Source: Oribacterium sp. | GTDB taxonomy: Bacteria; Bacillota_A; Clostridia; Lachnospirales; Lachnospiraceae | DNA length: 64,000 bases | Assembly (NCBI GenBank): GCA_017940955.1 | Contig: JAGAXP010000273.1 | Span: 20,757 to 84,756 of the forward strand | Direction: 5' to 3' | Shown: positions 1 through 64,000 of the stretch, piece by piece | Numbering within the stretch: position 1 is the stretch's first letter | Layout of the letters: each line of letters starts with the position of its first letter | Position numbers and translations under genes: made by a program | The notes under the pieces: generated by a model | What the model saw: the letters and a program-made list of their open reading frames with translations, nothing else | Databases searched by the model: none | Told to the model about the DNA's origin: nothing

Positions 1-380
1 GTATTACCCTCGCCGTCTATGGTATCGTAGCGGCAGCAGAAAAGAGACATATCCGGAAATACATGGTAAGCATTTAAAAGGGCTTTGGTATAGTCCGGAA
101 AATACAGATCATCCTGGTGGGCTATGGTTACGAGAGGAGCCAGCCGGCTCCCCTCATCATATGCAAAATTCCAGTCTTCCTTAAGTCCGTGACGCCCGTT
201 TCTCACATAAACGGGATACCCGAACCTGGCACTGCATTCAGTGATGAATTTATTGGGTGTGGAGGTGCAGATGATAACCTTGCTCTCCACACTCTGGTTT
301 TTCAGAGAGTTAAGAAGGTATGGAAGATATTCGGATTCCCCATATGCAGCTACCGCAAAGCAATGCTTATACTTTTTCAC
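1..380 (-). CDS. Glycosyltransferase family 2, partial (3' end outside window)
   Basis: An open frame with no stop runs leftwards from a GTG at 380 to the window edge (about 126 codons). The start is preceded by GGGAGG about nine bases upstream. The N-terminus begins VKKYKHCFAVAAYGESEYLP and continues with LLNSLKNQS, VIICTSTPN and a DD motif in AHQDDLYFPDY. This is the nucleotide-sugar-binding pattern of GT-A family 2 enzymes, where the DxD-like acidic pair binds metal and UDP-sugar. It lies 73 bases downstream of the large glycosyltransferase gene on the same strand, so it is probably part of the same cell-surface polysaccharide operon. Acceptor and sugar cannot be told from this fragment. 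The GTG start is inferred from the ribosome binding site and the homologous N-terminal motif; a start further upstream is not excluded. Confidence 0.75.
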   Translation of the reverse strand, partial: MKKYKHCFAVAAYGESEYLPYLLNSLKNQSVESKVIICTSTPNKFITECSARFGYPVYVRNGRHGLKEDWNFAYDEGSRLAPLVTIAHQDDLYFPDYTKALLNAYHVFPDMSLFCCRYDTIDGEGN

Positions 381-453
381 ACTCTGTATCCTCCCACAGA
401 TACGTTAATCTTTAATATCTGTCACGAAGCTTTAAATCCTCTCCAAAAGCTTC

Positions 454-3400
454 TCACTTCCTGTAATCTGATTCAAAATCATCACGGATCTTGTTCCATG
501 CTCCCTCAGGGGAGTAGTAATCCTTTATGAACTGTACTGCCCTCCTGGACATATTCTCAATATCATAGCTGTTGTTATAAAGATTTATAACATCTTCGGC
601 AAAGCCATCTTCAGTGTCCTGAATGTGGAGAGCAGTTTCTGCCTCAGGTATTCCCTCTGCTCCGCAGGAGGTAGTAACCACTGCAGCCCCGGCATGAAGA
701 GCTTCAACAACCTTACCCTTTACACCTGCACCGAAACGGAGAGGCACCACTACAACTCTGTTCTTACGATAAAGCTCATCCAACTGTTCTATGGTAACAA
801 AGCCGAGAACATTGATATCCGGACGGTTGTTGAGAGCAAGCACCTCTTCATCAGCCTTTGATCCGGCTACATTAAGCACTACATCCGGAATACGGGCTCT
901 GATCTTCGGAAGGATCTCGTTTGCAAACCAGAGGAGACCATCCTTGTTTGGCGGATGACCGAAGCCTCCCACAAACAGAAGTCCCTGCTTGTTTGCGTAA
1001 TCCTCATCCAGCACCGCCGACTCATCATATACATAAGCGGTGATGCCTTTGACATTGATGGTAGGATCCTCTTTACGCACGATCTCTGCCTCAACCTCTG
1101 ACGGGAAGTAGCTTGCGTCAGCCTTACGCATAACACCATACTCGATGTTGTGCCAGTACTCTGCATCCTCCCTGGTATTCTCGTCATGATTAAGCTCATA
1201 CTCTCTCATGAGACGAAGTGAATGAAGGTCATGACCAAAATAGATAACCTTTACATCGGTGTTATCACGGAAATAATCTATGTACTTCGTTGCAATATGC
1301 GGTCTGTTGAGATATGCGATATTAAGGAACGTCTTATTCTTATCTATCCACTGCCAGATGCCGGCCTGCATGGTATTGCCGTACAGTACCTCGATGCCCA
1401 TCTGCTGAAGTTCTGAGGTGTAGGGCTCCTCATGAGCAAAATTGTCTCCGAGGAATTTAACCTTGTAGCCAACGCTCTTGAAAAGCTTCATGTACTGATA
1501 GTCAAGCTTTGATCCCGCATCCTTATCCCAGGTGGGCACATAGTGGTCAACCACCAGGATGTACTTACTGTTCTGTCCTCTTTCACGGGCAGCAAAAGGA
1601 TTGGGATTTCCGTCATTAACCGACTGCGATTTCAGCTCCTCAGCCCACTTCTCCTTAAACTTCTCCTGATTAACCACCTGATAATGCTTAAGTCCCGAAG
1701 TATCCTGGGTATCCGTTCCGTTGGACACGCCCTCAAAGTGAGTGATAACGGATTTCGGCTGGAACACAACCTTCTTTCCATGCTTACGTACTTCAAAGGC
1801 AAGGTCCGTATCCTCATAATATGCCGGAGCGAATCTCTCATCAAATCCGCCGATTTCCTTCCAGAGATCGGTGCGTATCATGATGGCTGCACCGGAAATG
1901 TAGTCAACTTCCTTTACGTAATTGTATTCCGGCTCCTCCGGATCCTGGAGTCTTCCGTAATTCCAGCCTGAGCCGTCCGACCAGATGATGCCTCCGGCCT
2001 CCTGGAGACGTCCGTCAGGATAAACCAGCTTTGATCCCACCATACCGATGGAGTCATCGCTTTCTATAAGCGAAACCAACGACTCAAGCCAGCCTGCATT
2101 AACCTTGGTATCATTGTTAAGGAAGAAAATGTACTTACCCTTGGCAATCTCAGCAGCCTGGTTACAGTTCTTAAGGAAGCCCATATTCTCACGGTTTCTT
2201 GCGATAACCAGGTTATCTGCATAAAAACCTATCTCTCTTGTGGCATCCGTTGACACGTCATCTGCTATGATGACCTCGTAAGGAGTCTTCTGAAAATCCG
2301 TGTTTTCTTTGATGCTTATAAGACACTGATATGTATAGTTTATCTGGTTATAGCAGGGTATAACGATGCTTACCAGAGGGGTATCTGTTTTTTCAAAGCT
2401 TACCTTTCCGTAATCACTGTAGGCAGATCCTATATTGAAGTCTCCTCTTATACGGTTTTTTCCCTCTGCAGTGAAGAACAGATGTAATGTTTTAAACGGG
2501 TGAATAAAGCACTGTCTCAGATAGTAAAGAGCCTTGCGTTTACGGGAACCTATAGGGAATCTTCTGTCATAGGCATCATTTATATCCTTGGAAAGCTTTC
2601 CTATAATTCCCATATGCTGTTTATAGTATTCACGCTCTTTTATGAGCGTTTCAATGTCTCTCTCGTGGATATCGATGACCTTTGTAAGGTTGGCTACGTG
2701 AACCGCAGTCAGCCTGTTAACCTCACGTTCCTTTTTGAGAGCGATCTTATTCTCCTCATTTCTCTGACCAAGAACTATGAGATCATTTTCTGCTACCGCA
2801 AGTCTTCCCTTAAGCTCGTTGAATCTGTGGACAGTCACCTTGTTCTCGTAATAAGCATTGATATTGCTGTCCTGTCCGTCTCCGTGGACAAAAGCCTGGA
2901 ATTCCTGTTCCTTGTCAAGAAGCTCCTTACACTCCGGAGTAGTGAATCCAAAATTACGCATAAATCCAAAAAGATCATCATAACTAAGCTCACTTCTGTA
3001 GGAAAGATACCAGTAGTAAAGAATTCTGAACTGTAAAAATCTTACATCCACAGCCTCAGGCAGCACCCACTCACAGTCTATGAGGGTTGGCTTACCGTTG
3101 ACCATAATCACATTATCAAAAAGGCAGTCAAGATTTGCAGGTTTTATCTCACCGTCCCTCCTGCCGATAACCATATCAACGGATTCCACAAGCTCCTTTA
3201 TGGGAGCAACTCCGTCCTTTATGAGATCCGCAAGGAGTCTTCCGAGATTCTTTCCTTCAAGATAGGGATAAATCTGGTAGCTTAATCGCTGGAAATCTCC
3301 GAGAGCACGACTTGTCTCCTCAGCCTTAAGTACCTCCAGCGTAGGATTAACCTCACGTTGCTCCTTAGCCTTTGCTGTCAGAGAATCGATGTGAGCATTG

Positions 3401-4155
3401 GCTTCAGGTGTAATGCCTGACTTTGCCACATGCTTTATATCCCTGCTGTCCTTATAAATAAGTGTCTTTATGGCATACTCCGGCTTACGGCTTGAGTTGT
3501 ATTTAATGTATATGGGGCGGTACTTTCTGTAATCCTTCGCCCGGCTTTTGTGTGAACCCCGGGGCTGGAAAATGTAGAAGTAAGAAGGCGCGAACTCCTG
3601 GAATTCGTTTTCCTTTACCAGAAGACCTATCTTCTCGGTTTCCTCAGAGGGTCCCGGCAAACGCTCATCGGTATAGAAATTAAGGGGCATCTTTAATTCG
3701 GGAACGGGATAATACATCCACTCCTTTGAATCGGGCTCATTCTCCTTTAACCTTTCCCGAAGCGCCTTAACCTCCGACCAGCGCATATATACGGTGTCTC
3801 CATCTTTTTCTCCGGAGGAGAGACGGTCGATGTCCAGGGCATTCTGCATACCAAGCATGATGCAGCCGCCCTCTTTAAGCCAGGTGCCGGAAAGAGACCT
3901 GAACATACCTTCGAGATCACTCTTGAATATCTTAAGTACTCTTTCTGTGAGAACAGGTATGATAATGTAATCATATACCGTCTCATCAAGTCTTCTTGAG
4001 ACATTACGGACTCTCTTTTCAAGAAGTTCTCTTAAGGGAGCCGTATACTCCTTGTCTCCCAGTACCAGAACTGAGGCATCTCTCTCCATGCCTGTGGTCA
4101 TATCGTCAAAATAGAACCACTCTATCAAATTGGTCATATGATGTGTGAAACTCAT
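454..4155 (-). CDS. Multidomain glycosyltransferase (kinase-like region, GT2, GT4)
   Basis: A 1233-residue protein. The first ~200 residues are not recognised. Residues ~240-430 look like a kinase fold (LIYKDSRDIKH, YPYLEGKNLGRLL, then LFDNVIMVNGKPTLIDCEW, resembling a catalytic loop and DFG-like region). Residues ~450-520 look like a coiled coil. Residues ~590-850 are a GT2 domain with VSIVIPCYNQ, NNDTKVNAGWL, EDTDL and a late HFEG motif. From ~865 there is a GT4-like module (VVDHYVPTWDKDAGS, FVGGFGHPPNKDG, PLRFGAGVKGKVVEAL). It probably builds repeating units of a cell-surface glycan at the cytoplasmic face of the membrane. Its ATG overlaps the stop of the ABC ATPase gene by four bases (ATGA), which suggests translational coupling and a shared function in polysaccharide synthesis and export. 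The GT2 and GT4 calls are firm; the kinase-like call is tentative. Confidence 0.85.
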   Translation of the reverse strand: MSFTHHMTNLIEWFYFDDMTTGMERDASVLVLGDKEYTAPLRELLEKRVRNVSRRLDETVYDYIIIPVLTERVLKIFKSDLEGMFRSLSGTWLKEGGCIMLGMQNALDIDRLSSGEKDGDTVYMRWSEVKALRERLKENEPDSKEWMYYPVPELKMPLNFYTDERLPGPSEETEKIGLLVKENEFQEFAPSYFYIFQPRGSHKSRAKDYRKYRPIYIKYNSSRKPEYAIKTLIYKDSRDIKHVAKSGITPEANAHIDSLTAKAKEQREVNPTLEVLKAEETSRALGDFQRLSYQIYPYLEGKNLGRLLADLIKDGVAPIKELVESVDMVIGRRDGEIKPANLDCLFDNVIMVNGKPTLIDCEWVLPEAVDVRFLQFRILYYWYLSYRSELSYDDLFGFMRNFGFTTPECKELLDKEQEFQAFVHGDGQDSNINAYYENKVTVHRFNELKGRLAVAENDLIVLGQRNEENKIALKKEREVNRLTAVHVANLTKVIDIHERDIETLIKEREYYKQHMGIIGKLSKDINDAYDRRFPIGSRKRKALYYLRQCFIHPFKTLHLFFTAEGKNRIRGDFNIGSAYSDYGKVSFEKTDTPLVSIVIPCYNQINYTYQCLISIKENTDFQKTPYEVIIADDVSTDATREIGFYADNLVIARNRENMGFLKNCNQAAEIAKGKYIFFLNNDTKVNAGWLESLVSLIESDDSIGMVGSKLVYPDGRLQEAGGIIWSDGSGWNYGRLQDPEEPEYNYVKEVDYISGAAIMIRTDLWKEIGGFDERFAPAYYEDTDLAFEVRKHGKKVVFQPKSVITHFEGVSNGTDTQDTSGLKHYQVVNQEKFKEKWAEELKSQSVNDGNPNPFAARERGQNSKYILVVDHYVPTWDKDAGSKLDYQYMKLFKSVGYKVKFLGDNFAHEEPYTSELQQMGIEVLYGNTMQAGIWQWIDKNKTFLNIAYLNRPHIATKYIDYFRDNTDVKVIYFGHDLHSLRLMREYELNHDENTREDAEYWHNIEYGVMRKADASYFPSEVEAEIVRKEDPTINVKGITAYVYDESAVLDEDYANKQGLLFVGGFGHPPNKDGLLWFANEILPKIRARIPDVVLNVAGSKADEEVLALNNRPDINVLGFVTIEQLDELYRKNRVVVVPLRFGAGVKGKVVEALHAGAAVVTTSCGAEGIPEAETALHIQDTEDGFAEDVINLYNNSYDIENMSRRAVQFIKDYYSPEGAWNKIRDDFESDYRK

Positions 4156-5621
4156 TGTTTGTTATGCCTTTCCAGAGTCACCTTCGACTCCATGTCGTAA
4201 ACACCGACTGTGTTTTTGTTTGAGAGCACCGTAATGGATGCTACATCATATTTTCTGTCATAGACTACGTGCTCTCCCTGCTCAAAACCTGTGCAGGACA
4301 TGCTTAGAAGGTACTCGCCTCCCTGCAGCGTCATCCGCTGTGTGAAGGTGCAGACATATTCGTCCCCTTCCTTTACGGGATCTATGCTGCACTCCTCGAT
4401 CATTGTATTGGTGCCTGTCAGATCCGCACCCCTCTTGTCTTTTATTGTGAATGTAAAAATCGGAGCTTCCAAAGGCGCATTGAATCGTATCTTTTCCTTT
4501 ATGGAGAAGGTCTCCCCCTTAACTATAACGTTTGTCACCTTGCCTCTTTGATCAAGGATTCCGAGATCATAAATTGAAGCTCTTCCGTCACCATAATGCT
4601 GAAGATTAGGGTTCAGATTAAGTTCATCCTGCATCAGATGTCCGTTGTTATCATGGATATCATCCTTTGGATCGTTACGACCTTCTTCCGGTCCGAATGA
4701 TTCTTCCGCATCCCTCATAGCGGCGCCGCCAATGCTGTCCACCCCAAAATCCTGACCCTCTATAAAAGAAACAGCGGCCTCTGCATCCCGCTTCTTCTCA
4801 ATATTCTTTTTATCCTCTTCCGTAAATCTTCCTGCAAGGATCTTTTTATAAAGATCCACCATTTCTCCGGGCTTTCCCTCAGCGATTTTTTCACCTTTAT
4901 TTATAAGGACAACTCTGTCACAGTATTTCATTACGGATCCGAGATCATGAGTAACCATCAGAATGGTGGTTCCGTTCCTGCGAAGCTCATCCATGCGGTG
5001 ATAGCACTTGGCCTGGAAGAAAACATCTCCTACGGACAGAGCCTCATCCACAATGAGTATCTCAGGATCCATGGCCACATACATGGCGAAAGCAAGTCTT
5101 ACGAACATACCGCTGGAATAGCTTTTTACAGGCTGGTTCACAAAGTCCCCGATATCTGCAAAGTCCAGGATTTCCTGAAGCTTCTCATCCATCTGCTCCT
5201 TTGTGAAGCCCATCATGGTTCCGTTCATGTAGACATTCTCAATACCGGTATAATCCGGATTAAACCCGGCACCAAGCTCAAGAAGGGCACATATTATACC
5301 CTTTATGTTCACCTCACCATCTGACGGGGTAAGGACTCCGGTTATGATCTTAAGGATAGTGGATTTACCGGAACCGTTTGTTCCGATGATTCCCACAGAC
5401 TCACCTTTACCGACTTTGAAATTTATATGATTAAGAGCATAAAAATCACGATGATAATTCTTATGGGTCAGGCTGACAGCCTCTTTAAGTCTGTCTATAG
5501 GCTGATCGTAGAGCCTGTAGATCTTTGTCACATCCTTTACGTCTATGACAAAGTCGCTGTCCACCATACTCTCATTATCACCGGCTTTTTCGCTTGTGTT
5601 TTTTATTTCATTATCTGCCAT
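4152..5621 (-). CDS. Polysaccharide ABC transporter ATP-binding protein (Wzt/TagH-like)
   Basis: A 489-residue ABC ATPase of the O-antigen/teichoic acid export type. The Walker A motif is GTNGSGKST, the signature is SYSSGM and the Walker B region is PEILIVDEALSVGD, followed by the switch histidine in MVTHDLGS. A second half after residue ~300 resembles the C-terminal carbohydrate-binding domain of Wzt proteins, which selects the glycan to be exported. The permease partner is not in the window and may lie elsewhere. I chose the ATG at 5621 because GGAGA stands eight bases upstream and homology begins just after it. A longer frame starting at 5672 would run through a hairpin and a run of eight T residues. 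The gene is coupled to the downstream glycosyltransferase by a four-base overlap. Confidence 0.9.
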   Translation of the reverse strand: MADNEIKNTSEKAGDNESMVDSDFVIDVKDVTKIYRLYDQPIDRLKEAVSLTHKNYHRDFYALNHINFKVGKGESVGIIGTNGSGKSTILKIITGVLTPSDGEVNIKGIICALLELGAGFNPDYTGIENVYMNGTMMGFTKEQMDEKLQEILDFADIGDFVNQPVKSYSSGMFVRLAFAMYVAMDPEILIVDEALSVGDVFFQAKCYHRMDELRRNGTTILMVTHDLGSVMKYCDRVVLINKGEKIAEGKPGEMVDLYKKILAGRFTEEDKKNIEKKRDAEAAVSFIEGQDFGVDSIGGAAMRDAEESFGPEEGRNDPKDDIHDNNGHLMQDELNLNPNLQHYGDGRASIYDLGILDQRGKVTNVIVKGETFSIKEKIRFNAPLEAPIFTFTIKDKRGADLTGTNTMIEECSIDPVKEGDEYVCTFTQRMTLQGGEYLLSMSCTGFEQGEHVVYDRKYDVASITVLSNKNTVGVYDMESKVTLERHNKQ

Positions 5622-5661
5622 AAAAAAAATTCTCCAGATGTGCGTATGCACATTTGGAGAA
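5622..5661 (-). promoter_or_regulatory. Terminator-like hairpin that contains the wzt ribosome binding site
   Basis: On the minus strand a 14-bp inverted repeat with one mismatch (arms 5648-5661 and 5630-5643, loop ATAC) is followed by eight T residues and then at once by the ATG at 5621. The 3' arm contains GGAGAA, the only good Shine-Dalgarno sequence for the ABC ATPase gene. The structure is therefore both a Rho-independent terminator by shape and a ribosome-binding-site sequestering hairpin. Regulation by attenuation is inferred. Confidence 0.6.
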
Positions 5662-5728
5662 TATAATAACATATTTCTTCATGTTTTGCCACACCGGTCA
5701 CAGTTCGGACCAGACATATGCAGGTCCA

Positions 5729-5803
5729 GATCCGGAGGACATCCATTTTAAAACGGGTCGCTGCGGCGGAAAATCTGAAACAGCCCCCTAAGCGGCTCTA
5801 GGC
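5729..5803 (+). repeat. Dispersed repeat, copy A
   Basis: A ~75-bp stretch nearly identical to 7701-7775. Both contain AACGGGTCGCTGCGGCGGAA and CAGCCCCCTAAGCGGCTCTA. The right edge overlaps the last codon and the TAG stop of the secreted-protein gene that ends at 5798. Otherwise the 5662-5797 gap holds no gene that I can see. Confidence 0.8.
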
Positions 5804-6592
5804 TCCCGGTGTCTGGTATGTAGCTATGTTACTGCTGCCGGTAGATGGAAGTGTTCCGTTGTAACCAACGGCTGAGCTGTTAGTGGTTGCCGGTGCGGAG
5901 GATGTTGTATTCTGGGTTGTGGCAGCTTTAGTGCTTGTGTTTGCTGCCGCTGTAGTTCCCGTGGAAAGTGACTTTCCTACTTCCGGGCTTGCTGCATTGG
6001 TTACCAGATGACCTTCGCTGACTCTGTAGCTGTAGGTTCCGGTCTGTACGCCCTGAGTTCCGGATATCTTTGCTGTTACGCTGTTTCCGGGACCGACATA
6101 GGTTCCATCAGCTATTCCGGTGGAGTTTGCCAGTGTCTGATCAGAGGTCTGTATCGTAGGAAGCTGGCTGTTGGTAAGGGAGCTTGCCTTACTGTTGGAA
6201 ATAACGTGATCCACAACAGTTACCATATTGGTGTTCATACCGATATTGGCTGCTGCGGTTGCCGCTGCATTAAGAGCAGCAGTACTTTCACTGGTGGTAT
6301 TGCCTCCCCTTGCCGCTTTTGCTGCATCTGCAGCCGCATTGGCTGCCTCTATGGCTGCAGCCGTATCAGTTTTTGTCACTGCCTGTGTTGTAAGAGTAAG
6401 ATTTGGAGCAGGTGTTCCGTCGGGAGCCGGCTGTCCTGCATAAACAGTAGTCTGCACTCCGGTTGCTGTATCGGTCCAAACGGCTATGGGACCATACAAA
6501 GTATACTGCCAGTCGGAAAGACCTGTCATACTCATAGAAATTGAAAGAGCCATAACGGCAATGGCAGTGTTTCTTATTTTATTAAGCTTCAT
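5798..6592 (-). CDS. Secreted Ala/Thr/Ser-rich protein of unknown function
   Basis: A 264-residue protein. The start at 6592 is preceded by AGGAGA with good spacing; an upstream in-frame start at 6634 lacks one. Residues 1-25 form a signal peptide-like segment (MKLNKIRNTAIAVMALSISM), so the product should be exported. The mature part begins with SDWQYTLYGPIAVWTD, then an Ala-rich helical stretch (IEAANAAADAAKAARG), then low-complexity Ser/Thr/Ala sequence up to the C-terminus. No LPxTG motif or membrane anchor is seen. It lies downstream of the STAS and ATPase-like genes on the same strand. The stop codon TAG falls inside the edge of a dispersed repeat, so the original C-terminus may have been replaced. 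I do not recognise the family. Confidence 0.75.
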   Translation of the reverse strand: MKLNKIRNTAIAVMALSISMSMTGLSDWQYTLYGPIAVWTDTATGVQTTVYAGQPAPDGTPAPNLTLTTQAVTKTDTAAAIEAANAAADAAKAARGGNTTSESTAALNAAATAAANIGMNTNMVTVVDHVISNSKASSLTNSQLPTIQTSDQTLANSTGIADGTYVGPGNSVTAKISGTQGVQTGTYSYRVSEGHLVTNAASPEVGKSLSTGTTAAANTSTKAATTQNTTSSAPATTNSSAVGYNGTLPSTGSSNIATYQTPGA

Positions 6593-6639
6593 TACTGTCT
6601 CCTGAAGTACTCTGTGATTTTTTGAGTATATCACAGGGT

Positions 6640-6939
6640 TTATTCAATGGTCAGAATGTCTGAAAAACCTGTTACATTGAATATCTCATCGATTTCCTCG
6701 GAAACATTTCTGATAACCATTTTCCCCTGCTTATTCATCTTCTTCTGAGCTGAAAGAAGAACACGAAGTCCGGCACTGGAGATATACTCAAGTGCTGCAA
6801 AGTCAAATGTAAGCTCAGTTACGTCCTGGATTTCTGCATTGATCTCCTGCTCAAGCTGAGGTGCTGTTGTTGTATCAAGGCGTCCCTCAAGTACGAGATC
6901 TAATTTGCTGTCCTCTTTTTTCTTTGTGATGTTAAACAT
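6640..6939 (-). CDS. STAS-domain anti-sigma factor antagonist-like protein
   Basis: A 99-residue single STAS domain, the usual length for SpoIIAA/RsbV-type proteins. The N-terminus LVLEGRLDTTTAPQLEQEI and the core LTFDFAALEYISSAGLRVLL match the family; the serine in YISSAGLRVL is the position that a cognate kinase phosphorylates. Such proteins relieve anti-sigma factors by partner switching. The ribosome binding site AAAGGAAG precedes the ATG. It lies 34 bases after the stop of the ATPase-like gene on the same strand, and that neighbour may be its kinase partner. No sigma factor gene lies beside them, so the target is unknown. Confidence 0.9.
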   Translation of the reverse strand: MFNITKKKEDSKLDLVLEGRLDTTTAPQLEQEINAEIQDVTELTFDFAALEYISSAGLRVLLSAQKKMNKQGKMVIRNVSEEIDEIFNVTGFSDILTIE

Positions 6940-6973
6940 ACTATTTCTTCCTTTTCTGTTTTTATAGTTTTAA

Positions 6974-7591
6974 TTATTTACATATTATAGTCAGATCAAC
7001 ATGATCATTCTTTACACCAACTATAACATCTTTTGCAAGACTTGCAACTATAGACTTTTCCAGTTCGTCACTGGCATCTTCCATTTCTTCTCCCTCAGAG
7101 TCCTGAATCGTACCTCTGTAGTTCTCAAGTGACCACATCATGGGGACTCCTGCTGCGGGGTACTCTCCCATGAGTCCCATGGACATAAAATCATATCCTA
7201 CGCCGTACTCCTGCTGAAGCTTTGCGCTTTCATCAAAACTCAAAAGTCCGTTTTGTATGATATCGCTTATTTTTCCCATAAAGCCTTTTGCCGCTGCGTT
7301 TTCATGGCTTGTGGAAACGGAGAGCAATGCTTCCTTTTTTCCTTTGTCCATGATGGTTTCTGCCTGAAGTCTTACCCTGAATTCTCCGTTTTCTTCTTCT
7401 ATCCAGAACAAGGCCTCAAAGTCTCCGGTCATGGCACGCACCATACCTAAGGTTTCTTCACAAACAAGTCTCAAGTGAATGGCCTTTTTGTTTTCCAGTG
7501 CTCTGCTTCTGATGTATTTATCAACTGCGTTCAATGCTTCTTCTGTACCTGCATCTCCGCCGTTGATCCTGATTTGACTCATTTTCTTCAT
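6974..7591 (-). CDS. Anti-sigma/histidine-kinase-like ATPase domain protein, probable STAS partner
   Basis: A 205-residue protein. I chose the ATG at 7591 because AAAGGAG precedes it; the ATG at 7609 lies before that site. The first third (LRLVCEETLGMVRAMTGDF, then WIEEENGEFRVRLQAET) resembles the N box and following strands of GHKL/HATPase_c anti-sigma kinases. The later G boxes are not obvious, and the C-terminal acidic stretch (DSEGEEMEDASDELEKS) is unusual. The adjacent STAS gene supports a partner-switching role. The family assignment is moderate and the ATP-binding ability is uncertain. Confidence 0.6.
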   Translation of the reverse strand: MKKMSQIRINGGDAGTEEALNAVDKYIRSRALENKKAIHLRLVCEETLGMVRAMTGDFEALFWIEEENGEFRVRLQAETIMDKGKKEALLSVSTSHENAAAKGFMGKISDIIQNGLLSFDESAKLQQEYGVGYDFMSMGLMGEYPAAGVPMMWSLENYRGTIQDSEGEEMEDASDELEKSIVASLAKDVIVGVKNDHVDLTIICK

Positions 7592-7694
7592 GCCACGATC
7601 TCCTTTCATTCATACTTCTTCTATTTTACACCCTAAGGGGCGGGATGTCTCAAAAATTTTTTTAACTTTATCATACAATTCGGAGGAATGGGGC

Positions 7695-7923
7695 GGTCAG
7701 AGCCGGAGGGCATCTGTTTAAAAACGGGTCGCTGCGGCGGAAAAATCTGAAACAGCCCCCTAAGCGGCTCTAGGCCCTCGCCAATGTAGGAGGTTTTCTT
7801 GATGAAAACTCCTACTTGGCGAGGGGGCTAAGGAAAATGGAACCAAGAGCCGCTAAGGGGGCTGTTTCTGATTTTTCTCGTCCTCGCTCAACGTTTTTAA
7901 ACAGATGCCCTCCGGCTCTGACC
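7695..7923. repeat. 229-bp composite palindrome made of two inverted copies of the dispersed repeat around a hairpin
   Basis: The outer arms (7695-7726 and 7892-7923) are perfect 32-bp inverted repeats. Inside them a second block, CAGCCCCCTAAGCGGCTCT on the left, has an inverted partner at about 7840-7867. The centre (7775-7825) is a further hairpin with arms CCCTCGCCAA and TTGGCGAGGG. The left half is a near-identical copy of 5729-5803. It sits between clpB and the ATPase-like gene, in a 424-bp gap that otherwise holds only the clpB terminator. Confidence 0.85.
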
Positions 7924-7952
7924 TTACTCATCACTGACAGTACAGTTATCTT

Positions 7953-7991
7953 CAAAAAAAGACTATCGAATTTCCAGGGGAAATCCGATAG
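7953..7991 (-). terminator. Rho-independent terminator of clpB
   Basis: On the minus strand the stem arms 7979-7991 and 7963-7975 (CTATCGGATTTCC / GGAAATTCGATAG) are followed by TCTTTTTTT. It lies about 25 bases beyond the clpB stop. Confidence 0.85.
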
Positions 7992-8015
7992 CTTTTGGGG
8001 GTAGAAGTGTTTTAT

Positions 8016-10607
8016 TTAAGAGTGCTTTATTTCTGTAGAAAGTTTGCCGAGGTGCTGGTCAATTACAATGGTATCGCCTTCACGGACCTGGTCTTCGAGG
8101 ATGGCGCGGGCTACCAGGGTTTCGACGTTTTTCTGGATGAAACGGCGGAGAGGACGGGCACCGAACTGTGGTTCGTAGCCGTAGTCTGCGACGTATTCCT
8201 TGGCAGAATCTGTGAGCTCGATGGAGATCTGTCTGTCTTCGAGTCTCTTGTTGATGGACTTTATCATGAGGTCTGTGATGTGGCCGATGTTGTCCTTGCT
8301 GAGAGGCTTAAACATTATGATCTCATCAAGACGGTTCAGAAACTCGGGGCGGAAGGCTCTCCGGAGTTCGTCGTTAACGTTCTTTCTGGCGGCTTCCGTG
8401 ATGTTTCCGTTTGAGTCTATGCCATCGAGAAGATACTGGGCACCGAGGTTGCTTGTAAGTATGATTATGGTGTTTTTGAAGTCAACGGTCTTGCCCTGGC
8501 TGTCTGTGATACGTCCGTCATCCAGTACCTGGAGAAGGATGTTGAAGACATCGGGATGTGCCTTTTCTATCTCATCGAAAAGAACTACCGAGTAGGGCTT
8601 ACGGCGAACGGCTTCAGTGAGCTGACCGCCTTCTTCATAGCCAACGTATCCGGGAGCCGCACCGATGAGTCTGGAAACGGAATATTTCTCCATGTACTCT
8701 GACATGTCGATTCGAACCATGGCATTTTCGTCGTCAAAAAGGTTCTGGGCCAATGCTTTTGCAAGCTCTGTCTTACCTACACCTGTAGGTCCCATAAAGA
8801 GGAAGGAACCTATAGGTCTTCCCGGATCCTTTATGCCGGCCTTTGAACGCTGGATGGCTTCCACCACCTTTTCAACGGCTTCATCCTGACCTATGAGTCT
8901 CTTGTGGATCTCTTCATCAAGGTGAAGAACCTTGCTTCTCTCGGATTCATTAAGCTTTGATACAGGGATTCCTGTCCAGCGGCTTACGATCTTTCCGATT
9001 TCTTCTTCGGTTACCGTTTCCTGAAGGAGAGCCTTGTCCTCATTGTGGACGCTGTTCTCTGCATCTGAAAGCTGTTTTTCAACCTGCGCCAGATCCTGAT
9101 ACTTAAGCATTGAAGCTTTTTCATAATCGCCTGTCTGCATAAGCTTTTCGATTTCTTTACGTATCTGGTCTCTCTTTTCACGAAGCTGCTGAAGGTTTCC
9201 GACGGAGTTCTTTTCGTTTTCCCACTGGGCGGATTTTGCGTCAAACTCCTCCTGAAGCTCAGCAAGCTCCTTTTCTATCTCCTGAACTCTTTCCTTTGAA
9301 AGCTTGTCATCCTCCTTTTTAAGTGAGCTTTGTTCCATCTTAAGCTGTGTGATATGGCTCTTCATGGCAGCCATTTCTTCCGGCATGGACTCCATCTGGG
9401 TCTTTACCATGGAGCAGGCTTCATCCACAAGGTCGATGGCTTTATCCGGAAGGAATCTGTCGGAGATATATCTGTCGGAAAGCATTGCTGCCGCCACCAT
9501 AGCATTGTCCGTAATTGATACACCATGATATCTTTCATAGCTGTCCTGGATACCTCTGAGAATATAGATAGTATCCTCTACAGTCGGCTCATCTATCATT
9601 ACCGGCTGGAAACGTCTCTCGAGAGCTGCATCCTTTTCAATATATTTATGATACTCATTAAGTGTTGTGGCACCTATACAGTGGAGCTCACCTCTTGCAA
9701 GCATCGGCTTAAGAAGGTTTCCGGCATCCATGGCACCATCGGTCTTTCCGGCGCCCACAATGGTATGAAGCTCATCGATGAACATAAGTATCTGTCCGTC
9801 GGACTGCTTTACTTCATCAAGAACTGCCTTGAGCCTCTCCTCAAACTCGCCTCTGTACTTTGCACCTGCCACAAGAGAACCCATGTTAAGGGCAAATATT
9901 TTCTTATCCTTAAGACTCTCAGGTACTTCACCGGCAGCTATCCTCTGGGCAAGACCTTCTACGACAGCGGTTTTACCTACACCGGGCTCACCGATGAGTA
10001 CCGGGTTGTTCTTGGTCTTTCTGCTGAGGATACGGATAATGTTTCTGATCTCCTCATCTCTTCCGATTATGGGGTCAAGCTTCTGCTCCTTTGCGCTCTG
10101 TACCATTTCATAGCCATACTTATTTAAGGTATCATAGGTGCTCTCAGGATTATCTGTGGTTACTCTCTGATTTCCTCTTACCTCCGAAAGTGCCTTCAGG
10201 AACTTATCCTTTGTGATGTCATATTCCTTAAGGAGCTTCTTAACCGTAGGATCCGCTTCCTTGATTATGGACAGGAAGATGTGCTCTACCGCAACATAAT
10301 CATCTCCCATGGATTTCATATGGTCTTCAGCCCTTGTAAGAGCGAGGTTTGCAGCCTGTGACATATACATCTGACCGTTTCCGGATACCTTGGGAAGCTT
10401 TGAGATTTCAGCTTCAAGGGATGACTTAAAGCCATCCACGGAAACTCCCATTCTTTTAAGAAGCTGGGCGATGAGACTCTCATCTATAGTTATAAGGCTG
10501 TACAGAAGATGTACCTGCTCCACATACTGGTTTCCATACTCTGTAATGATATCCTGACACTTATTTATGGCTTCAACTGATTTCTGTGTAAACTTGTTAA
10601 TATTCAT
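8016..10607 (-). CDS. clpB: ATP-dependent disaggregase chaperone ClpB
   Basis: An 863-residue Hsp100 protein of the usual full length. It has the N-terminal Clp repeat domain ([20 protein letters not shown]), a first AAA module with GEPGVGKTA and Walker [10 protein letters not shown], a middle coiled coil at ~400-520 ([20 protein letters not shown]), and a second AAA module with GPTGVGKTE and [12 protein letters not shown]. The presence of the middle domain separates ClpB from ClpA/ClpC. It works with DnaK to extract and refold proteins from aggregates in the cytosol. The ATG follows TAGGAGG. Transcription is very likely heat-inducible, because a CIRCE operator overlaps its promoter. It is monocistronic by the terminator at 7953-7991. 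Confidence 0.98.
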
Positions 10608-10774
10608 AATATCCTCCTATAAACGCTTGTTTTTCGCCGTTTATTTCTGACATACAGATACAGATCTATCCGGCTCCTTAAATACCCTTTTCTTTGTTAA
10701 TGTCTTTTACTTTGGTTCCGGTCAGGGTTCCCCGGATACAATCCGATTCTCTATGTCTCCCTTTTACAGTAATG

Positions 10775-10802
10775 ATTATATCTCGATTGTTAGCACTTTC
10801 AA
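10775..10802 (-). promoter_or_regulatory. Sigma-A promoter of clpB
   Basis: On the minus strand TTGAAA (10797-10802) and TATAAT (10775-10780) are separated by 16 bases. The -35 box lies inside the CIRCE operator. This implies a 5' leader of about 160 bases before the ATG at 10607. Confidence 0.8.
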
Positions 10803-10816
10803 GTGTCGAGTGCTAA
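10790..10816. promoter_or_regulatory. CIRCE operator (HrcA binding site)
   Basis: The inverted repeat TTAGCACTT-N9-GAGTGCTAA differs from the CIRCE consensus (TTAGCACTC-N9-GAGTGCTAA) at one position. It overlaps the clpB -35 box, so HrcA repression of clpB is the expected arrangement. The rest of the 10608-11050 gap shows no gene. Confidence 0.92.
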
Positions 10817-11050
10817 TTTTAGATTTTTTTTAGTAAGTTTAGAAACTGTTTGTTTTGTGCATTTTCACCATAGATTTTACTTTTTATACATTTGCCTGCC
10901 TTTTCCGTTATTTATAAAGCATTCTTTTTCACTTTTTTGCTCCGTTTTTCAAGAACACGTAGTCTCTTTTCAGACCTTGTCACAATTTAGACTATAGGCA
11001 TATCTGAATATCGGTCATATACTGAGCACACAAATTCATACGGAGGCAAC

Positions 11051-11692
11051 ATGACAGTATCTCATCTGGTTCTTCTGCAGTTCCTTTACGGTTCAGCACT
11101 CACCGATCTTTATGACCGGCGCATACCTAATACTCTTACAGGTATGTATCTTTCACTTGGATTGTTTCTCAATTTCCAGTGTATTTCTTTTCTTCATATG
11201 ACAGGTACTTTCAACCTTTCATACTCACTCAGCTTTCTTGTAACTTTTCTGGTCTCAGTTCTGATCCTGTCCGTTCTCACCGCTATGACAAATGCAGGCG
11301 CAGGAGACGCCAAACTAATCGCTCTTATCATCTCTTGGACCGGTTTTTATGAAGGTCTTCATTTGTTACTACCCGGTCTCATCCTGGCACTTGCATTTAT
11401 TCTGATCAGCAAAGCTGAAACAGTTTTCGCATCTTCTATAAGTAAAAAAGTAAACATTACCCCTAAATGCTTTTTTATGCCCACAAAGATCCCTACAGCT
11501 TTTTATCACCCCTACAAACAAAAGCTAAAGTTTCTCTTTCCGGAGCTTAAGTGCCTTCTTATAGATTTCAGGATTTTTGAAATCTGCCTGAGGCTCCCGG
11601 AAAGAGGTACTCTTCCCCTCGCGATCCCTGTTTTTCTCGGTGCAATTCCGGGACTGATCACTACTTCACTCCGGAGTCCCTTGTGGACTTAG
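11051..11692 (+). CDS. Prepilin peptidase, A24 family (TadV/CpaA-like)
   Basis: A 213-residue membrane aspartyl protease that cleaves and may methylate Flp prepilins at the inner face of the membrane. The two catalytic motifs are visible: TDLYDRRIPN near residue 20 and GAGDAK near residue 79. Hydrophobic segments surround both, as in A24 peptidases. The C-terminal ~80 residues after FASSISKKVN are basic and less membrane-like, longer than the minimal CpaA, and end in another hydrophobic stretch. It opens the Tad locus; TadZ follows 30 bases later. A second A24 peptidase gene stands in the distal half of the locus at 48337, so the two may serve different prepilins. The start is supported by CGGAGG before the ATG. 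Confidence 0.88.
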   Translation: MTVSHLVLLQFLYGSALTDLYDRRIPNTLTGMYLSLGLFLNFQCISFLHMTGTFNLSYSLSFLVTFLVSVLILSVLTAMTNAGAGDAKLIALIISWTGFYEGLHLLLPGLILALAFILISKAETVFASSISKKVNITPKCFFMPTKIPTAFYHPYKQKLKFLFPELKCLLIDFRIFEICLRLPERGTLPLAIPVFLGAIPGLITTSLRSPLWT

Positions 11693-11722
11693 GAGTGAAC
11701 ATACTAAAGATAAGGAGTTTTT

Positions 11723-12877
11723 ATGCATCATATTCTTGCTTTCTTTGATGAAGATAAAACCTACTGTGACAGGTTCAGAAAATTTGCTTCCAACCATTCC
11801 AACTGTCCGTTTACGGTTTATTCTTTCGATAATTATCAGGATCTTAGGAACTTTTCCCAGGACCATCCCATAGAATTGCTGGTTGGAAGCGAAGCCAAAA
11901 GCTACAATTCCGGAATTTCCGGAGCCAAGACCTATTCAGGATCTGCTTTTGCCTCCGTCCATGAGGGTTCGGGAGATTCTTATGACAGGAAGTATTCCTT
12001 TGAAACGGGAAGGTCCCTGGTTTCGGAACCTGACCTTTTATATCAGATACCTGCAAAATCCATCATTAAGCTTTCTGAGACACCGGTTGAATCCGGGGAT
12101 GCCGATGTACATCATTCCGGCCCTGACGGAAAGTACCGGATATATAAGTATCAGTCCGGCGAAAACATTCTTCGTGAGATCATGACCTTTTACGGACATA
12201 ATACTGCGGCTTCCAAAAGGAAAGCATCAGGCAGACATTCAAAGCTCTACCTTATATACAGTCCCATCGGGCGTTCCGGAAAAACCCGTTTTGCACTTGC
12301 TCTTACCAGGGTATTGCAAAAGGATATGAAACCTCTGTATCTGACTCTTGAGGAGGTTTCTTCTCATCATTTGGCCGATGATGAGGTTATGTGCCGTGGC
12401 ACCTTGTCTGAGGCAATGTACTTTTATAAAGAGGGGAAGCTTACGGGGGACCGACTTCAGGAGCTCATTCTTCATGATGCTCAGATGGACTCCATCCTTC
12501 CCGTAAGGACACCGGAAGACATAACCACTCTCACTCCCCAGGAAATAGTCGGATTCATTGAACACCTGAGAACTGTTTCAGGAAGGGATGCCATCATCCT
12601 GGATACCGACAGCATTTTAAGCCGTATTGAGGGTCTGCTGCCGCTTTGCGACTGGACCTTTATGCCGGTAACAGATGACATTAAGGGAAACTCCAAGATA
12701 ACAAAGCTCGAAAACTATCTCTCAAAAAACCTGGCTCCGGAAGCTCTCAGTCACATATCAAAAATCGTGGTTCCGGAAACAGATCGGGACATCTCTTATA
12801 TTGATGCCCTGGAGAATCCCTCAGACCCTCTTATTAGTTTCGCAAAAGCTGTAGTACAGAATTATATATATGAATAA
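11723..12877 (+). CDS. TadZ/CpaE-like ATPase of the Tad pilus
   Basis: A 384-residue protein. The N-terminal ~110 residues resemble the receiver-like atypical domain of TadZ (ILAFFDEDKTYCDRF). The C-terminal half is a MinD/ParA-type ATPase fold with a deviant Walker A motif SPIGRSGKTRFAL near residue 180 and a late DTDSIL Walker B-like region. TadZ proteins position the pilus machine at the pole and help assemble TadA. AAGGAG precedes the ATG. The order peptidase-TadZ-TadA-TadB-TadC-pilin matches Firmicutes Tad loci. Confidence 0.85.
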   Translation: MHHILAFFDEDKTYCDRFRKFASNHSNCPFTVYSFDNYQDLRNFSQDHPIELLVGSEAKSYNSGISGAKTYSGSAFASVHEGSGDSYDRKYSFETGRSLVSEPDLLYQIPAKSIIKLSETPVESGDADVHHSGPDGKYRIYKYQSGENILREIMTFYGHNTAASKRKASGRHSKLYLIYSPIGRSGKTRFALALTRVLQKDMKPLYLTLEEVSSHHLADDEVMCRGTLSEAMYFYKEGKLTGDRLQELILHDAQMDSILPVRTPEDITTLTPQEIVGFIEHLRTVSGRDAIILDTDSILSRIEGLLPLCDWTFMPVTDDIKGNSKITKLENYLSKNLAPEALSHISKIVVPETDRDISYIDALENPSDPLISFAKAVVQNYIYE

Positions 12878-12879
12878 AC

Positions 12880-14055
12880 ATGAACACTTTAAATGAAATA
12901 AAAAAAGAACTAAAACAGGAGATTCTTTCGGATCTTAAAAACGAGCAGAACCTTCAGGATGAAGAGCTCTACGGAAGGATCGATGAACTGTTACTGTCAC
13001 GAAATGATATAAGTCTCAAAAACAGACTCTATCTCCGTTCTGCCATCTTTAACAGCTTCCGGCGTCTGGATGTTCTTTCAGAGCTTTTGGATGATCCGAC
13101 CATAACAGAGATCATGATCAATTCCCACCGGGAAATCTTTATCGAACGTTTCGGTCATCAGGAAAAGTGGAACAGAAGCTTTGAATCCGAGGATCAGCTT
13201 GAAGAAGTCATTCAGTCCATAGTAAGTAAGGTTAACCGTACCGTTAATACTTCAACCCCCATCGTTGACGCCCGTCTTTCAGACGGCTCCAGAGTCCACG
13301 TGGTTCTCCCGCCCATAGCATTAAAGGGACCCACTCTTACCATTCGTAAATTCCCGGAGCCCATCACCATGGATAAGCTTATAAGCTATAAATCCCTGTC
13401 GGAAGAAGCTGCAGCCTTTGTTAAGGATCTTACCAGAGCCGGCTACAACATCTTTATCTCGGGCGGTACCAACAGTGGAAAGACCACCTTCCTTAATGCC
13501 TTAAGCCAGTACATACCGTCTGAGGAAAGAGTTATCACCATCGAGGATTCCGCGGAGCTCCAGATCAGGAATGTTCATAATCTTGTTTCCATGGAAACCA
13601 GAAATGCAAATTCCGAGGGTGAAGGACAGGTCAGTATGGCTGACCTTATAAAGGCCTCTCTCCGAATGTCTCCAAACCGTATCATCGTCGGTGAGGTCAG
13701 AGGCGGTGAGGCCCTGGATATGCTCAATGCCATGAACACGGGACATGACGGCTCCATAAGCACGGGTCACGCAAATTCTGCAAAAGACATGCTGAAACGT
13801 ATGGAAGTCATGATACTTCAGGCTGCAGATCTGCCTCTTCCCGCCATAAGAAATATGATAGCTTCTGCCATAGATGTAGTCATTCACCTGGGCAGGACAA
13901 ATGACAGGAAAAGACGTGTTTTAGAAATATCGGAGGTACTTGGAGTTGAAAACGGAGAAATCGTCCTTAACTCGCTTTATAAATTCGACGGTGAAAAGCT
14001 TCAGAAGCTTTCGGCCCTTAAACAAACAGACAAACTCATTAATAAATTACAATGA
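12880..14055 (+). CDS. tadA: Type II/IV secretion ATPase TadA (CpaF family)
   Basis: A 391-residue hexameric secretion ATPase that powers Flp pilus assembly from the cytoplasm. Visible motifs are Walker A SGGTNSGKTTF (~residue 195), the Asp box region EERVITIEDSAELQI, Walker B SPNRIIVGEVRGGEA and the His box TGHDGSISTGHAN. The N-terminal part (LLDDPTITEIMINSHREIFIE) is typical of CpaF. It starts three bases after the TadZ stop, with no strong ribosome binding site of its own, so it is probably translated by coupling. Its 3' end overlaps the open frame of TadB. Confidence 0.95.
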   Translation: MNTLNEIKKELKQEILSDLKNEQNLQDEELYGRIDELLLSRNDISLKNRLYLRSAIFNSFRRLDVLSELLDDPTITEIMINSHREIFIERFGHQEKWNRSFESEDQLEEVIQSIVSKVNRTVNTSTPIVDARLSDGSRVHVVLPPIALKGPTLTIRKFPEPITMDKLISYKSLSEEAAAFVKDLTRAGYNIFISGGTNSGKTTFLNALSQYIPSEERVITIEDSAELQIRNVHNLVSMETRNANSEGEGQVSMADLIKASLRMSPNRIIVGEVRGGEALDMLNAMNTGHDGSISTGHANSAKDMLKRMEVMILQAADLPLPAIRNMIASAIDVVIHLGRTNDRKRRVLEISEVLGVENGEIVLNSLYKFDGEKLQKLSALKQTDKLINKLQ

Positions 14056-14779
14056 TTACAGCTTCACCATACCGGAATATCTCCGGCATGTTCTTACAGC
14101 GGTGGCAGCCGATGCACTGGTGAGCTATACATTTTACCAAAGCAGGACTGTATTTCTGGCAGCACTTCCGGTATGCCTCATTTACCCTTTTCTAATCAGA
14201 AAAGCTTTGGTGGAAAAAAGGCGCCAGCAATTGCTTGATCAGTTTAAAGAGGCCTTATCTACATTGTCCTCATTCCTTAGTGCAGGTTATTCAACGGAAA
14301 ATGCCTTCAGGGTTTCGGTTCCGGAGCTTAAGCATATGTACTCCGAGGACGCTCTCATAGTGAGAGAATTTGAACATTTCACAAAGGGTATGGATCTCAA
14401 CAAACCTTTGGAGGAGATGCTTTCGGATTTTGCTTACCGTTCCGGACTGGATGATGTATCCAATTTCGCAGAGATCTTCATCGCCGCGAAAAAGAACGGC
14501 GGAAACCTTGTGCAGATCATCGCACATACCTCCGGTATCATAAGGGATAAGGTTCAGATAATGGAGGATATCAAAACTCTGAATGCGTCAAAGCAGTATG
14601 AACAGAAGGTAATGAATCTCATTCCTTTCGTCATCATAATCTATATGAATCTTTCTTCCCCGGACTTCTTCGGGTCTCTTTACACCCAGACTCTCGGCCG
14701 CGTAACCATGACTGTATGTCTTCTTTTGTATTGTCTTGCAGTTTATCTTGCAAACCGCATTATGGATATAGAGGTGTAA
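13940..14779 (+). CDS. TadB-like pilus assembly membrane protein (start uncertain)
   Basis: The T2SF domain is clear: LDQFKEALSTLSSFLSAGYSTENAF, then LDDVSNFAEIFIAAKKNGGNLVQII and two membrane segments near the C-terminus (MNLIPFVIIIYMNL, VTMTVCLLLYCLAVYLA). TadB and TadC form the inner-membrane platform of the Tad pilus. The start is unusual: the frame extends back into tadA, and only TTG (13940, with GGAGG before it) and GTG (about 13991) codons occur before the region where homology should begin (DYSFTIPEYL, ~14067). No ATG is available, so the protein either overlaps TadA by up to 116 bases or uses a rare start near 14055. Confidence 0.82.
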   Translation: MELKTEKSSLTRFINSTVKSFRSFRPLNKQTNSLINYNDYSFTIPEYLRHVLTAVAADALVSYTFYQSRTVFLAALPVCLIYPFLIRKALVEKRRQQLLDQFKEALSTLSSFLSAGYSTENAFRVSVPELKHMYSEDALIVREFEHFTKGMDLNKPLEEMLSDFAYRSGLDDVSNFAEIFIAAKKNGGNLVQIIAHTSGIIRDKVQIMEDIKTLNASKQYEQKVMNLIPFVIIIYMNLSSPDFFGSLYTQTLGRVTMTVCLLLYCLAVYLANRIMDIEV

Positions 14780-14782
14780 CAA

Positions 14783-16180
14783 ATGAAAGCTAAAAATACA
14801 TTTATTACCTCTTTTGAAAACAGGATAAAACAGCTTTCATTAAAGCTCGGTAAAATCCCACGGAAGCTGCTGAAGGAACAGATGCTTTGCATAGGCGTAT
14901 CGCTGCTCCTCAGTGTTCTGGTTTTTCTGAGTTCCCAGTCCGGAAACATTATCACCGGCGGGAACCTCATAGAAAGAAACAGCTATGGAAGCAGTGACAG
15001 AAATCTCACTCTGGAGGTCTCCGGTTTACGTGATGACTCGGACGTGTCCCTGGATATAAAGGTAAGTCCCAGGCGTTACAGTAAGGAGGAAGCCGACCTG
15101 GTATTTCAGGATATCGTCGAAAATATCGAAGGCATAATCATAAAGGATGAGGGTGAGAGTCTTGCGGCTGTAAGTCGTGATCTAAACCTTTTAACGAAGC
15201 TTAAAGACAGAGGTGTAGATCTTTCATGGGATTTTTATCCGGAAACGGAGGATCAGGAATCCTACAGAAAATACAGACATCTTATCGACGATAACGGTCA
15301 GGTGCATAATGACAGCATACCTGAAGGTGAGGTTGTTACAGGCTACCTTTCACTTATCATGAGTACCTATATAGTCCCGGAGGAGAAATCTTCCCGGGAT
15401 GATACCGCAAAAGACTACACTAAGATCAAGTATCACTCCGAGCCCTACAAGATCTATGTTAATGTCATCCCTCCCGAATTCAGTGAATATGAGCTTCTTC
15501 TGAGAAGCCTTAAGGAAAAGATAAATGCAGCTGATATGTCCGCTCTTGGTGATGATTCCCTGACTCTTCCCACAGAGCACGAGGGAAGAGCCCTAAGCTA
15601 TCATGAGCCTTCAGATCAAACCTATCTTTTTATGCCTCTTCTCGGTGTGATAGCCGCCATGGCTTTATATCTTCGTCAGGGTTCTCTTGCAAAGGAAGAA
15701 AAAAAGAAAAAAGAGATTCTTCTCATGCTTGATTATTCCGATCTCGTATCGAAGCTCATGGTCTATACCGGAGCCGGGCTCACCATAAAAAATGCCTTTA
15801 TAACCATTTCCAAAGGCTATGACAATCTGGTTCAGAGGAAGCTGAAACCGGATCGGCCTCTTTACCGGGAGCTCAGAACACTATGTTTTCAGTTCAACAG
15901 AAATATGCCGGAATCCGAGGTTTATCTAGACCTTGGGCGACGCATAAATCTCAAGTCTTATACAAAGCTTGTATCTCTTATCGAGCAGAACCGCCGTAAT
16001 GGAACAAAAAATCTCAGAGCCATGCTTGAGCTCGAAATGAATGATGCTTTCGAGCAGCGGAAAACCACAGCCAAACGTCTGGGAGAAGAGGCCGGCACCA
16101 AACTGCTGCTTCCTTTGTTCCTGCTGCTTGGCATAGTGATGGTCATAGTTATCGTTCCGGCTCTCACAGCCATAAGATAA
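14783..16180 (+). CDS. TadC-like pilus assembly protein with a large N-terminal domain
   Basis: A 465-residue protein. A membrane segment at ~35-52 (MLCIGVSLLLSVLVFL) is followed by a long soluble region (~60-275, rich in charged residues) and another segment (LFMPLLGVIAAMALYL). The T2SF-like domain then appears (LLMLDYSDLVSKLMVYTGAGLTIKNAF, FEQRKTTAKRLGEEAGTKLLLPLFLLLGIVMVIVIVPAL). The C-terminal half is the TadC platform component. The extra ~220-residue domain between the first two membrane segments would lie outside the membrane if the usual topology holds; I do not recognise it. The gene starts three bases after TadB. Confidence 0.82.
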   Translation: MKAKNTFITSFENRIKQLSLKLGKIPRKLLKEQMLCIGVSLLLSVLVFLSSQSGNIITGGNLIERNSYGSSDRNLTLEVSGLRDDSDVSLDIKVSPRRYSKEEADLVFQDIVENIEGIIIKDEGESLAAVSRDLNLLTKLKDRGVDLSWDFYPETEDQESYRKYRHLIDDNGQVHNDSIPEGEVVTGYLSLIMSTYIVPEEKSSRDDTAKDYTKIKYHSEPYKIYVNVIPPEFSEYELLLRSLKEKINAADMSALGDDSLTLPTEHEGRALSYHEPSDQTYLFMPLLGVIAAMALYLRQGSLAKEEKKKKEILLMLDYSDLVSKLMVYTGAGLTIKNAFITISKGYDNLVQRKLKPDRPLYRELRTLCFQFNRNMPESEVYLDLGRRINLKSYTKLVSLIEQNRRNGTKNLRAMLELEMNDAFEQRKTTAKRLGEEAGTKLLLPLFLLLGIVMVIVIVPALTAIR

Positions 16181-16346
16181 TGCTTCACCTTCACATTTTA
16201 AACCCCTTTTTTTCGGAGTAATATCCGTTCAACCATAAAACATGGTCCTAATCTGAAAGGACCGGCAATCCCTTATTTTCCCGTCCGGGATAATCCGGAC
16301 AAATCATTAACCGCGGGCACAAAAGTGCTGCTTAAAAATCATTAAA

Positions 16347-16370
16347 CGAGGAAATATCCTCGGAAGGAGA
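16347..16370 (+). promoter_or_regulatory. Hairpin and ribosome binding site of the Flp pilin gene
   Basis: A short perfect stem (CGAGGA, loop AATA, TCCTCG; 16347-16362) stands directly before AAGGAGA (16364-16370), seven bases from the pilin ATG at 16377. Such stems often protect highly expressed pilin transcripts; that role is inferred. The rest of 16181-16346 shows no gene. Confidence 0.45.
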
Positions 16371-16376
16371 ATCAAA

Positions 16377-16608
16377 ATGAATATCACAACAACATCTATG
16401 CTTTTTTCACCCTTATCTGTTTTTGCTTTCGGCCCCTTCGGTCCCCTTGAGGATCTGGCAAGAAAGCTTATGGATTTTTTCAGAAGACTTCAATTCTTTG
16501 TTTTCTGCTGCAATCAGAAGGCAAAGAGAGCCGTAAGATCCCATATGGATTACGTTATAAACGGAGAATCCGGAATCGGAACCATCGAAATGGTGTTGAT
16601 TCTGGTAG
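16377..16608 (+). pseudogene. Flp1-type Tad pilin gene, 5' part (interrupted by the mobile element)
   Basis: The first 77 codons of an Flp pilin. A leader of about 60 residues precedes the conserved prepilin segment NGESGIGTIEMVLILV, where cleavage should occur before the hydrophobic helix. At 16603-16608 the frame meets the left copy of TGGTAG, and beyond it the reading frame runs into element DNA and stops at 16688. The rest of the gene is at 45210-45307. Joining the two parts with one TGGTAG gives ATTCTGGTAGTGTTGATC, which reads ILVVLI without a break and yields a 109-residue protein ending FDQIDSSAQSVY. The pilin is the main subunit of the Tad pilus, so the integrated state should abolish or alter pili. 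Confidence 0.92.
16603..16608 (+). repeat. Left attachment-site core (attL), TGGTAG
   Basis: Six bases shared by both ends of the element. Tn554-family elements also recombine at 6-7 bp cores. The exact crossover within the six bases cannot be read from this sequence. Confidence 0.85.
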
Positions 16609-16611
16609 AAA

Positions 16612-16622
16612 TATATACAGGT
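16612..16622 (+). repeat. Left subterminal inverted repeat TATATACAGGT
   Basis: It matches 10 of 11 bases of the reverse complement of 45186-45196. It lies 3 bases inside attL (the right partner lies 7 bases inside attR), so it is a likely recombinase arm or core-binding site. Confidence 0.6.
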
Positions 16623-16734
16623 AATTTGTATGTATTTATTGTATTTTCTAATATAGATTTAAGCAAATATCCATCAGTATATACATAGTCATCTAATTGA
16701 TGTATTTAGTGTTGATAAAATAAAAGGAGAAAAT

Positions 16735-16917
16735 ATGAGTTGCGACGTAAGATATATCGATGGCAGAAACCATATCCTTGATCTGATATCTGCCTATGTA
16801 AAAAAGGAAAGTAAGAAAAAATCCAAAAAGAAGATTCTCAACGTCTTAAAAAATAGGGAACGCCTTGAATTAGCTTTAGAAAAATTGGACCCTGGCTACT
16901 TCAATGACTATAAATAG
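16735..16917 (+). CDS. Small basic protein of unknown function at the left end of the element
   Basis: A 60-residue open frame (MSCDVRYIDGRNHILDLISA, then a lysine-rich stretch, ending LEKLDPGYFNDYK). An AAAAGGAG ribosome binding site stands five bases before the ATG, and a strong bidirectional terminator follows about 50 bases downstream, both of which support real expression. It is the first gene inside attL and the only plus-strand gene at this end. The cluster KKESKKKSKKK suggests nucleic-acid contact, which is only an inference. It may act in recombination or its control. Confidence 0.6.
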   Translation: MSCDVRYIDGRNHILDLISAYVKKESKKKSKKKILNVLKNRERLELALEKLDPGYFNDYK

Positions 16918-16970
16918 CCAGTGGTTTATTTGGGATTTGCTCAATAAACTTGACACAACCGAATACATAA

Positions 16971-17012
16971 AAATATGCCAATGACTGAAATCATTCAGTC
17001 ATTGGCATATTT
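16971..17012. terminator. Bidirectional terminator between the small plus-strand gene and the ADP-ribosyltransferase gene
   Basis: Perfect 18-bp inverted repeat (16971-16988 and 16995-17012), loop AATCAT, flanked by A-rich and T-rich sequence on the two sides. The stop codon of the ADP-ribosyltransferase gene (16995-16997) lies inside the right arm. Confidence 0.85.
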
Positions 17013-17648
17013 TATTAGTTGAAATTCATATATACGCGCTTTTTTTATTATATTTTTATGATGACCTATATATTTTAAGTGCTGTTTCTCTGGAAAGAGC
17101 ATCTCATACTCCCCTCTGTCTTTAATAAAATCTACACCTAATACATGGATTCCTTGAGGTACATAAATCTTTAGAAGGTCTGTATAACTTGAATTATCTT
17201 CTAGTAAGCTTTCCTTTAATAATGATGTACTCATAAAACCTTTTTCAATATATGCATTATATTCTTTCACACTTTGCATAATTATATTTAATGTTTTCTC
17301 ATCTATAGCTCTGTATACAACAATATCTTCTGGCAAAGTAGGTGCGCAATATATTATTTCATTAATCCGATCTATAAGCATATCAAGGTCATATCTTCTG
17401 TAATCATCTTGCGGTTGCTCTATACCTCTCATATAGGCATTTACTTGAGAATAAACTTCACCAAGGTAAACTTCTATAGGTTTACCAGCATAAATCATTC
17501 TATACTCGTACGAGCAACTTTTCATTTTCTTTCTATTGATATTATATTCAGAACAATAGTCTCCATAATATCGTTTCTGAAAATCCCTTGCTTCTTCTTT
17601 TGTTCGTATTTCCCTATATTTTTTTAAATTCTCTTTTTTTCCAATCAT
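16995..17648 (-). CDS. ADP-ribosyltransferase, R-S-E class
   Basis: A 217-residue protein that transfers ADP-ribose from NAD+ to a target. The three hallmark motifs are present: Arg113 in VVYRAID, the serine motif FMSTSL at 138-143 and the E-x-E pair Glu180/Glu182 in RGEYEMLFP. An E-x-E pair is typical of arginine-modifying enzymes. There is no signal peptide, so it acts in the producing or the recipient cytoplasm. The ATG overlaps the 3' end of the sigma-like gene by 35 bases and has AGAAGGAAG just upstream. The tight overlap suggests that the two proteins are made together. Phage enzymes of this class modify RNA polymerase, and with a sigma-like partner that is a tempting but unproven target; a toxin role is the alternative. 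Confidence 0.85.
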   Translation of the reverse strand: MIGKKENLKKYREIRTKEEARDFQKRYYGDYCSEYNINRKKMKSCSYEYRMIYAGKPIEVYLGEVYSQVNAYMRGIEQPQDDYRRYDLDMLIDRINEIIYCAPTLPEDIVVYRAIDEKTLNIIMQSVKEYNAYIEKGFMSTSLLKESLLEDNSSYTDLLKIYVPQGIHVLGVDFIKDRGEYEMLFPEKQHLKYIGHHKNIIKKARIYEFQLIKYAND

Positions 17649-18498
17649 AATACTTCCTTCTACCTGTGGATTTTCGTTTAGTCCGTAGGATTCCTGTTTC
17701 TCTTGCTATATTTATAACTTCGGGCATCTCTCTTAAATGTCCTAGTGCATTTTTCTTTATCTTATTTATACGTTGTTCTGTGATTTCAAGTTCATCTGCT
17801 ATGTCTTTTAACTTTCGATTTTTATAAAAGTGTTCAATTATTACTTTTCTCTCTACATCTTTCCTTAATCGTAATATTAGTCGTACGAATGTTTCACGAT
17901 TATCTCTAATAATGATATTCATATAGTCATCAGTTTCATCTGGCATTTTCTCTATATCATCTTCTTCATTATTTTCGCTGTCTTTATCCCTGTTTATTGT
18001 ATCTATATGGTAAACAGATAGTGCGTCTTTGATCATTTGATACGTTTTTTCTCCAACTCCAAGTAACTTAGCGATATATTTTTCCGATGGTGAATTTCCA
18101 TAATTTTCTATTTGATATTTTGTAATGATATCCATATACTGGGAACATAATTTTTGTATTTTTTTTGGTATATGGATAAGGTGGTTATTACTGATCCAAT
18201 CAAGTATCTTTGATTCTATTTTCCAAACCGCATATGTACTAAATGCAACTTCTCTCGATGCATCAAAAGCATCTGCTGCCTCCCATATTCCCTCAGCTGA
18301 TATACCCCTAATATCATCCATATCGTATTCATTCAAATCATTTTTTAATATAGTATATTTCCTAATCAGTTCCTCAATTAAGCCCTGGTTCTGAAAAATG
18401 AGCTGTCCTATTGTCTCATTTGCTCTATATATTTCATTTTGATGCTTGTATTTTTTATACTGCGCAACAAGTTCCTCATTAGCTACTTTTTTCGTCAT
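17614..18498 (-). CDS. Sigma-70 family-like RNA polymerase sigma factor
   Basis: A 294-residue protein. Region 2-like sequence at ~30-105 includes QGLIEELIRKY, DDIRGISAEGIWEAADAFD and FSTYAVWKIESKILDWI, the usual core-binding and -10 recognition pattern. A linker with acidic sequence follows at ~160-185. Region 4-like sequence at ~210-265 (VIIEHFYKNRKLKDIADELEITEQRINKIKKNALGHLR) would contact a -35 element. The basic C-terminal tail (KRKSTGRRKYYDWKKREFKKI) is unusual. A 20-base gap separates it from the ParR-like gene, and its 3' end overlaps the ADP-ribosyltransferase gene. It may direct RNA polymerase to element promoters; the shared motif seen upstream of three element operons is a candidate target. 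Confidence 0.85.
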   Translation of the reverse strand: MTKKVANEELVAQYKKYKHQNEIYRANETIGQLIFQNQGLIEELIRKYTILKNDLNEYDMDDIRGISAEGIWEAADAFDASREVAFSTYAVWKIESKILDWISNNHLIHIPKKIQKLCSQYMDIITKYQIENYGNSPSEKYIAKLLGVGEKTYQMIKDALSVYHIDTINRDKDSENNEEDDIEKMPDETDDYMNIIIRDNRETFVRLILRLRKDVERKVIIEHFYKNRKLKDIADELEITEQRINKIKKNALGHLREMPEVINIARETGILRTKRKSTGRRKYYDWKKREFKKI

Positions 18499-18518
18499 AC
18501 AATAACCTCCTTATCTTT

Positions 18519-18857
18519 TTATAGCGTATCCATAAAGCTGAGTGCTTTATGGTAAAATTCATCATTATTATTCTTAGTCTCGCTGTCATATTTTTGATCC
18601 TCCTTTATGTTGTTATTACTGCTATCAACAACATTTATTTCTTTCATTCTGTTGACAATATGCTCTGCCAACTCTTCAATCTCCTTGCTGCCAATTCCAA
18701 GAGGCGCTTTCTCCTCTTGGGAATATGAGTTTATGGCAGCTATTATCATTGCACGAGAACTTGTAAAACCAAATTTTTTATAATTGTTAAGTTTTTCTAA
18801 TGCGTTAATATCATCCGACACATCCTCATAAAATCGAACCGTCGTCTGTTTCATCAA
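18519..18857 (-). CDS. ParR-like DNA-binding adaptor
   Basis: A 112-residue protein. The N-terminus MMKQTTVRFYEDVSDDINAL resembles a ribbon-helix-helix DNA-binding strand and helix; the C-terminal part is acidic and low-complexity, ending in a short hydrophobic-aromatic tail (FYHKALSFMDTL), a layout that fits ParR adaptors whose tail contacts the ParM filament. The ATG overlaps the stop of the ParM gene by four bases. In plasmids the parM-parR order is the same. Sequence similarity alone would be weak, and the assignment rests on size, fold signs and position. Confidence 0.7.
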   Translation of the reverse strand: MMKQTTVRFYEDVSDDINALEKLNNYKKFGFTSSRAMIIAAINSYSQEEKAPLGIGSKEIEELAEHIVNRMKEINVVDSSNNNIKEDQKYDSETKNNNDEFYHKALSFMDTL

Positions 18858-19762
18858 CTCACCGCCTTATATTTATGGGCAAGGATATCCTCAAATCCTT
18901 TTGCGTTGATACAAACATCTTCAATTATGGTTATATTTTCTGTTAAATCTCTACCAAAATTCTTAATTACAGACGCTCCTCCTCCAATGAATACAAACTC
19001 AGTCAAAGTTGAGTTAAACTTAAGAGTATTCAGGTTATTCATAACACCTTCGACATATCCGAAAAGACCGTCCTGTATCACATCAAGATATTCCCGATTG
19101 ATATTACTGGTTCCATGTATCATTACATCTTTAACAATCGCCTCGTCTGCTTCCTCCCCGAACTTCTGTCGTAGATTCTCGTTTATTTCAGACATTGCAG
19201 TTAAGGTCCCAAGTGAAAGGCTTTTGCAACGGCTGACATCAGGCTGTCCTTCTGTAATAGGAAGGATATCTATAGTCCAACTTCCCACATCGACAACTAC
19301 CGTTGTCATCCCAAATGTTCCGAGTAGACTAACAACCGCTGCATATCCCTGCGGAAATACATCTACGCTGATGATATTTGCCAAATAATTAACACCTTCA
19401 TATCTAAAATTCATTTTTCGGTTCTTCATATAATAATCATGGCACTCCCGTTTATCTTTGCCCATCATCGTAAGCGGTAAGCCAACACCCAAGCGTATGT
19501 CTCCTGATGTTATTCCCAAAGTTTTGAACTTTTCACCGATCGCAGCCATAGTCGATATCCGCATATCCTCATTATCCATTTTGGATTTCTGTATCTCCAT
19601 TTTAGATATGCCTACAGCGTAATGCTGACCATTCCAACTCAGCGTCTTTGTCTCAATCGGGGGTTTTGTTGCCAGCATTTTGACACCCGACGGCATCACG
19701 AATCCTGTGTCTCCCTTGGTGTTGCCATTGCCATAATCTACTCCAACTAATATTGCATCCAT
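18854..19762 (-). CDS. Actin-like plasmid segregation ATPase ParM/StbA family
   Basis: A 302-residue actin-fold ATPase. Phosphate-1 motif VGVDYGNGNTKG is at the N-terminus, phosphate-2 motif VVVDVGSWTIDI is near residue 165, and the adenosine motif FIGGGASVI is near residue 260. ParM filaments push apart DNA copies held by ParR at a centromere. It starts 11 bases after the DUF6262 gene and overlaps parR, so they are one operon. A partition system is unusual in an integrated element with no recognised replication gene. It hints that the excised circle replicates or is at least segregated. Confidence 0.9.
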   Translation of the reverse strand: MDAILVGVDYGNGNTKGDTGFVMPSGVKMLATKPPIETKTLSWNGQHYAVGISKMEIQKSKMDNEDMRISTMAAIGEKFKTLGITSGDIRLGVGLPLTMMGKDKRECHDYYMKNRKMNFRYEGVNYLANIISVDVFPQGYAAVVSLLGTFGMTTVVVDVGSWTIDILPITEGQPDVSRCKSLSLGTLTAMSEINENLRQKFGEEADEAIVKDVMIHGTSNINREYLDVIQDGLFGYVEGVMNNLNTLKFNSTLTEFVFIGGGASVIKNFGRDLTENITIIEDVCINAKGFEDILAHKYKAVS

Positions 19763-19773
19763 GATTTTTTCTC

Positions 19774-20163
19774 CTATAATTCCTTTAGCGTTGATACCAA
19801 GTTTACTTGCGCAGCCTTTTTTAGCTTCTGAATCTCTGTTTTCTGTTGGGATATTATCGACTCTTTCTCAGCAAGCTTTTTCTTTAGAAGCTCTATTTCC
19901 CGGTCCATAGCTTTGGTAATTACGATCTTCTGTGGCGCCACAAAGGATTTACCATACTGCAACTCCTGCAATCTAACCAACTCGCTGTGAACAACCGCGT
20001 TGTTATAAAAAAATGCTCTAGATAAACCTGTCTTTTTAACTAGCGTACAAACCACCACCTGCTCATCATTGCTAAACATCTTGTGCATAACAGCTATGGC
20101 TTTATCGACCTTCTCCTGACTTGTCTGACGGTTCCGGATTACCATGTTTTCATACTTTTCCAT
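19774..20163 (-). CDS. DUF6262/TnpC-like protein
   Basis: A 129-residue protein. The N-terminal half has a helix-turn-helix look (VCTLVKKTGLSRAFFYNNAVVHSEL); the C-terminal half is a coiled coil (REIELLKKKLAEKESIISQQ). This fits DUF6262 proteins, which include TnpC of Tn554 (125 residues), a factor that promotes and orients transposition. Here it is separated from the recombinases by 108 bases with its own promoter-like motif, and it heads the partition/sigma/ART operon. GTAGGAGG precedes the ATG. The alternative reading is a plain DNA-binding partition accessory. Confidence 0.7.
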   Translation of the reverse strand: MEKYENMVIRNRQTSQEKVDKAIAVMHKMFSNDEQVVVCTLVKKTGLSRAFFYNNAVVHSELVRLQELQYGKSFVAPQKIVITKAMDREIELLKKKLAEKESIISQQKTEIQKLKKAAQVNLVSTLKEL

Positions 20164-20183
20164 TTGTTTATCCTCCTACTTAT

Positions 20184-20213
20184 ATTATCGTTGATTTTGT
20201 ACGAAAATAAACA
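20184..20213 (-). promoter_or_regulatory. Shared promoter-like motif, copy 1 (DUF6262-parM-parR-sigma-ART operon)
   Basis: On the minus strand TGTTTA-N18-GATAAT, with TTTTCG after the first box and AACGATAATAT at the second. It lies about 20 bases before the ATG at 20163. Related copies precede the recombinase operon and the xis-like/T4CP operon. Confidence 0.55.
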
Positions 20214-20271
20214 CACATTGAATTTCTTGTATTTACTGTATTAGATATTATATATTGTATATCTGTTTCGT

Positions 20272-21765
20272 TTAGTCCCAACCATCCATAATCTCCTTCA
20301 ACATATCATCCATAGCAGTACGCATATCACGGGTTTCTTCTGCAAGCATCTGATTCCCAATCTTTCTATAATATTTCAAACTTGACGTATTAGCGTGTCC
20401 CATGAGCTTAGCGATGGTCACATCATCAATATGCATCTCAGTAAGACGCTTGCCATAGTTATGCCGCCAAATATGAGTACCAACCCTAAACGAATCCCCG
20501 TTATCGTCTTTAAGATTGTTCTTCTGTACCATAGCCATGATGTGATACTGGATTCTGCCATACTGCATAGGTTTGTCGGGATCTGCATCATTGACAAAAA
20601 CATACTCACGGTCTCCGTAATTTGTTTTTGTGTAATCACAAGCCTTCTCAAACAGGTTCTTAACATCGTCATTTATAGGTTTCTGATACGTTTTTCCGGT
20701 CTTGACTTGTCGGATGCGGACAAACATCTTCCCATTCTTTCCTATATAAATCGCATCCTGTGTCAGTGTTAAAGTCTCGGATATTCGGGTTCCCAATAAC
20801 TGATGTAAAACGAGTGCCCTGGCAATCTGTTCATCCCCGTCAACTATCGCAGCATTCAATCGTTTTAGCTCCGCATCTGAATATACTTTGTATAGTTTTA
20901 CCGGAACTTTAGCTATATCATCCTGATAGAAGATATGCTCAAGCTCTTTGTTTTCGAATACTTTACCCGCTGTAATAAATAGGCTCCTCAGATGGCACAG
21001 TTCCTTGCTATATGACTTTCTTCCGGTCGCCTCCGTATGTGTATGGATCAGGTACTGTTCCAGTAATTCCCTGTCAATATCATTAAGTGAATCTACTTCT
21101 GGATATCGTTCTGCAAGGTATTTGCTAAATCTGTTTATAGCTGTCATTTCCGCAGTCACAGTACCCAAAGCAACATCCGAAAGGTGAATATATATCACAT
21201 CTTTTATCTCTTTCCTTATCTGTGACTGTAGTATCCTTTCAAAAGAAATACTATCTACCGCCTTTGTAGGATTGTTTTTTATAGCGACGGGAATATCCTT
21301 CATATACCATCTGTCATTCTCGTAAGCAAATCCCGCATTTTTAGGCTTCAGATAACGATAAATCTTTCTTATATACTTAATCAGATCCGAATCTGAAACT
21401 TCAGTTTTACCGGAGGCTGTTTTTGTACGCTTTTGTGTCAGACTCTTCCCGTTCTTGATAAGCCATACCTTGGCTTTTTTAATCAGTTCTTCCTCTGTAA
21501 TATCTGACAAAGAGTCCAAACCGGGACAGGCTTTATTAACAAAGTCACAAAAGAGATTAAAAGGATATAAGTCTGTCCTTATACTTAACGGAGATAGTTT
21601 CATCCCCCGGTCTTTTATAAAGGAATCTAGTTGAATCACCATCCACCTATTTCCAAGTTTCGATAAGTCAAAGCATCGGTCAGGGCAATACAGCTTATGT
21701 TTCTTCGTTTCTTCATTTGCATCCTTATAGCACTTAAGGTCCCTAAGATAGATTTTTTCATCCAT
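20272..21765 (-). CDS. Tyrosine recombinase/integrase (third of the trio)
   Basis: A 497-residue protein from the ATG at 21765, chosen because AGGGAGGT stands seven bases upstream and the preceding gene stops two bases before it; a longer frame from 21852 would overlap that gene. Catalytic residues are visible: the first Arg in LLGTRISETL, the H-x-x-R box in GTHIWRHNYG, the GH pair in LMGHANTSS and the tyrosine in LKYYRKIG. The N-terminal half would bind the attachment site. Tn554 has only two such enzymes, so this third member makes the unit resemble RIT elements. Confidence 0.9.
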   Translation of the reverse strand: MDEKIYLRDLKCYKDANEETKKHKLYCPDRCFDLSKLGNRWMVIQLDSFIKDRGMKLSPLSIRTDLYPFNLFCDFVNKACPGLDSLSDITEEELIKKAKVWLIKNGKSLTQKRTKTASGKTEVSDSDLIKYIRKIYRYLKPKNAGFAYENDRWYMKDIPVAIKNNPTKAVDSISFERILQSQIRKEIKDVIYIHLSDVALGTVTAEMTAINRFSKYLAERYPEVDSLNDIDRELLEQYLIHTHTEATGRKSYSKELCHLRSLFITAGKVFENKELEHIFYQDDIAKVPVKLYKVYSDAELKRLNAAIVDGDEQIARALVLHQLLGTRISETLTLTQDAIYIGKNGKMFVRIRQVKTGKTYQKPINDDVKNLFEKACDYTKTNYGDREYVFVNDADPDKPMQYGRIQYHIMAMVQKNNLKDDNGDSFRVGTHIWRHNYGKRLTEMHIDDVTIAKLMGHANTSSLKYYRKIGNQMLAEETRDMRTAMDDMLKEIMDGWD

Positions 21766-21766
21766 T

Positions 21767-23731
21767 TCATTTACCTCCCTTTCTGTGAGTTTTTGCAGTA
21801 TCAGCCAGCTTATTTGATCTAGAAGCAAAATACTCCTCATTTGCTGAATCAATAATATCCGGCATATAATCCAAATACTGCTTTGTCATATCTGACACTT
21901 TATGTCCGAGGTAATCCCTGATAGCTTCTATAGACGCACCATGAGCATATAAGTACGTACCTACTGTATGCCGGAAGTCATGGGATTTAAAGTCGTAGTC
22001 ATTTATACCAGCCTTTTCAAGACAATGTTTGAACTGCTTGCAGAACGTTCCGGCATCATAAGCACCGCCCCTTCGATTCTTGAAAACATATTCATCAGAT
22101 CCGATATCTTTTTCTGTGATATACTTCATCATCGCCTGATACAGCAAGGCAGGAATCGGTACATATTTTTCATTCTTCATTTTGTTCTGATATATCTTTA
22201 TCCACGCATCTTTCCCGTCCCAATAGTATGCACCGCCTTTAATCACACATACTTCAGTGATACGCAGTCCAATACACCAAAGATTCAGATACATAAGCCG
22301 CAAATGCACAGGGAAATTCTTCAGATTATGCAGTATCTCTTTTTGACTTTCCTCTGATACCGCGCGGTCATTGTGTCTTGCAAATGTATTCTTGAAATAA
22401 TAATCGAAGTACAGTGGCGCCTTGGAAATCTCTTTGGTTGTAATGATATAGCCGTAAAACCTTGCAACAGATATCAGTGCCCGGTTAAATCCTTCGGGCT
22501 GAATATCTTTTTCATCCAGATAATTAATGTATTTTTCCATATCCTCTGCCGTGACAGCCACAGCACTGGTCTTTTTTTCATCCAAATATAATAAGAAGGA
22601 GAGTATATCGTAATACCGTCCACGTATTGTCTGTATGGATGACTTCTGACTTACGCCGAGCTGATATTTCATATATGCCTTCAGCAGATCACGGTTCTTT
22701 TTGTTTTCAATCTGTCCAAATGTGAAGCGCCTGATCTCACGGGCAGGGTTCATTCTTCCATCTTCAAAAGAAAATCTCTCCAAATACCATGCGTTTGCAT
22801 TCCAGTTAGTAGTCTTAGCTTCCAAAAAGAGGAATTTTCTGATGTTATCAACCAGCTGCATATATGTTTCCGTCTTAGTCCCTACTTTTCCGTCTATACT
22901 CTTATGAAATCCCTGTATCTGTTTTTCCAATATCAGCTCTATATCATCAACTCCATGTTTAATACAGTATTGATAGAAGAGTTTTAACGGTATAATAAAC
23001 CGTTCCCTTCTGTCGTGACAATTTTCTTTGGTTTTAAGAACATGATTAAGCATTTTAAATATCTGTCTCTTCATTACCGCCGAGGTCGCCACAGAAAAAT
23101 CAAACATCAATTCTTCTTTATCCTGAACATAATAGAAAGTCATTGCCAGCTGATACGACGGATGATATAGCAAAAAGATCTTCTTGTTTTCATATTTCAA
23201 TACCGGAGTACGCAACGGATTCTCTTGGTTCTGATGATTTATGGACGCTATCTTAAGTTTATCCATTGCCTTTACATACTCTGATACCTTTGCAGAAAGC
23301 GTTTCAGTAAGATACTTTTGATATTCACTGCGGAGTTCATAATCAATATCATTAGTAGATTGGATACCACAAAGAAGCATAAATCCAATAGTTTTATTTC
23401 TTATTGCACGAGACTTCAGTATGGTTTCAGCGATTTTAGACAGCTCTATATTCGTGGATATAAGGAAAGCAAAGCACACCTGTTCCAGCAGATTTTCGTA
23501 ATATTCCTTTTGCTCCTTTTTCATAAGAAGAGAGCGGACGTATTTTCTGTAATCCATCAGAGCCGTCAAGTTGATAGCATTCAATGAATCTACCCCACTA
23601 TCCAAAAGATATTGTGCAACAAATTCACGTGCCTTTCCCGTAACACCTTTGCTTACTGATAGTTGTCTATAAAGTCGCTCTGTATCTAATTTTGGTACAA
23701 TTCTTAATAATGCTCCCATATGCTTGTCCAC
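21767..23731 (-). CDS. Tyrosine recombinase, large TnpB-like member
   Basis: A 654-residue protein, similar in length to TnpB of Tn554. The long N-terminal part is likely DNA-binding. The catalytic domain is at the C-terminus: Arg in WCIGLRITEVCVI, the box KSHDFRHTVGTYL, the LGHKVSDMTKQYLDYM segment with the active-site tyrosine. It acts with the two neighbours to cut and join att sites. The gene begins three bases after the 79-residue gene and ends immediately before the third recombinase, a typical tightly packed operon. Confidence 0.92.
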   Translation of the reverse strand: MDKHMGALLRIVPKLDTERLYRQLSVSKGVTGKAREFVAQYLLDSGVDSLNAINLTALMDYRKYVRSLLMKKEQKEYYENLLEQVCFAFLISTNIELSKIAETILKSRAIRNKTIGFMLLCGIQSTNDIDYELRSEYQKYLTETLSAKVSEYVKAMDKLKIASINHQNQENPLRTPVLKYENKKIFLLYHPSYQLAMTFYYVQDKEELMFDFSVATSAVMKRQIFKMLNHVLKTKENCHDRRERFIIPLKLFYQYCIKHGVDDIELILEKQIQGFHKSIDGKVGTKTETYMQLVDNIRKFLFLEAKTTNWNANAWYLERFSFEDGRMNPAREIRRFTFGQIENKKNRDLLKAYMKYQLGVSQKSSIQTIRGRYYDILSFLLYLDEKKTSAVAVTAEDMEKYINYLDEKDIQPEGFNRALISVARFYGYIITTKEISKAPLYFDYYFKNTFARHNDRAVSEESQKEILHNLKNFPVHLRLMYLNLWCIGLRITEVCVIKGGAYYWDGKDAWIKIYQNKMKNEKYVPIPALLYQAMMKYITEKDIGSDEYVFKNRRGGAYDAGTFCKQFKHCLEKAGINDYDFKSHDFRHTVGTYLYAHGASIEAIRDYLGHKVSDMTKQYLDYMPDIIDSANEEYFASRSNKLADTAKTHRKGGK

Positions 23732-23734
23732 CTG

Positions 23735-23974
23735 TTATGCAAAAAATCCATTCTTCTCCATATACTCATGCAGAACTTCTGACATCTTATTTACGGTTTC
23801 CGCTGATAATCCCGTTTCTTTCACGATATACTTATCAACATCCATTTGATCAATGACAGTATTTGATACCATCTGCGATGGCTGAATGTTGTCCAAGTCA
23901 TAGACATTTATACCTGCAAAATCGTAGTAATAATCCTCCGCCTCAAGATATTCGTACGCCTCATCCCTTTGCAT
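23735..23974 (-). CDS. Small acidic protein between two recombinase genes
   Basis: A 79-residue product (MQRDEAYEYLEAEDYYYDFA, then VYDLDNIQPSQM, ending LHEYMEKNGFFA). It lies inside the recombinase operon with three bases to the next gene. Just upstream, in another frame, MQEYNFNDIADYMISKG can be read from an ATG at about 24028; a single frameshift would join it to the DEAYEYLEAEDYYYD sequence to give a protein of about 97 residues. So this gene may be either complete or a frameshifted copy. No family is recognised. Confidence 0.5.
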   Translation of the reverse strand: MQRDEAYEYLEAEDYYYDFAGINVYDLDNIQPSQMVSNTVIDQMDVDKYIVKETGLSAETVNKMSEVLHEYMEKNGFFA

Positions 23975-24040
23975 ACCCCTTTTGAAATCATATAATCGGC
24001 TATATCATTGAAGTTGTATTCCTGCATTAATTAATCCATC

Positions 24041-25153
24041 TCATAAAATCTTGCTGATATCGTACAGACCCGTATTTTCCTGATAATACTGTTCCATTGC
24101 TTCCGACATCTCTTCCTCTTCAATATTCATATATTTCTCTGTTGTCGCTATATGTTTATGCCCTAAAGCCTTGGATATTTTCTCCATGCTCCATCCATGT
24201 TTCCTGCGCTCGTTGGCAAAATAATGTCTGAGCATGTGAGGTGTTACGACTATTCCGGTCTTTTTCTCAAGAAGTGCGAATGCAGAATATACCGCATTCA
24301 CATTCATAGGCTTGCCTTTCGTGATACCGGAGAGATTAACAAATAAATACTCTGTTTTATCCAAGAGTCTGCGATTTTCCGAAATGTAATACATCATTAT
24401 CTCAAAGGTTTCGTCGCTTATCTTTGCTCTACGTATCTCGGCATTCTTTGCACGGGCAGCATTCTCATTATCTTCCCGATATGCTACCTTAATGGTATGT
24501 TTTTCATAATCAATATCCTGTGCATACCGGATACCAAGTATTTCTCCAATTCTGTAGCCCGTTTCTGCAAGCAAGAGTATCAATAACTTATTGCGAAGAC
24601 TGTCCGATGTTTCCAACAGAATCAGGATCTTATCCTCTTCGATAGTCCTTCCAACGCTGTCCTCTTCCGGTAAATAGCCACGGAATGTATTGATGCTCCG
24701 TCGGAATCTAACTCCGGCGGTACTGCTATAGCTGATATCTCTGTTTTCTAGCACTTTGATATCGCCTACGTTTTCATATTCCAGCAGAATAAACTCATAG
24801 TATCCAAAAACCGCCTGTAGATAACTGTTACATGTTGCATTATTCGGCATCTTCTTCCGGTCACAATGGTTTCCTGCCTGCAACCAATAAAGAAACTCTA
24901 TAAAATGATCATGCTGTGCTGCATATTTCATCCTTAGAACCTGCTCGGCTGTTACCCCTCGTTCATTAAGGAAACAGTAGTAGTACGATATGGAATATGC
25001 GATCCTCTGTACGGTATTGGGGGAGCAGTGTTCGTTGGTCTTATGTTTGAGATACTTTGTTGGTTCAACAAGTATGCTCATAGTTTCGGAGCAAAGGATC
25101 ACAAACCATATTGTTCCAGAATCTTCAATTTTCTGTGTAAAGCAATAACTCAT
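24041..25153 (-). CDS. Tyrosine recombinase, TnpA-like (first of the trio)
   Basis: A 370-residue recombinase, close in length to TnpA of Tn554 (361). The SAM-like N-terminal domain is followed by a catalytic domain with ETGYRIGEILGI (first Arg), TPHMLRHYFANE (H-x-x-R), ALGHKHIATTEKYM (GH and catalytic Tyr). It heads the operon of three recombinases that should integrate and excise the element. A promoter-like motif that it shares with two other operons stands 46 bases before the start. Confidence 0.92.
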   Translation of the reverse strand: MSYCFTQKIEDSGTIWFVILCSETMSILVEPTKYLKHKTNEHCSPNTVQRIAYSISYYYCFLNERGVTAEQVLRMKYAAQHDHFIEFLYWLQAGNHCDRKKMPNNATCNSYLQAVFGYYEFILLEYENVGDIKVLENRDISYSSTAGVRFRRSINTFRGYLPEEDSVGRTIEEDKILILLETSDSLRNKLLILLLAETGYRIGEILGIRYAQDIDYEKHTIKVAYREDNENAARAKNAEIRRAKISDETFEIMMYYISENRRLLDKTEYLFVNLSGITKGKPMNVNAVYSAFALLEKKTGIVVTPHMLRHYFANERRKHGWSMEKISKALGHKHIATTEKYMNIEEEEMSEAMEQYYQENTGLYDISKIL

Positions 25154-25198
25154 ATATGCACCTTCTCAGTAAAACTGCCATCTATTTTCTTCTACAAT

Positions 25199-25228
25199 AT
25201 TGTCGTTATTGACTTCGGAAAGTAAACA
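25199..25228 (-). promoter_or_regulatory. Shared promoter-like motif, copy 2 (recombinase operon)
   Basis: On the minus strand TGTTTA-N18-GACAAT. It agrees closely with the copy at 20184-20213 (ATGTrTGTTTAyTTTC at one side, AACGAyAATAT at the other) although the genes are unrelated. Confidence 0.55.
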
Positions 25229-25391
25229 TACATTGTGTTTCCAAATATCTTTTATACATCGTGCATTTAATGTGCCTTTGCTTCGTATCAATTATATTTT
25301 ATATGTTTTTATTATGTTCTATTTATATTGTAAACGCAAAGTACAATAAGTCAAGTATTAAGACATATTTAGAATACAATTCTTGTTTTTA

Positions 25392-25420
25392 TTGACCTAA
25401 TATATCAATCTTAATATAAT
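25392..25420 (+). promoter_or_regulatory. Sigma-A promoter of the XRE regulator gene
   Basis: TTGACC and TATAAT with a 17-base spacer, about 83 bases before the ATG at 25503. It is divergent from the recombinase operon. The 25154-25502 gap contains only this promoter and the shared motif. Confidence 0.85.
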
Positions 25421-25502
25421 AAAAACAAATCAACTTATGTTTTATCCTCTGTATATAATATGTAAGATTTTTAATTATATAAAAATTCAGGACGGTGATT
25501 TT

Positions 25503-26261
25503 ATGAGTAAAGCTGTAAGTGCTGACCATGAATTTAATATTGAAAAATACGCTGCACTTCTTGAAAAAGCGAAGGGTGGCAGAACTCAGACAGAGTTTGC
25601 TAAAGACTGTGGCTTATCAACAGCATATATGTGCAAACATCTTAATAAGCGTATCGACAAGTCGCCCATCCCATCTACTCTAAAAAAAATAGCAGCCGTA
25701 GCTGCTAATGGTGTATCTTATGAGGACTTGCTGGATGCCGCAGGGTATGATGCATCCAAATATTCCACTATAAGAGATTCTGATTCTTCTCCAGATAGGA
25801 ATAAGCGTACTTGGGGCTTAGAATTTGAAAAGCTTGGAACAGCGACCATAACTACGGCACTTTCCAAGAGTAATCTGAAATGGACAATAAAAGGAACATC
25901 CGATAAAGCCGTACGATATGATTTAGAGGTAGAAATAATAGATGATAAAATAACCAACTGGTACTTTAATTTCATAACAGCAAATAGAGAAGCGTGGGGG
26001 ATTGATAAAGATAGCTTATTAAACCGTTTGTTCCATAATTACGGAAAACTCGTGCTAATGCCTGCTGGAATAAATATCAAATATTCTTTCGTCACCGATT
26101 CTCAGACGGTTTATGAAATGTTAAAAGCAAACACTCCGTCAGCCCTTGCAATGTATATCTCACTCATACTGATTGACACATCAACCTTAACTGTAATAAA
26201 AGAAGAATATGTTAAGACGGCATTTTCCGATAAGTTAGATGATCTAGTTTCACTATCATAA
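25503..26261 (+). CDS. XRE-type helix-turn-helix regulator of the element
   Basis: A 252-residue protein from the ATG at 25503, which follows AGGACGGTGA; an upstream frame from 25437 has no such site. Residues ~12-70 form a Cro/CI-like helix-turn-helix (LLEKAKGGRTQTEFAKDCGLSTAYMCKHLNKR). The C-terminal ~150 residues are a separate domain of unknown type, without the serine-lysine protease pattern of LexA/CI that I could recognise. It is divergent from the recombinase genes, the normal place of an element repressor, and may hold excision in check. Confidence 0.82.
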   Translation: MSKAVSADHEFNIEKYAALLEKAKGGRTQTEFAKDCGLSTAYMCKHLNKRIDKSPIPSTLKKIAAVAANGVSYEDLLDAAGYDASKYSTIRDSDSSPDRNKRTWGLEFEKLGTATITTALSKSNLKWTIKGTSDKAVRYDLEVEIIDDKITNWYFNFITANREAWGIDKDSLLNRLFHNYGKLVLMPAGINIKYSFVTDSQTVYEMLKANTPSALAMYISLILIDTSTLTVIKEEYVKTAFSDKLDDLVSLS

Positions 26262-26265
26262 TAAA

Positions 26266-26312
26266 AAGACCTCCATAACGGAACTGATCCACTTGGAGGT
26301 CTTAATCTTTAT
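26266..26312 (+). terminator. Terminator after the XRE regulator gene
   Basis: Arms AAGACCTCCA (26266-26275) and TGGAGGTCTT (26294-26303) with a loop of 18 bases, then TAATCTTTATT. It starts five bases after the stop codon. Confidence 0.75.
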
Positions 26313-26366
26313 TCGCTTAACTGCTGCAAACTTGTATATATCTCACCTGCAAATATTACAAATAAA

Positions 26367-26849
26367 TCAAAGTTTGTTATTCTTATCTTCCCATTCCCCA
26401 AGAGTTATTCCATCCTCAGTCTTCCACAATATCTTCCCATTTGAAGATGCGTATAATACAAAGCAAGATGCTCCAGAAGGTTTATCAAATGATACATCTT
26501 CCTGCAAAATTCCATTCTTTATCAAACCCGAATATTCCTCACGTTTCTTTTTTATATAGTCTTGACAAGTAGGTGTTGGTATCTGCGCTAACAAGCTTCC
26601 TTGTTTTACAATATATTTGCCGTCCTTTATAATAAGTTGTGCATCTACCTTTCTGTCATCCGTTGTGTTTTCAAGATCAAGATAAAACAGTACTTCTTTC
26701 GGTACTTTCTTATGATGTAATCCAGACTTGTCATTATGTTGTGAACGCTTAGAAGAAAAATCAGTAATACCTATCAATTCCAAAAGAAAGAGTGCCTCTT
26801 CCAGATACTGTTCGAGTTCAGGCTTCCTAAATTTATCTACCTTTGGCAT
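26367..26849 (-). CDS. DUF4357-domain protein
   Basis: A 160-residue protein. The C-terminal half has the DUF4357 pattern: KYIVKQGSLLAQIPTP, a K-R-E-E-Y region, DVSFDKPSGASCFVL and NGKILWKTEDGITLGEW. DUF4357 is usually the C-terminal part of GIY-YIG nucleases or helicase/methylase-type defence proteins. Here it is a separate gene located about 1.6 kb beyond the broken GIY-YIG gene, with the CAP gene between. The N-terminal part (KFRKPELEQYLEEALFLLEL) is helical and unassigned. It may be a detached part of the restriction-like system; this is an inference. Confidence 0.75.
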   Translation of the reverse strand: MPKVDKFRKPELEQYLEEALFLLELIGITDFSSKRSQHNDKSGLHHKKVPKEVLFYLDLENTTDDRKVDAQLIIKDGKYIVKQGSLLAQIPTPTCQDYIKKKREEYSGLIKNGILQEDVSFDKPSGASCFVLYASSNGKILWKTEDGITLGEWEDKNNKL

Positions 26850-27023
26850 ATTCCCTTTTTTTTGTTTTCGCTATCAAGACGATTGCTATCTTGTGCTACA
26901 ATAAACCCAAAAAAATTTTTGACGAAAAAAAGAAAAATCTACAAAACCCCTCATGTAAACTTAAATTTACAAAATGGGAAAAAAGTAGAAAAATCTACAA
27001 AACTCAAAAATTTGAAGGCTATC

Positions 27024-27060
27024 AAAAAGACCCCTGGCTCAGTGCCAGAGGTCTTTTTTT
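27024..27060. terminator. Bidirectional terminator
   Basis: Stem GACCCCTGGC / GCCAGAGGTC, preceded by AAAAA and followed by seven T residues on the plus strand. It isolates the DUF4357 gene from the CAP gene. Confidence 0.8.
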
Positions 27061-27120
27061 CTATGTATCGATATCGTTGTTTTTCTTCTTGGTCTCCTCT
27101 ACTACATATGTTGTGAAAAC

Positions 27121-27142
27121 AGGAGCGACTTAAGCCGCTCCT
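27121..27142 (-). terminator. Terminator after the CAP gene
   Basis: Inverted repeat AGGAGCGGCTTAAGTCGCTCCT on the minus strand in other words, followed by GTTTTCA; its first arm lies 11 bases after the stop at 27154. Confidence 0.65.
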
Positions 27143-27153
27143 GTTTTTTATCA

Positions 27154-28140
27154 TTAGCCTATCAGCATGTACCAGTACGGAGTGCCGTTAGCATCTACGT
27201 AGCATGATGCACCGACACAGGTGCCGTCAGTAAGGGATGGAGTGCAGTCCTCATAAATATCCTTGCCCATGTAATAACTCTGATAATCTCTATGAACCGA
27301 GATCTTCTGGTTCGCCCATTCCTGGACGATCTCGTTCACATCCCATTTTCCGACACTGATGAACTCCTGAGCATGAATGGATCCATTTCTGGAATCCAAA
27401 CCACCCTGTCCATCATACATAAATACACTCAAGTTGCGGTAATAAGGAGTATACGGCTCGTTAAATGTCATCCCAAAAGAAACCTCAGGAATAGTCATTT
27501 TAGCAGTGTATTCCGAATTTATCGGAAGGTATGAAGAAAAAATGTTTGAAATGGTAAGCAGAGCCTTATCGTTTTCAAGCTTGGATGCACCATGACCTGA
27601 TCTGTATTTATTGACAGCGTCTATAAGAGCTGCCACCTGTGTATCGGGTGAACTGATAATGTCATAAAACTTGGATTCACTCTCATCAAAAACAGCATTG
27701 CCGCTATAAGCACCTCTTCGTAAAGGGAACTGTATCTTTTCGGCCTTTCCATCGGCATTATAGTATGTGCGTGCGCCGATTATTTCCGGCCCAGTATTAG
27801 TTGCAGAGTTTAAACACCATTCGTCGTGATCGTATCCTGTCGCCCAGTAGTTACGCTTAATAGTATGGGTGGTCTCATCAACCATGTACCAGTCACCATC
27901 GGAAGCACGGAAACCACCTTTTTGGATAAGTCCTTTTAAGTAATCCTTACCTTCTAATCCATTGAGTGAATATCCATAATCATTTCCTACCTGGGTCCAT
28001 TGGCCGCTAATAGTCATGGGAGCCTTACTGCCTGAGATGCTCCCATGTTCCGTATATACTATCATATTAGCCATACATGGCATGGAAGAAATAACTGATA
28101 TCATTGTAACCGTTGCTAATAAATTTTTAATTTTTTTCAT
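27154..28140 (-). CDS. Secreted CAP/SCP-like protein
   Basis: A 328-residue protein with a signal peptide (MKKIKNLLATVTMISVISSM, cleavage likely near PCMA). The C-terminal ~170 residues resemble a CAP (SCP/PR1) domain: VAALIDAVNKYRSGHGASKLENDKAL, the helix and loop after HAQEFISVG, then the typical end TCVGASCYVDANGTPYWYMLIG. The N-terminal 150 residues contain WYMVDETTHTIKRNYWATGYDHDEW, which looks like a cell-wall-binding or WxxD-type repeat found in secreted Firmicutes proteins. AAGGAG precedes the ATG. It is unusual cargo for such an element and may act on the envelope of the host or of neighbours. Confidence 0.72.
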   Translation of the reverse strand: MKKIKNLLATVTMISVISSMPCMANMIVYTEHGSISGSKAPMTISGQWTQVGNDYGYSLNGLEGKDYLKGLIQKGGFRASDGDWYMVDETTHTIKRNYWATGYDHDEWCLNSATNTGPEIIGARTYYNADGKAEKIQFPLRRGAYSGNAVFDESESKFYDIISSPDTQVAALIDAVNKYRSGHGASKLENDKALLTISNIFSSYLPINSEYTAKMTIPEVSFGMTFNEPYTPYYRNLSVFMYDGQGGLDSRNGSIHAQEFISVGKWDVNEIVQEWANQKISVHRDYQSYYMGKDIYEDCTPSLTDGTCVGASCYVDANGTPYWYMLIG

Positions 28141-28432
28141 TTAGACTCCTTAAAAATACAAAATGTGCATGAGGGAACGCCCTCTATCAACTTTACACAC
28201 TAGATTATATCATGAAATAAAGCCAGTATGATGTTCTGCACAGAAACAATAGCATTATAAAAATAAAATCTGACATATTAATCATATATACAGATAAATT
28301 ATCAGATATTAGTCTACATAACCCTCTACATATTGATTTGTAGTTCTTATGATTATGTAGATATTTAAAATAGTCTACAAAACCCTAGAACGCTAGTATT
28401 TATGCGGTTCTGTAGGATATAGATGAAATACA

Positions 28433-28795
28433 TTATATTTTTAAGTTTACTTTTTGTATGAGATAATACTCCAAGTAATCAATATCTGCCCTGTTAAGAA
28501 TATCATCGGCAGTTGTTAAAATGATTACCCGTTCCCACCATTTTTTTGATGCCACATGCTGACTTACACGCTTCGCCAAATCCATAGATTAACCTATGTA
28601 TACCTTGTCATCCGATAACAATAGGTATACGCCGAACTTTTTACAGGCATCCGTTGATAATAAAGCATCTACAGACTCCTTCGGAGCGGAATACATTTCT
28701 CCGGGATTCCAGCTTGAATCAACGATGCTCATTACACCTTTTAGTGTACCGTCTTCCAGTAATAGCTTTACTGTTTTAGATTTTCTATTACCCAT
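28433..28795 (-). pseudogene. GIY-YIG nuclease-like gene with a premature stop
   Basis: The intact first part (68 residues) ends in GVYLLLSDDKVYIG and then TAA at 28589-28591. The same frame continues without a break for ~50 codons (SMDLAKRVSQHVASKKWWER, VIILTTADDILNRADIDYLE) to a stop at 28433. The expected residue after YIG is glutamine (VYIGQ), and CAA to TAA is one base change. The domain would cut DNA through its GIY-YIG tyrosines. It starts 13 bases beyond the helicase/methylase gene in the same operon, so it was probably a nuclease of the same system. Readthrough or sequencing error is not excluded. The C-terminal DUF4357 part seen in relatives is missing here. Confidence 0.8.
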
Positions 28796-28807
28796 AATAT
28801 GCCCCTC

Positions 28808-31800
28808 TTATTCGGTCAAATCTATTTTACGGATAGTCTTTTCAATAAGGTTCCGTTCTTCCTCTGTAAGTCCGTACTTCTCATAAAGATCCTCGTCCGT
28901 CCAAGGTCTACTGAAATCAAGATATGGAACAAATATAAAGTTCCCTTTTGAAAGATGTACTGATGAAAATGTCGTTCTCATCATATATCTGGCAAATTTT
29001 CCTATGAGAAAATTAAGGAAGTTTACTGCCTCGTTTTCAGTGTCAAAGAACCCCACATTAAGGTAAGAAAAGCTATCTATCTGCCCAGGCTTTAATATCA
29101 TCGGACCAGAAATACAACGATATCCATTCTCTGGTTGCACACCCGTTTCACCACCTTGCGCAACAAGAATTGATATTTTAATTTTGTACTTATCTATAAG
29201 ATCTACATTCTTTTTGACTTTACTCCGCTCAATATAACTGAATCCCTGACTGTTAAAGCCTACACTATGTAATAATTCAATGTCACCATCCTTATATTTG
29301 TCGTGTCCTTTTTCTTTAGAAGGTATTCCGAAAGTATCTAAGGGAGATACGAGTTCATCCAAAAAGCGATCTGTCTGAGACAAAACTTTTTTAATTATTG
29401 GGATGGATACATTTGTACGCACAAATAGATTTCCAAATTCATCTAGGCTACGCTCCATCGTATTTCTCTCGTTTGAAACAATATTTGTTATCTCACAATC
29501 TCCCTCATGCCCTTTGCTCCATAGGAAATAGCATAGACCTCCTGCAATTTCCACAGTCGGGAAACACTCCTTTGCATTATAAAAGTCTACAAGCTTGATG
29601 AGATGTTTATCATGGATCATGGAATCTCTGAAGTCATCCAGATTCATCCCTCCATTGTACCATCTTGCCGGAATTATCATTGAAACGTATTCTGAATTGA
29701 GCCTCTTTGCCTGATCAACAAAGAGGTTAAATATAGGCTTTGCCTGCTTCGCTGCTTTTCCTGTATCTATCCCGCCGTTGGTTGTTGATTGATATGGGGG
29801 ATTGCCGACTATCGCATCAAATGTCATTGTTTTACCCTCTTTTTTCCAATAGTTTGTTTTTAACACCTTATCCGTAAAGAGCTGTCCTTTATTGGTCAGG
29901 GTGTTGATAAGGTCATCAAAATAATGAGCATTTACATCCGCATTTTCAGAATACCCCACAAGCGTTCTTTTTGTAATACTCTTTGCCATTGGTGTTTTGC
30001 ATACTACGAAGATATTTTCAGAAACTGTTTCAGACCATAACTCGCGTTGCTTTTCAAGTGACCGTTCTTCTTCCGGCAGATTGTCCAATTTTGCCCGATA
30101 CACACTATATGCCACATACAGAGGATATAGTCCTGTCTTTGAATTGATCTCCAGTATTTGCGTATCCTCCTTAAAGAATACATCCTGCGTCACTTGCCCC
30201 TGATCAACAAAGCGCGGTTCATCTAAGATGTTATCTTCCACATGGCTCTCACCAAAGAAGTCCCAACCACCAAGACAGTCGCTCATATGCATATTAACGA
30301 CACGCCACGGAGTAAGCACCGTCTCCTTGTCCGGATTTTTGAAATACTTGAACAGACTGGCAATCTTAATAACTCTGTCAGTCGGATTATATGTATCTGC
30401 TTCCTTGGCTATATTACGGATCCGCCTTCCTGCAGCAATGAATACCTCTTCATCGTAATACTGTTGGAACTCCTTGAACTTCTCCTTTGTAACACCATTT
30501 GGCATGAACTCCTCCCATGAGTTATCATCCACTAGCTCAACAAAGCGATCCAGCGTTATCTCTTCATCATACGGAATATCCGCGCCATATATCAGCAGCG
30601 GCATCCTGATTGAGATACCTCGCAGAATACTTATGGCATCGTTCCGGAGCTTCTTCATCTTCTTCATTTTTTCCAGACGAGCCTTCTCTTCTTCTGTCAG
30701 TTGCTTATTTGGTTTCTTTTGTAGCTTCTCTATCTGCTCATATTCTTCATTAGTCAGACCTTGATCATTGACCGTAATATCATTCTGCTTCGTCGCCGCC
30801 TTGGATGTACCAATAATGCCTTTCAGTTCATCAAACTTTGCTATATCTGATTCCTGTAACTTGAAAAGCTCATCATTATACAGGTTGCTATCATCAAATC
30901 CATTCCTCACCACCTTATCAGCGTATGCTCTCTTCAGCTGTTGCAGAAGCCTTGTGGCACTATACTCTTTCATCTCGGATCCGGACACCGCAATTACAGG
31001 ACAGTAATTGAGGAATTTTCCCATAATAGCGGAATCCCCCTCTTTTTTCTTTCCTGCCTTTGCAGATACAGATACGGCGCTGGATACCATCTTAAGTGTC
31101 CGATCCGGAGCAAAATCAAATACATAGCTGGTCTCTTTTATCTTTCCGTTCTCGTTACATGGCGACTGAACACGGAAAATTGTCTGTAAATAGTTCGCTG
31201 CTGATGTTGAAAAGGATCCGGCAAGCATGAACACACCTGTCCATTCCTTGACCGTTACTCCCGTTGTCAGCTTTCCACAGGATAATGTAATGGTATATCC
31301 ATCTTTTCCTGCCGCCTTGATGGCTTTACGAACCTTCTTAAGAGCTTCCTCCGACTTCTCTTCTTCGTCACCGTCTCCGGCAACATTGACGATATCAAAC
31401 TGTCCGTTTCCAAAGATATCATTTTTAAGCATCAGTTTCTTTAATGCCTTGGCTTCTCTGACACCAGGCACCATCCAGAGAGTATGTTTAAACAGTTCCC
31501 TGTATTCCTTATTTGAATATGGATAGCTGCTATCATCTTCTTTTGTCATAAGATACAGAAAACTTGATACATCCGCTTCATGGACAAAATCACCGACACT
31601 TGCACCTTCAGGCATATCCGCATAATCGTGGCTAAAATCTCCGGTCCATGTACGGAAAAACTCGTGGAAATTAAAGGCTTTATCTTCAAATGTAATATAA
31701 TTGCTGTTGTGGAGGATATCTCCAAGATCATAAGTATATATACGCAGCTCCGGCAGCTCCTCATAAGGATTCGAGTCGCCAAAGTGAAGCTTATCCCACT

Positions 31801-32845
31801 CAGACTTGCACTCCTGCTCCATGATATAGTCCCATGTATAGATGGAATCTTCGCCATAGTCCGTCAAAATGTTAAAGGGCGTTCCCGATAACGCAAGAAA
31901 CTTTGTTCCGAACCCTTCCTTTACGACAGCCTTTACTGTATCTTCGCCGAGTGCCGTTGTGGTTCCTTCATGCGCTTCATCCACGATCACACAATCCCAA
32001 ACGGTATCAAAAACGACATTATTCTTGTCAAACTTACCGCCTACCTGTTCAGATCCTCTAAGATCCTGTACAGATGCAAAATATATAAACGGGTGCTCTT
32101 TCTTAAGAAGGTCATCCAGCGTATATCCGGATGCTTTTGACCCATATATGTATTCTTTCTTTTCTGCAAATATCTTTGTAAAGTCCTCATACCATCCAGC
32201 ATCCACGACCGGACGATGAGTCATGATGATAGTCTTCTTGAAACCACATTGCTTCACAATCTCCAAAGATACAAAAGTCTTTCCGTAACGCATTTTAGCG
32301 TTTATGAGGAAACGGTCAGCCTTCTTAAAATGCTTTACGACCTTTGTGATGCACTCTGCCTGTTCCGGTCTGAAGATGATTGGAGCATATTTTATGACAT
32401 CTGTATTACTGAGATTTGAATATCCCTTCTTTACGGCATCAATGGCTTTCTTTGCCGTTTCAACATCTATTTCAAACCATTCTTTTCCAGTAGTTTCTCC
32501 AAGTTCAACATTCTCAATACCGGAGTTCTTCAGCACCGCATGAACCTGGTGATCTCTGAAAGCCTCAATTCCTATCTTTCCATCTTTATTCTTTACACTT
32601 CTAACTGCAAGCTCTGTATGCAACAGCTTCGGAGTAAGTCCTGCTGTATTTGTGTAAGACTTTATTCTTGCAAGGGCAGCTTGATTCAGTTCACGACAAT
32701 TTGGAGACAGTACATCAATAGATAGCTCTGTCTTTACTGTAGCATCTCCGACCTTCACATATCCGTTATATGCTGGATTATTTGCCGCCGTCCATACATA
32801 TATGACTTTATACTCAAAGGCATTCTTGAACCCCGTGTTTTCCAT
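28808..32845 (-). CDS. Single-chain restriction-like protein: GIY-YIG-like nuclease, DEAH helicase, N6-adenine methylase
   Basis: A 1345-residue protein. The N-terminus (~12-110) resembles a T5orf172/GIY-YIG nuclease (YVWTAANNPAYNGYVKVGD, LLHTELAVRS, FRDHQVHAVL). A superfamily 2 helicase follows: INAKMRYGKTF (Walker A, ~180-190), CVIVDEAHEG (DEAH, ~287-294), ALSGTPF, and a late FRVQSP box. At ~870-950 a methylase starts (WRVVNMHMSD, ILEINSKTGLYPLYVAYSVYR as a possible SAM loop), with the adenine-methylase motif AIVGNPPYQ near 1012. The tail should recognise target DNA. The layout nuclease-helicase-methylase-target domain recalls Type ISP enzymes (LlaBIII), but with a different nuclease. It probably restricts unmodified DNA and protects the element. 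Confidence 0.85.
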   Translation of the reverse strand: MENTGFKNAFEYKVIYVWTAANNPAYNGYVKVGDATVKTELSIDVLSPNCRELNQAALARIKSYTNTAGLTPKLLHTELAVRSVKNKDGKIGIEAFRDHQVHAVLKNSGIENVELGETTGKEWFEIDVETAKKAIDAVKKGYSNLSNTDVIKYAPIIFRPEQAECITKVVKHFKKADRFLINAKMRYGKTFVSLEIVKQCGFKKTIIMTHRPVVDAGWYEDFTKIFAEKKEYIYGSKASGYTLDDLLKKEHPFIYFASVQDLRGSEQVGGKFDKNNVVFDTVWDCVIVDEAHEGTTTALGEDTVKAVVKEGFGTKFLALSGTPFNILTDYGEDSIYTWDYIMEQECKSEWDKLHFGDSNPYEELPELRIYTYDLGDILHNSNYITFEDKAFNFHEFFRTWTGDFSHDYADMPEGASVGDFVHEADVSSFLYLMTKEDDSSYPYSNKEYRELFKHTLWMVPGVREAKALKKLMLKNDIFGNGQFDIVNVAGDGDEEEKSEEALKKVRKAIKAAGKDGYTITLSCGKLTTGVTVKEWTGVFMLAGSFSTSAANYLQTIFRVQSPCNENGKIKETSYVFDFAPDRTLKMVSSAVSVSAKAGKKKEGDSAIMGKFLNYCPVIAVSGSEMKEYSATRLLQQLKRAYADKVVRNGFDDSNLYNDELFKLQESDIAKFDELKGIIGTSKAATKQNDITVNDQGLTNEEYEQIEKLQKKPNKQLTEEEKARLEKMKKMKKLRNDAISILRGISIRMPLLIYGADIPYDEEITLDRFVELVDDNSWEEFMPNGVTKEKFKEFQQYYDEEVFIAAGRRIRNIAKEADTYNPTDRVIKIASLFKYFKNPDKETVLTPWRVVNMHMSDCLGGWDFFGESHVEDNILDEPRFVDQGQVTQDVFFKEDTQILEINSKTGLYPLYVAYSVYRAKLDNLPEEERSLEKQRELWSETVSENIFVVCKTPMAKSITKRTLVGYSENADVNAHYFDDLINTLTNKGQLFTDKVLKTNYWKKEGKTMTFDAIVGNPPYQSTTNGGIDTGKAAKQAKPIFNLFVDQAKRLNSEYVSMIIPARWYNGGMNLDDFRDSMIHDKHLIKLVDFYNAKECFPTVEIAGGLCYFLWSKGHEGDCEITNIVSNERNTMERSLDEFGNLFVRTNVSIPIIKKVLSQTDRFLDELVSPLDTFGIPSKEKGHDKYKDGDIELLHSVGFNSQGFSYIERSKVKKNVDLIDKYKIKISILVAQGGETGVQPENGYRCISGPMILKPGQIDSFSYLNVGFFDTENEAVNFLNFLIGKFARYMMRTTFSSVHLSKGNFIFVPYLDFSRPWTDEDLYEKYGLTEEERNLIEKTIRKIDLTE

Positions 32846-32848
32846 GCG

Positions 32849-33796
32849 TCACTCCTTAATCATTGATCTAAACTCTATGCTTTCATTTGACTGCCAGTCA
32901 AATATCTTGCATGGTACCGCTTCCTGTTCTTCCTTCTCATATAATCCTGATTCCTCACCAAATATATCAAAGAGAGATATCTGTGAGTATTCAGGATCCC
33001 GGAAACTATATGGAACTGTCATGGTGATACCGTCCATTTGCCATATATTCCATGCGACAATGTTAGCTATCTTCTTCTGTTGCATAAGAGTTGGCTCTTT
33101 CCCAAATTTCAACTCCATATTATCACAATAGGTATATAACAAGTTTTCCCTTGCTAACAGCACATTATCCCCCTGATATTCATAACCGTATGTACTCTGA
33201 AAAGCTCTTATAACCCATTTCTGCCATTCCGTCTCGTTATCTACGTTCTCGTTTATAATACGCATCTTCCGGTCAAGGATCCCTATTCTGTCCCTTGTCG
33301 GGATAAAATCGCCTGTCACCGTATCATATCTATTTACAAGATAAGGTGCTTCGCCGCAACTTATCTCTAATCTTTTTGAGTCAACATATTGTTGCCATGA
33401 CTTTCCCTTGGGAAAACGAACTCGCCGCCTAACCACCTTCCATGTGTTTCCTTCTGACTTACTAAAAACGCCAGATCTTCCAAACCATGCATCATCAACG
33501 AGATTGTTCTGCTCATTGACTATCCATGTGGGCGTAAAGACTTCTGCCTTATCCCTTGTTCTTTTGATTTGTTCCTCTGTTGACTTTGCCACCCTTGGTT
33601 GAATTAGCTGAGTGTTGCTAGCGATGATAAGCTGTGGCACCATCTCTTGTTCAGCTTGATACCCTTCCCCAAAAGAAGAATAGTTGTCTGTACACCACCT
33701 AATATATCTTCCAGTTGTTTTATCTTTCAGAAGAATCTCTAACAGGTCAAGGCTCCTATCAGCAATATGCTGTTCAATAACATCTATGCCTATCAT
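32849..33796 (-). CDS. Methylase-like partner protein of the restriction system
   Basis: A 315-residue protein. It contains DKAEVFTPTWIVNEQ, like motif X of gamma-class adenine methylases, and LEISCGEAPYLVNRYD, which resembles a variant of the SAM-binding motif I. The NPPY catalytic motif is absent, so it cannot be a full methylase by itself. It ends three bases before the start of the 1345-residue gene. A role as a specificity, modification or SAM-binding subunit of that protein is the most likely reading. The neighbouring proteins of this class are often annotated as restriction subunit M. Confidence 0.75.
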   Translation of the reverse strand: MIGIDVIEQHIADRSLDLLEILLKDKTTGRYIRWCTDNYSSFGEGYQAEQEMVPQLIIASNTQLIQPRVAKSTEEQIKRTRDKAEVFTPTWIVNEQNNLVDDAWFGRSGVFSKSEGNTWKVVRRRVRFPKGKSWQQYVDSKRLEISCGEAPYLVNRYDTVTGDFIPTRDRIGILDRKMRIINENVDNETEWQKWVIRAFQSTYGYEYQGDNVLLARENLLYTYCDNMELKFGKEPTLMQQKKIANIVAWNIWQMDGITMTVPYSFRDPEYSQISLFDIFGEESGLYEKEEQEAVPCKIFDWQSNESIEFRSMIKE

Positions 33797-33828
33797 ATCT
33801 TATTCTATATCCTATTCTTCTTTTTATA

Positions 33829-34080
33829 CTAATCTTTCATGATATCAAGACCACTCTCAGTAATCTGATATCTGCCTTTTGAGCGACTAAATACCGTGAC
33901 ATATCCGTTGTCAATCAGTTCATTCAAGACTTTATTAACCTTTGCCTTGCTCCATTTAGTCATTGTAGCAAGTTCTTCTTGCGTGATTGGAGTGAATACG
34001 TTTTCACCTATAGTAACCTGATTTTCATATAAAATCTTCAAAACATGATATCTGTCGTTTACAAAAAATTCGTTATTCAT
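33829..34080 (-). CDS. Winged-helix DNA-binding regulator
   Basis: An 83-residue protein consistent with a winged helix: helix pair ITQEELATMTKWSKAKVNKVLNELIDNGYV followed by a wing (FSRSKGRYQITESGLDIM). It is the first gene of the operon with the methylase-like protein and the restriction-like protein, 32 bases upstream, so it probably controls their expression. Small controller proteins often set the timing of restriction relative to methylation. Confidence 0.82.
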   Translation of the reverse strand: MNNEFFVNDRYHVLKILYENQVTIGENVFTPITQEELATMTKWSKAKVNKVLNELIDNGYVTVFSRSKGRYQITESGLDIMKD

Positions 34081-34165
34081 TCATTATTTCCTTTTCTTGC
34101 GTTCACAAAATTGAACCAGCTCGGTTGATTATATGACAAATCATTATAGGTTTCAATATGAAAGT

Positions 34166-34194
34166 AGGGGCTATCATACAATATGATAACCCCT
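34166..34194 (-). terminator. Hairpin after the relaxase gene
   Basis: Arms AGGGGTTATCATA and TATGATAGCCCCT on the minus strand, seven bases beyond the relaxase stop. The following ACTTTCATATT is only moderately T-rich, so it may be a weak terminator. It separates the mobilization genes from the restriction operon. Confidence 0.6.
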
Positions 34195-34200
34195 GATTTC

Positions 34201-36036
34201 TTAACGATGATGGTGATTAGACTTCTTCTTACTAAGTTCCGGTGTCTGTTCTTCCTTCTGTTTTGCCGAAACTTTATTATCTCTTATAAGCTGCTTGATA
34301 TTTACTTTTTTTGCCTTGATTCCCAAATTTTCATCTGTATCACGCCTTGCATCAGCAAACTTACCTTCTTCAAAACCATACCCATATTTCTCCTTTAACT
34401 TCGATTTGGTAGCCGTTTCCATTTCAGATCTGGCAACCTCCCGCCTCTCCCGAAGTTCTTCAGTAATAGAGTGGTCTTCTTTTCTAATCTCGGATTGATA
34501 ATCTGCCAAAAGCTGTTTATTATCCTGCTGAAGACGATTCACAGTAGTTTCCATCTTCTCATAATCCTTATACTTCGCTGAATAGTCTGCCGCCGCTTCC
34601 TGATATTCGGGATCTGAAGCATAACCACACATCCTTCTGATACTCTGCATATAATCCTTCCGAGTCTCTATCTGTTCCTGAAGCTCCTGTATCTGCTCCT
34701 GCAACTGTTTTTTCTTCAAGAACTGAATAGGCGTGCAGGCGACAAGCTCTTTTTTCAGCTTCTTTATTTCCTTGGCGGCCTTTTCGTTTGCTTTTTCAGC
34801 CTTGAATATTTCCACACGATATTTTTCAAGACGCGCACCTATGGGATTCATCTTTGATGCCATAAATCTCATATCATGTGATAAGATAGATTCTTCATAT
34901 TTGTTACCGATAATTTTTGCACGGATACCTTCCAATTTTCTTGCAAGCTCACCAACAAAATCCTTCACAGCTTCAACCATAGCATCAATCTTAGCCTTAA
35001 GTTCCCTAACGAACCTGTTATGCTCTTTTATCTGCTTATTGATATTACCAATATCAGAATGTACAACATAAGCCTCCGGCTTACCCTCGTGAATCTCTCT
35101 TTCAGCCCTGCGCTCCATATTGGTAGCAGCAGTACCCATGTGAAGGGTAGGAAGTTCATCTTCACATCCCTGGTCTTTGAATGAGCGACAGTCTATACGT
35201 GTCTCTGAATTGAGGCTTGCAAACTTATCATTTACGACTTTTTCCCAATGCTGCCGCCACTCAAAAATCCTGTCCTTGCTATCCCAATACTCTATGATTT
35301 CATTTTTTCTGCCATAGGGAGTAGTCTTCGGAGAACGATTCACCCGTTCAAGTCCACGTTCCTGACCTTCCTCTGCCGTGAGCCATACTTTTTTCTTTCC
35401 TTCAGTATATTTATACTGTTTTTTCCATCCATCTTCTTTTGCTTCCTTAAACTCCTGGGCAGTAAATCCTTTTTCTTCGCCATCCCTTATACAAAGGTAT
35501 TCTGTCTTGGATTTAGTAAGCCACTTGCCTTTTTCATCCATCGGACGCATTGTAACCATGATATGGGCATGAGGATTGATAAACTGCATCTTGCTGACAT
35601 CCTTTGTGGGGTTCCCGTCTTTATCAATAGGCTGGTGCCTGTCATTCACGACGGGAGGATTATGAATAGCTATATCTACAATCATACCTTGTGATACAAG
35701 TTTTTCTCTTGCAAACTGCTCGGCGACCTCAATCTGCTGTTTCCGTGTTAGTTCAATAGGAAGTGCTAACTCAAATTCCCTACACAGCTGGGCATCCTTA
35801 CTTTTTTCCAACATCTCCACTGCATTCCATAAAGTGCTTCTATCAGAATATTCCGTTGGTGCATTATCAGGTAATATTATTTCTGTGTACTCCACCCAAT
35901 TCTTTTTTGTAAAATCGTGTTCAATACCATCATACTCATTCACAAGGTCTTCACCTGCACGATAAGCCGCAGCTGCCACAGATGACCTTCCATCATTCCT
36001 ACCTATGACCTGAACCGAACAATGATATATTGCCAT
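34201..36036 (-). CDS. MobA/MobL family relaxase (MOBQ)
   Basis: A 611-residue relaxase that nicks one strand at oriT and carries it into the recipient. The N-terminus MAIYHCSVQVIGRNDGRSSV and AAAYRAGE match MobA/MobL, and the metal-binding histidines are in INPHAHIMVTMRP (His156 and His158). Residues ~330-540 are a long coiled coil (AEKANEKAAKEIKKLKKEL), and the tail is basic. A recognisable oriT lies about 60-110 bases upstream. It is followed by a hairpin. The element lacks a mating channel, so it should use the channel of a co-resident conjugative element. Confidence 0.93.
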   Translation of the reverse strand: MAIYHCSVQVIGRNDGRSSVAAAAYRAGEDLVNEYDGIEHDFTKKNWVEYTEIILPDNAPTEYSDRSTLWNAVEMLEKSKDAQLCREFELALPIELTRKQQIEVAEQFAREKLVSQGMIVDIAIHNPPVVNDRHQPIDKDGNPTKDVSKMQFINPHAHIMVTMRPMDEKGKWLTKSKTEYLCIRDGEEKGFTAQEFKEAKEDGWKKQYKYTEGKKKVWLTAEEGQERGLERVNRSPKTTPYGRKNEIIEYWDSKDRIFEWRQHWEKVVNDKFASLNSETRIDCRSFKDQGCEDELPTLHMGTAATNMERRAEREIHEGKPEAYVVHSDIGNINKQIKEHNRFVRELKAKIDAMVEAVKDFVGELARKLEGIRAKIIGNKYEESILSHDMRFMASKMNPIGARLEKYRVEIFKAEKANEKAAKEIKKLKKELVACTPIQFLKKKQLQEQIQELQEQIETRKDYMQSIRRMCGYASDPEYQEAAADYSAKYKDYEKMETTVNRLQQDNKQLLADYQSEIRKEDHSITEELRERREVARSEMETATKSKLKEKYGYGFEEGKFADARRDTDENLGIKAKKVNIKQLIRDNKVSAKQKEEQTPELSKKKSNHHHR

Positions 36037-36096
36037 CTAAAAACCCTCCCTTCTTCAATGCTTAAAATCGAAGCCGATATCCTACGGTCGCCACCT

Positions 36097-36143
36097 CCCT
36101 TCGGAGAAGGGCGCACTTATACATCACGCCAGAAGTCGTGATG
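36097..36143 (-). other. Origin of transfer (oriT) with nick-site consensus
   Basis: On the minus strand an inverted repeat CATCACG-N8-CGTGATG (36122-36143) leads into TATAAGTGCGCCCT (36108-36121). MOBQ origins share this core (TAAGTGCGCCCT in several plasmids of the RSF1010/pIP501 type). A second stem CCCTTC/GAAGGG (36097-36111) follows. It lies directly before the relaxase gene and inside the 3' end of the DUF3847 gene. Confidence 0.85.
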
Positions 36144-36446
36144 CGTGCGCTCTGCCGAGGGCTGCTCCGCAGGGTCTTCCGACGGACCCTCACGGGGTGC
36201 ACTTCCGTGGGAATCCTGCGGATGGCTGGTCGCAACAGCACTGCTTTTACGGATTGCACGTAAAAGCTCCTCCTGAAACTGCTCATCGGTCATGTTTAAT
36301 GACCCGGGAATCGCATTTTCTGCTATTGCGCCCCTTACGATTAAGCGGTGCGTACGTTCCTTGCGCAGCTTAATCGCATCGCGCTTTTCCTTCATTTCTT
36401 GCTGATGTTTCAGCTGTAATTCTGTAAAATCGCTCTTATTTTTCAT
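36117..36446 (-). CDS. DUF3847-like mobilization accessory protein
   Basis: A 109-residue basic protein (KQEMKEKRDAIKLRKERTHR, then LIVRGAIAENAIPGS and MTDEQFQEELLRAIR) of the type found beside MobA/MobL relaxases, perhaps aiding relaxosome assembly. GCGAGGATGACAAC precedes the ATG. The C-terminus HHDFWRDV is encoded by the inverted repeat of oriT, and the stop TAA is the TAA of the nick region (TATAAGTGCG), so coding and cis-acting functions overlap. The middle (~70-100) is low-complexity. Confidence 0.8.
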   Translation of the reverse strand: MKNKSDFTELQLKHQQEMKEKRDAIKLRKERTHRLIVRGAIAENAIPGSLNMTDEQFQEELLRAIRKSSAVATSHPQDSHGSAPREGPSEDPAEQPSAERTHHDFWRDV

Positions 36447-36491
36447 GTTGTCATCCTCGCTTTCCTTGAAATCATTCTGACATCAGTGAAA

Positions 36492-36528
36492 AATAAGAGG
36501 TGATGTCAAAATGGCATCACCTCTTATT
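36492..36528 (-). terminator. Terminator after the ArdC-like gene
   Basis: Perfect 14-bp arms AATAAGAGGTGATG and CATCACCTCTTATT on the minus strand, then TTTCACTG. It starts five bases beyond the ArdC-like stop. Confidence 0.8.
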
Positions 36529-36532
36529 CCAC

Positions 36533-37576
36533 CTAACGGTGTCTTCCGTGTGTGTGGTTTCTGAGCAAATACTGGGCCAAAGAAGGTTCAGGTGTTGCCT
36601 CTATGGTTTGTTCTGTCTGGGGTTCCTTCATAACATGAAGGTCTTTCGATTGCTCCTTCGTTCTGTACAGATGGTTTTCTATGGAGCTGATAATATCCGA
36701 TGCGGTCTTTCGTATTATGTTCATACTGGTTTTAAGCTCTTCGAGATTCTTTCCGCTGCTCCATCCGGCGATATACCCGAAGGAGTAGTCGGAGGAATCT
36801 ATACCGAAATGCTGACAAACTGTATAGGCAACACTTTCGGCCTCGACTTCTCTGGTGTGCATGTCAGGCATATGATCCTTTTCTTTTCCGGTGTCCCTGT
36901 CGTGAAGTATTTCGTGGGCCATTTCATGGATGCAAGTCTTCAGGGTCTGTTGCTGGCTCATGCCTTCTTTGATCACTATCTTTTTGTCATCAAGGTGATA
37001 GTAGCCATGTGACATTCCCTCAAAGGCCCTGAATTCGATCGGTACGGGTGATATCGTCTTAAGGACTTCCATGAAATGGTTATATCCTTCAACATCATTC
37101 TGTAAGTCAGTCGCTATTTCAGGTAGTTTCCGGCCTTCGGTCTGTGATATGTCAAAGACAGTAGTTACCTTATAAGCGGGAACTGTGACTTCTATTCTTT
37201 CTCTGAGAGGCTGTCCATCACGTCCAAGAACAGGCTTATGAGTACGGGGGTCGATCTTATCAACGTCCTTCTTTATCTTATATGGTGAAGGGGCAAGGAT
37301 ACGGATACCCTTCTGCCCCTTCTGAACATGGCGGTCAAAGTTTTTTTCCCATGATGTATAGCCCGCAACATAGGTTGCGTCAGGCTTCTGCATGGCTATC
37401 AGCAGGGAATTACTGAAACTGTAGTTATGGAATCTGGACATGGTCCGGAGATAGTTCATGTACTTATCTGATTCGAACAGGTCCTTTATTCCACGTTCAA
37501 GTTTGTCTGTGATCTCTTTGACTCTTTCTGCCTGAGTTAATGATTTATCAGTTGTAGTACTTTCTGTCCTTTTCAT
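36533..37576 (-). CDS. ArdC-like antirestriction protein with zincin domain
   Basis: A 347-residue protein from the ATG at 37576, chosen because GGAGGAC precedes it. The N-terminal region (DLFESDKYMNYLRTMSRFHNYS, then NSLLIAMQKPDATYVAGYTSW) matches the DUF1738/ArdC single-strand DNA-binding domain. The C-terminal part is a metallopeptidase-like domain with HEMAHEILH (zinc ligands) and EVEAESVAYTVC. ArdC-type proteins protect incoming single-stranded DNA during transfer. The 5' end overlaps the preceding 47-residue frame. Confidence 0.85.
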   Translation of the reverse strand: MKRTESTTTDKSLTQAERVKEITDKLERGIKDLFESDKYMNYLRTMSRFHNYSFSNSLLIAMQKPDATYVAGYTSWEKNFDRHVQKGQKGIRILAPSPYKIKKDVDKIDPRTHKPVLGRDGQPLRERIEVTVPAYKVTTVFDISQTEGRKLPEIATDLQNDVEGYNHFMEVLKTISPVPIEFRAFEGMSHGYYHLDDKKIVIKEGMSQQQTLKTCIHEMAHEILHDRDTGKEKDHMPDMHTREVEAESVAYTVCQHFGIDSSDYSFGYIAGWSSGKNLEELKTSMNIIRKTASDIISSIENHLYRTKEQSKDLHVMKEPQTEQTIEATPEPSLAQYLLRNHTHGRHR

Positions 37577-37691
37577 CTGATTCGTCCTCCGTATCCGGCA
37601 GGACAATAAAGTCCTGCTCAGACGCGTGATCCTTGATTCTTATAAAAGTTGCGTATAAATCTGTGTAATCTGTGATATTGTGCTTTTCCAT
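37548..37691 (-). CDS. Small 47-residue protein overlapping the ArdC-like gene
   Basis: Reads MEKHNITDYTDLYATFIRIK and ends in acidic, polar sequence (LPDTEDESDEKDRKYYN). The ATG at 37691 has AAGGAGACAG upstream, and the frame stops 29 bases inside the ArdC-like gene. It lies between the DUF5688 gene and the ArdC-like gene in one operon, so it is likely expressed. No function is recognised. Confidence 0.6.
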   Translation of the reverse strand: MEKHNITDYTDLYATFIRIKDHASEQDFIVLPDTEDESDEKDRKYYN

Positions 37692-37704
37692 AATTACTGT
37701 CTCC

Positions 37705-38664
37705 TTAATGACTGTGTGAATGTGTTCTTGATACTGATTCTGATAATGAATCGCTTAAGGTCTCTGAAACGGTATCAGCGATGGATAAGTGCTTCCCGTT
37801 AAAGTGATAGACACTGTCAGAAAGCCTGTCTGTTTCACTTACTTCGGTTATATTCACTTCGTGTACCATTGATTTAAGATCTTCGACGTTCGAAACCATG
37901 CTCTGCGGTACAAGGATTACTTCATGACGGCTGCTTGGAAGGATGTAATAATCCTCTCCAAGCTTTTCGTGTGCTTCTTTTAAAGTATCCTGTGATGCCA
38001 TAGCTACGGCTCCATCGATCTTTGATTCGTTGGAGAGTACCCACATAGGGCACTGTTCGCCCTGGGTATGTAGGATCTCATCCACGTAAGACTCATGCAT
38101 CCCTTCCCCGAGAATGATTTCTCTAAGTACCTCGTTCATGGACTGACATGTAAATTTATGTCTTTCCGTATTAGCATGGGCAGCTTCCATGACTTCCTCG
38201 GCTGTCATCCTTAATGTCTTACAGATGTCATTCGTGACAAGAAAGCTCCCGTCATTTCCAACCTTAAAACGTGCTACCACAGAAAGATCTTCCAGCTTCT
38301 CATGAGGCACGTTCTTTAGCATTTCCTCATTGTCTGCAGTATTTACTACTACACAGTAAAGATTTTCCATTGCAGATTCCGTTGTAAGTACCGGCATCTC
38401 CGGAGCCATGTTCTTGTGCTTTTCAAGATTCACTGCCGTTGTATCCACAAGATTGCTGACGGAATACCCGTCTTTGTGCATCTCATATAAATCGTCGAGA
38501 TACACTGTAGGAGCAACAGGAGAATCGGCATAGCGAACAGCAACTCCATCCTTAACCACCCCATTATTCTTTGTTACTTCCTGGCGATGAAGTTCAACGC
38601 CCTGTGCAGCCATATTCTGCTGCAATTCATCCAAAAACTGCTTAACAAATACTTCGTACTCCAT
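37705..38664 (-). CDS. DUF5688 family protein
   Basis: A 319-residue protein with a recognisable DUF5688 look: EVFVKQFLDELQQNMAAQ, VAVRYADSPVAPTVYLDDLYEMHKDG, VLSNESKIDGAVAMASQDTL and YILPSSRHEVILVP. Proteins of this family occur in Clostridia mobile elements near relaxase and ArdC-like genes; the biochemical role is unknown. The C-terminus is a Ser/His-rich tail (SVSRTHSHSH). AAGGAGG precedes the ATG. Confidence 0.8.
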   Translation of the reverse strand: MEYEVFVKQFLDELQQNMAAQGVELHRQEVTKNNGVVKDGVAVRYADSPVAPTVYLDDLYEMHKDGYSVSNLVDTTAVNLEKHKNMAPEMPVLTTESAMENLYCVVVNTADNEEMLKNVPHEKLEDLSVVARFKVGNDGSFLVTNDICKTLRMTAEEVMEAAHANTERHKFTCQSMNEVLREIILGEGMHESYVDEILHTQGEQCPMWVLSNESKIDGAVAMASQDTLKEAHEKLGEDYYILPSSRHEVILVPQSMVSNVEDLKSMVHEVNITEVSETDRLSDSVYHFNGKHLSIADTVSETLSDSLSESVSRTHSHSH

Positions 38665-38667
38665 AAC

Positions 38668-39063
38668 TTAAGCCTCCTTGTCTCTTAATATGCCTGTACC
38701 AAAATTCAGACTATTCATATCCTGCACTTCACAAACGGGGAACAGTCCTAGACGGGGAGCCGCCTTCCAGTCGTCTGCATTTACCAAAATGCCATCCTCA
38801 AAAATGGCTTCTACCTCCTGTTTCCTGACTTCCGCAACCTCCGGATACAGATTACATAGCAGTTCATACAGCCTATCTTCATCATCTACGGAATAATCAC
38901 TGATAGGCTTATCAGAAAACACCAGATAATGAGCTAATGTGCCGTTCTTTTCATCAACGATACCTGCGTAGTTAGATGATTCAGTTTTTGTCTGATCGAC
39001 AGGAATGTAATCATTGGAAAATACCACTATCCCCTGCAATAACTTAATCTTCTTGTACTCCAT
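38668..39063 (-). CDS. Conserved-looking element protein of unknown function
   Basis: A 131-residue protein from the ATG at 39063, which follows GGAAGGTG; the GTG at 39072 is an alternative. It starts MEYKKIKLLQGIVVFSNDYI and contains WKAAPRLGLFPVCEVQ. It has no signal peptide or membrane segment. It is the second gene of the coupling-protein operon, three bases before the DUF5688 gene, and may be a regulator or a partner of DUF5688. I do not recognise the family. Confidence 0.6.
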   Translation of the reverse strand: MEYKKIKLLQGIVVFSNDYIPVDQTKTESSNYAGIVDEKNGTLAHYLVFSDKPISDYSVDDEDRLYELLCNLYPEVAEVRKQEVEAIFEDGILVNADDWKAAPRLGLFPVCEVQDMNSLNFGTGILRDKEA

Positions 39064-39135
39064 AATATTCACCTTCCTCTATATCTTTTTGAATGCCTGC
39101 GGTGAGAGCATTATCACCGCATTAACGGCATAACT

Positions 39136-40713
39136 TTACATATTACTTATAGTTTTGTTATATTTGACGATTTCCTCAGCCAAATGCTTCAGAACCTTGT
39201 CCTTGTAATATGGAACTTTCTTAACCCTGCTGTATCCATACGGAGTTATGAGAATCGCTTCCCCGGTATTCTTTAATGTCATAAGATCCGAAGGCTCAAC
39301 AATATCCTTTTCTTCATAAGAAACTGTTGTATTCCTGTTCCTATTGCCTCCTCCACTCCAGCTCATCTTCCTTACTTTGTACTTACCACACCATGCACAT
39401 ACAGCTTTCTGTGTTTTGCTCGATGATGCTGATAAAACTACGATATACGGGCAGTTACTCATTAAATCCGCTACCTCATTCTCGGTAAATGCTGACATTA
39501 GAGCCTCTGTGGATTGTGTTATAAGATACAGACATACTTTTCTGCTTCTTAATGTCCTTGCACCGTCAAGAAGTCTGTCCAACTTACCCGCACTTAATAT
39601 TCTTGGCAGCTCATCTATTACAAAAATAATAGGCTCAGAATCTTCAGGCCTCTTTTCAAGCTGGTATAAGGTCTGGTTGATTATCAGTTGCATTACATCG
39701 TAATATACTGATAATTTCTCTTCCCTGATTGAAAGATAAATGCTGTATCCATCCTCCAATTTCAAAGGATTAACTTTATTAGGATTGTCTTTAAAGGCGT
39801 ATCTGATATCCTGATCGTTTGCAAAAATAACGATGTGATTATTCATTTCCGCTACTATTCCTCCCAAAGTTTCATCTTCCATATCCTTAAACTGTACTAT
39901 GTAGCGGTATTCCACGGAATTATTTTTAGCATTGTCTATAATTGCCTGTATGCTTTCTTTAACCGGTCTTCCCAATATTTCGTCTATGATTCCTACGAAA
40001 TCCCTAGTTCCCTTTTTGTAATAATAAACAAGAAGCCCAATTAACAGATTTCTCGCAGAATTCTTCCAGAAAGGGTCTTTAAGATCTGCTGGCATAGAAA
40101 TCAACGAATAGGTTATCGTCTGCATTGTTTCCATAATCTGCTGTGTACTGCTATTTTCTTCAAGATTGTAAAATGGATCATACCCATATTTGCTCCTATC
40201 AGAAGGATTAAATATAAGCACGTGCTTACTTCCATATTTTGCAGACTTAAAGCTCAACTCACCCTTTATATCCACAGCAAATATTCTGGCTTTCTCATTC
40301 ACAAGTAGAGCCGGAATTACATAGGCACTCGATTTTCCTGAACCACTTCCACCTATCAAAAATACATGTCCATCCTCTTCTAGTGGTTTACATACGTAAC
40401 GTTTGCTACGCTTATCCCACCCAAGTGGTATAGTTCCAGTTATCTCTTTCCGTATCAGCTCCTTAGGAATATCTGGATACATTGCCTTATTTTTACCAGT
40501 CATTGCCACATTTTCAGATGGGGTCCCCATATGTTCTCCCCATATAAGCAAGACCGGAATAAAAGATATCATCAGGCATAACTTCCAGTTCTTCTCATCC
40601 ATAAGATATCTTGGATTTATTTCCTGAAGGTATTTAACAATAGCCGCCATCACGATAGGCTGTACCCAAATCCCGGTAGCCATAATTTTTTTAAAGATCT
40701 GTTTTTTTTTCAT
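39136..40713 (-). CDS. Type IV coupling protein (VirD4/TraG-like)
   Basis: A 525-residue ATPase that brings the relaxase-DNA complex to a conjugation channel. Two membrane segments are near the N-terminus (MATGIWVQPIVMAAIVKYL, LCLMISFIPVLLIW). Walker A is IGGSGSGKSSAYVIPALL near residue 136, Walker B is PIIFVIDELPRI, and the sequence ARIFAVDIKGEL is typical of TraG. The ATG overlaps the stop of the xis-like gene by four bases. No other channel components are found, so the element carries its own adaptor but borrows the channel. Confidence 0.92.
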   Translation of the reverse strand: MKKKQIFKKIMATGIWVQPIVMAAIVKYLQEINPRYLMDEKNWKLCLMISFIPVLLIWGEHMGTPSENVAMTGKNKAMYPDIPKELIRKEITGTIPLGWDKRSKRYVCKPLEEDGHVFLIGGSGSGKSSAYVIPALLVNEKARIFAVDIKGELSFKSAKYGSKHVLIFNPSDRSKYGYDPFYNLEENSSTQQIMETMQTITYSLISMPADLKDPFWKNSARNLLIGLLVYYYKKGTRDFVGIIDEILGRPVKESIQAIIDNAKNNSVEYRYIVQFKDMEDETLGGIVAEMNNHIVIFANDQDIRYAFKDNPNKVNPLKLEDGYSIYLSIREEKLSVYYDVMQLIINQTLYQLEKRPEDSEPIIFVIDELPRILSAGKLDRLLDGARTLRSRKVCLYLITQSTEALMSAFTENEVADLMSNCPYIVVLSASSSKTQKAVCAWCGKYKVRKMSWSGGGNRNRNTTVSYEEKDIVEPSDLMTLKNTGEAILITPYGYSRVKKVPYYKDKVLKHLAEEIVKYNKTISNM

Positions 40714-40901
40714 TTCTGCACTCCTTCATCTTCTGTCAGAAAATCATGCAGACTATCTGTATTCAGGTAATATTTTTTACCACTCTTTATAGACTTTACT
40801 TGTTTGGTTATACATAATTTTCGCAAGAAATAGTCTGGTAAGCCTGTTTTCTGTTCTGCCTGTTTTATCGTAATCATAGAGGGAAGCATTCTGCTGTCCA
40901 T
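40710..40901 (-). CDS. Excisionase-like small helix-turn-helix protein
   Basis: A 63-residue protein from the ATG at 40901 (AAAGGAG nine bases upstream; a GTG at 40910 is possible). SMITIKQAEQKTGLPDYFLRKL and the following SGKKYYLNTDSLHDFL fit the MerR/Xis-like DNA-binding helix-turn-helix of excisionases. It is the first gene of the coupling-protein operon and may link excision to transfer. A general transcription factor is the alternative. Confidence 0.75.
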   Translation of the reverse strand: MDSRMLPSMITIKQAEQKTGLPDYFLRKLCITKQVKSIKSGKKYYLNTDSLHDFLTEDEGVQK

Positions 40902-40935
40902 TTTTATCACTCCTTTCTTCTAACCCTCTATTGAT

Positions 40936-40965
40936 ATTATCGTTCGTTTCTCCCGAAACTTATCT
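40936..40965 (-). promoter_or_regulatory. Shared promoter-like motif, copy 3 (xis-like/T4CP operon)
   Basis: GATAAT (40936-40941) in AACGATAATAT with TTTCG and AGATAA upstream at the same distance as in the two other copies; the match is good near the second box and weaker near the first. It lies 35 bases before the start at 40901. Confidence 0.45.
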
Positions 40966-41046
40966 ACAACATAATTTACATTTATATTGATTATATTTTC
41001 ATCACATTGTATATTATTTTCGTAACTAAAGAAAAGGAGGTGCTTT

Positions 41047-42705
41047 ATGGAATTCGATCAAGAGGAGCTAAAAGAAATCTGGGCAAGGTCTGATGAATAT
41101 TTTCAATTCACATATGCGGAATACACAACATTTGGTGCCAGACTAAAAAAATGGCGTGAGCTCAATGATATCTCCCAGATGGAAATGGCAGAGGCAATCT
41201 ATTACTATAGAAAATGTCTTGGACTTGAAGATGATGATATCTCCGAGGAAGTTCTTAAAGAGACATATTCAGGAAATCCTGCATTTAAACCCGTTGATTA
41301 CGAAGTAGATGCCAAAATTAATCAAAAAAAAGAGCGGCGCATAATGAGTCTTATGCGCACTTACCATAAATGGGAATCAAAAGAGACTGACTCATTTTCT
41401 GCAGATACGCCCTTTTCTATGACAAATCTGCAAATACTTAAGAAAATTATTGAGTGTGATTATGAATTTTTATTTTGTGAAATCAACACTCCTCACAAGC
41501 ATACCGAAGAAATATCGGAGCAAACGGGTCTTAGCAGATCAACTATCGAAAAATTATTTAGTTATGACAAGTCATTTATGCAAGATGGAAGAAAAACCAG
41601 TTCTTCCCTTTATGCACATAGTATCATCAATGCATTAGATAAACTCATTTCTGATGATGACCTTATGACTTACATTAGCTGGTATTTAACAAATTTAGAC
41701 TCATCTGAATCAAACAATGATTTTGAATTTGGAGAAGAATCCGGAAATAACTTTACGACCATAACCATAACTAAACCTGTTGCCGGTGTTCCTACTGAAG
41801 ATGCATATTTGGATGGTGAACCTGAAACCCTTGAATCCAGTGACATTCACCTTGTTTATTTGATTACAATAGCAAACAAACTCAGCAGATTACGTACAAC
41901 TGAAAAGAAAAAAACTGCATATTATCCTACCGATTTACCATCTTTTGATAAGATTGTACTAGCGGAGGACTCTGACTCATTTAGTGAACGTCTTCGAAAA
42001 TGGAGAGAGTATAACCACTACACACAAGACGCAGTTGCCGAGCTTATTTATTCATATCGAAAAGAACATAACCTTGAAAAGACCGTTAAAGGCATATCAT
42101 TTATGCCTGAAAAGGAAAGCATCCTTCGTACATACCAGAATTGGGAATCCAAGTCTAGTGAAGATAAAGACACACGCTTATCCATGACTGATTTGTATAT
42201 CTTAAAAACTATTATGGGGTGCGATTATGATTATCTTTTTGGTGAGATAAATACATTAAATGCTCCTGCACACGCTTTATATCAAGAAATTGGTTTAAGC
42301 TCAGAAAACATAAATAAACTTGAAACATACACCAAATCTCTTCATGAAAAGATACCAGGAGTGCCTGCTTATGCAAAGAATATTTTAACGGCTATTGACC
42401 TCATCGTTTCGGATAATAATCTACTGTCAAATTTAGCGTATTATTTATCTGATATGCCATATTATCCCAACATGAAACTGTGTAACATCTTAAAACCTGT
42501 AAAAATTTATGGTCTTCAGAACCCATTAACGGATGCTTATGATGACTATCTTTTTCCCGAGGAAAACGAAATGCGAAATGTTTTCTTCCCTGCTATGTTT
42601 ACTAGTTTTATGGCATTACGGGAACGAAATAGATATAATAACCAACTTACAATAGATCATACCGACAAAGTGGTTGAAGAACTCAAGAAAAACAATTGTT
42701 CCTAA
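41047..42705 (+). CDS. Regulator-like protein with two copies of an XRE-like module
   Basis: A 552-residue protein after a strong AAGGAGGTG. Two related modules are visible. Module 1 (~28-150): RLKKWRELNDISQMEMAEAI, YHKWESKE, SMTNLQILKKIIECDYEFLF. Module 2 (~315-420): RLRKWREYNHYTQDAVAELI, YQNWESK, SMTDLYILKTIMGCDYDYLF. Both start with a probable helix-turn-helix and end in the same CDY(E/D)(F/Y)LF(C/G)EINT box. The remaining parts are helical and unrecognised. It is divergent from the xis-like/T4CP operon and is probably its regulator. No signal or membrane segment is seen. Confidence 0.75.
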   Translation: MEFDQEELKEIWARSDEYFQFTYAEYTTFGARLKKWRELNDISQMEMAEAIYYYRKCLGLEDDDISEEVLKETYSGNPAFKPVDYEVDAKINQKKERRIMSLMRTYHKWESKETDSFSADTPFSMTNLQILKKIIECDYEFLFCEINTPHKHTEEISEQTGLSRSTIEKLFSYDKSFMQDGRKTSSSLYAHSIINALDKLISDDDLMTYISWYLTNLDSSESNNDFEFGEESGNNFTTITITKPVAGVPTEDAYLDGEPETLESSDIHLVYLITIANKLSRLRTTEKKKTAYYPTDLPSFDKIVLAEDSDSFSERLRKWREYNHYTQDAVAELIYSYRKEHNLEKTVKGISFMPEKESILRTYQNWESKSSEDKDTRLSMTDLYILKTIMGCDYDYLFGEINTLNAPAHALYQEIGLSSENINKLETYTKSLHEKIPGVPAYAKNILTAIDLIVSDNNLLSNLAYYLSDMPYYPNMKLCNILKPVKIYGLQNPLTDAYDDYLFPEENEMRNVFFPAMFTSFMALRERNRYNNQLTIDHTDKVVEELKKNNCS

Positions 42706-42738
42706 AAAAATCGGTGGTAGTAATACCACCGATTTTTT
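42704..42738 (+). terminator. Terminator after the two-module regulator gene
   Basis: Stem TCGGTGGTA / TACCACCGA preceded by seven A residues and followed by seven T residues, starting inside the stop codon. It can work in both directions. Confidence 0.9.
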
Positions 42739-43562
42739 TGCACATCATAAAAATGATGAAGTAGTTTCTAGTAAATCATTTATATATTCTGCTTTCATTC
42801 ATAACCTATTTGGTTGACTGCTATTTATTTACATACTACTTGATCACCAAAGCCTTATGCGGTTTTACAACATCACCTTTTAGCATTCGTTCTATAGTCC
42901 CTGTAGCCCTTAATATTGCCTCCAAGCTAATATATGGCACCATTGAATTATTTTGCAGATAATTACTTAAATACTTTGCTGACGGATTCTTAATACCTAT
43001 ACGTTCACAAACTAACCAACACACAGACTCTGCTTCAAATTCTTTGGTTTCTTTTGAAATGCCAAATCTAGTTGGAAGGTATGATTCTTCCTTTATCACG
43101 GATTTTGAATAATACAAGTGACCGCATAAAATATGCCCAAGTTCATGACAAATTGTAGCGAATTGAGAAGAAGTATCATGATCTTCATTAACTGTTATTG
43201 AAAAAGGTACATAATACTGTTTATTTTTATAATCAAATACTTTTATCTCTTCTTTACTTTCCGCTGTTCCCGCAAGCGCTGTACCATATTTGCTTTGATA
43301 TAATTCTACCCCTAGAAAAGGTAGCGCTTTTATAAGATTATCAAATTCATAAACTGAAATAGTACCGGAATTATTAAATGGTTTCTCTAAATCTTCTGGA
43401 AACTCCTTTCCTTCTGTATCACTTAATTCATAAACATATGATACCGGTCCAAATGCTTTTAATATTATAAGCGGACTAGCTCCAGGCTTTGGGGATCTCC
43501 CATATTTATTTTTCCAATCTTTTACAGTTGCAACAAATGTGCTACCGGGTCTTTGCATATTT

Positions 43563-43570
43563 ATAAGCAT
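43563..43570 (+). repeat. Target-site duplication ATAAGCAT, left copy
   Basis: The identical 8 bases follow the right inverted repeat at 44686-44693. They are in the metallopeptidase coding region (codons for AMLI in the restored frame). Confidence 0.95.
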
Positions 43571-44685
43571 GGTGTTAGTGTGAAAATGGGTCGGTAGTGC
43601 ATTATTTTGCACGAGGCATTTGAGATAATGGTCATATCAAAGGAAAGGCGGATATGACTATGAAAGATATCAAAAAAGCCATCGACATTCTGAGGGATTT
43701 CTCCAAACAGGAAATCCTTATCATTTTCAATACTATTATGGAGAGCGTACACTCGGATAAAAAGAAAACCGAGTTGTATGACTGTCCATATTGCTCTGGT
43801 AAAAAGGTTATCCGTTATGGCAAGAAGCACGGTAAACAGCGTTTCCTCTGTAAGGAATGCCATAAAACCTACATAACTACAACCAATACAGTTATGTCAA
43901 TGTCCCATCAGAGCAAGGCAATATGGGATGCCATGATCGACGATACCATCAATGGCAATGCTCTTTCCTATAGTGAAGAACGTCTTAAAATCTCACATCA
44001 GGTTGCATTTAACATGCGGCACAAGATTCTTCTGGAGCTTGAATCTATTACTTCAGCTAATCCTAAGATGCTTGAAGATGTGAGCGAGTTAGACGAGACC
44101 TTCGTTCTTGAATGTTACAAAGGAAAGCAACTGCCTGATTCCGTAGAGCGTCCGGCACGCAAGCATGGTGCCAAAGCACAAAAACGTGGCATTTCCAATG
44201 AATACGTATGTATCTGTACCGGTGCACAGCGTAAGAGCAAAGTGATCATCAAGGCTGTAAACAGGGCAAAGCCTTCAACTGAAGAAGTTGCAAAAGTGTT
44301 CAAAGATCATATCGCTGATGGAACACTGCTTCTTACCGATGGTCTCCGTAGTTATAGCATTCTCGAAACATTGGCGGATTGTAGTATCAAGAATGTCGAA
44401 AACGAGAAGACCAGCTTTTACAATCTTAACACGGTAAATAACCTTCATTCAGTTATCAAAAAACAGTATGAATTTTACCGTGGTGTGGCCACAAAATACA
44501 TAAATCGTTACTGTGCACTATTTGAGTATATGTACCGTAAAACAGATATTTCGATTCGTGCTATAAAGGATGGTATGTTAAGACCGGGCTCTACTATACG
44601 CTACAGTATTTCAGATGTAAAAAGGTACGGCTTAACGATCATTTGATTGGAGTCATGGTTACCGACCCATTTTCCAACTAACACC
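43571..44685 (+). mobile_element. IS1595-family insertion sequence, 1115 bp
   Basis: Terminal inverted repeats of 26 bp (43571-43596 and 44660-44685, 24 of 26 matching) start GGTGTTAGT at each end. The flanks 43563-43570 and 44686-44693 are both ATAAGCAT, an 8-bp target duplication as known for IS1595. It holds one transposase gene and splits a metallopeptidase gene. Confidence 0.95.
43654..44646 (+). CDS. IS1595-family transposase
   Basis: A 330-residue transposase. A zinc ribbon at ~48-75 (CPYCSGKKVIRYGKKHGKQR then CKECHKTY) precedes a DDE-type ISXO2-like catalytic domain with DVSELDETFV, LLTDGLRSYSIL, NNLHSVIKKQY and the late KYINRYCALFEYMY helix. The length is in the family range. It appears intact, so this IS may still be active. 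AAAGG precedes the likely start. Confidence 0.93.
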   Translation: MTMKDIKKAIDILRDFSKQEILIIFNTIMESVHSDKKKTELYDCPYCSGKKVIRYGKKHGKQRFLCKECHKTYITTTNTVMSMSHQSKAIWDAMIDDTINGNALSYSEERLKISHQVAFNMRHKILLELESITSANPKMLEDVSELDETFVLECYKGKQLPDSVERPARKHGAKAQKRGISNEYVCICTGAQRKSKVIIKAVNRAKPSTEEVAKVFKDHIADGTLLLTDGLRSYSILETLADCSIKNVENEKTSFYNLNTVNNLHSVIKKQYEFYRGVATKYINRYCALFEYMYRKTDISIRAIKDGMLRPGSTIRYSISDVKRYGLTII

Positions 44686-44936
44686 ATAAGCATTGCATTA
44701 TAAGGAGCCATTTTAGGGAATCGTTTGATAAAATATAATAGTTTATTATATTCTTTTGAAGATCTATAGGTTCCTGCTTCTTCAATAAGCTTATCAAGTT
44801 CCGACTTCTTCTTATCCTTTTCCTCTTTTGTTATAGTTATATTTTGCGTTAATTGTATATCTTGTTCCTCCTCATTTTTTTCGGAGGGTCTCTTAAATAA
44901 ATCCATTAACCACATTCTGACTAATCCTCTTTTATA

Positions 44937-45203
44937 TACTAAATATATGTTTGCCTATATTCAGCTCATTCCTAAAAAATATTCTTATTTATAAATTATA
45001 TTCGACAACATTTGTAAAATGAAAAACCTATATACTTCTTGATTTATATTAGATCACATCAGTCATTTTGGTTTTTGCCGGATAATTTTAAGTTATTTCT
45101 ATAAACCAAAAATGAACGTTATCATAACTTATCTGTATATACAGTGTATTACATGTTATATCCCTTGATTAATATATGCTTTTTCACCTCTATATAAAAT
45201 TTT
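44937..45203. other. Gene-free right end of the element
   Basis: No gene is seen between the metallopeptidase start and attR. It contains an inverted repeat CATTTTGGTTT (45066-45076) with AAACCAAAAATG about 30 bases later, and the subterminal repeat at 45186-45196. It is AT-rich and a probable binding region for the recombinases. Confidence 0.5.
45186..45196 (-). repeat. Right subterminal inverted repeat
   Basis: Reads TATATAGAGGT on the minus strand, ten of eleven bases identical to the left copy at 16612-16622. Confidence 0.6.
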
Positions 45204-45209
45204 TGGTAG
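45204..45209 (+). repeat. Right attachment-site core (attR), TGGTAG
   Basis: Second copy of the core at 16603-16608. The next base continues the pilin reading frame (GTGTTGATCGCCCTT). Confidence 0.85.
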
Positions 45210-45307
45210 TGTTGATCGCCCTTGTTCTTGTATTCAAGGGAAGAATCAATGACCTCCTCACCAACATCTTCGATCAGATCGACAGCTCTGCTCAAAGCGT
45301 TTATTAA
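45210..45307 (+). pseudogene. Flp1-type Tad pilin gene, 3' part
   Basis: Encodes VLIALVLVFKGRINDLLTNI, then FDQIDSSAQSVY and TAA at 45305-45307. It completes the hydrophobic helix begun at 16377-16608. The TAA overlaps the next ATG by one base (TAATG), so loss of pilin translation by the insertion may also reduce the downstream gene. Confidence 0.92.
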
Positions 45308-47409
45308 TGTTTAACGGAAGTACCAAAGAAAGGAGCCTTACGGATTCTTTTTCGGCATTCAGTTCCGCGTGGCTCCGACCATTAAAAACCACAGGCAGTT
45401 CAAAATCATCAGTGACCATCTTTATGGCACTGAGTTTCACCATGATCGCCGCCTTACTGCTGACGATAACAGAATCCTGCAGAACTGTCGGAGAACGGTT
45501 CTACTGGCAGGTTGCGGCAGATGCCTCCATGGAGTCTCTTTTCTCACAGTACCATCGGGGACTATGGGAAAACTATCGTCTGCTCGGTCTTCAGTACCGG
45601 ACAGACGGAGATCTCATAGAAGAGTTCTTTGATTTTTCCGAACCATACAGAAGTGCCCATAATCTTTTTCCCGGAAATCTGAAGGAGGAAAACATTGACC
45701 TCAGCGATCATCTTCATATCACCGAGGATACCTGTTTTCAGGAAGAAATTCTTGAATACATGAAGTACGGAATGGTTGATTCTCTGATCCGTTTTGCGGG
45801 TTCGGAGAAAAACGAAGCCGATCTTTCGGAGGAAATGCAGAATATCTTTAAGCGTACCTCCGAAACCTCTGAAATAAGGGAGCTCCAAAAGAAATATGCT
45901 CTTGATTCCAAGGATTTAAAGGCGGTGGAGGATGCTATTTTTAATGTTGACGCCGCAGCCAAAAGCTCCAAGGCCTGTCACTATGATGCCTGGTCAGATT
46001 TGAGTAATGAATCCCCTGACGGGTTCTACAGTTCGAAAGACAGCTTTATGAGATCCCTTGACAAAATAGACTCAGCGGTTTCCGATTACAGAGACGCAGC
46101 GGATCTTCTCGCTTTAAGAGTCTCTGAACTAAGGAGCGACTTTGAATCCCGTAAGTCATCCCTTTCCGAAGAGGGCATCGCCGCCATAGATGCGGAGATT
46201 TCCGAATACGAAAGCTATGTTTCGGGAACCGGGACCGTAAGATCCGAAATAGAAGCCATGCCTGCAAAGACTCTTGAGCTTCGGAGCGAAGCTGACCGTG
46301 TGGAAAACGAAGTAACAGAATTTGAAGACTGGCTTCAGGAAGCAATGGCTGAATGTGACGAGGAGGATGAAGAGGAAGAGGATTTTGATGACGAGATAAG
46401 CGCTTTCTACAGCAGTGCCGCATCAGACTGGAACAGTTTTCCACTTGTGACCTATAACGGCGAGGTATCGGAGATAAACAGCCATAACAAGCAGCTTCTC
46501 GACAATATCAGCACCTTTATAGAGGGTAATCTGCTGTCCATGGTGCTTCCCGATGGTCAGGCAATTCCATCAAAAGCAAAAGTCAATGACAGTAATCCAC
46601 ATTTTATGACGGATTCCACAGCCAATCCGGTGGAAATAGCTCTTATTGGAGAATATGCACTGAAGTATTTCAACTACTATCATCAGGGTACCCAGGATAA
46701 AAAGTCTCTTCCCCCAAGCGGAAATACAGGTCTGGAGCTTGAGTACCTTCTTCAGGGTAAGGAAAGTGACTATGATAATTTATCGGAATTTGTCACAAAG
46801 CTTGTCACCTTAAGAGAAGGGCTTAATCTCATATATCTCTACACGGATACCGCCAAAAGAAATGAAGCCAGGGCGTTTGTTACTTCCTTTTTGTGTGTAA
46901 CCGCAAACCCTGCCCTTATATCGGTTTTCACCTTCTTTGTTCTTGGAGTCTGGGCTCTTGCCCAGTCTATAAAAGACGTAAAGACATTGCTCTCAAACGG
47001 ACGCGTGCCTGTTTTTCATAATTCGGAAACCTGGTCCATGGATATAGGCGGTTTACTGGATTTCGGAAGCAGCAGATCCATTGAAGCAGACAATGCAGCA
47101 AAAAAAGGCCTTTCCTACAGAGATTACTTAAGAACCTTTCTGCTTGGACAGGGTATCATGGATCAGACTCAGATCAACAAAAGGATGCTTAGCCGGATAG
47201 AAAAAAATCTTCGAACAACAGGTAAGGATCCGGAATCCACTTTTTCCATAGACGAATGTTTATATGCTCTGGAAATTGACCTCCAGCCGGACACAAGACA
47301 CGTTATGTACGGTATCGGAGTTTTAAATCTCATAGCAGGAAATGTTCCCGAAAAAGATTACTCTTTCCGGGTTTCGACCTATTACAAATATAAAAATGAT
47401 ACACATTAA
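45307..47409 (+). CDS. DUF5702-type Tad locus protein
   Basis: A 700-residue protein. A membrane segment at ~42-60 (FMALSFTMIAALLLTITES) follows a basic N-terminus, and then GERFYWQVAADASMESLFSQY, typical of DUF5702 proteins of Firmicutes Tad loci; these resemble TadG minor pseudopilins in having one N-terminal anchor and a large extracellular part. Residues ~180-375 are charged and partly coiled, with an acidic run EEDEEEEDFDDE near 360. A second hydrophobic segment is near 535-555 (LISVFTFFVLGVWALAQ). It starts with a one-base overlap of the pilin stop. It is intact although the pilin upstream is broken. Confidence 0.8.
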   Translation: MFNGSTKERSLTDSFSAFSSAWLRPLKTTGSSKSSVTIFMALSFTMIAALLLTITESCRTVGERFYWQVAADASMESLFSQYHRGLWENYRLLGLQYRTDGDLIEEFFDFSEPYRSAHNLFPGNLKEENIDLSDHLHITEDTCFQEEILEYMKYGMVDSLIRFAGSEKNEADLSEEMQNIFKRTSETSEIRELQKKYALDSKDLKAVEDAIFNVDAAAKSSKACHYDAWSDLSNESPDGFYSSKDSFMRSLDKIDSAVSDYRDAADLLALRVSELRSDFESRKSSLSEEGIAAIDAEISEYESYVSGTGTVRSEIEAMPAKTLELRSEADRVENEVTEFEDWLQEAMAECDEEDEEEEDFDDEISAFYSSAASDWNSFPLVTYNGEVSEINSHNKQLLDNISTFIEGNLLSMVLPDGQAIPSKAKVNDSNPHFMTDSTANPVEIALIGEYALKYFNYYHQGTQDKKSLPPSGNTGLELEYLLQGKESDYDNLSEFVTKLVTLREGLNLIYLYTDTAKRNEARAFVTSFLCVTANPALISVFTFFVLGVWALAQSIKDVKTLLSNGRVPVFHNSETWSMDIGGLLDFGSSRSIEADNAAKKGLSYRDYLRTFLLGQGIMDQTQINKRMLSRIEKNLRTTGKDPESTFSIDECLYALEIDLQPDTRHVMYGIGVLNLIAGNVPEKDYSFRVSTYYKYKNDTH

Positions 47410-47420
47410 GTGAGCCCGAC

Positions 47421-48329
47421 ATGACCATGAAAGTATTTAAACCTAAATTGCGCTTATTTCAAAACTCCAAGTACGAACAAACGCAATCAGAAAATAAAAA
47501 TAAAAACAAATACATCACACAACTTAATACTTTTCTTCATTCGTCATGCCGTTCTTCATATACGGTGGAGGCAACTCTCTCATTAACACTGCTCATTTTT
47601 GCCTGCGTTGTCCTCATGACACCCATGTTGATCCTGAACCACCAGCGTAATGCTCTTGTGATCCTTGAAGAGAATTCCCGTATGGTGGCTCAGGAAAAAT
47701 ACATTGAATACTACAAAAGAAAAGACGGAACCCTGAAGCTGGATAAAGATATGGTAAGCAGCTTTGAAACCACCCTTTCCGCTCTGGCTCTTGGTCACCA
47801 GATAGAGCAGCCCGGAATGGCGCATATCGATATGCTGAAGGATTCTGAGATAACCGATAAAAACATCAAGTATGTGGCTGATTATGATGCTTTACTGCCT
47901 TTTTCGGTTTTTGGCCTGAACAGCATTGAGCAGCAGGTAGTAAGCAGCCGGAGAGCCTGGATAGGTGCTGACGGCAACCGCTGGATGGAGGATAACGGAA
48001 ACACCGGAATAAAGGATGATATCACGGTTTATGTAAGTACAAAGGAAAGCGATGTTTATCATACTACCATGGACTGTACCTATATAACCCATGAGATACA
48101 TAAGGCTTCCGGGGAAGAAATGAAAACCCTTCGCACGAAGTTCGGAGGACGATTTTCTCCCTGCGCCTCCTGCAGACCAAATACAAGAATGTCAGTTGTT
48201 TACTATACCAGCGGGGCCAGAAGCTATCACAGTACTCCCACCTGTAAAACCTTATCAAGTTACATTCAACCCTTTAAAAAATCCGAAGCAGAGGCTATGG
48301 GCAAACATGGCTGCGTCCGCTGCGGTTAA
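47421..48329 (+). CDS. TadE-like pseudopilin with a C-terminal cysteine-rich domain
   Basis: A 302-residue protein (start at 47421 or two codons later). Residues ~48-75 are a TadE-like pseudopilin segment (SYTVEATLSLTLLIFACVVLM), with the Glu expected at position 5 of the mature part. A long soluble region follows. The last ~90 residues hold six cysteines in pairs (MDCTYITHEIH, PCASCRPNT, PTCKTLS, GCVRCG), which looks like metal binding or disulfides in an exported domain. The role within the Tad machine is uncertain. Confidence 0.75.
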   Translation: MTMKVFKPKLRLFQNSKYEQTQSENKNKNKYITQLNTFLHSSCRSSYTVEATLSLTLLIFACVVLMTPMLILNHQRNALVILEENSRMVAQEKYIEYYKRKDGTLKLDKDMVSSFETTLSALALGHQIEQPGMAHIDMLKDSEITDKNIKYVADYDALLPFSVFGLNSIEQQVVSSRRAWIGADGNRWMEDNGNTGIKDDITVYVSTKESDVYHTTMDCTYITHEIHKASGEEMKTLRTKFGGRFSPCASCRPNTRMSVVYYTSGARSYHSTPTCKTLSSYIQPFKKSEAEAMGKHGCVRCG

Positions 48330-48336
48330 AATCCCT

Positions 48337-48822
48337 ATGTTAAATACTATTATTTTATCTAAAGTCTGTTTTTTTATATTTCTGTTTTATTTTTTCCTGT
48401 CCTGTGTATTTGATCTCAGATACAGAGCTGTGCCGAATATGATACATCTCATTTTTATCCTCACAGGATTCCCTTTATTCCTGTATCATAATATTTTTAC
48501 CAAAACAGCTTTTGACATCTCTTTATTGAATGACCTTGTCATAAGATTTATCCCGGGTCTTCTGTTGCTTTTTGTCAGTCTCGTTTCAAGAGGAGCTCTC
48601 GGGATAGGAGATGCTGTATTTATGACCATTTCAGCACTTTATATCAATGTAAGATCCGTACTTTTCATCTTTATCAGCGGCTTTCTTTCGGCATTTGTTT
48701 TAAGTGCTGTGATGCTGATTTACGGAAAAATCAAAAACAAGGATCTTCAACATATGTCACTGCCCCTTATACCCCTTATGCTGCCGGGGCTTTATCCAAT
48801 TCTTATGAATCTTAACCTTTAA
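48337..48822 (+). CDS. Second A24 prepilin peptidase
   Basis: A 161-residue protein. The start at 48337 is the first ATG after the stop of the previous gene; in-frame ATGs upstream at 48196 and 48307 overlap that gene. The catalytic motifs are FDLRYRAVPN (~residue 20) and GIGDAV (~88). Five to six hydrophobic segments are visible. It may process pseudopilins of this half of the locus, while the peptidase at 11051 processes the Flp pilin. Confidence 0.8.
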   Translation: MLNTIILSKVCFFIFLFYFFLSCVFDLRYRAVPNMIHLIFILTGFPLFLYHNIFTKTAFDISLLNDLVIRFIPGLLLLFVSLVSRGALGIGDAVFMTISALYINVRSVLFIFISGFLSAFVLSAVMLIYGKIKNKDLQHMSLPLIPLMLPGLYPILMNLNL

Positions 48823-48841
48823 TCTCTAACCCGGAGTTACT

Positions 48842-49078
48842 ATGAACACAATTGAAGCCACCTATGTACTAAGCTTTACTTTTTTAGTTATAGCCACTTT
48901 GATAAACGGAGCTGTCCACCTTCAATCAAAGATCAACAACTTCACAAGAACTGCCATCGAAGAGGAATTGGACAGCCATAAACCGGATGGTGAAAAAATA
49001 TTTAAACCGGAAAATTTCATTCGGGAAATCAGTATATTTGAGCAGGACATCGATCCTGCAGAAGAAGGAGAGTCCTAA
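48842..49078 (+). CDS. Small pseudopilin-like membrane protein
   Basis: A 78-residue protein. The N-terminus MNTIEATYVLSFTFLVIATL is like the processed end of TadE pseudopilins (IEAxxVL, with Glu near position 5), followed by a helical charged tail (QDIDPAEEGES). CCGGAG precedes the ATG. Since only four residues precede the Glu region, it may be used without cleavage. It is two bases from the DUF6382 gene. Confidence 0.65.
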   Translation: MNTIEATYVLSFTFLVIATLINGAVHLQSKINNFTRTAIEEELDSHKPDGEKIFKPENFIREISIFEQDIDPAEEGES

Positions 49079-49080
49079 TC

Positions 49081-50325
49081 ATGGAAAACAACATCAGTTT
49101 TGAACATTCACTTACACATAGCTTTATGAACATCAGGAATATGGATATATCACCGGAAGCATATGAAACAAAGCTTTTAAAGGAAACCCCTGTACCCGGT
49201 GCTTTACCTTTGGTTTATGAACATTCACCGGAAGGTACGATCTTAAGCTACAATGTCACCGGTCTTGAACCCATGAACAGGCTTTTCGATACAAAAGCAT
49301 TATCTCATCAGGACATCTCGGTCTTTATGGAATGTCTCAATGATTTTCTTTCTTCCCTGGAAGAGTATATGATCTCTGAAAACTCCGTATTTCTTTCCTC
49401 ATCTTCCGTTTTCTACAATCCGGACAGCAACAAGTGGCTTTTTACGCTGATTCCGACATATAACAATGTTTTCAGGGATGAACTTACAGAGCTTCTCACC
49501 TATGTTTTAAAGCATATTGATTATGAAGATGACAGAGCCGTCATCATCGGCTATTCCTTATTTCAGGAAACAGGCAAGGAATTCTATCAATTAACTGACC
49601 TCATGCGAATCGTGCGCACAAACATTGAAAAAGAGAAGGAGCTGAATAATGTTTCTGCCGATAATACAAAAAAGCAGCCGGGTCTCATTTCCCGGGATGG
49701 AATTTTCAGACCTGTGGATGCCGGAATAGTCCTGAACAATAACAGTAAGGCTCCTTCTGAGGCTCTTATGAACAGTACTGAAGCAAGTGAAGATATAGAA
49801 TTTTTGAAGCTGAAGGCTCAGCTCAAGAGCGAAAAGGAAGAGGCAGTCCCCGGAATATCTTCCGGCATAATGTCCCTGTCTTCTGCCTCCCCGTATCCTG
49901 AAACCGGTGCCGGCAGTATTTCCTTCCCTTCAGATTACGACAAGAATAACTACCCTGTTAATGACCTTTCTCAAAATGTGGAGGTTCGTAATCTGGCAGA
50001 ACCTGAGGATTCAAAGCTGTTCGGTATTTTTACATTCCCGCAGATCCATAAGTCAAAGGAAAGCAGAAAAACCGAAGCTTTACAGAATGAAGCAACAATA
50101 AAAGACAGGCTTGATTCTAAATCCGGGGATCATTCTCTGAGGGGAAAGATTTTGCTTTCTGTTCTTCTTATGATCGCGATTCCCTCTCTGGTCTGGTTCC
50201 TGAAAGGTGCTTTTATCTTCAGAAAAACTCTCCCTCTGATCCTGGCTTTAGAAGCCGGCCTGTCTCTCATGATTGCAATTGACCTCATTATGCATAAAAT
50301 GCCCGATGAGGCTCAAATTGCATAA
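49081..50325 (+). CDS. DUF6382 domain protein of the Tad locus
   Basis: A 414-residue protein. The N-terminal ~190 residues match DUF6382 (ISFEHSLTHSFMNIRN, LEPMNRLFDTK, FLSSLEEYM, NNVFRDELTELLTYVLKHID). Most relatives continue into an FHA domain, but here a low-complexity linker leads to two hydrophobic segments near the C-terminus (ILLSVLLMIAIPSLVWFL, LPLILALEAGLSLMIAIDLI). So the FHA part appears to be missing. GAAGGAGAG precedes the ATG. It is the last gene of the locus and is thought to be regulatory or structural; function unknown. Confidence 0.75.
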   Translation: MENNISFEHSLTHSFMNIRNMDISPEAYETKLLKETPVPGALPLVYEHSPEGTILSYNVTGLEPMNRLFDTKALSHQDISVFMECLNDFLSSLEEYMISENSVFLSSSSVFYNPDSNKWLFTLIPTYNNVFRDELTELLTYVLKHIDYEDDRAVIIGYSLFQETGKEFYQLTDLMRIVRTNIEKEKELNNVSADNTKKQPGLISRDGIFRPVDAGIVLNNNSKAPSEALMNSTEASEDIEFLKLKAQLKSEKEEAVPGISSGIMSLSSASPYPETGAGSISFPSDYDKNNYPVNDLSQNVEVRNLAEPEDSKLFGIFTFPQIHKSKESRKTEALQNEATIKDRLDSKSGDHSLRGKILLSVLLMIAIPSLVWFLKGAFIFRKTLPLILALEAGLSLMIAIDLIMHKMPDEAQIA

Positions 50326-50330
50326 TACAT

Positions 50331-50445
50331 ATTAATACCCATTCCGCCGCCTTTGGTCGACGGCACAAATAGTGATGAAAAGTATTTTTCACACTAATCT
50401 CCATTCCACCATCAAACGGCAGAACAAATAGTGATGTGAAGTTAT
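50331..50445 (-). repeat. Two tandem ~55-bp imperfect repeats
   Basis: Units 50331-50385 and 50393-50445 share CCATTCC, CGGC, ACAAATAGTGATG and AAGT at similar spacing. They fill the 131-bp gap between the Tad locus and the 208-residue gene. Both converge on a gene end, and no hairpin of normal terminator type is seen. Confidence 0.6.
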
Positions 50446-50456
50446 AATCCGCAGTA

Positions 50457-51083
50457 TTACTCTGCTGCTTCCTTATCCCCGGCTTCCGCTGCTTCCTCTG
50501 CCGCTTTTTCTTCTGCATCCAGATCTCTTTCGTAGGTATAATTCAGTATTCCGACATGTTTTTCCAATGCAAAGTCATCCGGAAGATAATTACCAAGCTT
50601 TTTTCTGAACTCCTGATTAAGAGCAATGGCAGAATAAGCCTTTCCGGAAATAGCACCTATCATATCACTGAATTCCGGTCTGTTAGGAAGAATATAGTAA
50701 ACCTTTTCCATTTCTGAAAGATCAGTCTTTATTCTTTTATTGTTAAAGCCTGTATTTCCGAAGCCATCAACGGAAATAAAAGGAGTAAACACTATGCTGA
50801 CCCCTTCCTTGTTTCCGTCAACAGCATAAAGATCAAAAAACTGGGATTCCTCATCCCCCTTACCTCCGGCAAATTCGGCTCTTATCCATTTGACTGAACC
50901 AACAATATCCCGGTTAACGAATTGCTCCATAGTGACACTGGGTGTATTGGGATCTCTCATATCCTTTAACCACTCACCCTGGATATACTTTATGTTACTT
51001 TTTACGTATCTGGGGTATATGGACGCAAATTCTTCCTGTTTTATAAGTAATACAACCCTCTCTTCACTATACCATCTCTTCAT
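50457..51083 (-). CDS. Protein of unknown function
   Basis: A 208-residue soluble protein beginning MKRWYSEERVVLLIKQEEFA, with conserved-looking parts VSIVFTPFISVDGFGNTGFN and EKVYYILPNRPEFSDM, and an acidic Ala/Glu-rich C-terminus (EEKAAEEAAEAGDKEAAE). No signal peptide is seen. GTGAGGTGA precedes the ATG. It lies 62 bases downstream of tcdA on the same strand. I do not recognise the family. Confidence 0.65.
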   Translation of the reverse strand: MKRWYSEERVVLLIKQEEFASIYPRYVKSNIKYIQGEWLKDMRDPNTPSVTMEQFVNRDIVGSVKWIRAEFAGGKGDEESQFFDLYAVDGNKEGVSIVFTPFISVDGFGNTGFNNKRIKTDLSEMEKVYYILPNRPEFSDMIGAISGKAYSAIALNQEFRKKLGNYLPDDFALEKHVGILNYTYERDLDAEEKAAEEAAEAGDKEAAE

Positions 51084-51145
51084 AAATTCACCTCACGACC
51101 GCATAATTAAATATCTTTCTTTATTTTAATAATTTCCGGAGATTT

Positions 51146-51904
51146 TTACCAGTCTTTTATAAGATCCTTTATAACTTCTCCACCAATTATCATTCCGGCA
51201 ACAGATGGTACAAATGCTACAGATCCGGGGACCGCCTTTTTGAAAGCTCCGGAAGCAGAATCTGAAGAAGCGTGAGACTCCGGCTTCTCAGGCGTTTTTT
51301 CCACATTTTCTTTCGGTTTTACAGGTAATTCTGTGGAGAAAACAACTTTAAGCTTCCTGATTCCTCTTTTTTTCAGTTCCCTGCGCATAACCCTGGCCAG
51401 GGGATCAACAGAGGTTTTATATATGTCGGCAACCTGAAATTTTGTGGGATCCAGTTTATTTCCTGCCCCCATACTGCTAAGCACCGGTGTCCCTGCTTCA
51501 TTACAGGCTGCTATTATCTGTATCTTTGCTGTTACGGTATCTACAGCATCCACCACATAATCATATTCCCGAAAATCAAATTCATGACTGTTTTCAGGAA
51601 GAAAAAACATCCTGTGTGTCTTAACTCTGCACTCGGGATTTATGTCGTTGATCCTTTCTGCCATTACGTCAACTTTATATTTTCCGATGGTTTTTCTCGT
51701 TGCTATGATCTGACGGTTGATATTGGATTCATTAACTGTGTCATTGTCCACCAGATCGATGGCACCTACTCCGGTTCTTGCCAGAACTTCGCATACATAT
51801 CCCCCGACACCTCCGACACCAAATACTATCACTTTTTTATTTTTAAGCTTTTCCACAGCTTCTCTTCCGAGAAGTATTTCAGTTCTGATGAATGAAGATT
51901 CCAT
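51146..51904 (-). CDS. tcdA: tRNA threonylcarbamoyladenosine dehydratase TcdA
   Basis: A 252-residue E1-like enzyme of the ThiF/HesA family that cyclises t6A37 in tRNA to ct6A using ATP. Visible motifs are the nucleotide loop VFGVGGVGGYVCE, LVDNDTVNESNINRQ and YDVVD-type AVDTVTAKI. It has the usual length. The family also includes MoeB/ThiF-like adenylating enzymes, but the lack of a partner sulfur-carrier gene and the E1-like fold with NRQ favour TcdA. AAGGAG precedes the ATG. A strong terminator lies just upstream of the start. Confidence 0.88.
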   Translation of the reverse strand: MESSFIRTEILLGREAVEKLKNKKVIVFGVGGVGGYVCEVLARTGVGAIDLVDNDTVNESNINRQIIATRKTIGKYKVDVMAERINDINPECRVKTHRMFFLPENSHEFDFREYDYVVDAVDTVTAKIQIIAACNEAGTPVLSSMGAGNKLDPTKFQVADIYKTSVDPLARVMRRELKKRGIRKLKVVFSTELPVKPKENVEKTPEKPESHASSDSASGAFKKAVPGSVAFVPSVAGMIIGGEVIKDLIKDW

Positions 51905-51918
51905 GATAACTCCTTATC

Positions 51919-51950
51919 GCAAAAAAACCGCCGCCTCACGGCGACGGTTT
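51919..51950 (-). terminator. Terminator after the phosphotransferase gene
   Basis: Arms AAACCGTCGCCG and CGGCGGTTT on the minus strand followed by seven T residues; it begins 14 bases beyond the stop at 51964. Confidence 0.88.
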
Positions 51951-51963
51951 CATCATACTTTGT

Positions 51964-52713
51964 TTACATCAAATCTGCAACGTTAAGCCAGTTTTCGAGA
52001 ATTTCTTTCTCTTCAGGTCTGTTCTTGGTAAGATTTGCTGCTGCAACGATAGGCAGCCACTTATGTACATAGCTCTTATCTGTATTTGTCTTTGCACAGA
52101 AATCAGCATAATACTTCTCAGCTGCATCCTTATTCTTAAGATACAGAATGGTATAAGTTCTTGCAACATCCGCACTGGCATTACCCTGTGATGCATGTAC
52201 CCAGTCAATAAGATACACACTTCCGTCATCCTTAACGATGATGTTTGAAGGTCTGAAATCTCCGTGCACAAGCTTAAAGTGCTTTGGCATAGATTCAAGT
52301 CTTGTAAGAAGCTCATATCTGGTGCTTGAATCAATGGTGTTTAATCCATTAATCTGATAGGTCAGCTTGTCTCTCAGCTTCTGAAGAAGAGGTGCCTTCT
52401 TTGTGAACATAAGAAGCTGAAGGTCTACCATTTTTCCGATATACTCATCAATCTTATCCGGGTTTTCATCCATAAGCTGCTGAAGTGTCTTTCCTTCAAC
52501 ATACTCTTTTTCGATGAGCCACTGTCCGTCTTCAAATCTGACTCCTGTTATCTTTGGAACGTTTATCCCATCGATATTCTCAACACGACTGTTGATAAAT
52601 GCCTCATGGAAAACTTCAGACTTATCAAAATCTTTGGCAAATATCTTTAAGATTTTATCTCCGTCGCGATAAACACTCTGAGTTGCTTTTTGTGATAATA
52701 ACTCTCTTGCCAT
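51964..52713 (-). CDS. Aminoglycoside phosphotransferase/choline kinase-like protein
   Basis: A 249-residue protein-kinase-like phosphotransferase. The nucleotide loop region is VYRDGDKILKIFAKDF, the Brenner-type catalytic motif is LVHGDFRPSNIIVKDD and the metal-binding DxD-like part is YLIDWVHASQG. The same layout occurs in TIGR02172-type proteins of Clostridia; the substrate is unknown and drug resistance should not be assumed. AAAGGAG precedes the ATG. Its terminator follows directly. Confidence 0.85.
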   Translation of the reverse strand: MARELLSQKATQSVYRDGDKILKIFAKDFDKSEVFHEAFINSRVENIDGINVPKITGVRFEDGQWLIEKEYVEGKTLQQLMDENPDKIDEYIGKMVDLQLLMFTKKAPLLQKLRDKLTYQINGLNTIDSSTRYELLTRLESMPKHFKLVHGDFRPSNIIVKDDGSVYLIDWVHASQGNASADVARTYTILYLKNKDAAEKYYADFCAKTNTDKSYVHKWLPIVAAANLTKNRPEEKEILENWLNVADLM

Positions 52714-52855
52714 GTTCCTGTCTCCTTTACATATAACCCTTATGTATTCACTGTCGTTCTAAAAATGTCCATCCGTTCTTTGGATAAACCTATCATACTA
52801 CAGTGCTTTCCAAAAGGAAACAAAAATCGTTAAAAAAATAACAAATTTTTTATTA

Positions 52856-54880
52856 TCAATAATTGAACCTGAATACTGCGCATCCGTAGGCCGGTAATGA
52901 ATATTTGATACGGAATGGTTTACCGTCACATTCTCCTTTTTCTGCAAGATAAACATTCTTTGCATCCGCTCTTGTATTTCCGTTTTCATCCAGGATCAAA
53001 GTATATTTGGTCTTTACAGGTGCTCCTACCATGTAGTCCTTTCTTTCCATAGGAGTCATATTGATAACGAAGAGAAGGCTGTTCTTTCCGGTCTTGTCCT
53101 TTCGTATAAAGCTGAAAATGGATCTGTCATTATCATCGGCATTGATCCACTCAAATCCCTGCCAGCTGTCATCAAGCTCCCACAAAGCAGGATATTTTCT
53201 GTACATATGAAGGAGATCCCTCATGAATTCATGTACATTCTTATGCCATGGTTCATCCATGAGATACCAGTCCAAAGACACATTCTCATTCCACTCATGA
53301 AGCTGGGCAAAGTCCTGTCCCATGAAAAGAAGCTTCTTTCCGGCATGGCCAAACATGAACAGATAGCCGCACTTCAGATTCCTGAACTTGTCCTCATAGA
53401 TTCCGGGCATCTTGTTTATCATGGAGCACTTAAGATGCACTACCTCATCATGTGAAAGTACAAGAATGAATTTTTCGGCAGTGGCATAGCTCATACCGAA
53501 GGTCATAAGGTTATGTGCACCCTTACGGAATAAGGGATCCAGCTTCATGTAATCAAGGAAGTCATGCATCCAGCCCATATTCCACTTATAGGTAAATCCC
53601 AGACCGTCATCCTCGGGAGGAGTTGTTACCTTCGGCCAGGCTGTGGACTCCTCAGCGATGATCATGGTTCCGTCTTTTCTGCCGCGTATTACTGAATTGA
53701 GATGCTTGAAGAACTCCATGGCATCCAGATTGCCGTTGCCTCCAAACTTGTTCGGACACCACTGACCATCCTTACGTCCATAGTCAAGATATAACATGGA
53801 TGCAACCGCATCTACGCGAAGTCCGTCTATATGGTACTCGTCATACCAGTAAAGAGCGTTTCCGATCAGGAAATTCTTTACCTCATTCTTGCTGTAGTTA
53901 AATATCTTTGTGCCCCAGTCAGGATGCTCTCCCATACGTGGATCCGGATATTCATAGGTAGGGGCACCGTCAAAATCCGCAAGTCCCTGGGCATCCTTCG
54001 GGAAGTGTGCCGGAACCCAGTCAAGAATGACTCCGATTCCCTTCTGGTGCAGATGATCCACCATGTACATAAAATCCTTGGGGGAACCGTATCTGCTGGT
54101 AGGTGCATAATAACCTGTAACCTGATAACCCCAGCTTGCGTCCAGAGGATGCTCGGCTATTCCCATAAGCTCCACATGGGTGTATCCCATATCATTACAA
54201 TACTGTGCAAGCTCATCTGCTGCCTCTCTGTAATTATAGAAACCGTTCTTCTCTTCCCGGTCTTTCTTACGCCATGAACCTATATGACATTCGTAAATGG
54301 CCATAGGCTGTGCAAATGTCGGTGTTCCGGCTCTTTTGCTGAGCCACTCACCATCCCCCCATGGATAACCGGCTACATCAGCAGTCTTTGAAGCGGTTCC
54401 GGGTCTGTATTCTGCAGAAAAAGCATAGGGATCGGCTTTATATAATATTTCGCCTCTATGGGTATGTATGGCGAATTTGTAGAGCTCATCATAACCCATG
54501 TTTTCTATAAAGCCTTCATATATTCCGCTGTCTTCCAGGGGAAGCATATAATTCGCTTCCACATCCCATCCGTTTCTGTCGCAAACGATGGCTACAGCCT
54601 TGGCATGAGGTGCCCAGACAGCAAAATGCATTCCCTTCTTTCCGTTGAGTACAGCAGGATGCGCTCCCATCTTCTGATAAATCTTGTAATTTCTGCCTTC
54701 TCCAAAAAGATAACGGTCTAACTGCGTTAAAAATACGGGATCCAATTCTTCCATATTCTGCCTCTTGGTTTTTGGTGCATCAACGGAGACTGCGGTCACA
54801 GGTGTGTTTTTTATCGCTACGTTACTTTTTTCCACCTTAGGTTTAGTTATTTTTTTTCTTCTTGATGACCTAGCTGACAT
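52856..54880 (-). CDS. glgB: 1,4-alpha-glucan branching enzyme GlgB
   Basis: A 674-residue GH13 enzyme that makes alpha-1,6 branches in glycogen. A basic N-terminal extension (SARSSRRKKITKPKVEKS) precedes a CBM48 domain (GMHFAVWAPHAKAVAIVCDRNGWD). The catalytic barrel shows WVPAHFPKD, DGLRVDAVASMLY (nucleophile Asp), MIIAEESTAWP (acid/base Glu) and VLSHDEVVHLK. The C-terminal beta domain ends SLPAYGCAVFRFNY. GGAGG precedes the ATG. The neighbour is a second GH13 enzyme, so these form a storage glucan gene pair. Confidence 0.95.
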   Translation of the reverse strand: MSARSSRRKKITKPKVEKSNVAIKNTPVTAVSVDAPKTKRQNMEELDPVFLTQLDRYLFGEGRNYKIYQKMGAHPAVLNGKKGMHFAVWAPHAKAVAIVCDRNGWDVEANYMLPLEDSGIYEGFIENMGYDELYKFAIHTHRGEILYKADPYAFSAEYRPGTASKTADVAGYPWGDGEWLSKRAGTPTFAQPMAIYECHIGSWRKKDREEKNGFYNYREAADELAQYCNDMGYTHVELMGIAEHPLDASWGYQVTGYYAPTSRYGSPKDFMYMVDHLHQKGIGVILDWVPAHFPKDAQGLADFDGAPTYEYPDPRMGEHPDWGTKIFNYSKNEVKNFLIGNALYWYDEYHIDGLRVDAVASMLYLDYGRKDGQWCPNKFGGNGNLDAMEFFKHLNSVIRGRKDGTMIIAEESTAWPKVTTPPEDDGLGFTYKWNMGWMHDFLDYMKLDPLFRKGAHNLMTFGMSYATAEKFILVLSHDEVVHLKCSMINKMPGIYEDKFRNLKCGYLFMFGHAGKKLLFMGQDFAQLHEWNENVSLDWYLMDEPWHKNVHEFMRDLLHMYRKYPALWELDDSWQGFEWINADDNDRSIFSFIRKDKTGKNSLLFVINMTPMERKDYMVGAPVKTKYTLILDENGNTRADAKNVYLAEKGECDGKPFRIKYSLPAYGCAVFRFNY

Positions 54881-54910
54881 TCTTTTCCTCCATTAAAAAA
54901 ATCATTTATC

Positions 54911-56236
54911 TCATTTTATTTTTATAATCTTTCCCGAATTCGGTTCAAGATTTATCATGATCCTGTCATCCTGCTCGATCTCAATCTCTTCTTCCGTAAT
55001 GAGATCAAAGGCAACATTACCCTTCACAGGCAGGGTTACATAGAATACAGCCGGTTCTTCTGCATTGTTTATTGCCGTTATCACCGCACTGTTAGTATCT
55101 ACGCGGGCATATGCCCATTGCTTACATTGGAGATAAAGCTCTTTATACTGTCCCATGTGAAGCTCTGAATTCTTACCGTGTATTTCCGCAAGCTTGGCGA
55201 CAAAGGAAGTAAAGCTGTTGGGCTTCATTTCGTCAATATTGATGGAAGGTCTCAGAGGACTGTCATCACAACCGTCCTTCTTCCTGCCTTCAAGTCCGAA
55301 TTCACCGCCATAGTAGATCGAAGGCTTGCCCGGCATGGTAAAAAGGGCCATGTAACAGGGCTTAAGGTTATCTTTATTATCAAGCTTTGAAGCGATCCTG
55401 TCCACATCATGATTCTCAAGGAACAGATACAGATCCCTCGCAATATTCATATTCCGGTTGAGATTATGGGCAATCTCAAAAAAGTTATGGCTGTTGAAAC
55501 CGCTGTAAATGGATTTATGAAGCTCATAGTTTGTGACTGAATGCAGGGTTTCAGCATTAACCCATCTTGGATACTCCCCATGTATAACCTCACCCATAAG
55601 CCAGAAATCCGGCTTCATCTGGGTCGTGAAGTATCTTAAGGACTTTTGGAAGTTGATATCCAGAACATCAGCACAGTCAAGCCTCAATCCGTCGATATCA
55701 AAGGTATCCACCCAATACTGTACCACTTCTATGAGATATTTCCGCATATGCTCATTGTTGAAGTTAAGCTCCGGAAGCTCCCATGCCCCGCGCCATGCGG
55801 AATAGCCGAAATTATCACCTCTCGGTGAACGACCTCCGAAATTGATGCCTTTGTACCAGTCCTTATACTGACTGTCCGGTCCCTTTTCCCTAATATCTTT
55901 AAATGCAAAAAAATCTCTGCCTGTGTGATTAAAAACTGTATCAACTATTACGTGGATGCCGTAATTATGGGCCGTATCCACAAATTTCCGAAAGTCTTCA
56001 TTGGTACCCAGTCTACGGTCTACGGTTTTGTAATCAGTGGTGTCATACCCATGACTTCCTGACTCAAAGAGCGGTCCAATGTATATGGCGTCACATCCCA
56101 GTACCTTAAGATAGGGGATAAAAGCCGTAAGCTGATCAAAGCGGCGTCTCACTTTTCCGCCATCGTTTACTTTTTCAGCTCCCACCATACCAAGCGGATA
56201 CATATGATAAAAAATTGCACTATCGTACCAGGCCAT
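54911..56236 (-). CDS. Alpha-amylase family protein (GH13)
   Basis: A 441-residue protein from the ATG at 56236, preceded by GGAGGAAAT; a start at 56308 lacks one. No signal peptide is seen, so it acts in the cytoplasm on maltodextrins or glycogen. GH13 motifs are VIVDTVFNHTGRD, DGLRLDCADVLD (nucleophile Asp), FWLMGEVIHGEYP (Glu) and FLENHDVDRIAS. It has no CBM48-like or long C-terminal region. It ends 31 bases before glgB. The specificity (alpha-amylase or maltogenic type) cannot be decided from sequence alone. Confidence 0.88.
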   Translation of the reverse strand: MAWYDSAIFYHMYPLGMVGAEKVNDGGKVRRRFDQLTAFIPYLKVLGCDAIYIGPLFESGSHGYDTTDYKTVDRRLGTNEDFRKFVDTAHNYGIHVIVDTVFNHTGRDFFAFKDIREKGPDSQYKDWYKGINFGGRSPRGDNFGYSAWRGAWELPELNFNNEHMRKYLIEVVQYWVDTFDIDGLRLDCADVLDINFQKSLRYFTTQMKPDFWLMGEVIHGEYPRWVNAETLHSVTNYELHKSIYSGFNSHNFFEIAHNLNRNMNIARDLYLFLENHDVDRIASKLDNKDNLKPCYMALFTMPGKPSIYYGGEFGLEGRKKDGCDDSPLRPSINIDEMKPNSFTSFVAKLAEIHGKNSELHMGQYKELYLQCKQWAYARVDTNSAVITAINNAEEPAVFYVTLPVKGNVAFDLITEEEIEIEQDDRIMINLEPNSGKIIKIK

Positions 56237-56324
56237 ATTTCCTCCGTTTGTAAAAATCATTCTGCAATGGTCATCAGTCGATATGGGAGCGCCTTTTGTA
56301 TCTGACAAAGCGCTCCTTTATTAA

Positions 56325-57485
56325 TTATTTAAGTCGTTTCACAAAGCTTTCTATCCTGTCCAGAGCCTTCTTCAGATCCTGAAGCGAATATGCATAGGAG
56401 ATACGCAAAAATCCTTCGCCGCAATCCCCGAAGGCAGTACCTGGAACGAGAGCCACCTTTTCTTCTTGAAGAAGTCTCGTTGCAAATTCCTCCGAACTCA
56501 TATTAAAGCGTTTGATGGACGGAAATACATAGAAAGCCCCATAAGGCTCAAAACACTCCATGCCCATCTCTCTCAAACGTGTCACCAGATATCTTCTTCT
56601 CTCATTATACGACTCTCTCATCTTGGCTACATCATCGTCACCGTTTTTCAGGGCTTCAGTAGCAGCATACTGTGAAGTTGTGGGAGCGCACATGATAGCG
56701 AACTGATGAAGTTTGAGAATCTGCTGCATTATGATCTGAGGTCCGCAGCAGTATCCAAGTCTCCATCCGGTCATAGCATAAGCCTTGGAGAAACCGTTGA
56801 TATAAACAGTTCTCTCACGCATTCCCGGAAACTCGATGATGCTGGAGGGAGTTCCCTTGTAGCTTAGTTCACTGTAGATTTCATCCGTAATAACAAAGAG
56901 GTCGTGCTCTTCGATGATAGGTATGATCTTCTCGAGATCCTCCTTCTCCATAATTGCTCCCGTAGGATTGTTGGGGAAGGGGAGTACCAGCACCTTTGTC
57001 TTCGGTGTGATCTTTTCCTGAAGCTTCTCCGGTGTCAGTCTGAACTCATCCTTTTCCTCAAGCTCTATAGGCACAGGTGTTCCGCCTGCCATAATGGTGC
57101 AGGGAACGTAGGATACGTAACTGGGCTGAGGTACCAGCACTTCATCCCCGGGATCCAGCATTACCCTGAGAGCCATATCTATGGCCTCTGATCCGCCTAC
57201 AGTTACCAGGGTCTCTGTCACCGGATTATAGTCCACCTTGTACTTTCTCTTTATATACCTGGTGATCTCATCTCTCAGTTCCTTAAGGCCTGAATTGGAG
57301 GTATAAAAGGTTCTTCCTCTCTCGAGAGAATGTATACCTTCTTCTCTTATATGCCATGGAGTGTCAAAATCAGGCTCACCGACTCCGAGGGATATGGCGT
57401 CCTTCATCTCCGAAACTATATCAAAAAATTTTCTTATACCACTGGGCTGTATACCAGTGATCTTACTGTTCAATGGATTTCTCAT
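56325..57485 (-). CDS. PLP-dependent class I/II aminotransferase
   Basis: A 386-residue fold type I aminotransferase of the aspartate/aromatic group. The motifs are ISLGVGEPDFDTPWHI, PFPNNPTGA, the PLP lysine in YINGFSKAYAMTGWRLGY and LRISYAY for the substrate carboxylate. The ATG overlaps the stop of the Lrp gene by four bases, an arrangement common in Clostridia, in which the regulator senses an amino acid and controls the transaminase. The exact substrate is not known. Confidence 0.92.
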   Translation of the reverse strand: MRNPLNSKITGIQPSGIRKFFDIVSEMKDAISLGVGEPDFDTPWHIREEGIHSLERGRTFYTSNSGLKELRDEITRYIKRKYKVDYNPVTETLVTVGGSEAIDMALRVMLDPGDEVLVPQPSYVSYVPCTIMAGGTPVPIELEEKDEFRLTPEKLQEKITPKTKVLVLPFPNNPTGAIMEKEDLEKIIPIIEEHDLFVITDEIYSELSYKGTPSSIIEFPGMRERTVYINGFSKAYAMTGWRLGYCCGPQIIMQQILKLHQFAIMCAPTTSQYAATEALKNGDDDVAKMRESYNERRRYLVTRLREMGMECFEPYGAFYVFPSIKRFNMSSEEFATRLLQEEKVALVPGTAFGDCGEGFLRISYAYSLQDLKKALDRIESFVKRLK

Positions 57486-57964
57486 GGTGACACCTTCATT
57501 CTCTCGTCAACTCTTGGCTGTTCTATAACGGTGCCATGATCTTTATATTTCTTAAGAACAAAATGTGTAGCAGTGGAAAGCACGGAATCCATTGGAGAAA
57601 GCTTGCTGGATACGAAGGATGCAACCTCCTTCATGGTTTTTCCGCTTATAAGCACGGTAAAATCAAAGGAACCTGACATAAGATAAACCGCATCAACCTC
57701 ATCATACTGATAGATGCGCTGTGCTATGGAGTCAAATCCAAGTCCGCGCTGAGGTGTTACCTTTACTTCTATAAGAGCATCAACTCTCTCATCCTGAGTT
57801 TTGTCCCAGTTTATAAGAGTATGATATCCGCAAATAATATGTTCATTTTCCATTGCCTCTATCTCTGCGGCAACCTTGGTCTCAGACTCACCCAGGATAC
57901 TTGCGATATCCTTGACTGTAAGTCGGGAATTCTTTTCTATGATGGTTAAGATTTTTTCTCTCAT
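57482..57964 (-). CDS. Lrp/AsnC family transcriptional regulator
   Basis: A 160-residue protein. The N-terminal helix-turn-helix is LTVKDIASILGESETKVAAEI, and the RAM/AsnC ligand domain follows (VDALIEVKVTPQRGLGFDSI, VYLMSGSFDFTVLI). It probably senses an amino acid and regulates itself and the coupled aminotransferase. AAGGAG precedes the ATG. The upstream 148-base gap shows no obvious operator. Confidence 0.92.
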   Translation of the reverse strand: MREKILTIIEKNSRLTVKDIASILGESETKVAAEIEAMENEHIICGYHTLINWDKTQDERVDALIEVKVTPQRGLGFDSIAQRIYQYDEVDAVYLMSGSFDFTVLISGKTMKEVASFVSSKLSPMDSVLSTATHFVLKKYKDHGTVIEQPRVDERMKVSP

Positions 57965-58112
57965 GATTTACTCCTTACATTTTTTAAACTTCCCTATAAC
58001 ATTATTTTAATTTTAATATCCTGTAACTGTTCATTCAACTTAAGACTCTATTAAGGTAAAGCGATCTTATCCTCCGAACCCTTACCGGCAACCGGAATGT
58101 CACTTCCACCGG

Positions 58113-58862
58113 TCACTGTTTAAGGAATCTGTCAAGCTCTTCATAGCTTTCCCTTGTCAGATATCCGATCTCTGTCCCGTCTACCCTTATGCGCTTCTTT
58201 TCCTTTGTTATCCTTCCGAAAACAGAGGCTTTTACAGGTTCCGTGGTTCTCACATGCTGTTCACTGTCAAAACCCACTCTTGACCCCTTTAAAAATGTCT
58301 CGTCCGCTAAGCTTTTTGATGCTCTTAACTGCATCTCCAGAAAATCACGGCAAAAGTGATCTCCCTTTTCCATGGTCATGAGGAAACAATCCCGGGACCA
58401 AAGTCTGTATGGCAAAACATCGAATAACTCACATATTTCCATGGTAAACTGGCTTACAGGTATGCTGTCGTATCTAAATTCACATCCAAGCCCGTATCCC
58501 TTTTTTCTTCCGGTTTCCGGGTCCAATGCAGCCGCCTCGCAAAAATCCCACAAGGCTTTAAGTATTCCGCCCTTTTCAACCTTTCGGATTCCGGTTACGC
58601 CATAGATTTTTTTGTAGCCCGGCATGGCAAACTCAATCGGATCTGCCGAAGTCTCATCCGCTCGCGCCTCACGGGCGGCATTGTACCACTGCTCCATTAC
58701 TGCTTTCTGTTCCGAAAGCTTTCTTTTTTCTTCGGAAAGATAGAACATTGAAAATCTTTTATCTATTTCTTCCTGGTACAGTTCCAAAAGCTTCTCAGCC
58801 CCGCAGGTACCTACCTCTCCCACTATCACAAGGTCCTGTCCCGGATTTATCTTTTGATCCAT
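58113..58862 (-). CDS. HypE/AIR synthase-like protein (C-terminal-type domain)
   Basis: A 249-residue protein. The start PGQDLVIVGEVGTCGAEKLLELYQEEID resembles the second half of HypE-like proteins (a short hydrophobic strand, then ELLKRF-like helix). The end VLPYRLWSRDCFLMTMEKGD, ASVFGRITKEKKRIRVDG and EELDRF matches the AIRS C-terminal domain. The middle includes a cysteine-containing patch (CEAAALDPETGRKKGYGLGC). The N-terminal ATP-binding half of HypE is absent, so it is either a partial domain or a specialised relative. GAGGAG precedes the ATG, and a perfect hairpin stands before it. Confidence 0.6.
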   Translation of the reverse strand: MDQKINPGQDLVIVGEVGTCGAEKLLELYQEEIDKRFSMFYLSEEKRKLSEQKAVMEQWYNAAREARADETSADPIEFAMPGYKKIYGVTGIRKVEKGGILKALWDFCEAAALDPETGRKKGYGLGCEFRYDSIPVSQFTMEICELFDVLPYRLWSRDCFLMTMEKGDHFCRDFLEMQLRASKSLADETFLKGSRVGFDSEQHVRTTEPVKASVFGRITKEKKRIRVDGTEIGYLTRESYEELDRFLKQ

Positions 58863-58873
58863 TTCTTCTCCTC

Positions 58874-58901
58874 AACCTGGCAGGGTATACCCTGCCAGGT
58901 T
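58874..58901 (-). promoter_or_regulatory. Perfect 28-bp palindrome next to the HypE-like start
   Basis: A perfect palindrome (arms AACCTGGCAGGGTA and its complement) ends three bases before GAGGAG, the ribosome binding site of the 58862 start. A second stem (GCCGTCAC at 58910-58917 and GTGACGGC at 58947-58954) follows upstream. Either an operator or an mRNA leader structure is possible; neither has an obvious T run. Confidence 0.5.
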
Positions 58902-58971
58902 CCAAGTCAGCCGTCACATGTGCGTTTGTACAAGCACAACACCCACGTGACGGCAATATCGCGAAAATGAA

Positions 58972-59002
58972 GAAGCGGCAGTCCGCAATGGACTGCCGCT
59001 TC
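58972..59002 (-). terminator. Hairpin after the 33-residue membrane protein gene
   Basis: Perfect 13-bp arms (GAAGCGGCAGTCC and GGACTGCCGCTTC) with a 5-base loop; the minus strand then reads TTCATTTTC. It lies 18 bases beyond the stop at 59020. Confidence 0.65.
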
Positions 59003-59019
59003 GCATTTCTCTTTCTTAC

Positions 59020-59121
59020 TTATTTCAAAATATAAGGAAGAACCATTGTCAGCACCATTGCAAATACAAGAGCAATGACAATAACCGCTGATATGGTTTT
59101 CTTTGTTTTTGGATTCATCAT
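59020..59121 (-). CDS. Small membrane protein (33 residues)
   Basis: Reads MMNPKTKKTISAVIVIALVF followed by AMVLTMVLPYILK. After a basic stretch there is one membrane segment, a typical positive-inside small membrane protein. AGGGAG lies 11 bases upstream and a hairpin terminator 18 bases downstream, which supports expression. No function is recognised. The region 59122-59316 shows no gene. Confidence 0.5.
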   Translation of the reverse strand: MMNPKTKKTISAVIVIALVFAMVLTMVLPYILK

Positions 59122-59316
59122 CTCTATACTGTCTCCCTGAAACCTCTTCTGTATTAATGTTTCAACCGGCATTTAAGACCTAACGTCAAAAATCCATGCC
59201 AACAATTTTTTTATATAATACACTTTTTACTTAGTACTGACAAGTTTTTTATACTTAAGGACTGTTACAAGAATACCATACTCCGGTCAGTATCATTCTG
59301 TATCATAATTTCCGTC

Positions 59317-60123
59317 TCATCCCTGAATCGCCTTAACGGCATCTATCACAGCTCCTCTGAATCCATGTTCCTCCAATGCCGCAACTCCTTTTATGGTGGA
59401 TCCGCCCGGTGAACAAACTTCATCCTTCATCTCTCCGGGATGCTTTCCGCTGTGAAGTTGAAGTGCTGAGGTGCCCTCTATCATCCTTGACACCATCTGA
59501 TAAGCTGTTTTTCTCGGTATTCCGTACATTACCGCTGCATCTGAAAGTGATTCTATGAACATATCCGTAAAGGCAGGACCGCATCCGCAGACTGTACCGG
59601 AAATCCCGAGAAGTTTTGTCTCCACCGTAATAACCAGACTTATTCTTCCCAGAAGTTCATTTACGGTTTCAAATTCTTCTTCCGAAAGAGAATTCTTATT
59701 TTCCACAACAAAAATGCCTTTATTTATGGCAACCGGAGTATTGGGGCAGGAACATATGACATGAGTCCCCTTAACGAGAACCTCTTCATCAAAGTATCGG
59801 TCATAATTATATCCCCATACAACAGACACTATAACCTTGCCGCTTAAAGAAAGCTGAGCTCTTACAGGTGTGATAACCTCTTTTATCTTAGCAGGTTTCA
59901 CTGCGATAAAGATTATATCAGAAGCATCGATAAGATCCGATATATCTTCAACAGGGTTAATTCCGCCCATTTTCTCACACTTTTCCTTAAGCCTGTCAAA
60001 GTGACCTGCTGCTGCATAGCAGTTTTCGGCCGCAAAGCCTGAATTGATAAGTCCTTCAGCTATTGCTCCCGCCATATTCCCAAAACCAATAAAACCAATT
60101 TTTAATTCTTCTGCTGTATTCAT
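59317..60123 (-). CDS. proC: Pyrroline-5-carboxylate reductase ProC
   Basis: A 268-residue NAD(P)H-dependent enzyme for the last step of proline synthesis. The Rossmann start is IGFIGFGNMAGAIAEGLI, with VKPAKIKEVI and the C-terminal signature region DEVCSPGGSTIKGVAALEEHGFRGAVIDAV. I chose 60123 because GAGAGGAG precedes that ATG; the longer frame from 60189 has none. It lies alone between the ATP synthase operon and the small membrane protein gene. Confidence 0.95.
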   Translation of the reverse strand: MNTAEELKIGFIGFGNMAGAIAEGLINSGFAAENCYAAAGHFDRLKEKCEKMGGINPVEDISDLIDASDIIFIAVKPAKIKEVITPVRAQLSLSGKVIVSVVWGYNYDRYFDEEVLVKGTHVICSCPNTPVAINKGIFVVENKNSLSEEEFETVNELLGRISLVITVETKLLGISGTVCGCGPAFTDMFIESLSDAAVMYGIPRKTAYQMVSRMIEGTSALQLHSGKHPGEMKDEVCSPGGSTIKGVAALEEHGFRGAVIDAVKAIQG

Positions 60124-60278
60124 CCGGAACTCCTCTCTCTGAATGTCTGTGCTTAAAATATAATCTGCAATACCCGACAATCCAACCATCTAATGCATAT
60201 AAATACTCTGTATCCACTGTAATCCTTCTTTTATTTTATATCCTCATGCTCTCCAATGCCATTTCTTTTTTTGCCGGA

Positions 60279-60317
60279 TAAAAAAACAGACCTATGAGCG
60301 TAAATGCCATAAGTCTG
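60279..60317 (-). terminator. Terminator of the ATP synthase operon
   Basis: Stem CAGACTTATG / CATAGGTCTG on the minus strand (60308-60317 and 60287-60296), then a run of T residues. It starts 18 bases beyond the atpC stop. Confidence 0.85.
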
Positions 60318-60334
60318 CTTTGTTTTTCAATTCA

Positions 60335-60754
60335 TCAAATATAATGCTTCTTCTGACTGGAGAATTCAAGTCTTGTAAGCGCACGGGCAAGAGACATCTG
60401 TGATCTCTTGAATTCACCTACAGACTGCTTCTGTCTGAGCTGTTCAAGGGCTCTTTCCTTTGCCTCCTCAGCTCTTCTCACATCAATCTCCTCGGCTGTT
60501 TCGCAGGTATCCACAAGCACGGTTACACGGTTGTTGGCACAGGTACAGACACCGTTACTCACAACAACGGTCACCCTTTCCCCATCCGGCTTAACTATGC
60601 TCATCTGACCTGTTTCAACTGCGTATATTACTGGTGCATGATGTGCCATGATACCACGGGATCCGGTCAGGGTTATGATCTGCAGATATTCTGCCGGTCC
60701 GTTATAAAATACCTTATTGGAAGCTGTCACATTAAGACTAAAGGTCGCTGCCAT
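60335..60754 (-). CDS. atpC: F-type ATP synthase subunit epsilon
   Basis: A 139-residue epsilon subunit. The N-terminal beta domain is clear (FSLNVTASNKVFYNG, GSRGIMAHHAPVIYAVETG), and the C-terminal helix pair follows (EEAKERALEQLRQKQS). It inhibits and couples the catalytic head to the rotor at the inner face of the membrane. TGAGGT precedes the ATG. It is the last gene of the operon, before a strong terminator. Confidence 0.93.
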   Translation of the reverse strand: MAATFSLNVTASNKVFYNGPAEYLQIITLTGSRGIMAHHAPVIYAVETGQMSIVKPDGERVTVVVSNGVCTCANNRVTVLVDTCETAEEIDVRRAEEAKERALEQLRQKQSVGEFKRSQMSLARALTRLEFSSQKKHYI

Positions 60755-60844
60755 TTCAAAACCTCACATCAACTCAATTTACATATCCGGTAAATCTTTT
60801 AAATCAAGCATTCCCCGGATAAAACACCGATTCAGTCAGTATTC

Positions 60845-62302
<1,458 letters not shown>

Positions 62303-62311
62303 CTAAAGCTT

Positions 62312-63223
62312 CTAACGATTCTTCTTCTGGGCTCTCGCTCCCGCCGCAACCTCGGTAATTTCCTGAGTGATGGCGGCCTGACGGGTTCTGTTATACTGAA
62401 TGCTCAATTCCTGCTTAAGCTTGTTACCGCTTCTGTTGGCTGCATCCATGGCAGTCATTCTGGAATTCTGCTCCGAACAGAAGGACTCAACCAGTGCACT
62501 GTATATGAAACCACTGATATAGTCGGGAATAACATTATCGATGACAGCTTTCGGAGTAGGTACCAGTCTGAATTCCTCCATGCCTGCAACCATAGGTATA
62601 GTCTGCCCGAATACGCCTTTATTGATCTTATCAATGGGCAAAAGCTGCTCAGTTTCCGTTACCATCTCAAGAGAATTTCTCATTCTGGTATAAACGATAT
62701 AAACAGAATCTATCTCATTATCGTGGAAAAGATCCAGTACTCGTCCCGTAATTACACGGGCGCGATGAAGGGTGGGATTCTGAGCCGTATAATGGAATTC
62801 TTCTTCTATATCTATCCCATTTGAACGGAAATATACTCTGCCCATTTCTCCTACAACATACAGCTTGTGTCGTGGTCTCGCCTTCAGGATTTCCTCAGTA
62901 CGCTTTATAACATTGTGGTTATAAGCACCCGCAAGACCCTTATCGGCAGTAACACAGATGATTGCCGTTCTGTAATTCTTCGTTCTCTCCTTCTTACGAA
63001 GATCTTCTCTCAGATCCAGATAAGGATGTTTAAAATCTTCGGGAAGGTGTCTCATGATACGCTGTATGGTGGTTCTCAGGGTATAAAAGTATGGTTCGGT
63101 CTGCTGAAGCTCCACTCTGGCTTTTCGAAGCTTTGTACTGGAGATAAGATACATGGCATTTGTGATCTTTAAGGTATTGTCAATGCTGGAGATTCTGTCT
63201 CTCAGCTCTCTTGTTGTTGCCAC
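62312..63223 (-). CDS. atpG: F-type ATP synthase subunit gamma
   Basis: A 303-residue central shaft protein. It begins MATTRELRDRISSIDNTLKI and contains ITADKGLAG-like ICVTADKGLAGAYNHNV. The C-terminal helix is NRSGNKLKQELSIQYNRTRQ followed by AAITQEITEVAAGA. The start is a GTG at 63223 after GGAGGAGTG. It lies between atpA and atpD as usual. Confidence 0.96.
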   Translation of the reverse strand: MATTRELRDRISSIDNTLKITNAMYLISSTKLRKARVELQQTEPYFYTLRTTIQRIMRHLPEDFKHPYLDLREDLRKKERTKNYRTAIICVTADKGLAGAYNHNVIKRTEEILKARPRHKLYVVGEMGRVYFRSNGIDIEEEFHYTAQNPTLHRARVITGRVLDLFHDNEIDSVYIVYTRMRNSLEMVTETEQLLPIDKINKGVFGQTIPMVAGMEEFRLVPTPKAVIDNVIPDYISGFIYSALVESFCSEQNSRMTAMDAANRSGNKLKQELSIQYNRTRQAAITQEITEVAAGARAQKKNR

Positions 63224-63264
63224 AATTCACTCCTCCGTATGAAATAATGAGGGCAATACCCGCA

Positions 63265-64000
63265 TTATTTTTCTTCTACTTCATCTCCGAGATGCCCGTC
63301 ACTGTCCTTCCACATCTTTAAGAATTCCTCAGCCACGGTAATGATCTCATTTCTTGCATCGTCTCCGATCATTCTTGAAATCTCGATGTTCTTTCCGATC
63401 TCAGGATATCTCTGTCCGAAATACTCAAGCATCTTACTCTGGAATCTCTTAACATCTTTCTTCTCAATGCTCATCATGCTGTGATTGAGAGCCACAACAA
63501 GTGTTATGACCTGATCACTTAATGACATAGGATTGCATAATGGCTGCTTAAGAAGCTCCATCAAGACATTACCCTGTGTAAGAAGATCTCTTGTATTCTG
63601 GTCAAGATCAGAGGAGAACTGGGTAAATACAGCCATTTCTCTGAACTGGGCAAGATCGATACGAAGAGATCCTGAGGATTTCTTCATTGCCTTTGTCTGA
63701 GCAGCGCCGCCGACACGGGATACAGAAAGACCCACATTTACCGCAGGTCTCTGACCCTCGAAGAAAAGATTGGATTCAAGGAATATCTGTCCGTCTGTAA
63801 TGGAAATAACATTTGTAGGAATGTATGCAGATACATCTCCGTCCATGGTCTCTATGATAGGAAGGGCTGTTATGGATCCGCCTCCAAGCTTTTTGTTCAG
63901 GTGGCAGGAACGCTCCAAAAGTCTTGAATGAAGGTAGAATACGTCGCCCGGATATGCTTCACGTCCCGGTGATCTCCCGAGAAGCAGTGAAAGCGCTCTG
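63265..64000 (-). CDS. atpA: F-type ATP synthase subunit alpha, partial (5' end outside window)
   Basis: The frame is open to the window edge and reads [21 protein letters not shown], then [20 protein letters not shown] and [21 protein letters not shown]. These are hallmark alpha-subunit sequences ([20 protein letters not shown]). The C-terminal part to the stop at 63265 is present, including [19 protein letters not shown]. The ~40-base gap to atpG completes the operon order. Confidence 0.97.

Follow-up and report, generated by a model that had tools for sequence, protein, structure and literature searches.

Organization of the interrupted pilin locus

The window (the whole stretch of DNA that was analysed, 64,000 nucleotides) carries a Tad locus whose Flp pilin gene, flp, is divided by a 28.6-kb element at positions 16609-45209. 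The flp frame runs from 16377 to 16608, resumes at 45210 and ends in a TAA stop codon at 45305-45307, and the rejoined parts (232 + 98 nt) make up 110 codons including the stop. The features of the locus are as follows.

11051-16180, plus strand: Tad genes 5′ of flp (prepilin peptidase, 384-aa protein, TadA, TadB, TadC)
16377-16608, plus strand: 5′ part of the Flp pilin gene, to ...GTIEMVLILV
16603-16608: TGGTAG, left copy of the 6-bp spacer
16609-16690: left end of the element (AAATATATACAGG...)
16995-17648, minus strand: cargo, ADP-ribosyltransferase-like protein (PF03496)
17614-18498, minus strand: sigma-70-family protein
18519-18857, minus strand: 112-aa protein; relatives show it linked to the actin-like gene
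18854-19762, minus strand: actin-like protein (ALP/Alp7A-like)
19774-20163, minus strand: GinD/TnpC-like small protein (DUF6262)
20272-21852, minus strand: tyrosine recombinase 3, GinC position; inspection shows the R..HxxR..H..Y residues
21767-23731, minus strand: tyrosine recombinase 2, GinB position
24041-25153, minus strand: tyrosine recombinase 1, GinA position
25437-26261, plus strand: divergent XRE-type repressor-like regulator with an XisH/nuclease-like C domain
28808-32845, minus strand: cargo, type IIG-like restriction-modification protein
32849-33796, minus strand: cargo, type II methyltransferase-like
34201-36036, minus strand: MobQ / MobA-MobL relaxase
36533-37606, minus strand: ArdC-type antirestriction-like protein
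39136-40713, minus strand: VirD4-like coupling protein
43654-44646, plus strand: IS1595-family transposase within the element
45136-45203: right end of the element; relative L117 has a homologous right end
45204-45209: TGGTAG, right copy of the 6-bp spacer
45210-45307, plus strand: 3′ part of the Flp pilin gene including the stop codon
45307-48822, plus strand: Tad genes 3′ of flp (DUF5702 protein, 302-aa protein, second A24 peptidase)

In G001, the nearest genome compared (97.6% identity over 1-16608 and 99.5% over 45201-47429), the two flanks are adjacent and share a single TGGTAG within an open pilin frame (...GTIEMVLILVVLIALVLVFK...), which is the uninterrupted locus that exact removal would leave. 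An empty flp allele occurs in nature. The frames and the G001 locus, found by the proposed comparison of strains, confirm the sequence-only reading that the pilin is split with TGGTAG shared and that one copy restores it; the recombinase trio it named is present as three tyrosine recombinases.

The element resembles GInts and Tn554

By its gene content, the element classes as a GInt/Tn554-like integrative mobilizable element. It has its own integrase and relaxase, the latter above the NCBIfam cut-off for MobQ (233.2 versus 200 bits), and lacks a full conjugation machine: no gene of such a machine besides the coupling protein was found among the element ORFs scanned (small ORFs were partly covered), and transfer would thus need a helper. 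The actin-like protein may serve plasmid-type partitioning.

Filed by domains and order, the recombination genes form a ginABCD-like operon, in which three PF00589 proteins are followed by DUF6262 on one strand in the order A-B-C-D. GInts have the same arrangement of three tyrosine recombinases and a small TnpC-like protein and share the fixed target sites, the restriction-modification cargo and, probably, the 6-nt crossover. In GInts, all four genes are required, the cut sites seem to be offset by 6 nt, and circular forms were detected (PMC5385486). The GInt operon, however, marks the 5′ end, with cargo after ginD and a short AT-rich 3′ end, whereas here it lies inside the element, oriented towards the left end, with the start of ginA 20 kb away from the right end, and the 3.2 kb between ginD and the left end hold at least four genes. 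We therefore call the element GInt-like rather than a GInt. Furthermore, GinC of GInts has lost the first catalytic arginine, whereas recombinase 3 keeps its catalytic residues by inspection (LLGTRISETL), and the element differs from GInts in bearing a relaxase and a coupling protein and in the targeting of flp and tadA. An imperfect 9-nt repeat (TTCTGGTAG / TTTTGGTAG) accompanies the identical 6-bp spacers; the imperfect direct repeats published for GInts are slightly longer, at 10-17 nt.

The Tn554 family shares the TnpC-like helper, two recombinases in the TnpA and TnpB positions, the 6-bp footprint and the preferred site (in part after PMC10214605). Tn554 has tnpA, tnpB and tnpC only, whereas here a third recombinase gene lies between the B-position and TnpC-like genes, and the cargo, with its mobilization genes, is far larger. 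SEs and RIT elements also employ several tyrosine recombinases. RIT elements are not known to have a GinD-like gene. SEs place a 6-bp spacer between short motifs, but no blast similarity of their genes to those of GInts is reported (PMC10214605).

The IS1595 copy inside the element and a recombinase module that is inverted with respect to the right end, as compared with L117, could mean that the element is an immobile remnant and the pilin a pseudogene. As all four recombination genes are full-length open frames and the two spacers are identical, we regard this as highly improbable.

Elements of this type recurrently split flp and tadA

The sequence-only reading surmised that pilin genes might be hit repeatedly, as the core falls on a codon run that Flp pilins conserve, and proposed a genome search for the trio beside pilin halves. 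This is strongly supported: in 31 of the 110 recombinase loci (29 of them distinct, counting the window), flp is split at one codon junction, which exceeds chance, so that the same codon is hit in at least 28 other bacterial genomes. Another six loci (four distinct) split tadA near its NTGH motif. Repeats among the 110 loci are L130 = L068, L132 = L069, L192 = L086 and L194 = L085. The flp count includes L066 (G237), where one contig bears both the operon and the first half of the pilin gene, and L131, L135 and L154, which escaped the initial pattern but were recognised by translation; at L067 (G428) only the second pilin half was found. The ginA tree comprises 81 of the 110 sequences; 2 were omitted as short and 27 because their last 300 residues duplicate those of another sequence. 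Its label 'trunc', set by eye, marks 28 loci with little flank, of which L127, L152 and L164 nonetheless hold 3-6 kb past ginD.

Among the 73 loci without a Tad assignment, 13 have no ginD match, 12 end less than 2 kb from ginD, 40 hold 2-7 kb past it and 8 hold more; some of the 73 clearly target other sites. In a sister clade, 7 of the 57 loci scanned (L072, L141, L082, L186, L184, L168, L183; five distinct, as L141 = L072 and L186 = L082) are followed by an ABC-ATPase DEPT motif that lacks its upstream signature, as in a cut gene, drawing a parallel to the first GInts, which were found in an ABC transporter gene. In plasmid and phage collections only distant recombinases were found, except on two unannotated gut contigs of the phage collection with ginA about 50% identical, and no circle was found; these two contigs showed no flp half and no terminal overlap. 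None of the publications retrieved by a literature search describes such elements as targeting Tad genes.

Near-identical recombinases adjoin Tad proteins that are only 28-42% identical. For the pairs L069/L133, L069/L134, L069/L136, L131/L134 and L070/L135, recombinase 1 is 96.5-100% identical and DUF5702 28-38% (aligned parts), which shows that the insertions are independent and recent. A ginA relative at E ≤ 1e-30 is present in 24 of 397 genomes of the family, and no close one was found in G001 and 16 other genomes of the same genus (17 in total); the element in the window therefore looks like a sporadic, recent insertion and not a fixed regulatory device. A Flp pilin match, full or partial, at E ≤ 1e-4 was obtained in 380 of the 397. 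Being near-universal in the family sampled and conserved in its helix codons, flp is a dependable landing site.

TGGTAG, which the sequence-only reading expected at other copies of the element, is the host's own codon string and not an element constant: the spacer varies with host codons (TCGTTG, TGGTCG, TACTTG, etc.), and copies lacking TGGTAG therefore do not count against that reading. Where both ends of a flp element were read (eight cases), the 6-bp spacers, in a register set by eye, are identical in four, show one mismatch in two and two mismatches in another two; this likeness is partly expected because both copies are pilin codons. Of five tadA elements with both ends read by eye, those in G193 and G338 have identical spacers, that in G237 has one mismatch, and those in G286 and G293 do not match.

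No intact pilin in the interrupted genomes checked

A profile search of eight flp-interrupted genomes returned pilin halves (both in seven) and no full-length pilin, whereas each of seven uninterrupted genomes has one strong full-length pilin; matches in other frames at E 9e-4 and above were not judged pilins. In G251 the profile matched the second half only, and the first was detected separately. In G276 we found the first half with an element end and, at E ≤ 0.01, no second half. The idea that the element supplies a start codon to the second half was dropped, as it is not general.

The tadA gene is also broken in the flp-interrupted genomes G021, G193 and G237 and probably in G251, where a contig break falls at NTGH and the insertion itself is not seen; in G428 it is intact. 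Such breaks affect 4 of 9 flp-interrupted cases (the window and eight genomes) versus 3 of 75 (Fisher p 0.002), 4 of 10 with G428 added (p 0.003) and 3 of 10 with G251 excluded (p 0.02). The 75 are the genomes with a TadA-like match except G021, some matching as distant ATPases only, and one of the three broken genes, in G059, is a partial gene. As the sample was chosen by recombinase presence, the excess is only a hint.

The sequence-only reading saw in the element a genetic switch, in which regulated excision and re-integration would toggle Tad piliation. In skin/sigK and SP-beta/spsM a mobile element likewise splits a gene that excision repairs exactly, but excision there is developmentally regulated and demonstrated, whereas the present element is known from sequence geometry. 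Prophages split comGA (PMC7029219) and comGC (PMC10383233), functional counterparts of tadA and flp, in an equally site-specific manner, and comGC is restored on excision; these, however, are phages in a competence pilus and not Tad, and restoration of comGC failed to return competence. The sporadic distribution and recent transfer described above leave the switch unsupported; two excisions would be needed where tadA is broken too, and G276 offers no second half to rejoin. Several GInt strains gave no detectable empty site (PMC5385486), and copy-out that leaves no empty site has been described for the related SEs (PMC10214605). Contigs that stop close to the flp site in G110, G328 and G189 were rejected as proof of mixed alleles, since the trio recombinase was not found in these genomes and strain mixture or assembly practice could explain the ends. 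The XRE-type regulator is conserved next to ginA in many relatives, but the structural likeness of its C domain to XisH is weak (Foldseek E 0.007; Z barely above 7-8, a range that is common according to the tool), and the first rank goes to the restriction enzyme BstEII; families absent from the listing were not counted as excluded. An evolved switch is, in our judgment, improbable.

A broader proposal casts the Tad locus as a docking station for mobile elements in general: several recombinase lineages (trios of the flp and tadA types, an element in tadA with a serine-type recombinase, and another flp inserter with different ends in G211, G361 and G253) would insert at fixed codons, giving a reversible pilus-off state and mixed piliation, with a repressor whose C domain is related to XisH controlling excision. 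As a whole, this is unlikely.

Alternatively, elements may be kept in flp and tadA because a cell that has lost its Tad pili would be closed to phages that depend on them, or to DNA uptake, which could otherwise remove the element or compete with it. Different lineages strike two Tad genes, an element with a serine-type recombinase sits in tadA of G021, and the comGA and comGC prophages are in line with this; moreover, it is by Tad pili that Liberibacters take up DNA (PMC8513845) and that phages adsorb to Caulobacter (PMC11067988). The five distinct cut ABC-ATPase loci of the sister clade suggest instead a plain preference for conserved codons, and we hold adaptive disabling to be doubtful.

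Proposed model of insertion and its implications

We consider it likely that these are mobilizable elements site-specialised on Tad genes, which knock out the pili mainly as a side effect. The element would belong to a GInt/Tn554-like group of Lachnospiraceae in which several lineages have specialised on Tad-pilus genes. Three tyrosine recombinases and the TnpC/GinD-like helper would join a circular form to flp, with the crossover, judging by the end structure and by GInts, in the 6-bp spacer over Leu-Val-Val codons of the pilin membrane helix. Integration splits flp, no intact Flp pilin remains in the assemblies checked, and the Tad pilus is presumably lost, which hosts would tolerate. As both spacers are identical, recombination of the two ends would be expected to restore flp exactly. 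The relaxase and coupling protein may carry the element from host to host through a borrowed conjugation machine.

The pilus system is thus a recurrent target of site-specific mobile elements in many genomes of a major gut family, and cultured carriers such as Hespellia stercorisuis DSM 15480 (L137) and Coprococcus comes MSK.16.63 (L135), both with a split flp, and Bilifractor porci (L192), with the element in tadA, offer a natural, potentially reversible Tad-pilus lesion. The range of three-recombinase elements thereby widens to include mobilizable forms, and codon runs that protein conservation keeps fixed are added as a new target class.

An element that splits the Flp pilin gene

The Tad (tight adherence) locus of the window runs in the order prepilin peptidase, TadA, TadB, TadC and the first part of the Flp pilin; the remainder of the pilin gene lies far downstream and is followed by a DUF5702 protein and a second A24 peptidase.

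16377-16608, Flp pilin gene, first part
45210-45307, Flp pilin gene, remainder, 28.6 kb past the first part
16603-16608 and 45204-45209, the two copies of TGGTAG

The sequence-only reading, in which a 28.6-kb element bordered by TGGTAG at both ends separates the pilin halves, was right, and the strain comparison that it proposed yields the uninterrupted locus. The nearest genome, G001, is 97.6% identical to window positions 1-16608 and 99.5% identical to 45201-47429; there the two stretches adjoin, with a single TGGTAG and an open pilin frame.

Gene content and class of the element

On its minus strand the element encodes a DUF6262 protein of 129 aa and three tyrosine recombinases of 370, 654 and 526 amino acids, in all of which R, H-x-x-R, H and Y are retained by inspection. 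A MobQ relaxase, a VirD4-like coupling protein, an actin-like protein and a sigma-70-like protein are also encoded, and the element further contains a type IIG-like restriction-modification gene and an IS1595 copy. GInts are described as having the same four-gene set, all four genes being needed for excision and integration, and a GinD similar to TnpC of Tn554 (PMC5385486). Because of this recombinase gene set, the relaxase and the coupling protein, the window element is an integrative mobilizable element working like a GInt. We do not file it as a GInt since its operon is internal. GinC is described without the first arginine (PMC5385486), whereas recombinase 3 of the window retains it.

A small ADP-ribosyltransferase-like cargo protein (16995-17648) adjoins the left end, and a 552-aa protein with weak helix-turn-helix matches is encoded at 41047-42705. 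The C-terminal domain of a repressor-like protein (25437-26261) resembles, in a weak match, the excision-control factor XisH.

The 6-bp spacer follows the host sequence

The 6-bp spacer comprises bases 2-3 of one codon, the whole Val-position codon and base 1 of the next. TGGTAG had been taken for a fixed core, which does not hold: among eight elements for which both ends were read, the two spacer copies are identical in the window, G021, G193 and G251, and differ in the other four, at one base in genomes G207 and G346 and at two bases in G116 and G257. The flp elements resemble SEs, for which a 6-bp spacer is reported at each border, one copy host-derived and the other from the previous site; a 6-bp footprint is listed as common to SEs and Tn554 (PMC10214605). 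Given this variation and the composition of SE borders, the spacer follows the host sequence.

The right end of the window element matches that of locus L117, whose recombinase is 86% identical, while relative to that end the repressor-recombinase-actin module (window 16609-26400) points in opposite directions in the two elements.

Recurrent targeting of flp and tadA

Searching 397 genomes of the family, which we infer to be Lachnospiraceae, with ginA gave 29 places in 24 genomes at E <= 1e-30. Together with the window and the best 80 of 129 loci from a scan of named genome contigs, some of them the same as the 29 places, 110 loci were examined. The suggestion that pilin genes are a recurrent target is strongly supported: in 31 of the 110 loci (29 distinct) flp is cut at one codon junction on the operon's contig, the second halves beginning x|VVLIGLV or a near variant. 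A further six loci (four distinct) cut tadA just before the NTGH motif. Neither cut was seen in the sequence available for the other 73 loci, of which 13 had no ginD match; beyond ginD, the sequence stops within 2 kb in 12, extends for 2-7 kb in 40 and exceeds 7 kb in 8.

The tadA gene of G021 is also interrupted at NTGH (locus L037, contig C16, about 534-14616); the interrupting element encodes a 549-aa serine-type recombinase together with a relaxase-like protein and carries a DNA methyltransferase-like gene, all named by sequence inspection. In G251, two contigs (L197 and L083) end inside tadA at NTGH and have only CAT in common.

Consequences for the host pilin

Of the 397 genomes, 380 match the pilin profile in full or in part; the target is therefore almost always present. 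Seven genomes (G021, G116, G193, G207, G237, G257, G346) have both halves, the first within profile positions 2-27 and the second within 20-56, and no full-length pilin by the profile. The profile found the second half alone in G428 and in G251, the first half of the latter being seen in a separate locus scan. One strong full-length pilin each is present in G001, G210, G286, G293, G338, G044 and G343.

Eight further genomes, all among 31 weak-scoring ones of the 397 and without a strong ginA, carry a pilin half at that same position (G361, G211, G328, G110, G253, G340, G276, G189). G340 has another pilin besides its half, and both it and G276 have trio-type ends. In G211, G361 and G253 (L241, L242, L246, L247), the elements that interrupt flp use the same codon as the trio elements and have common right ends (...GCCACAAATGT) unlike theirs. 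At positions 1000-1300 of L243 (G276), the first pilin half and a trio-type element end stand directly before DUF5702, and no second half was found; this is probably a deletion remnant. Contigs of G110, G328 and G189 (L237-L240, L245) stop a few bases from the flp insertion site and contain no element sequence, an outcome that occupied and empty alleles occurring together could produce.

The proposal that the element is a piliation switch is unproven. Searches of open PubMed Central papers gave nothing relevant on elements of this kind targeting Tad or Flp genes, and the main text of the GInt paper lacks the words 'pilin' and 'pilus' (PMC5385486). The nearest precedents are prophages that hit an ATPase and a major pilin gene of the competence pilus, comGA (PMC7029219) and comGC (PMC10383233); for comGC, a restored gene in about 3% of cells is reported, with transformation still failing (PMC10383233). 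SP-beta/spsM (PMC4191935) and the C. difficile skin element (PMC5025042) offer further comparisons.

Independent insertions and conserved codon runs

Recombinase 1 is 96.5-100% identical in the locus pairs L069/L133, L069/L134, L069/L136, L131/L134 and L070/L135, and the adjoining DUF5702 proteins are just 28-38% identical over the aligned part. These identities show that distant hosts have received the same elements at one and the same codon. An 81-row tree needs 8 changes to account for the flp label, which is found in deep lineages to either side of the midpoint root. A 42-row clade of this tree showed no Tad targeting; in or near that clade, the operon is followed in 7 of 57 loci (five distinct) by an ABC-ATPase gene interrupted at its DEPT (Walker B) motif.

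ABC-ATPase-cut loci of the sister recombinase clade: L072, L141, L082, L186, L184, L168, L183

It therefore seems that every lineage targets a run of codons that protein conservation keeps fixed.
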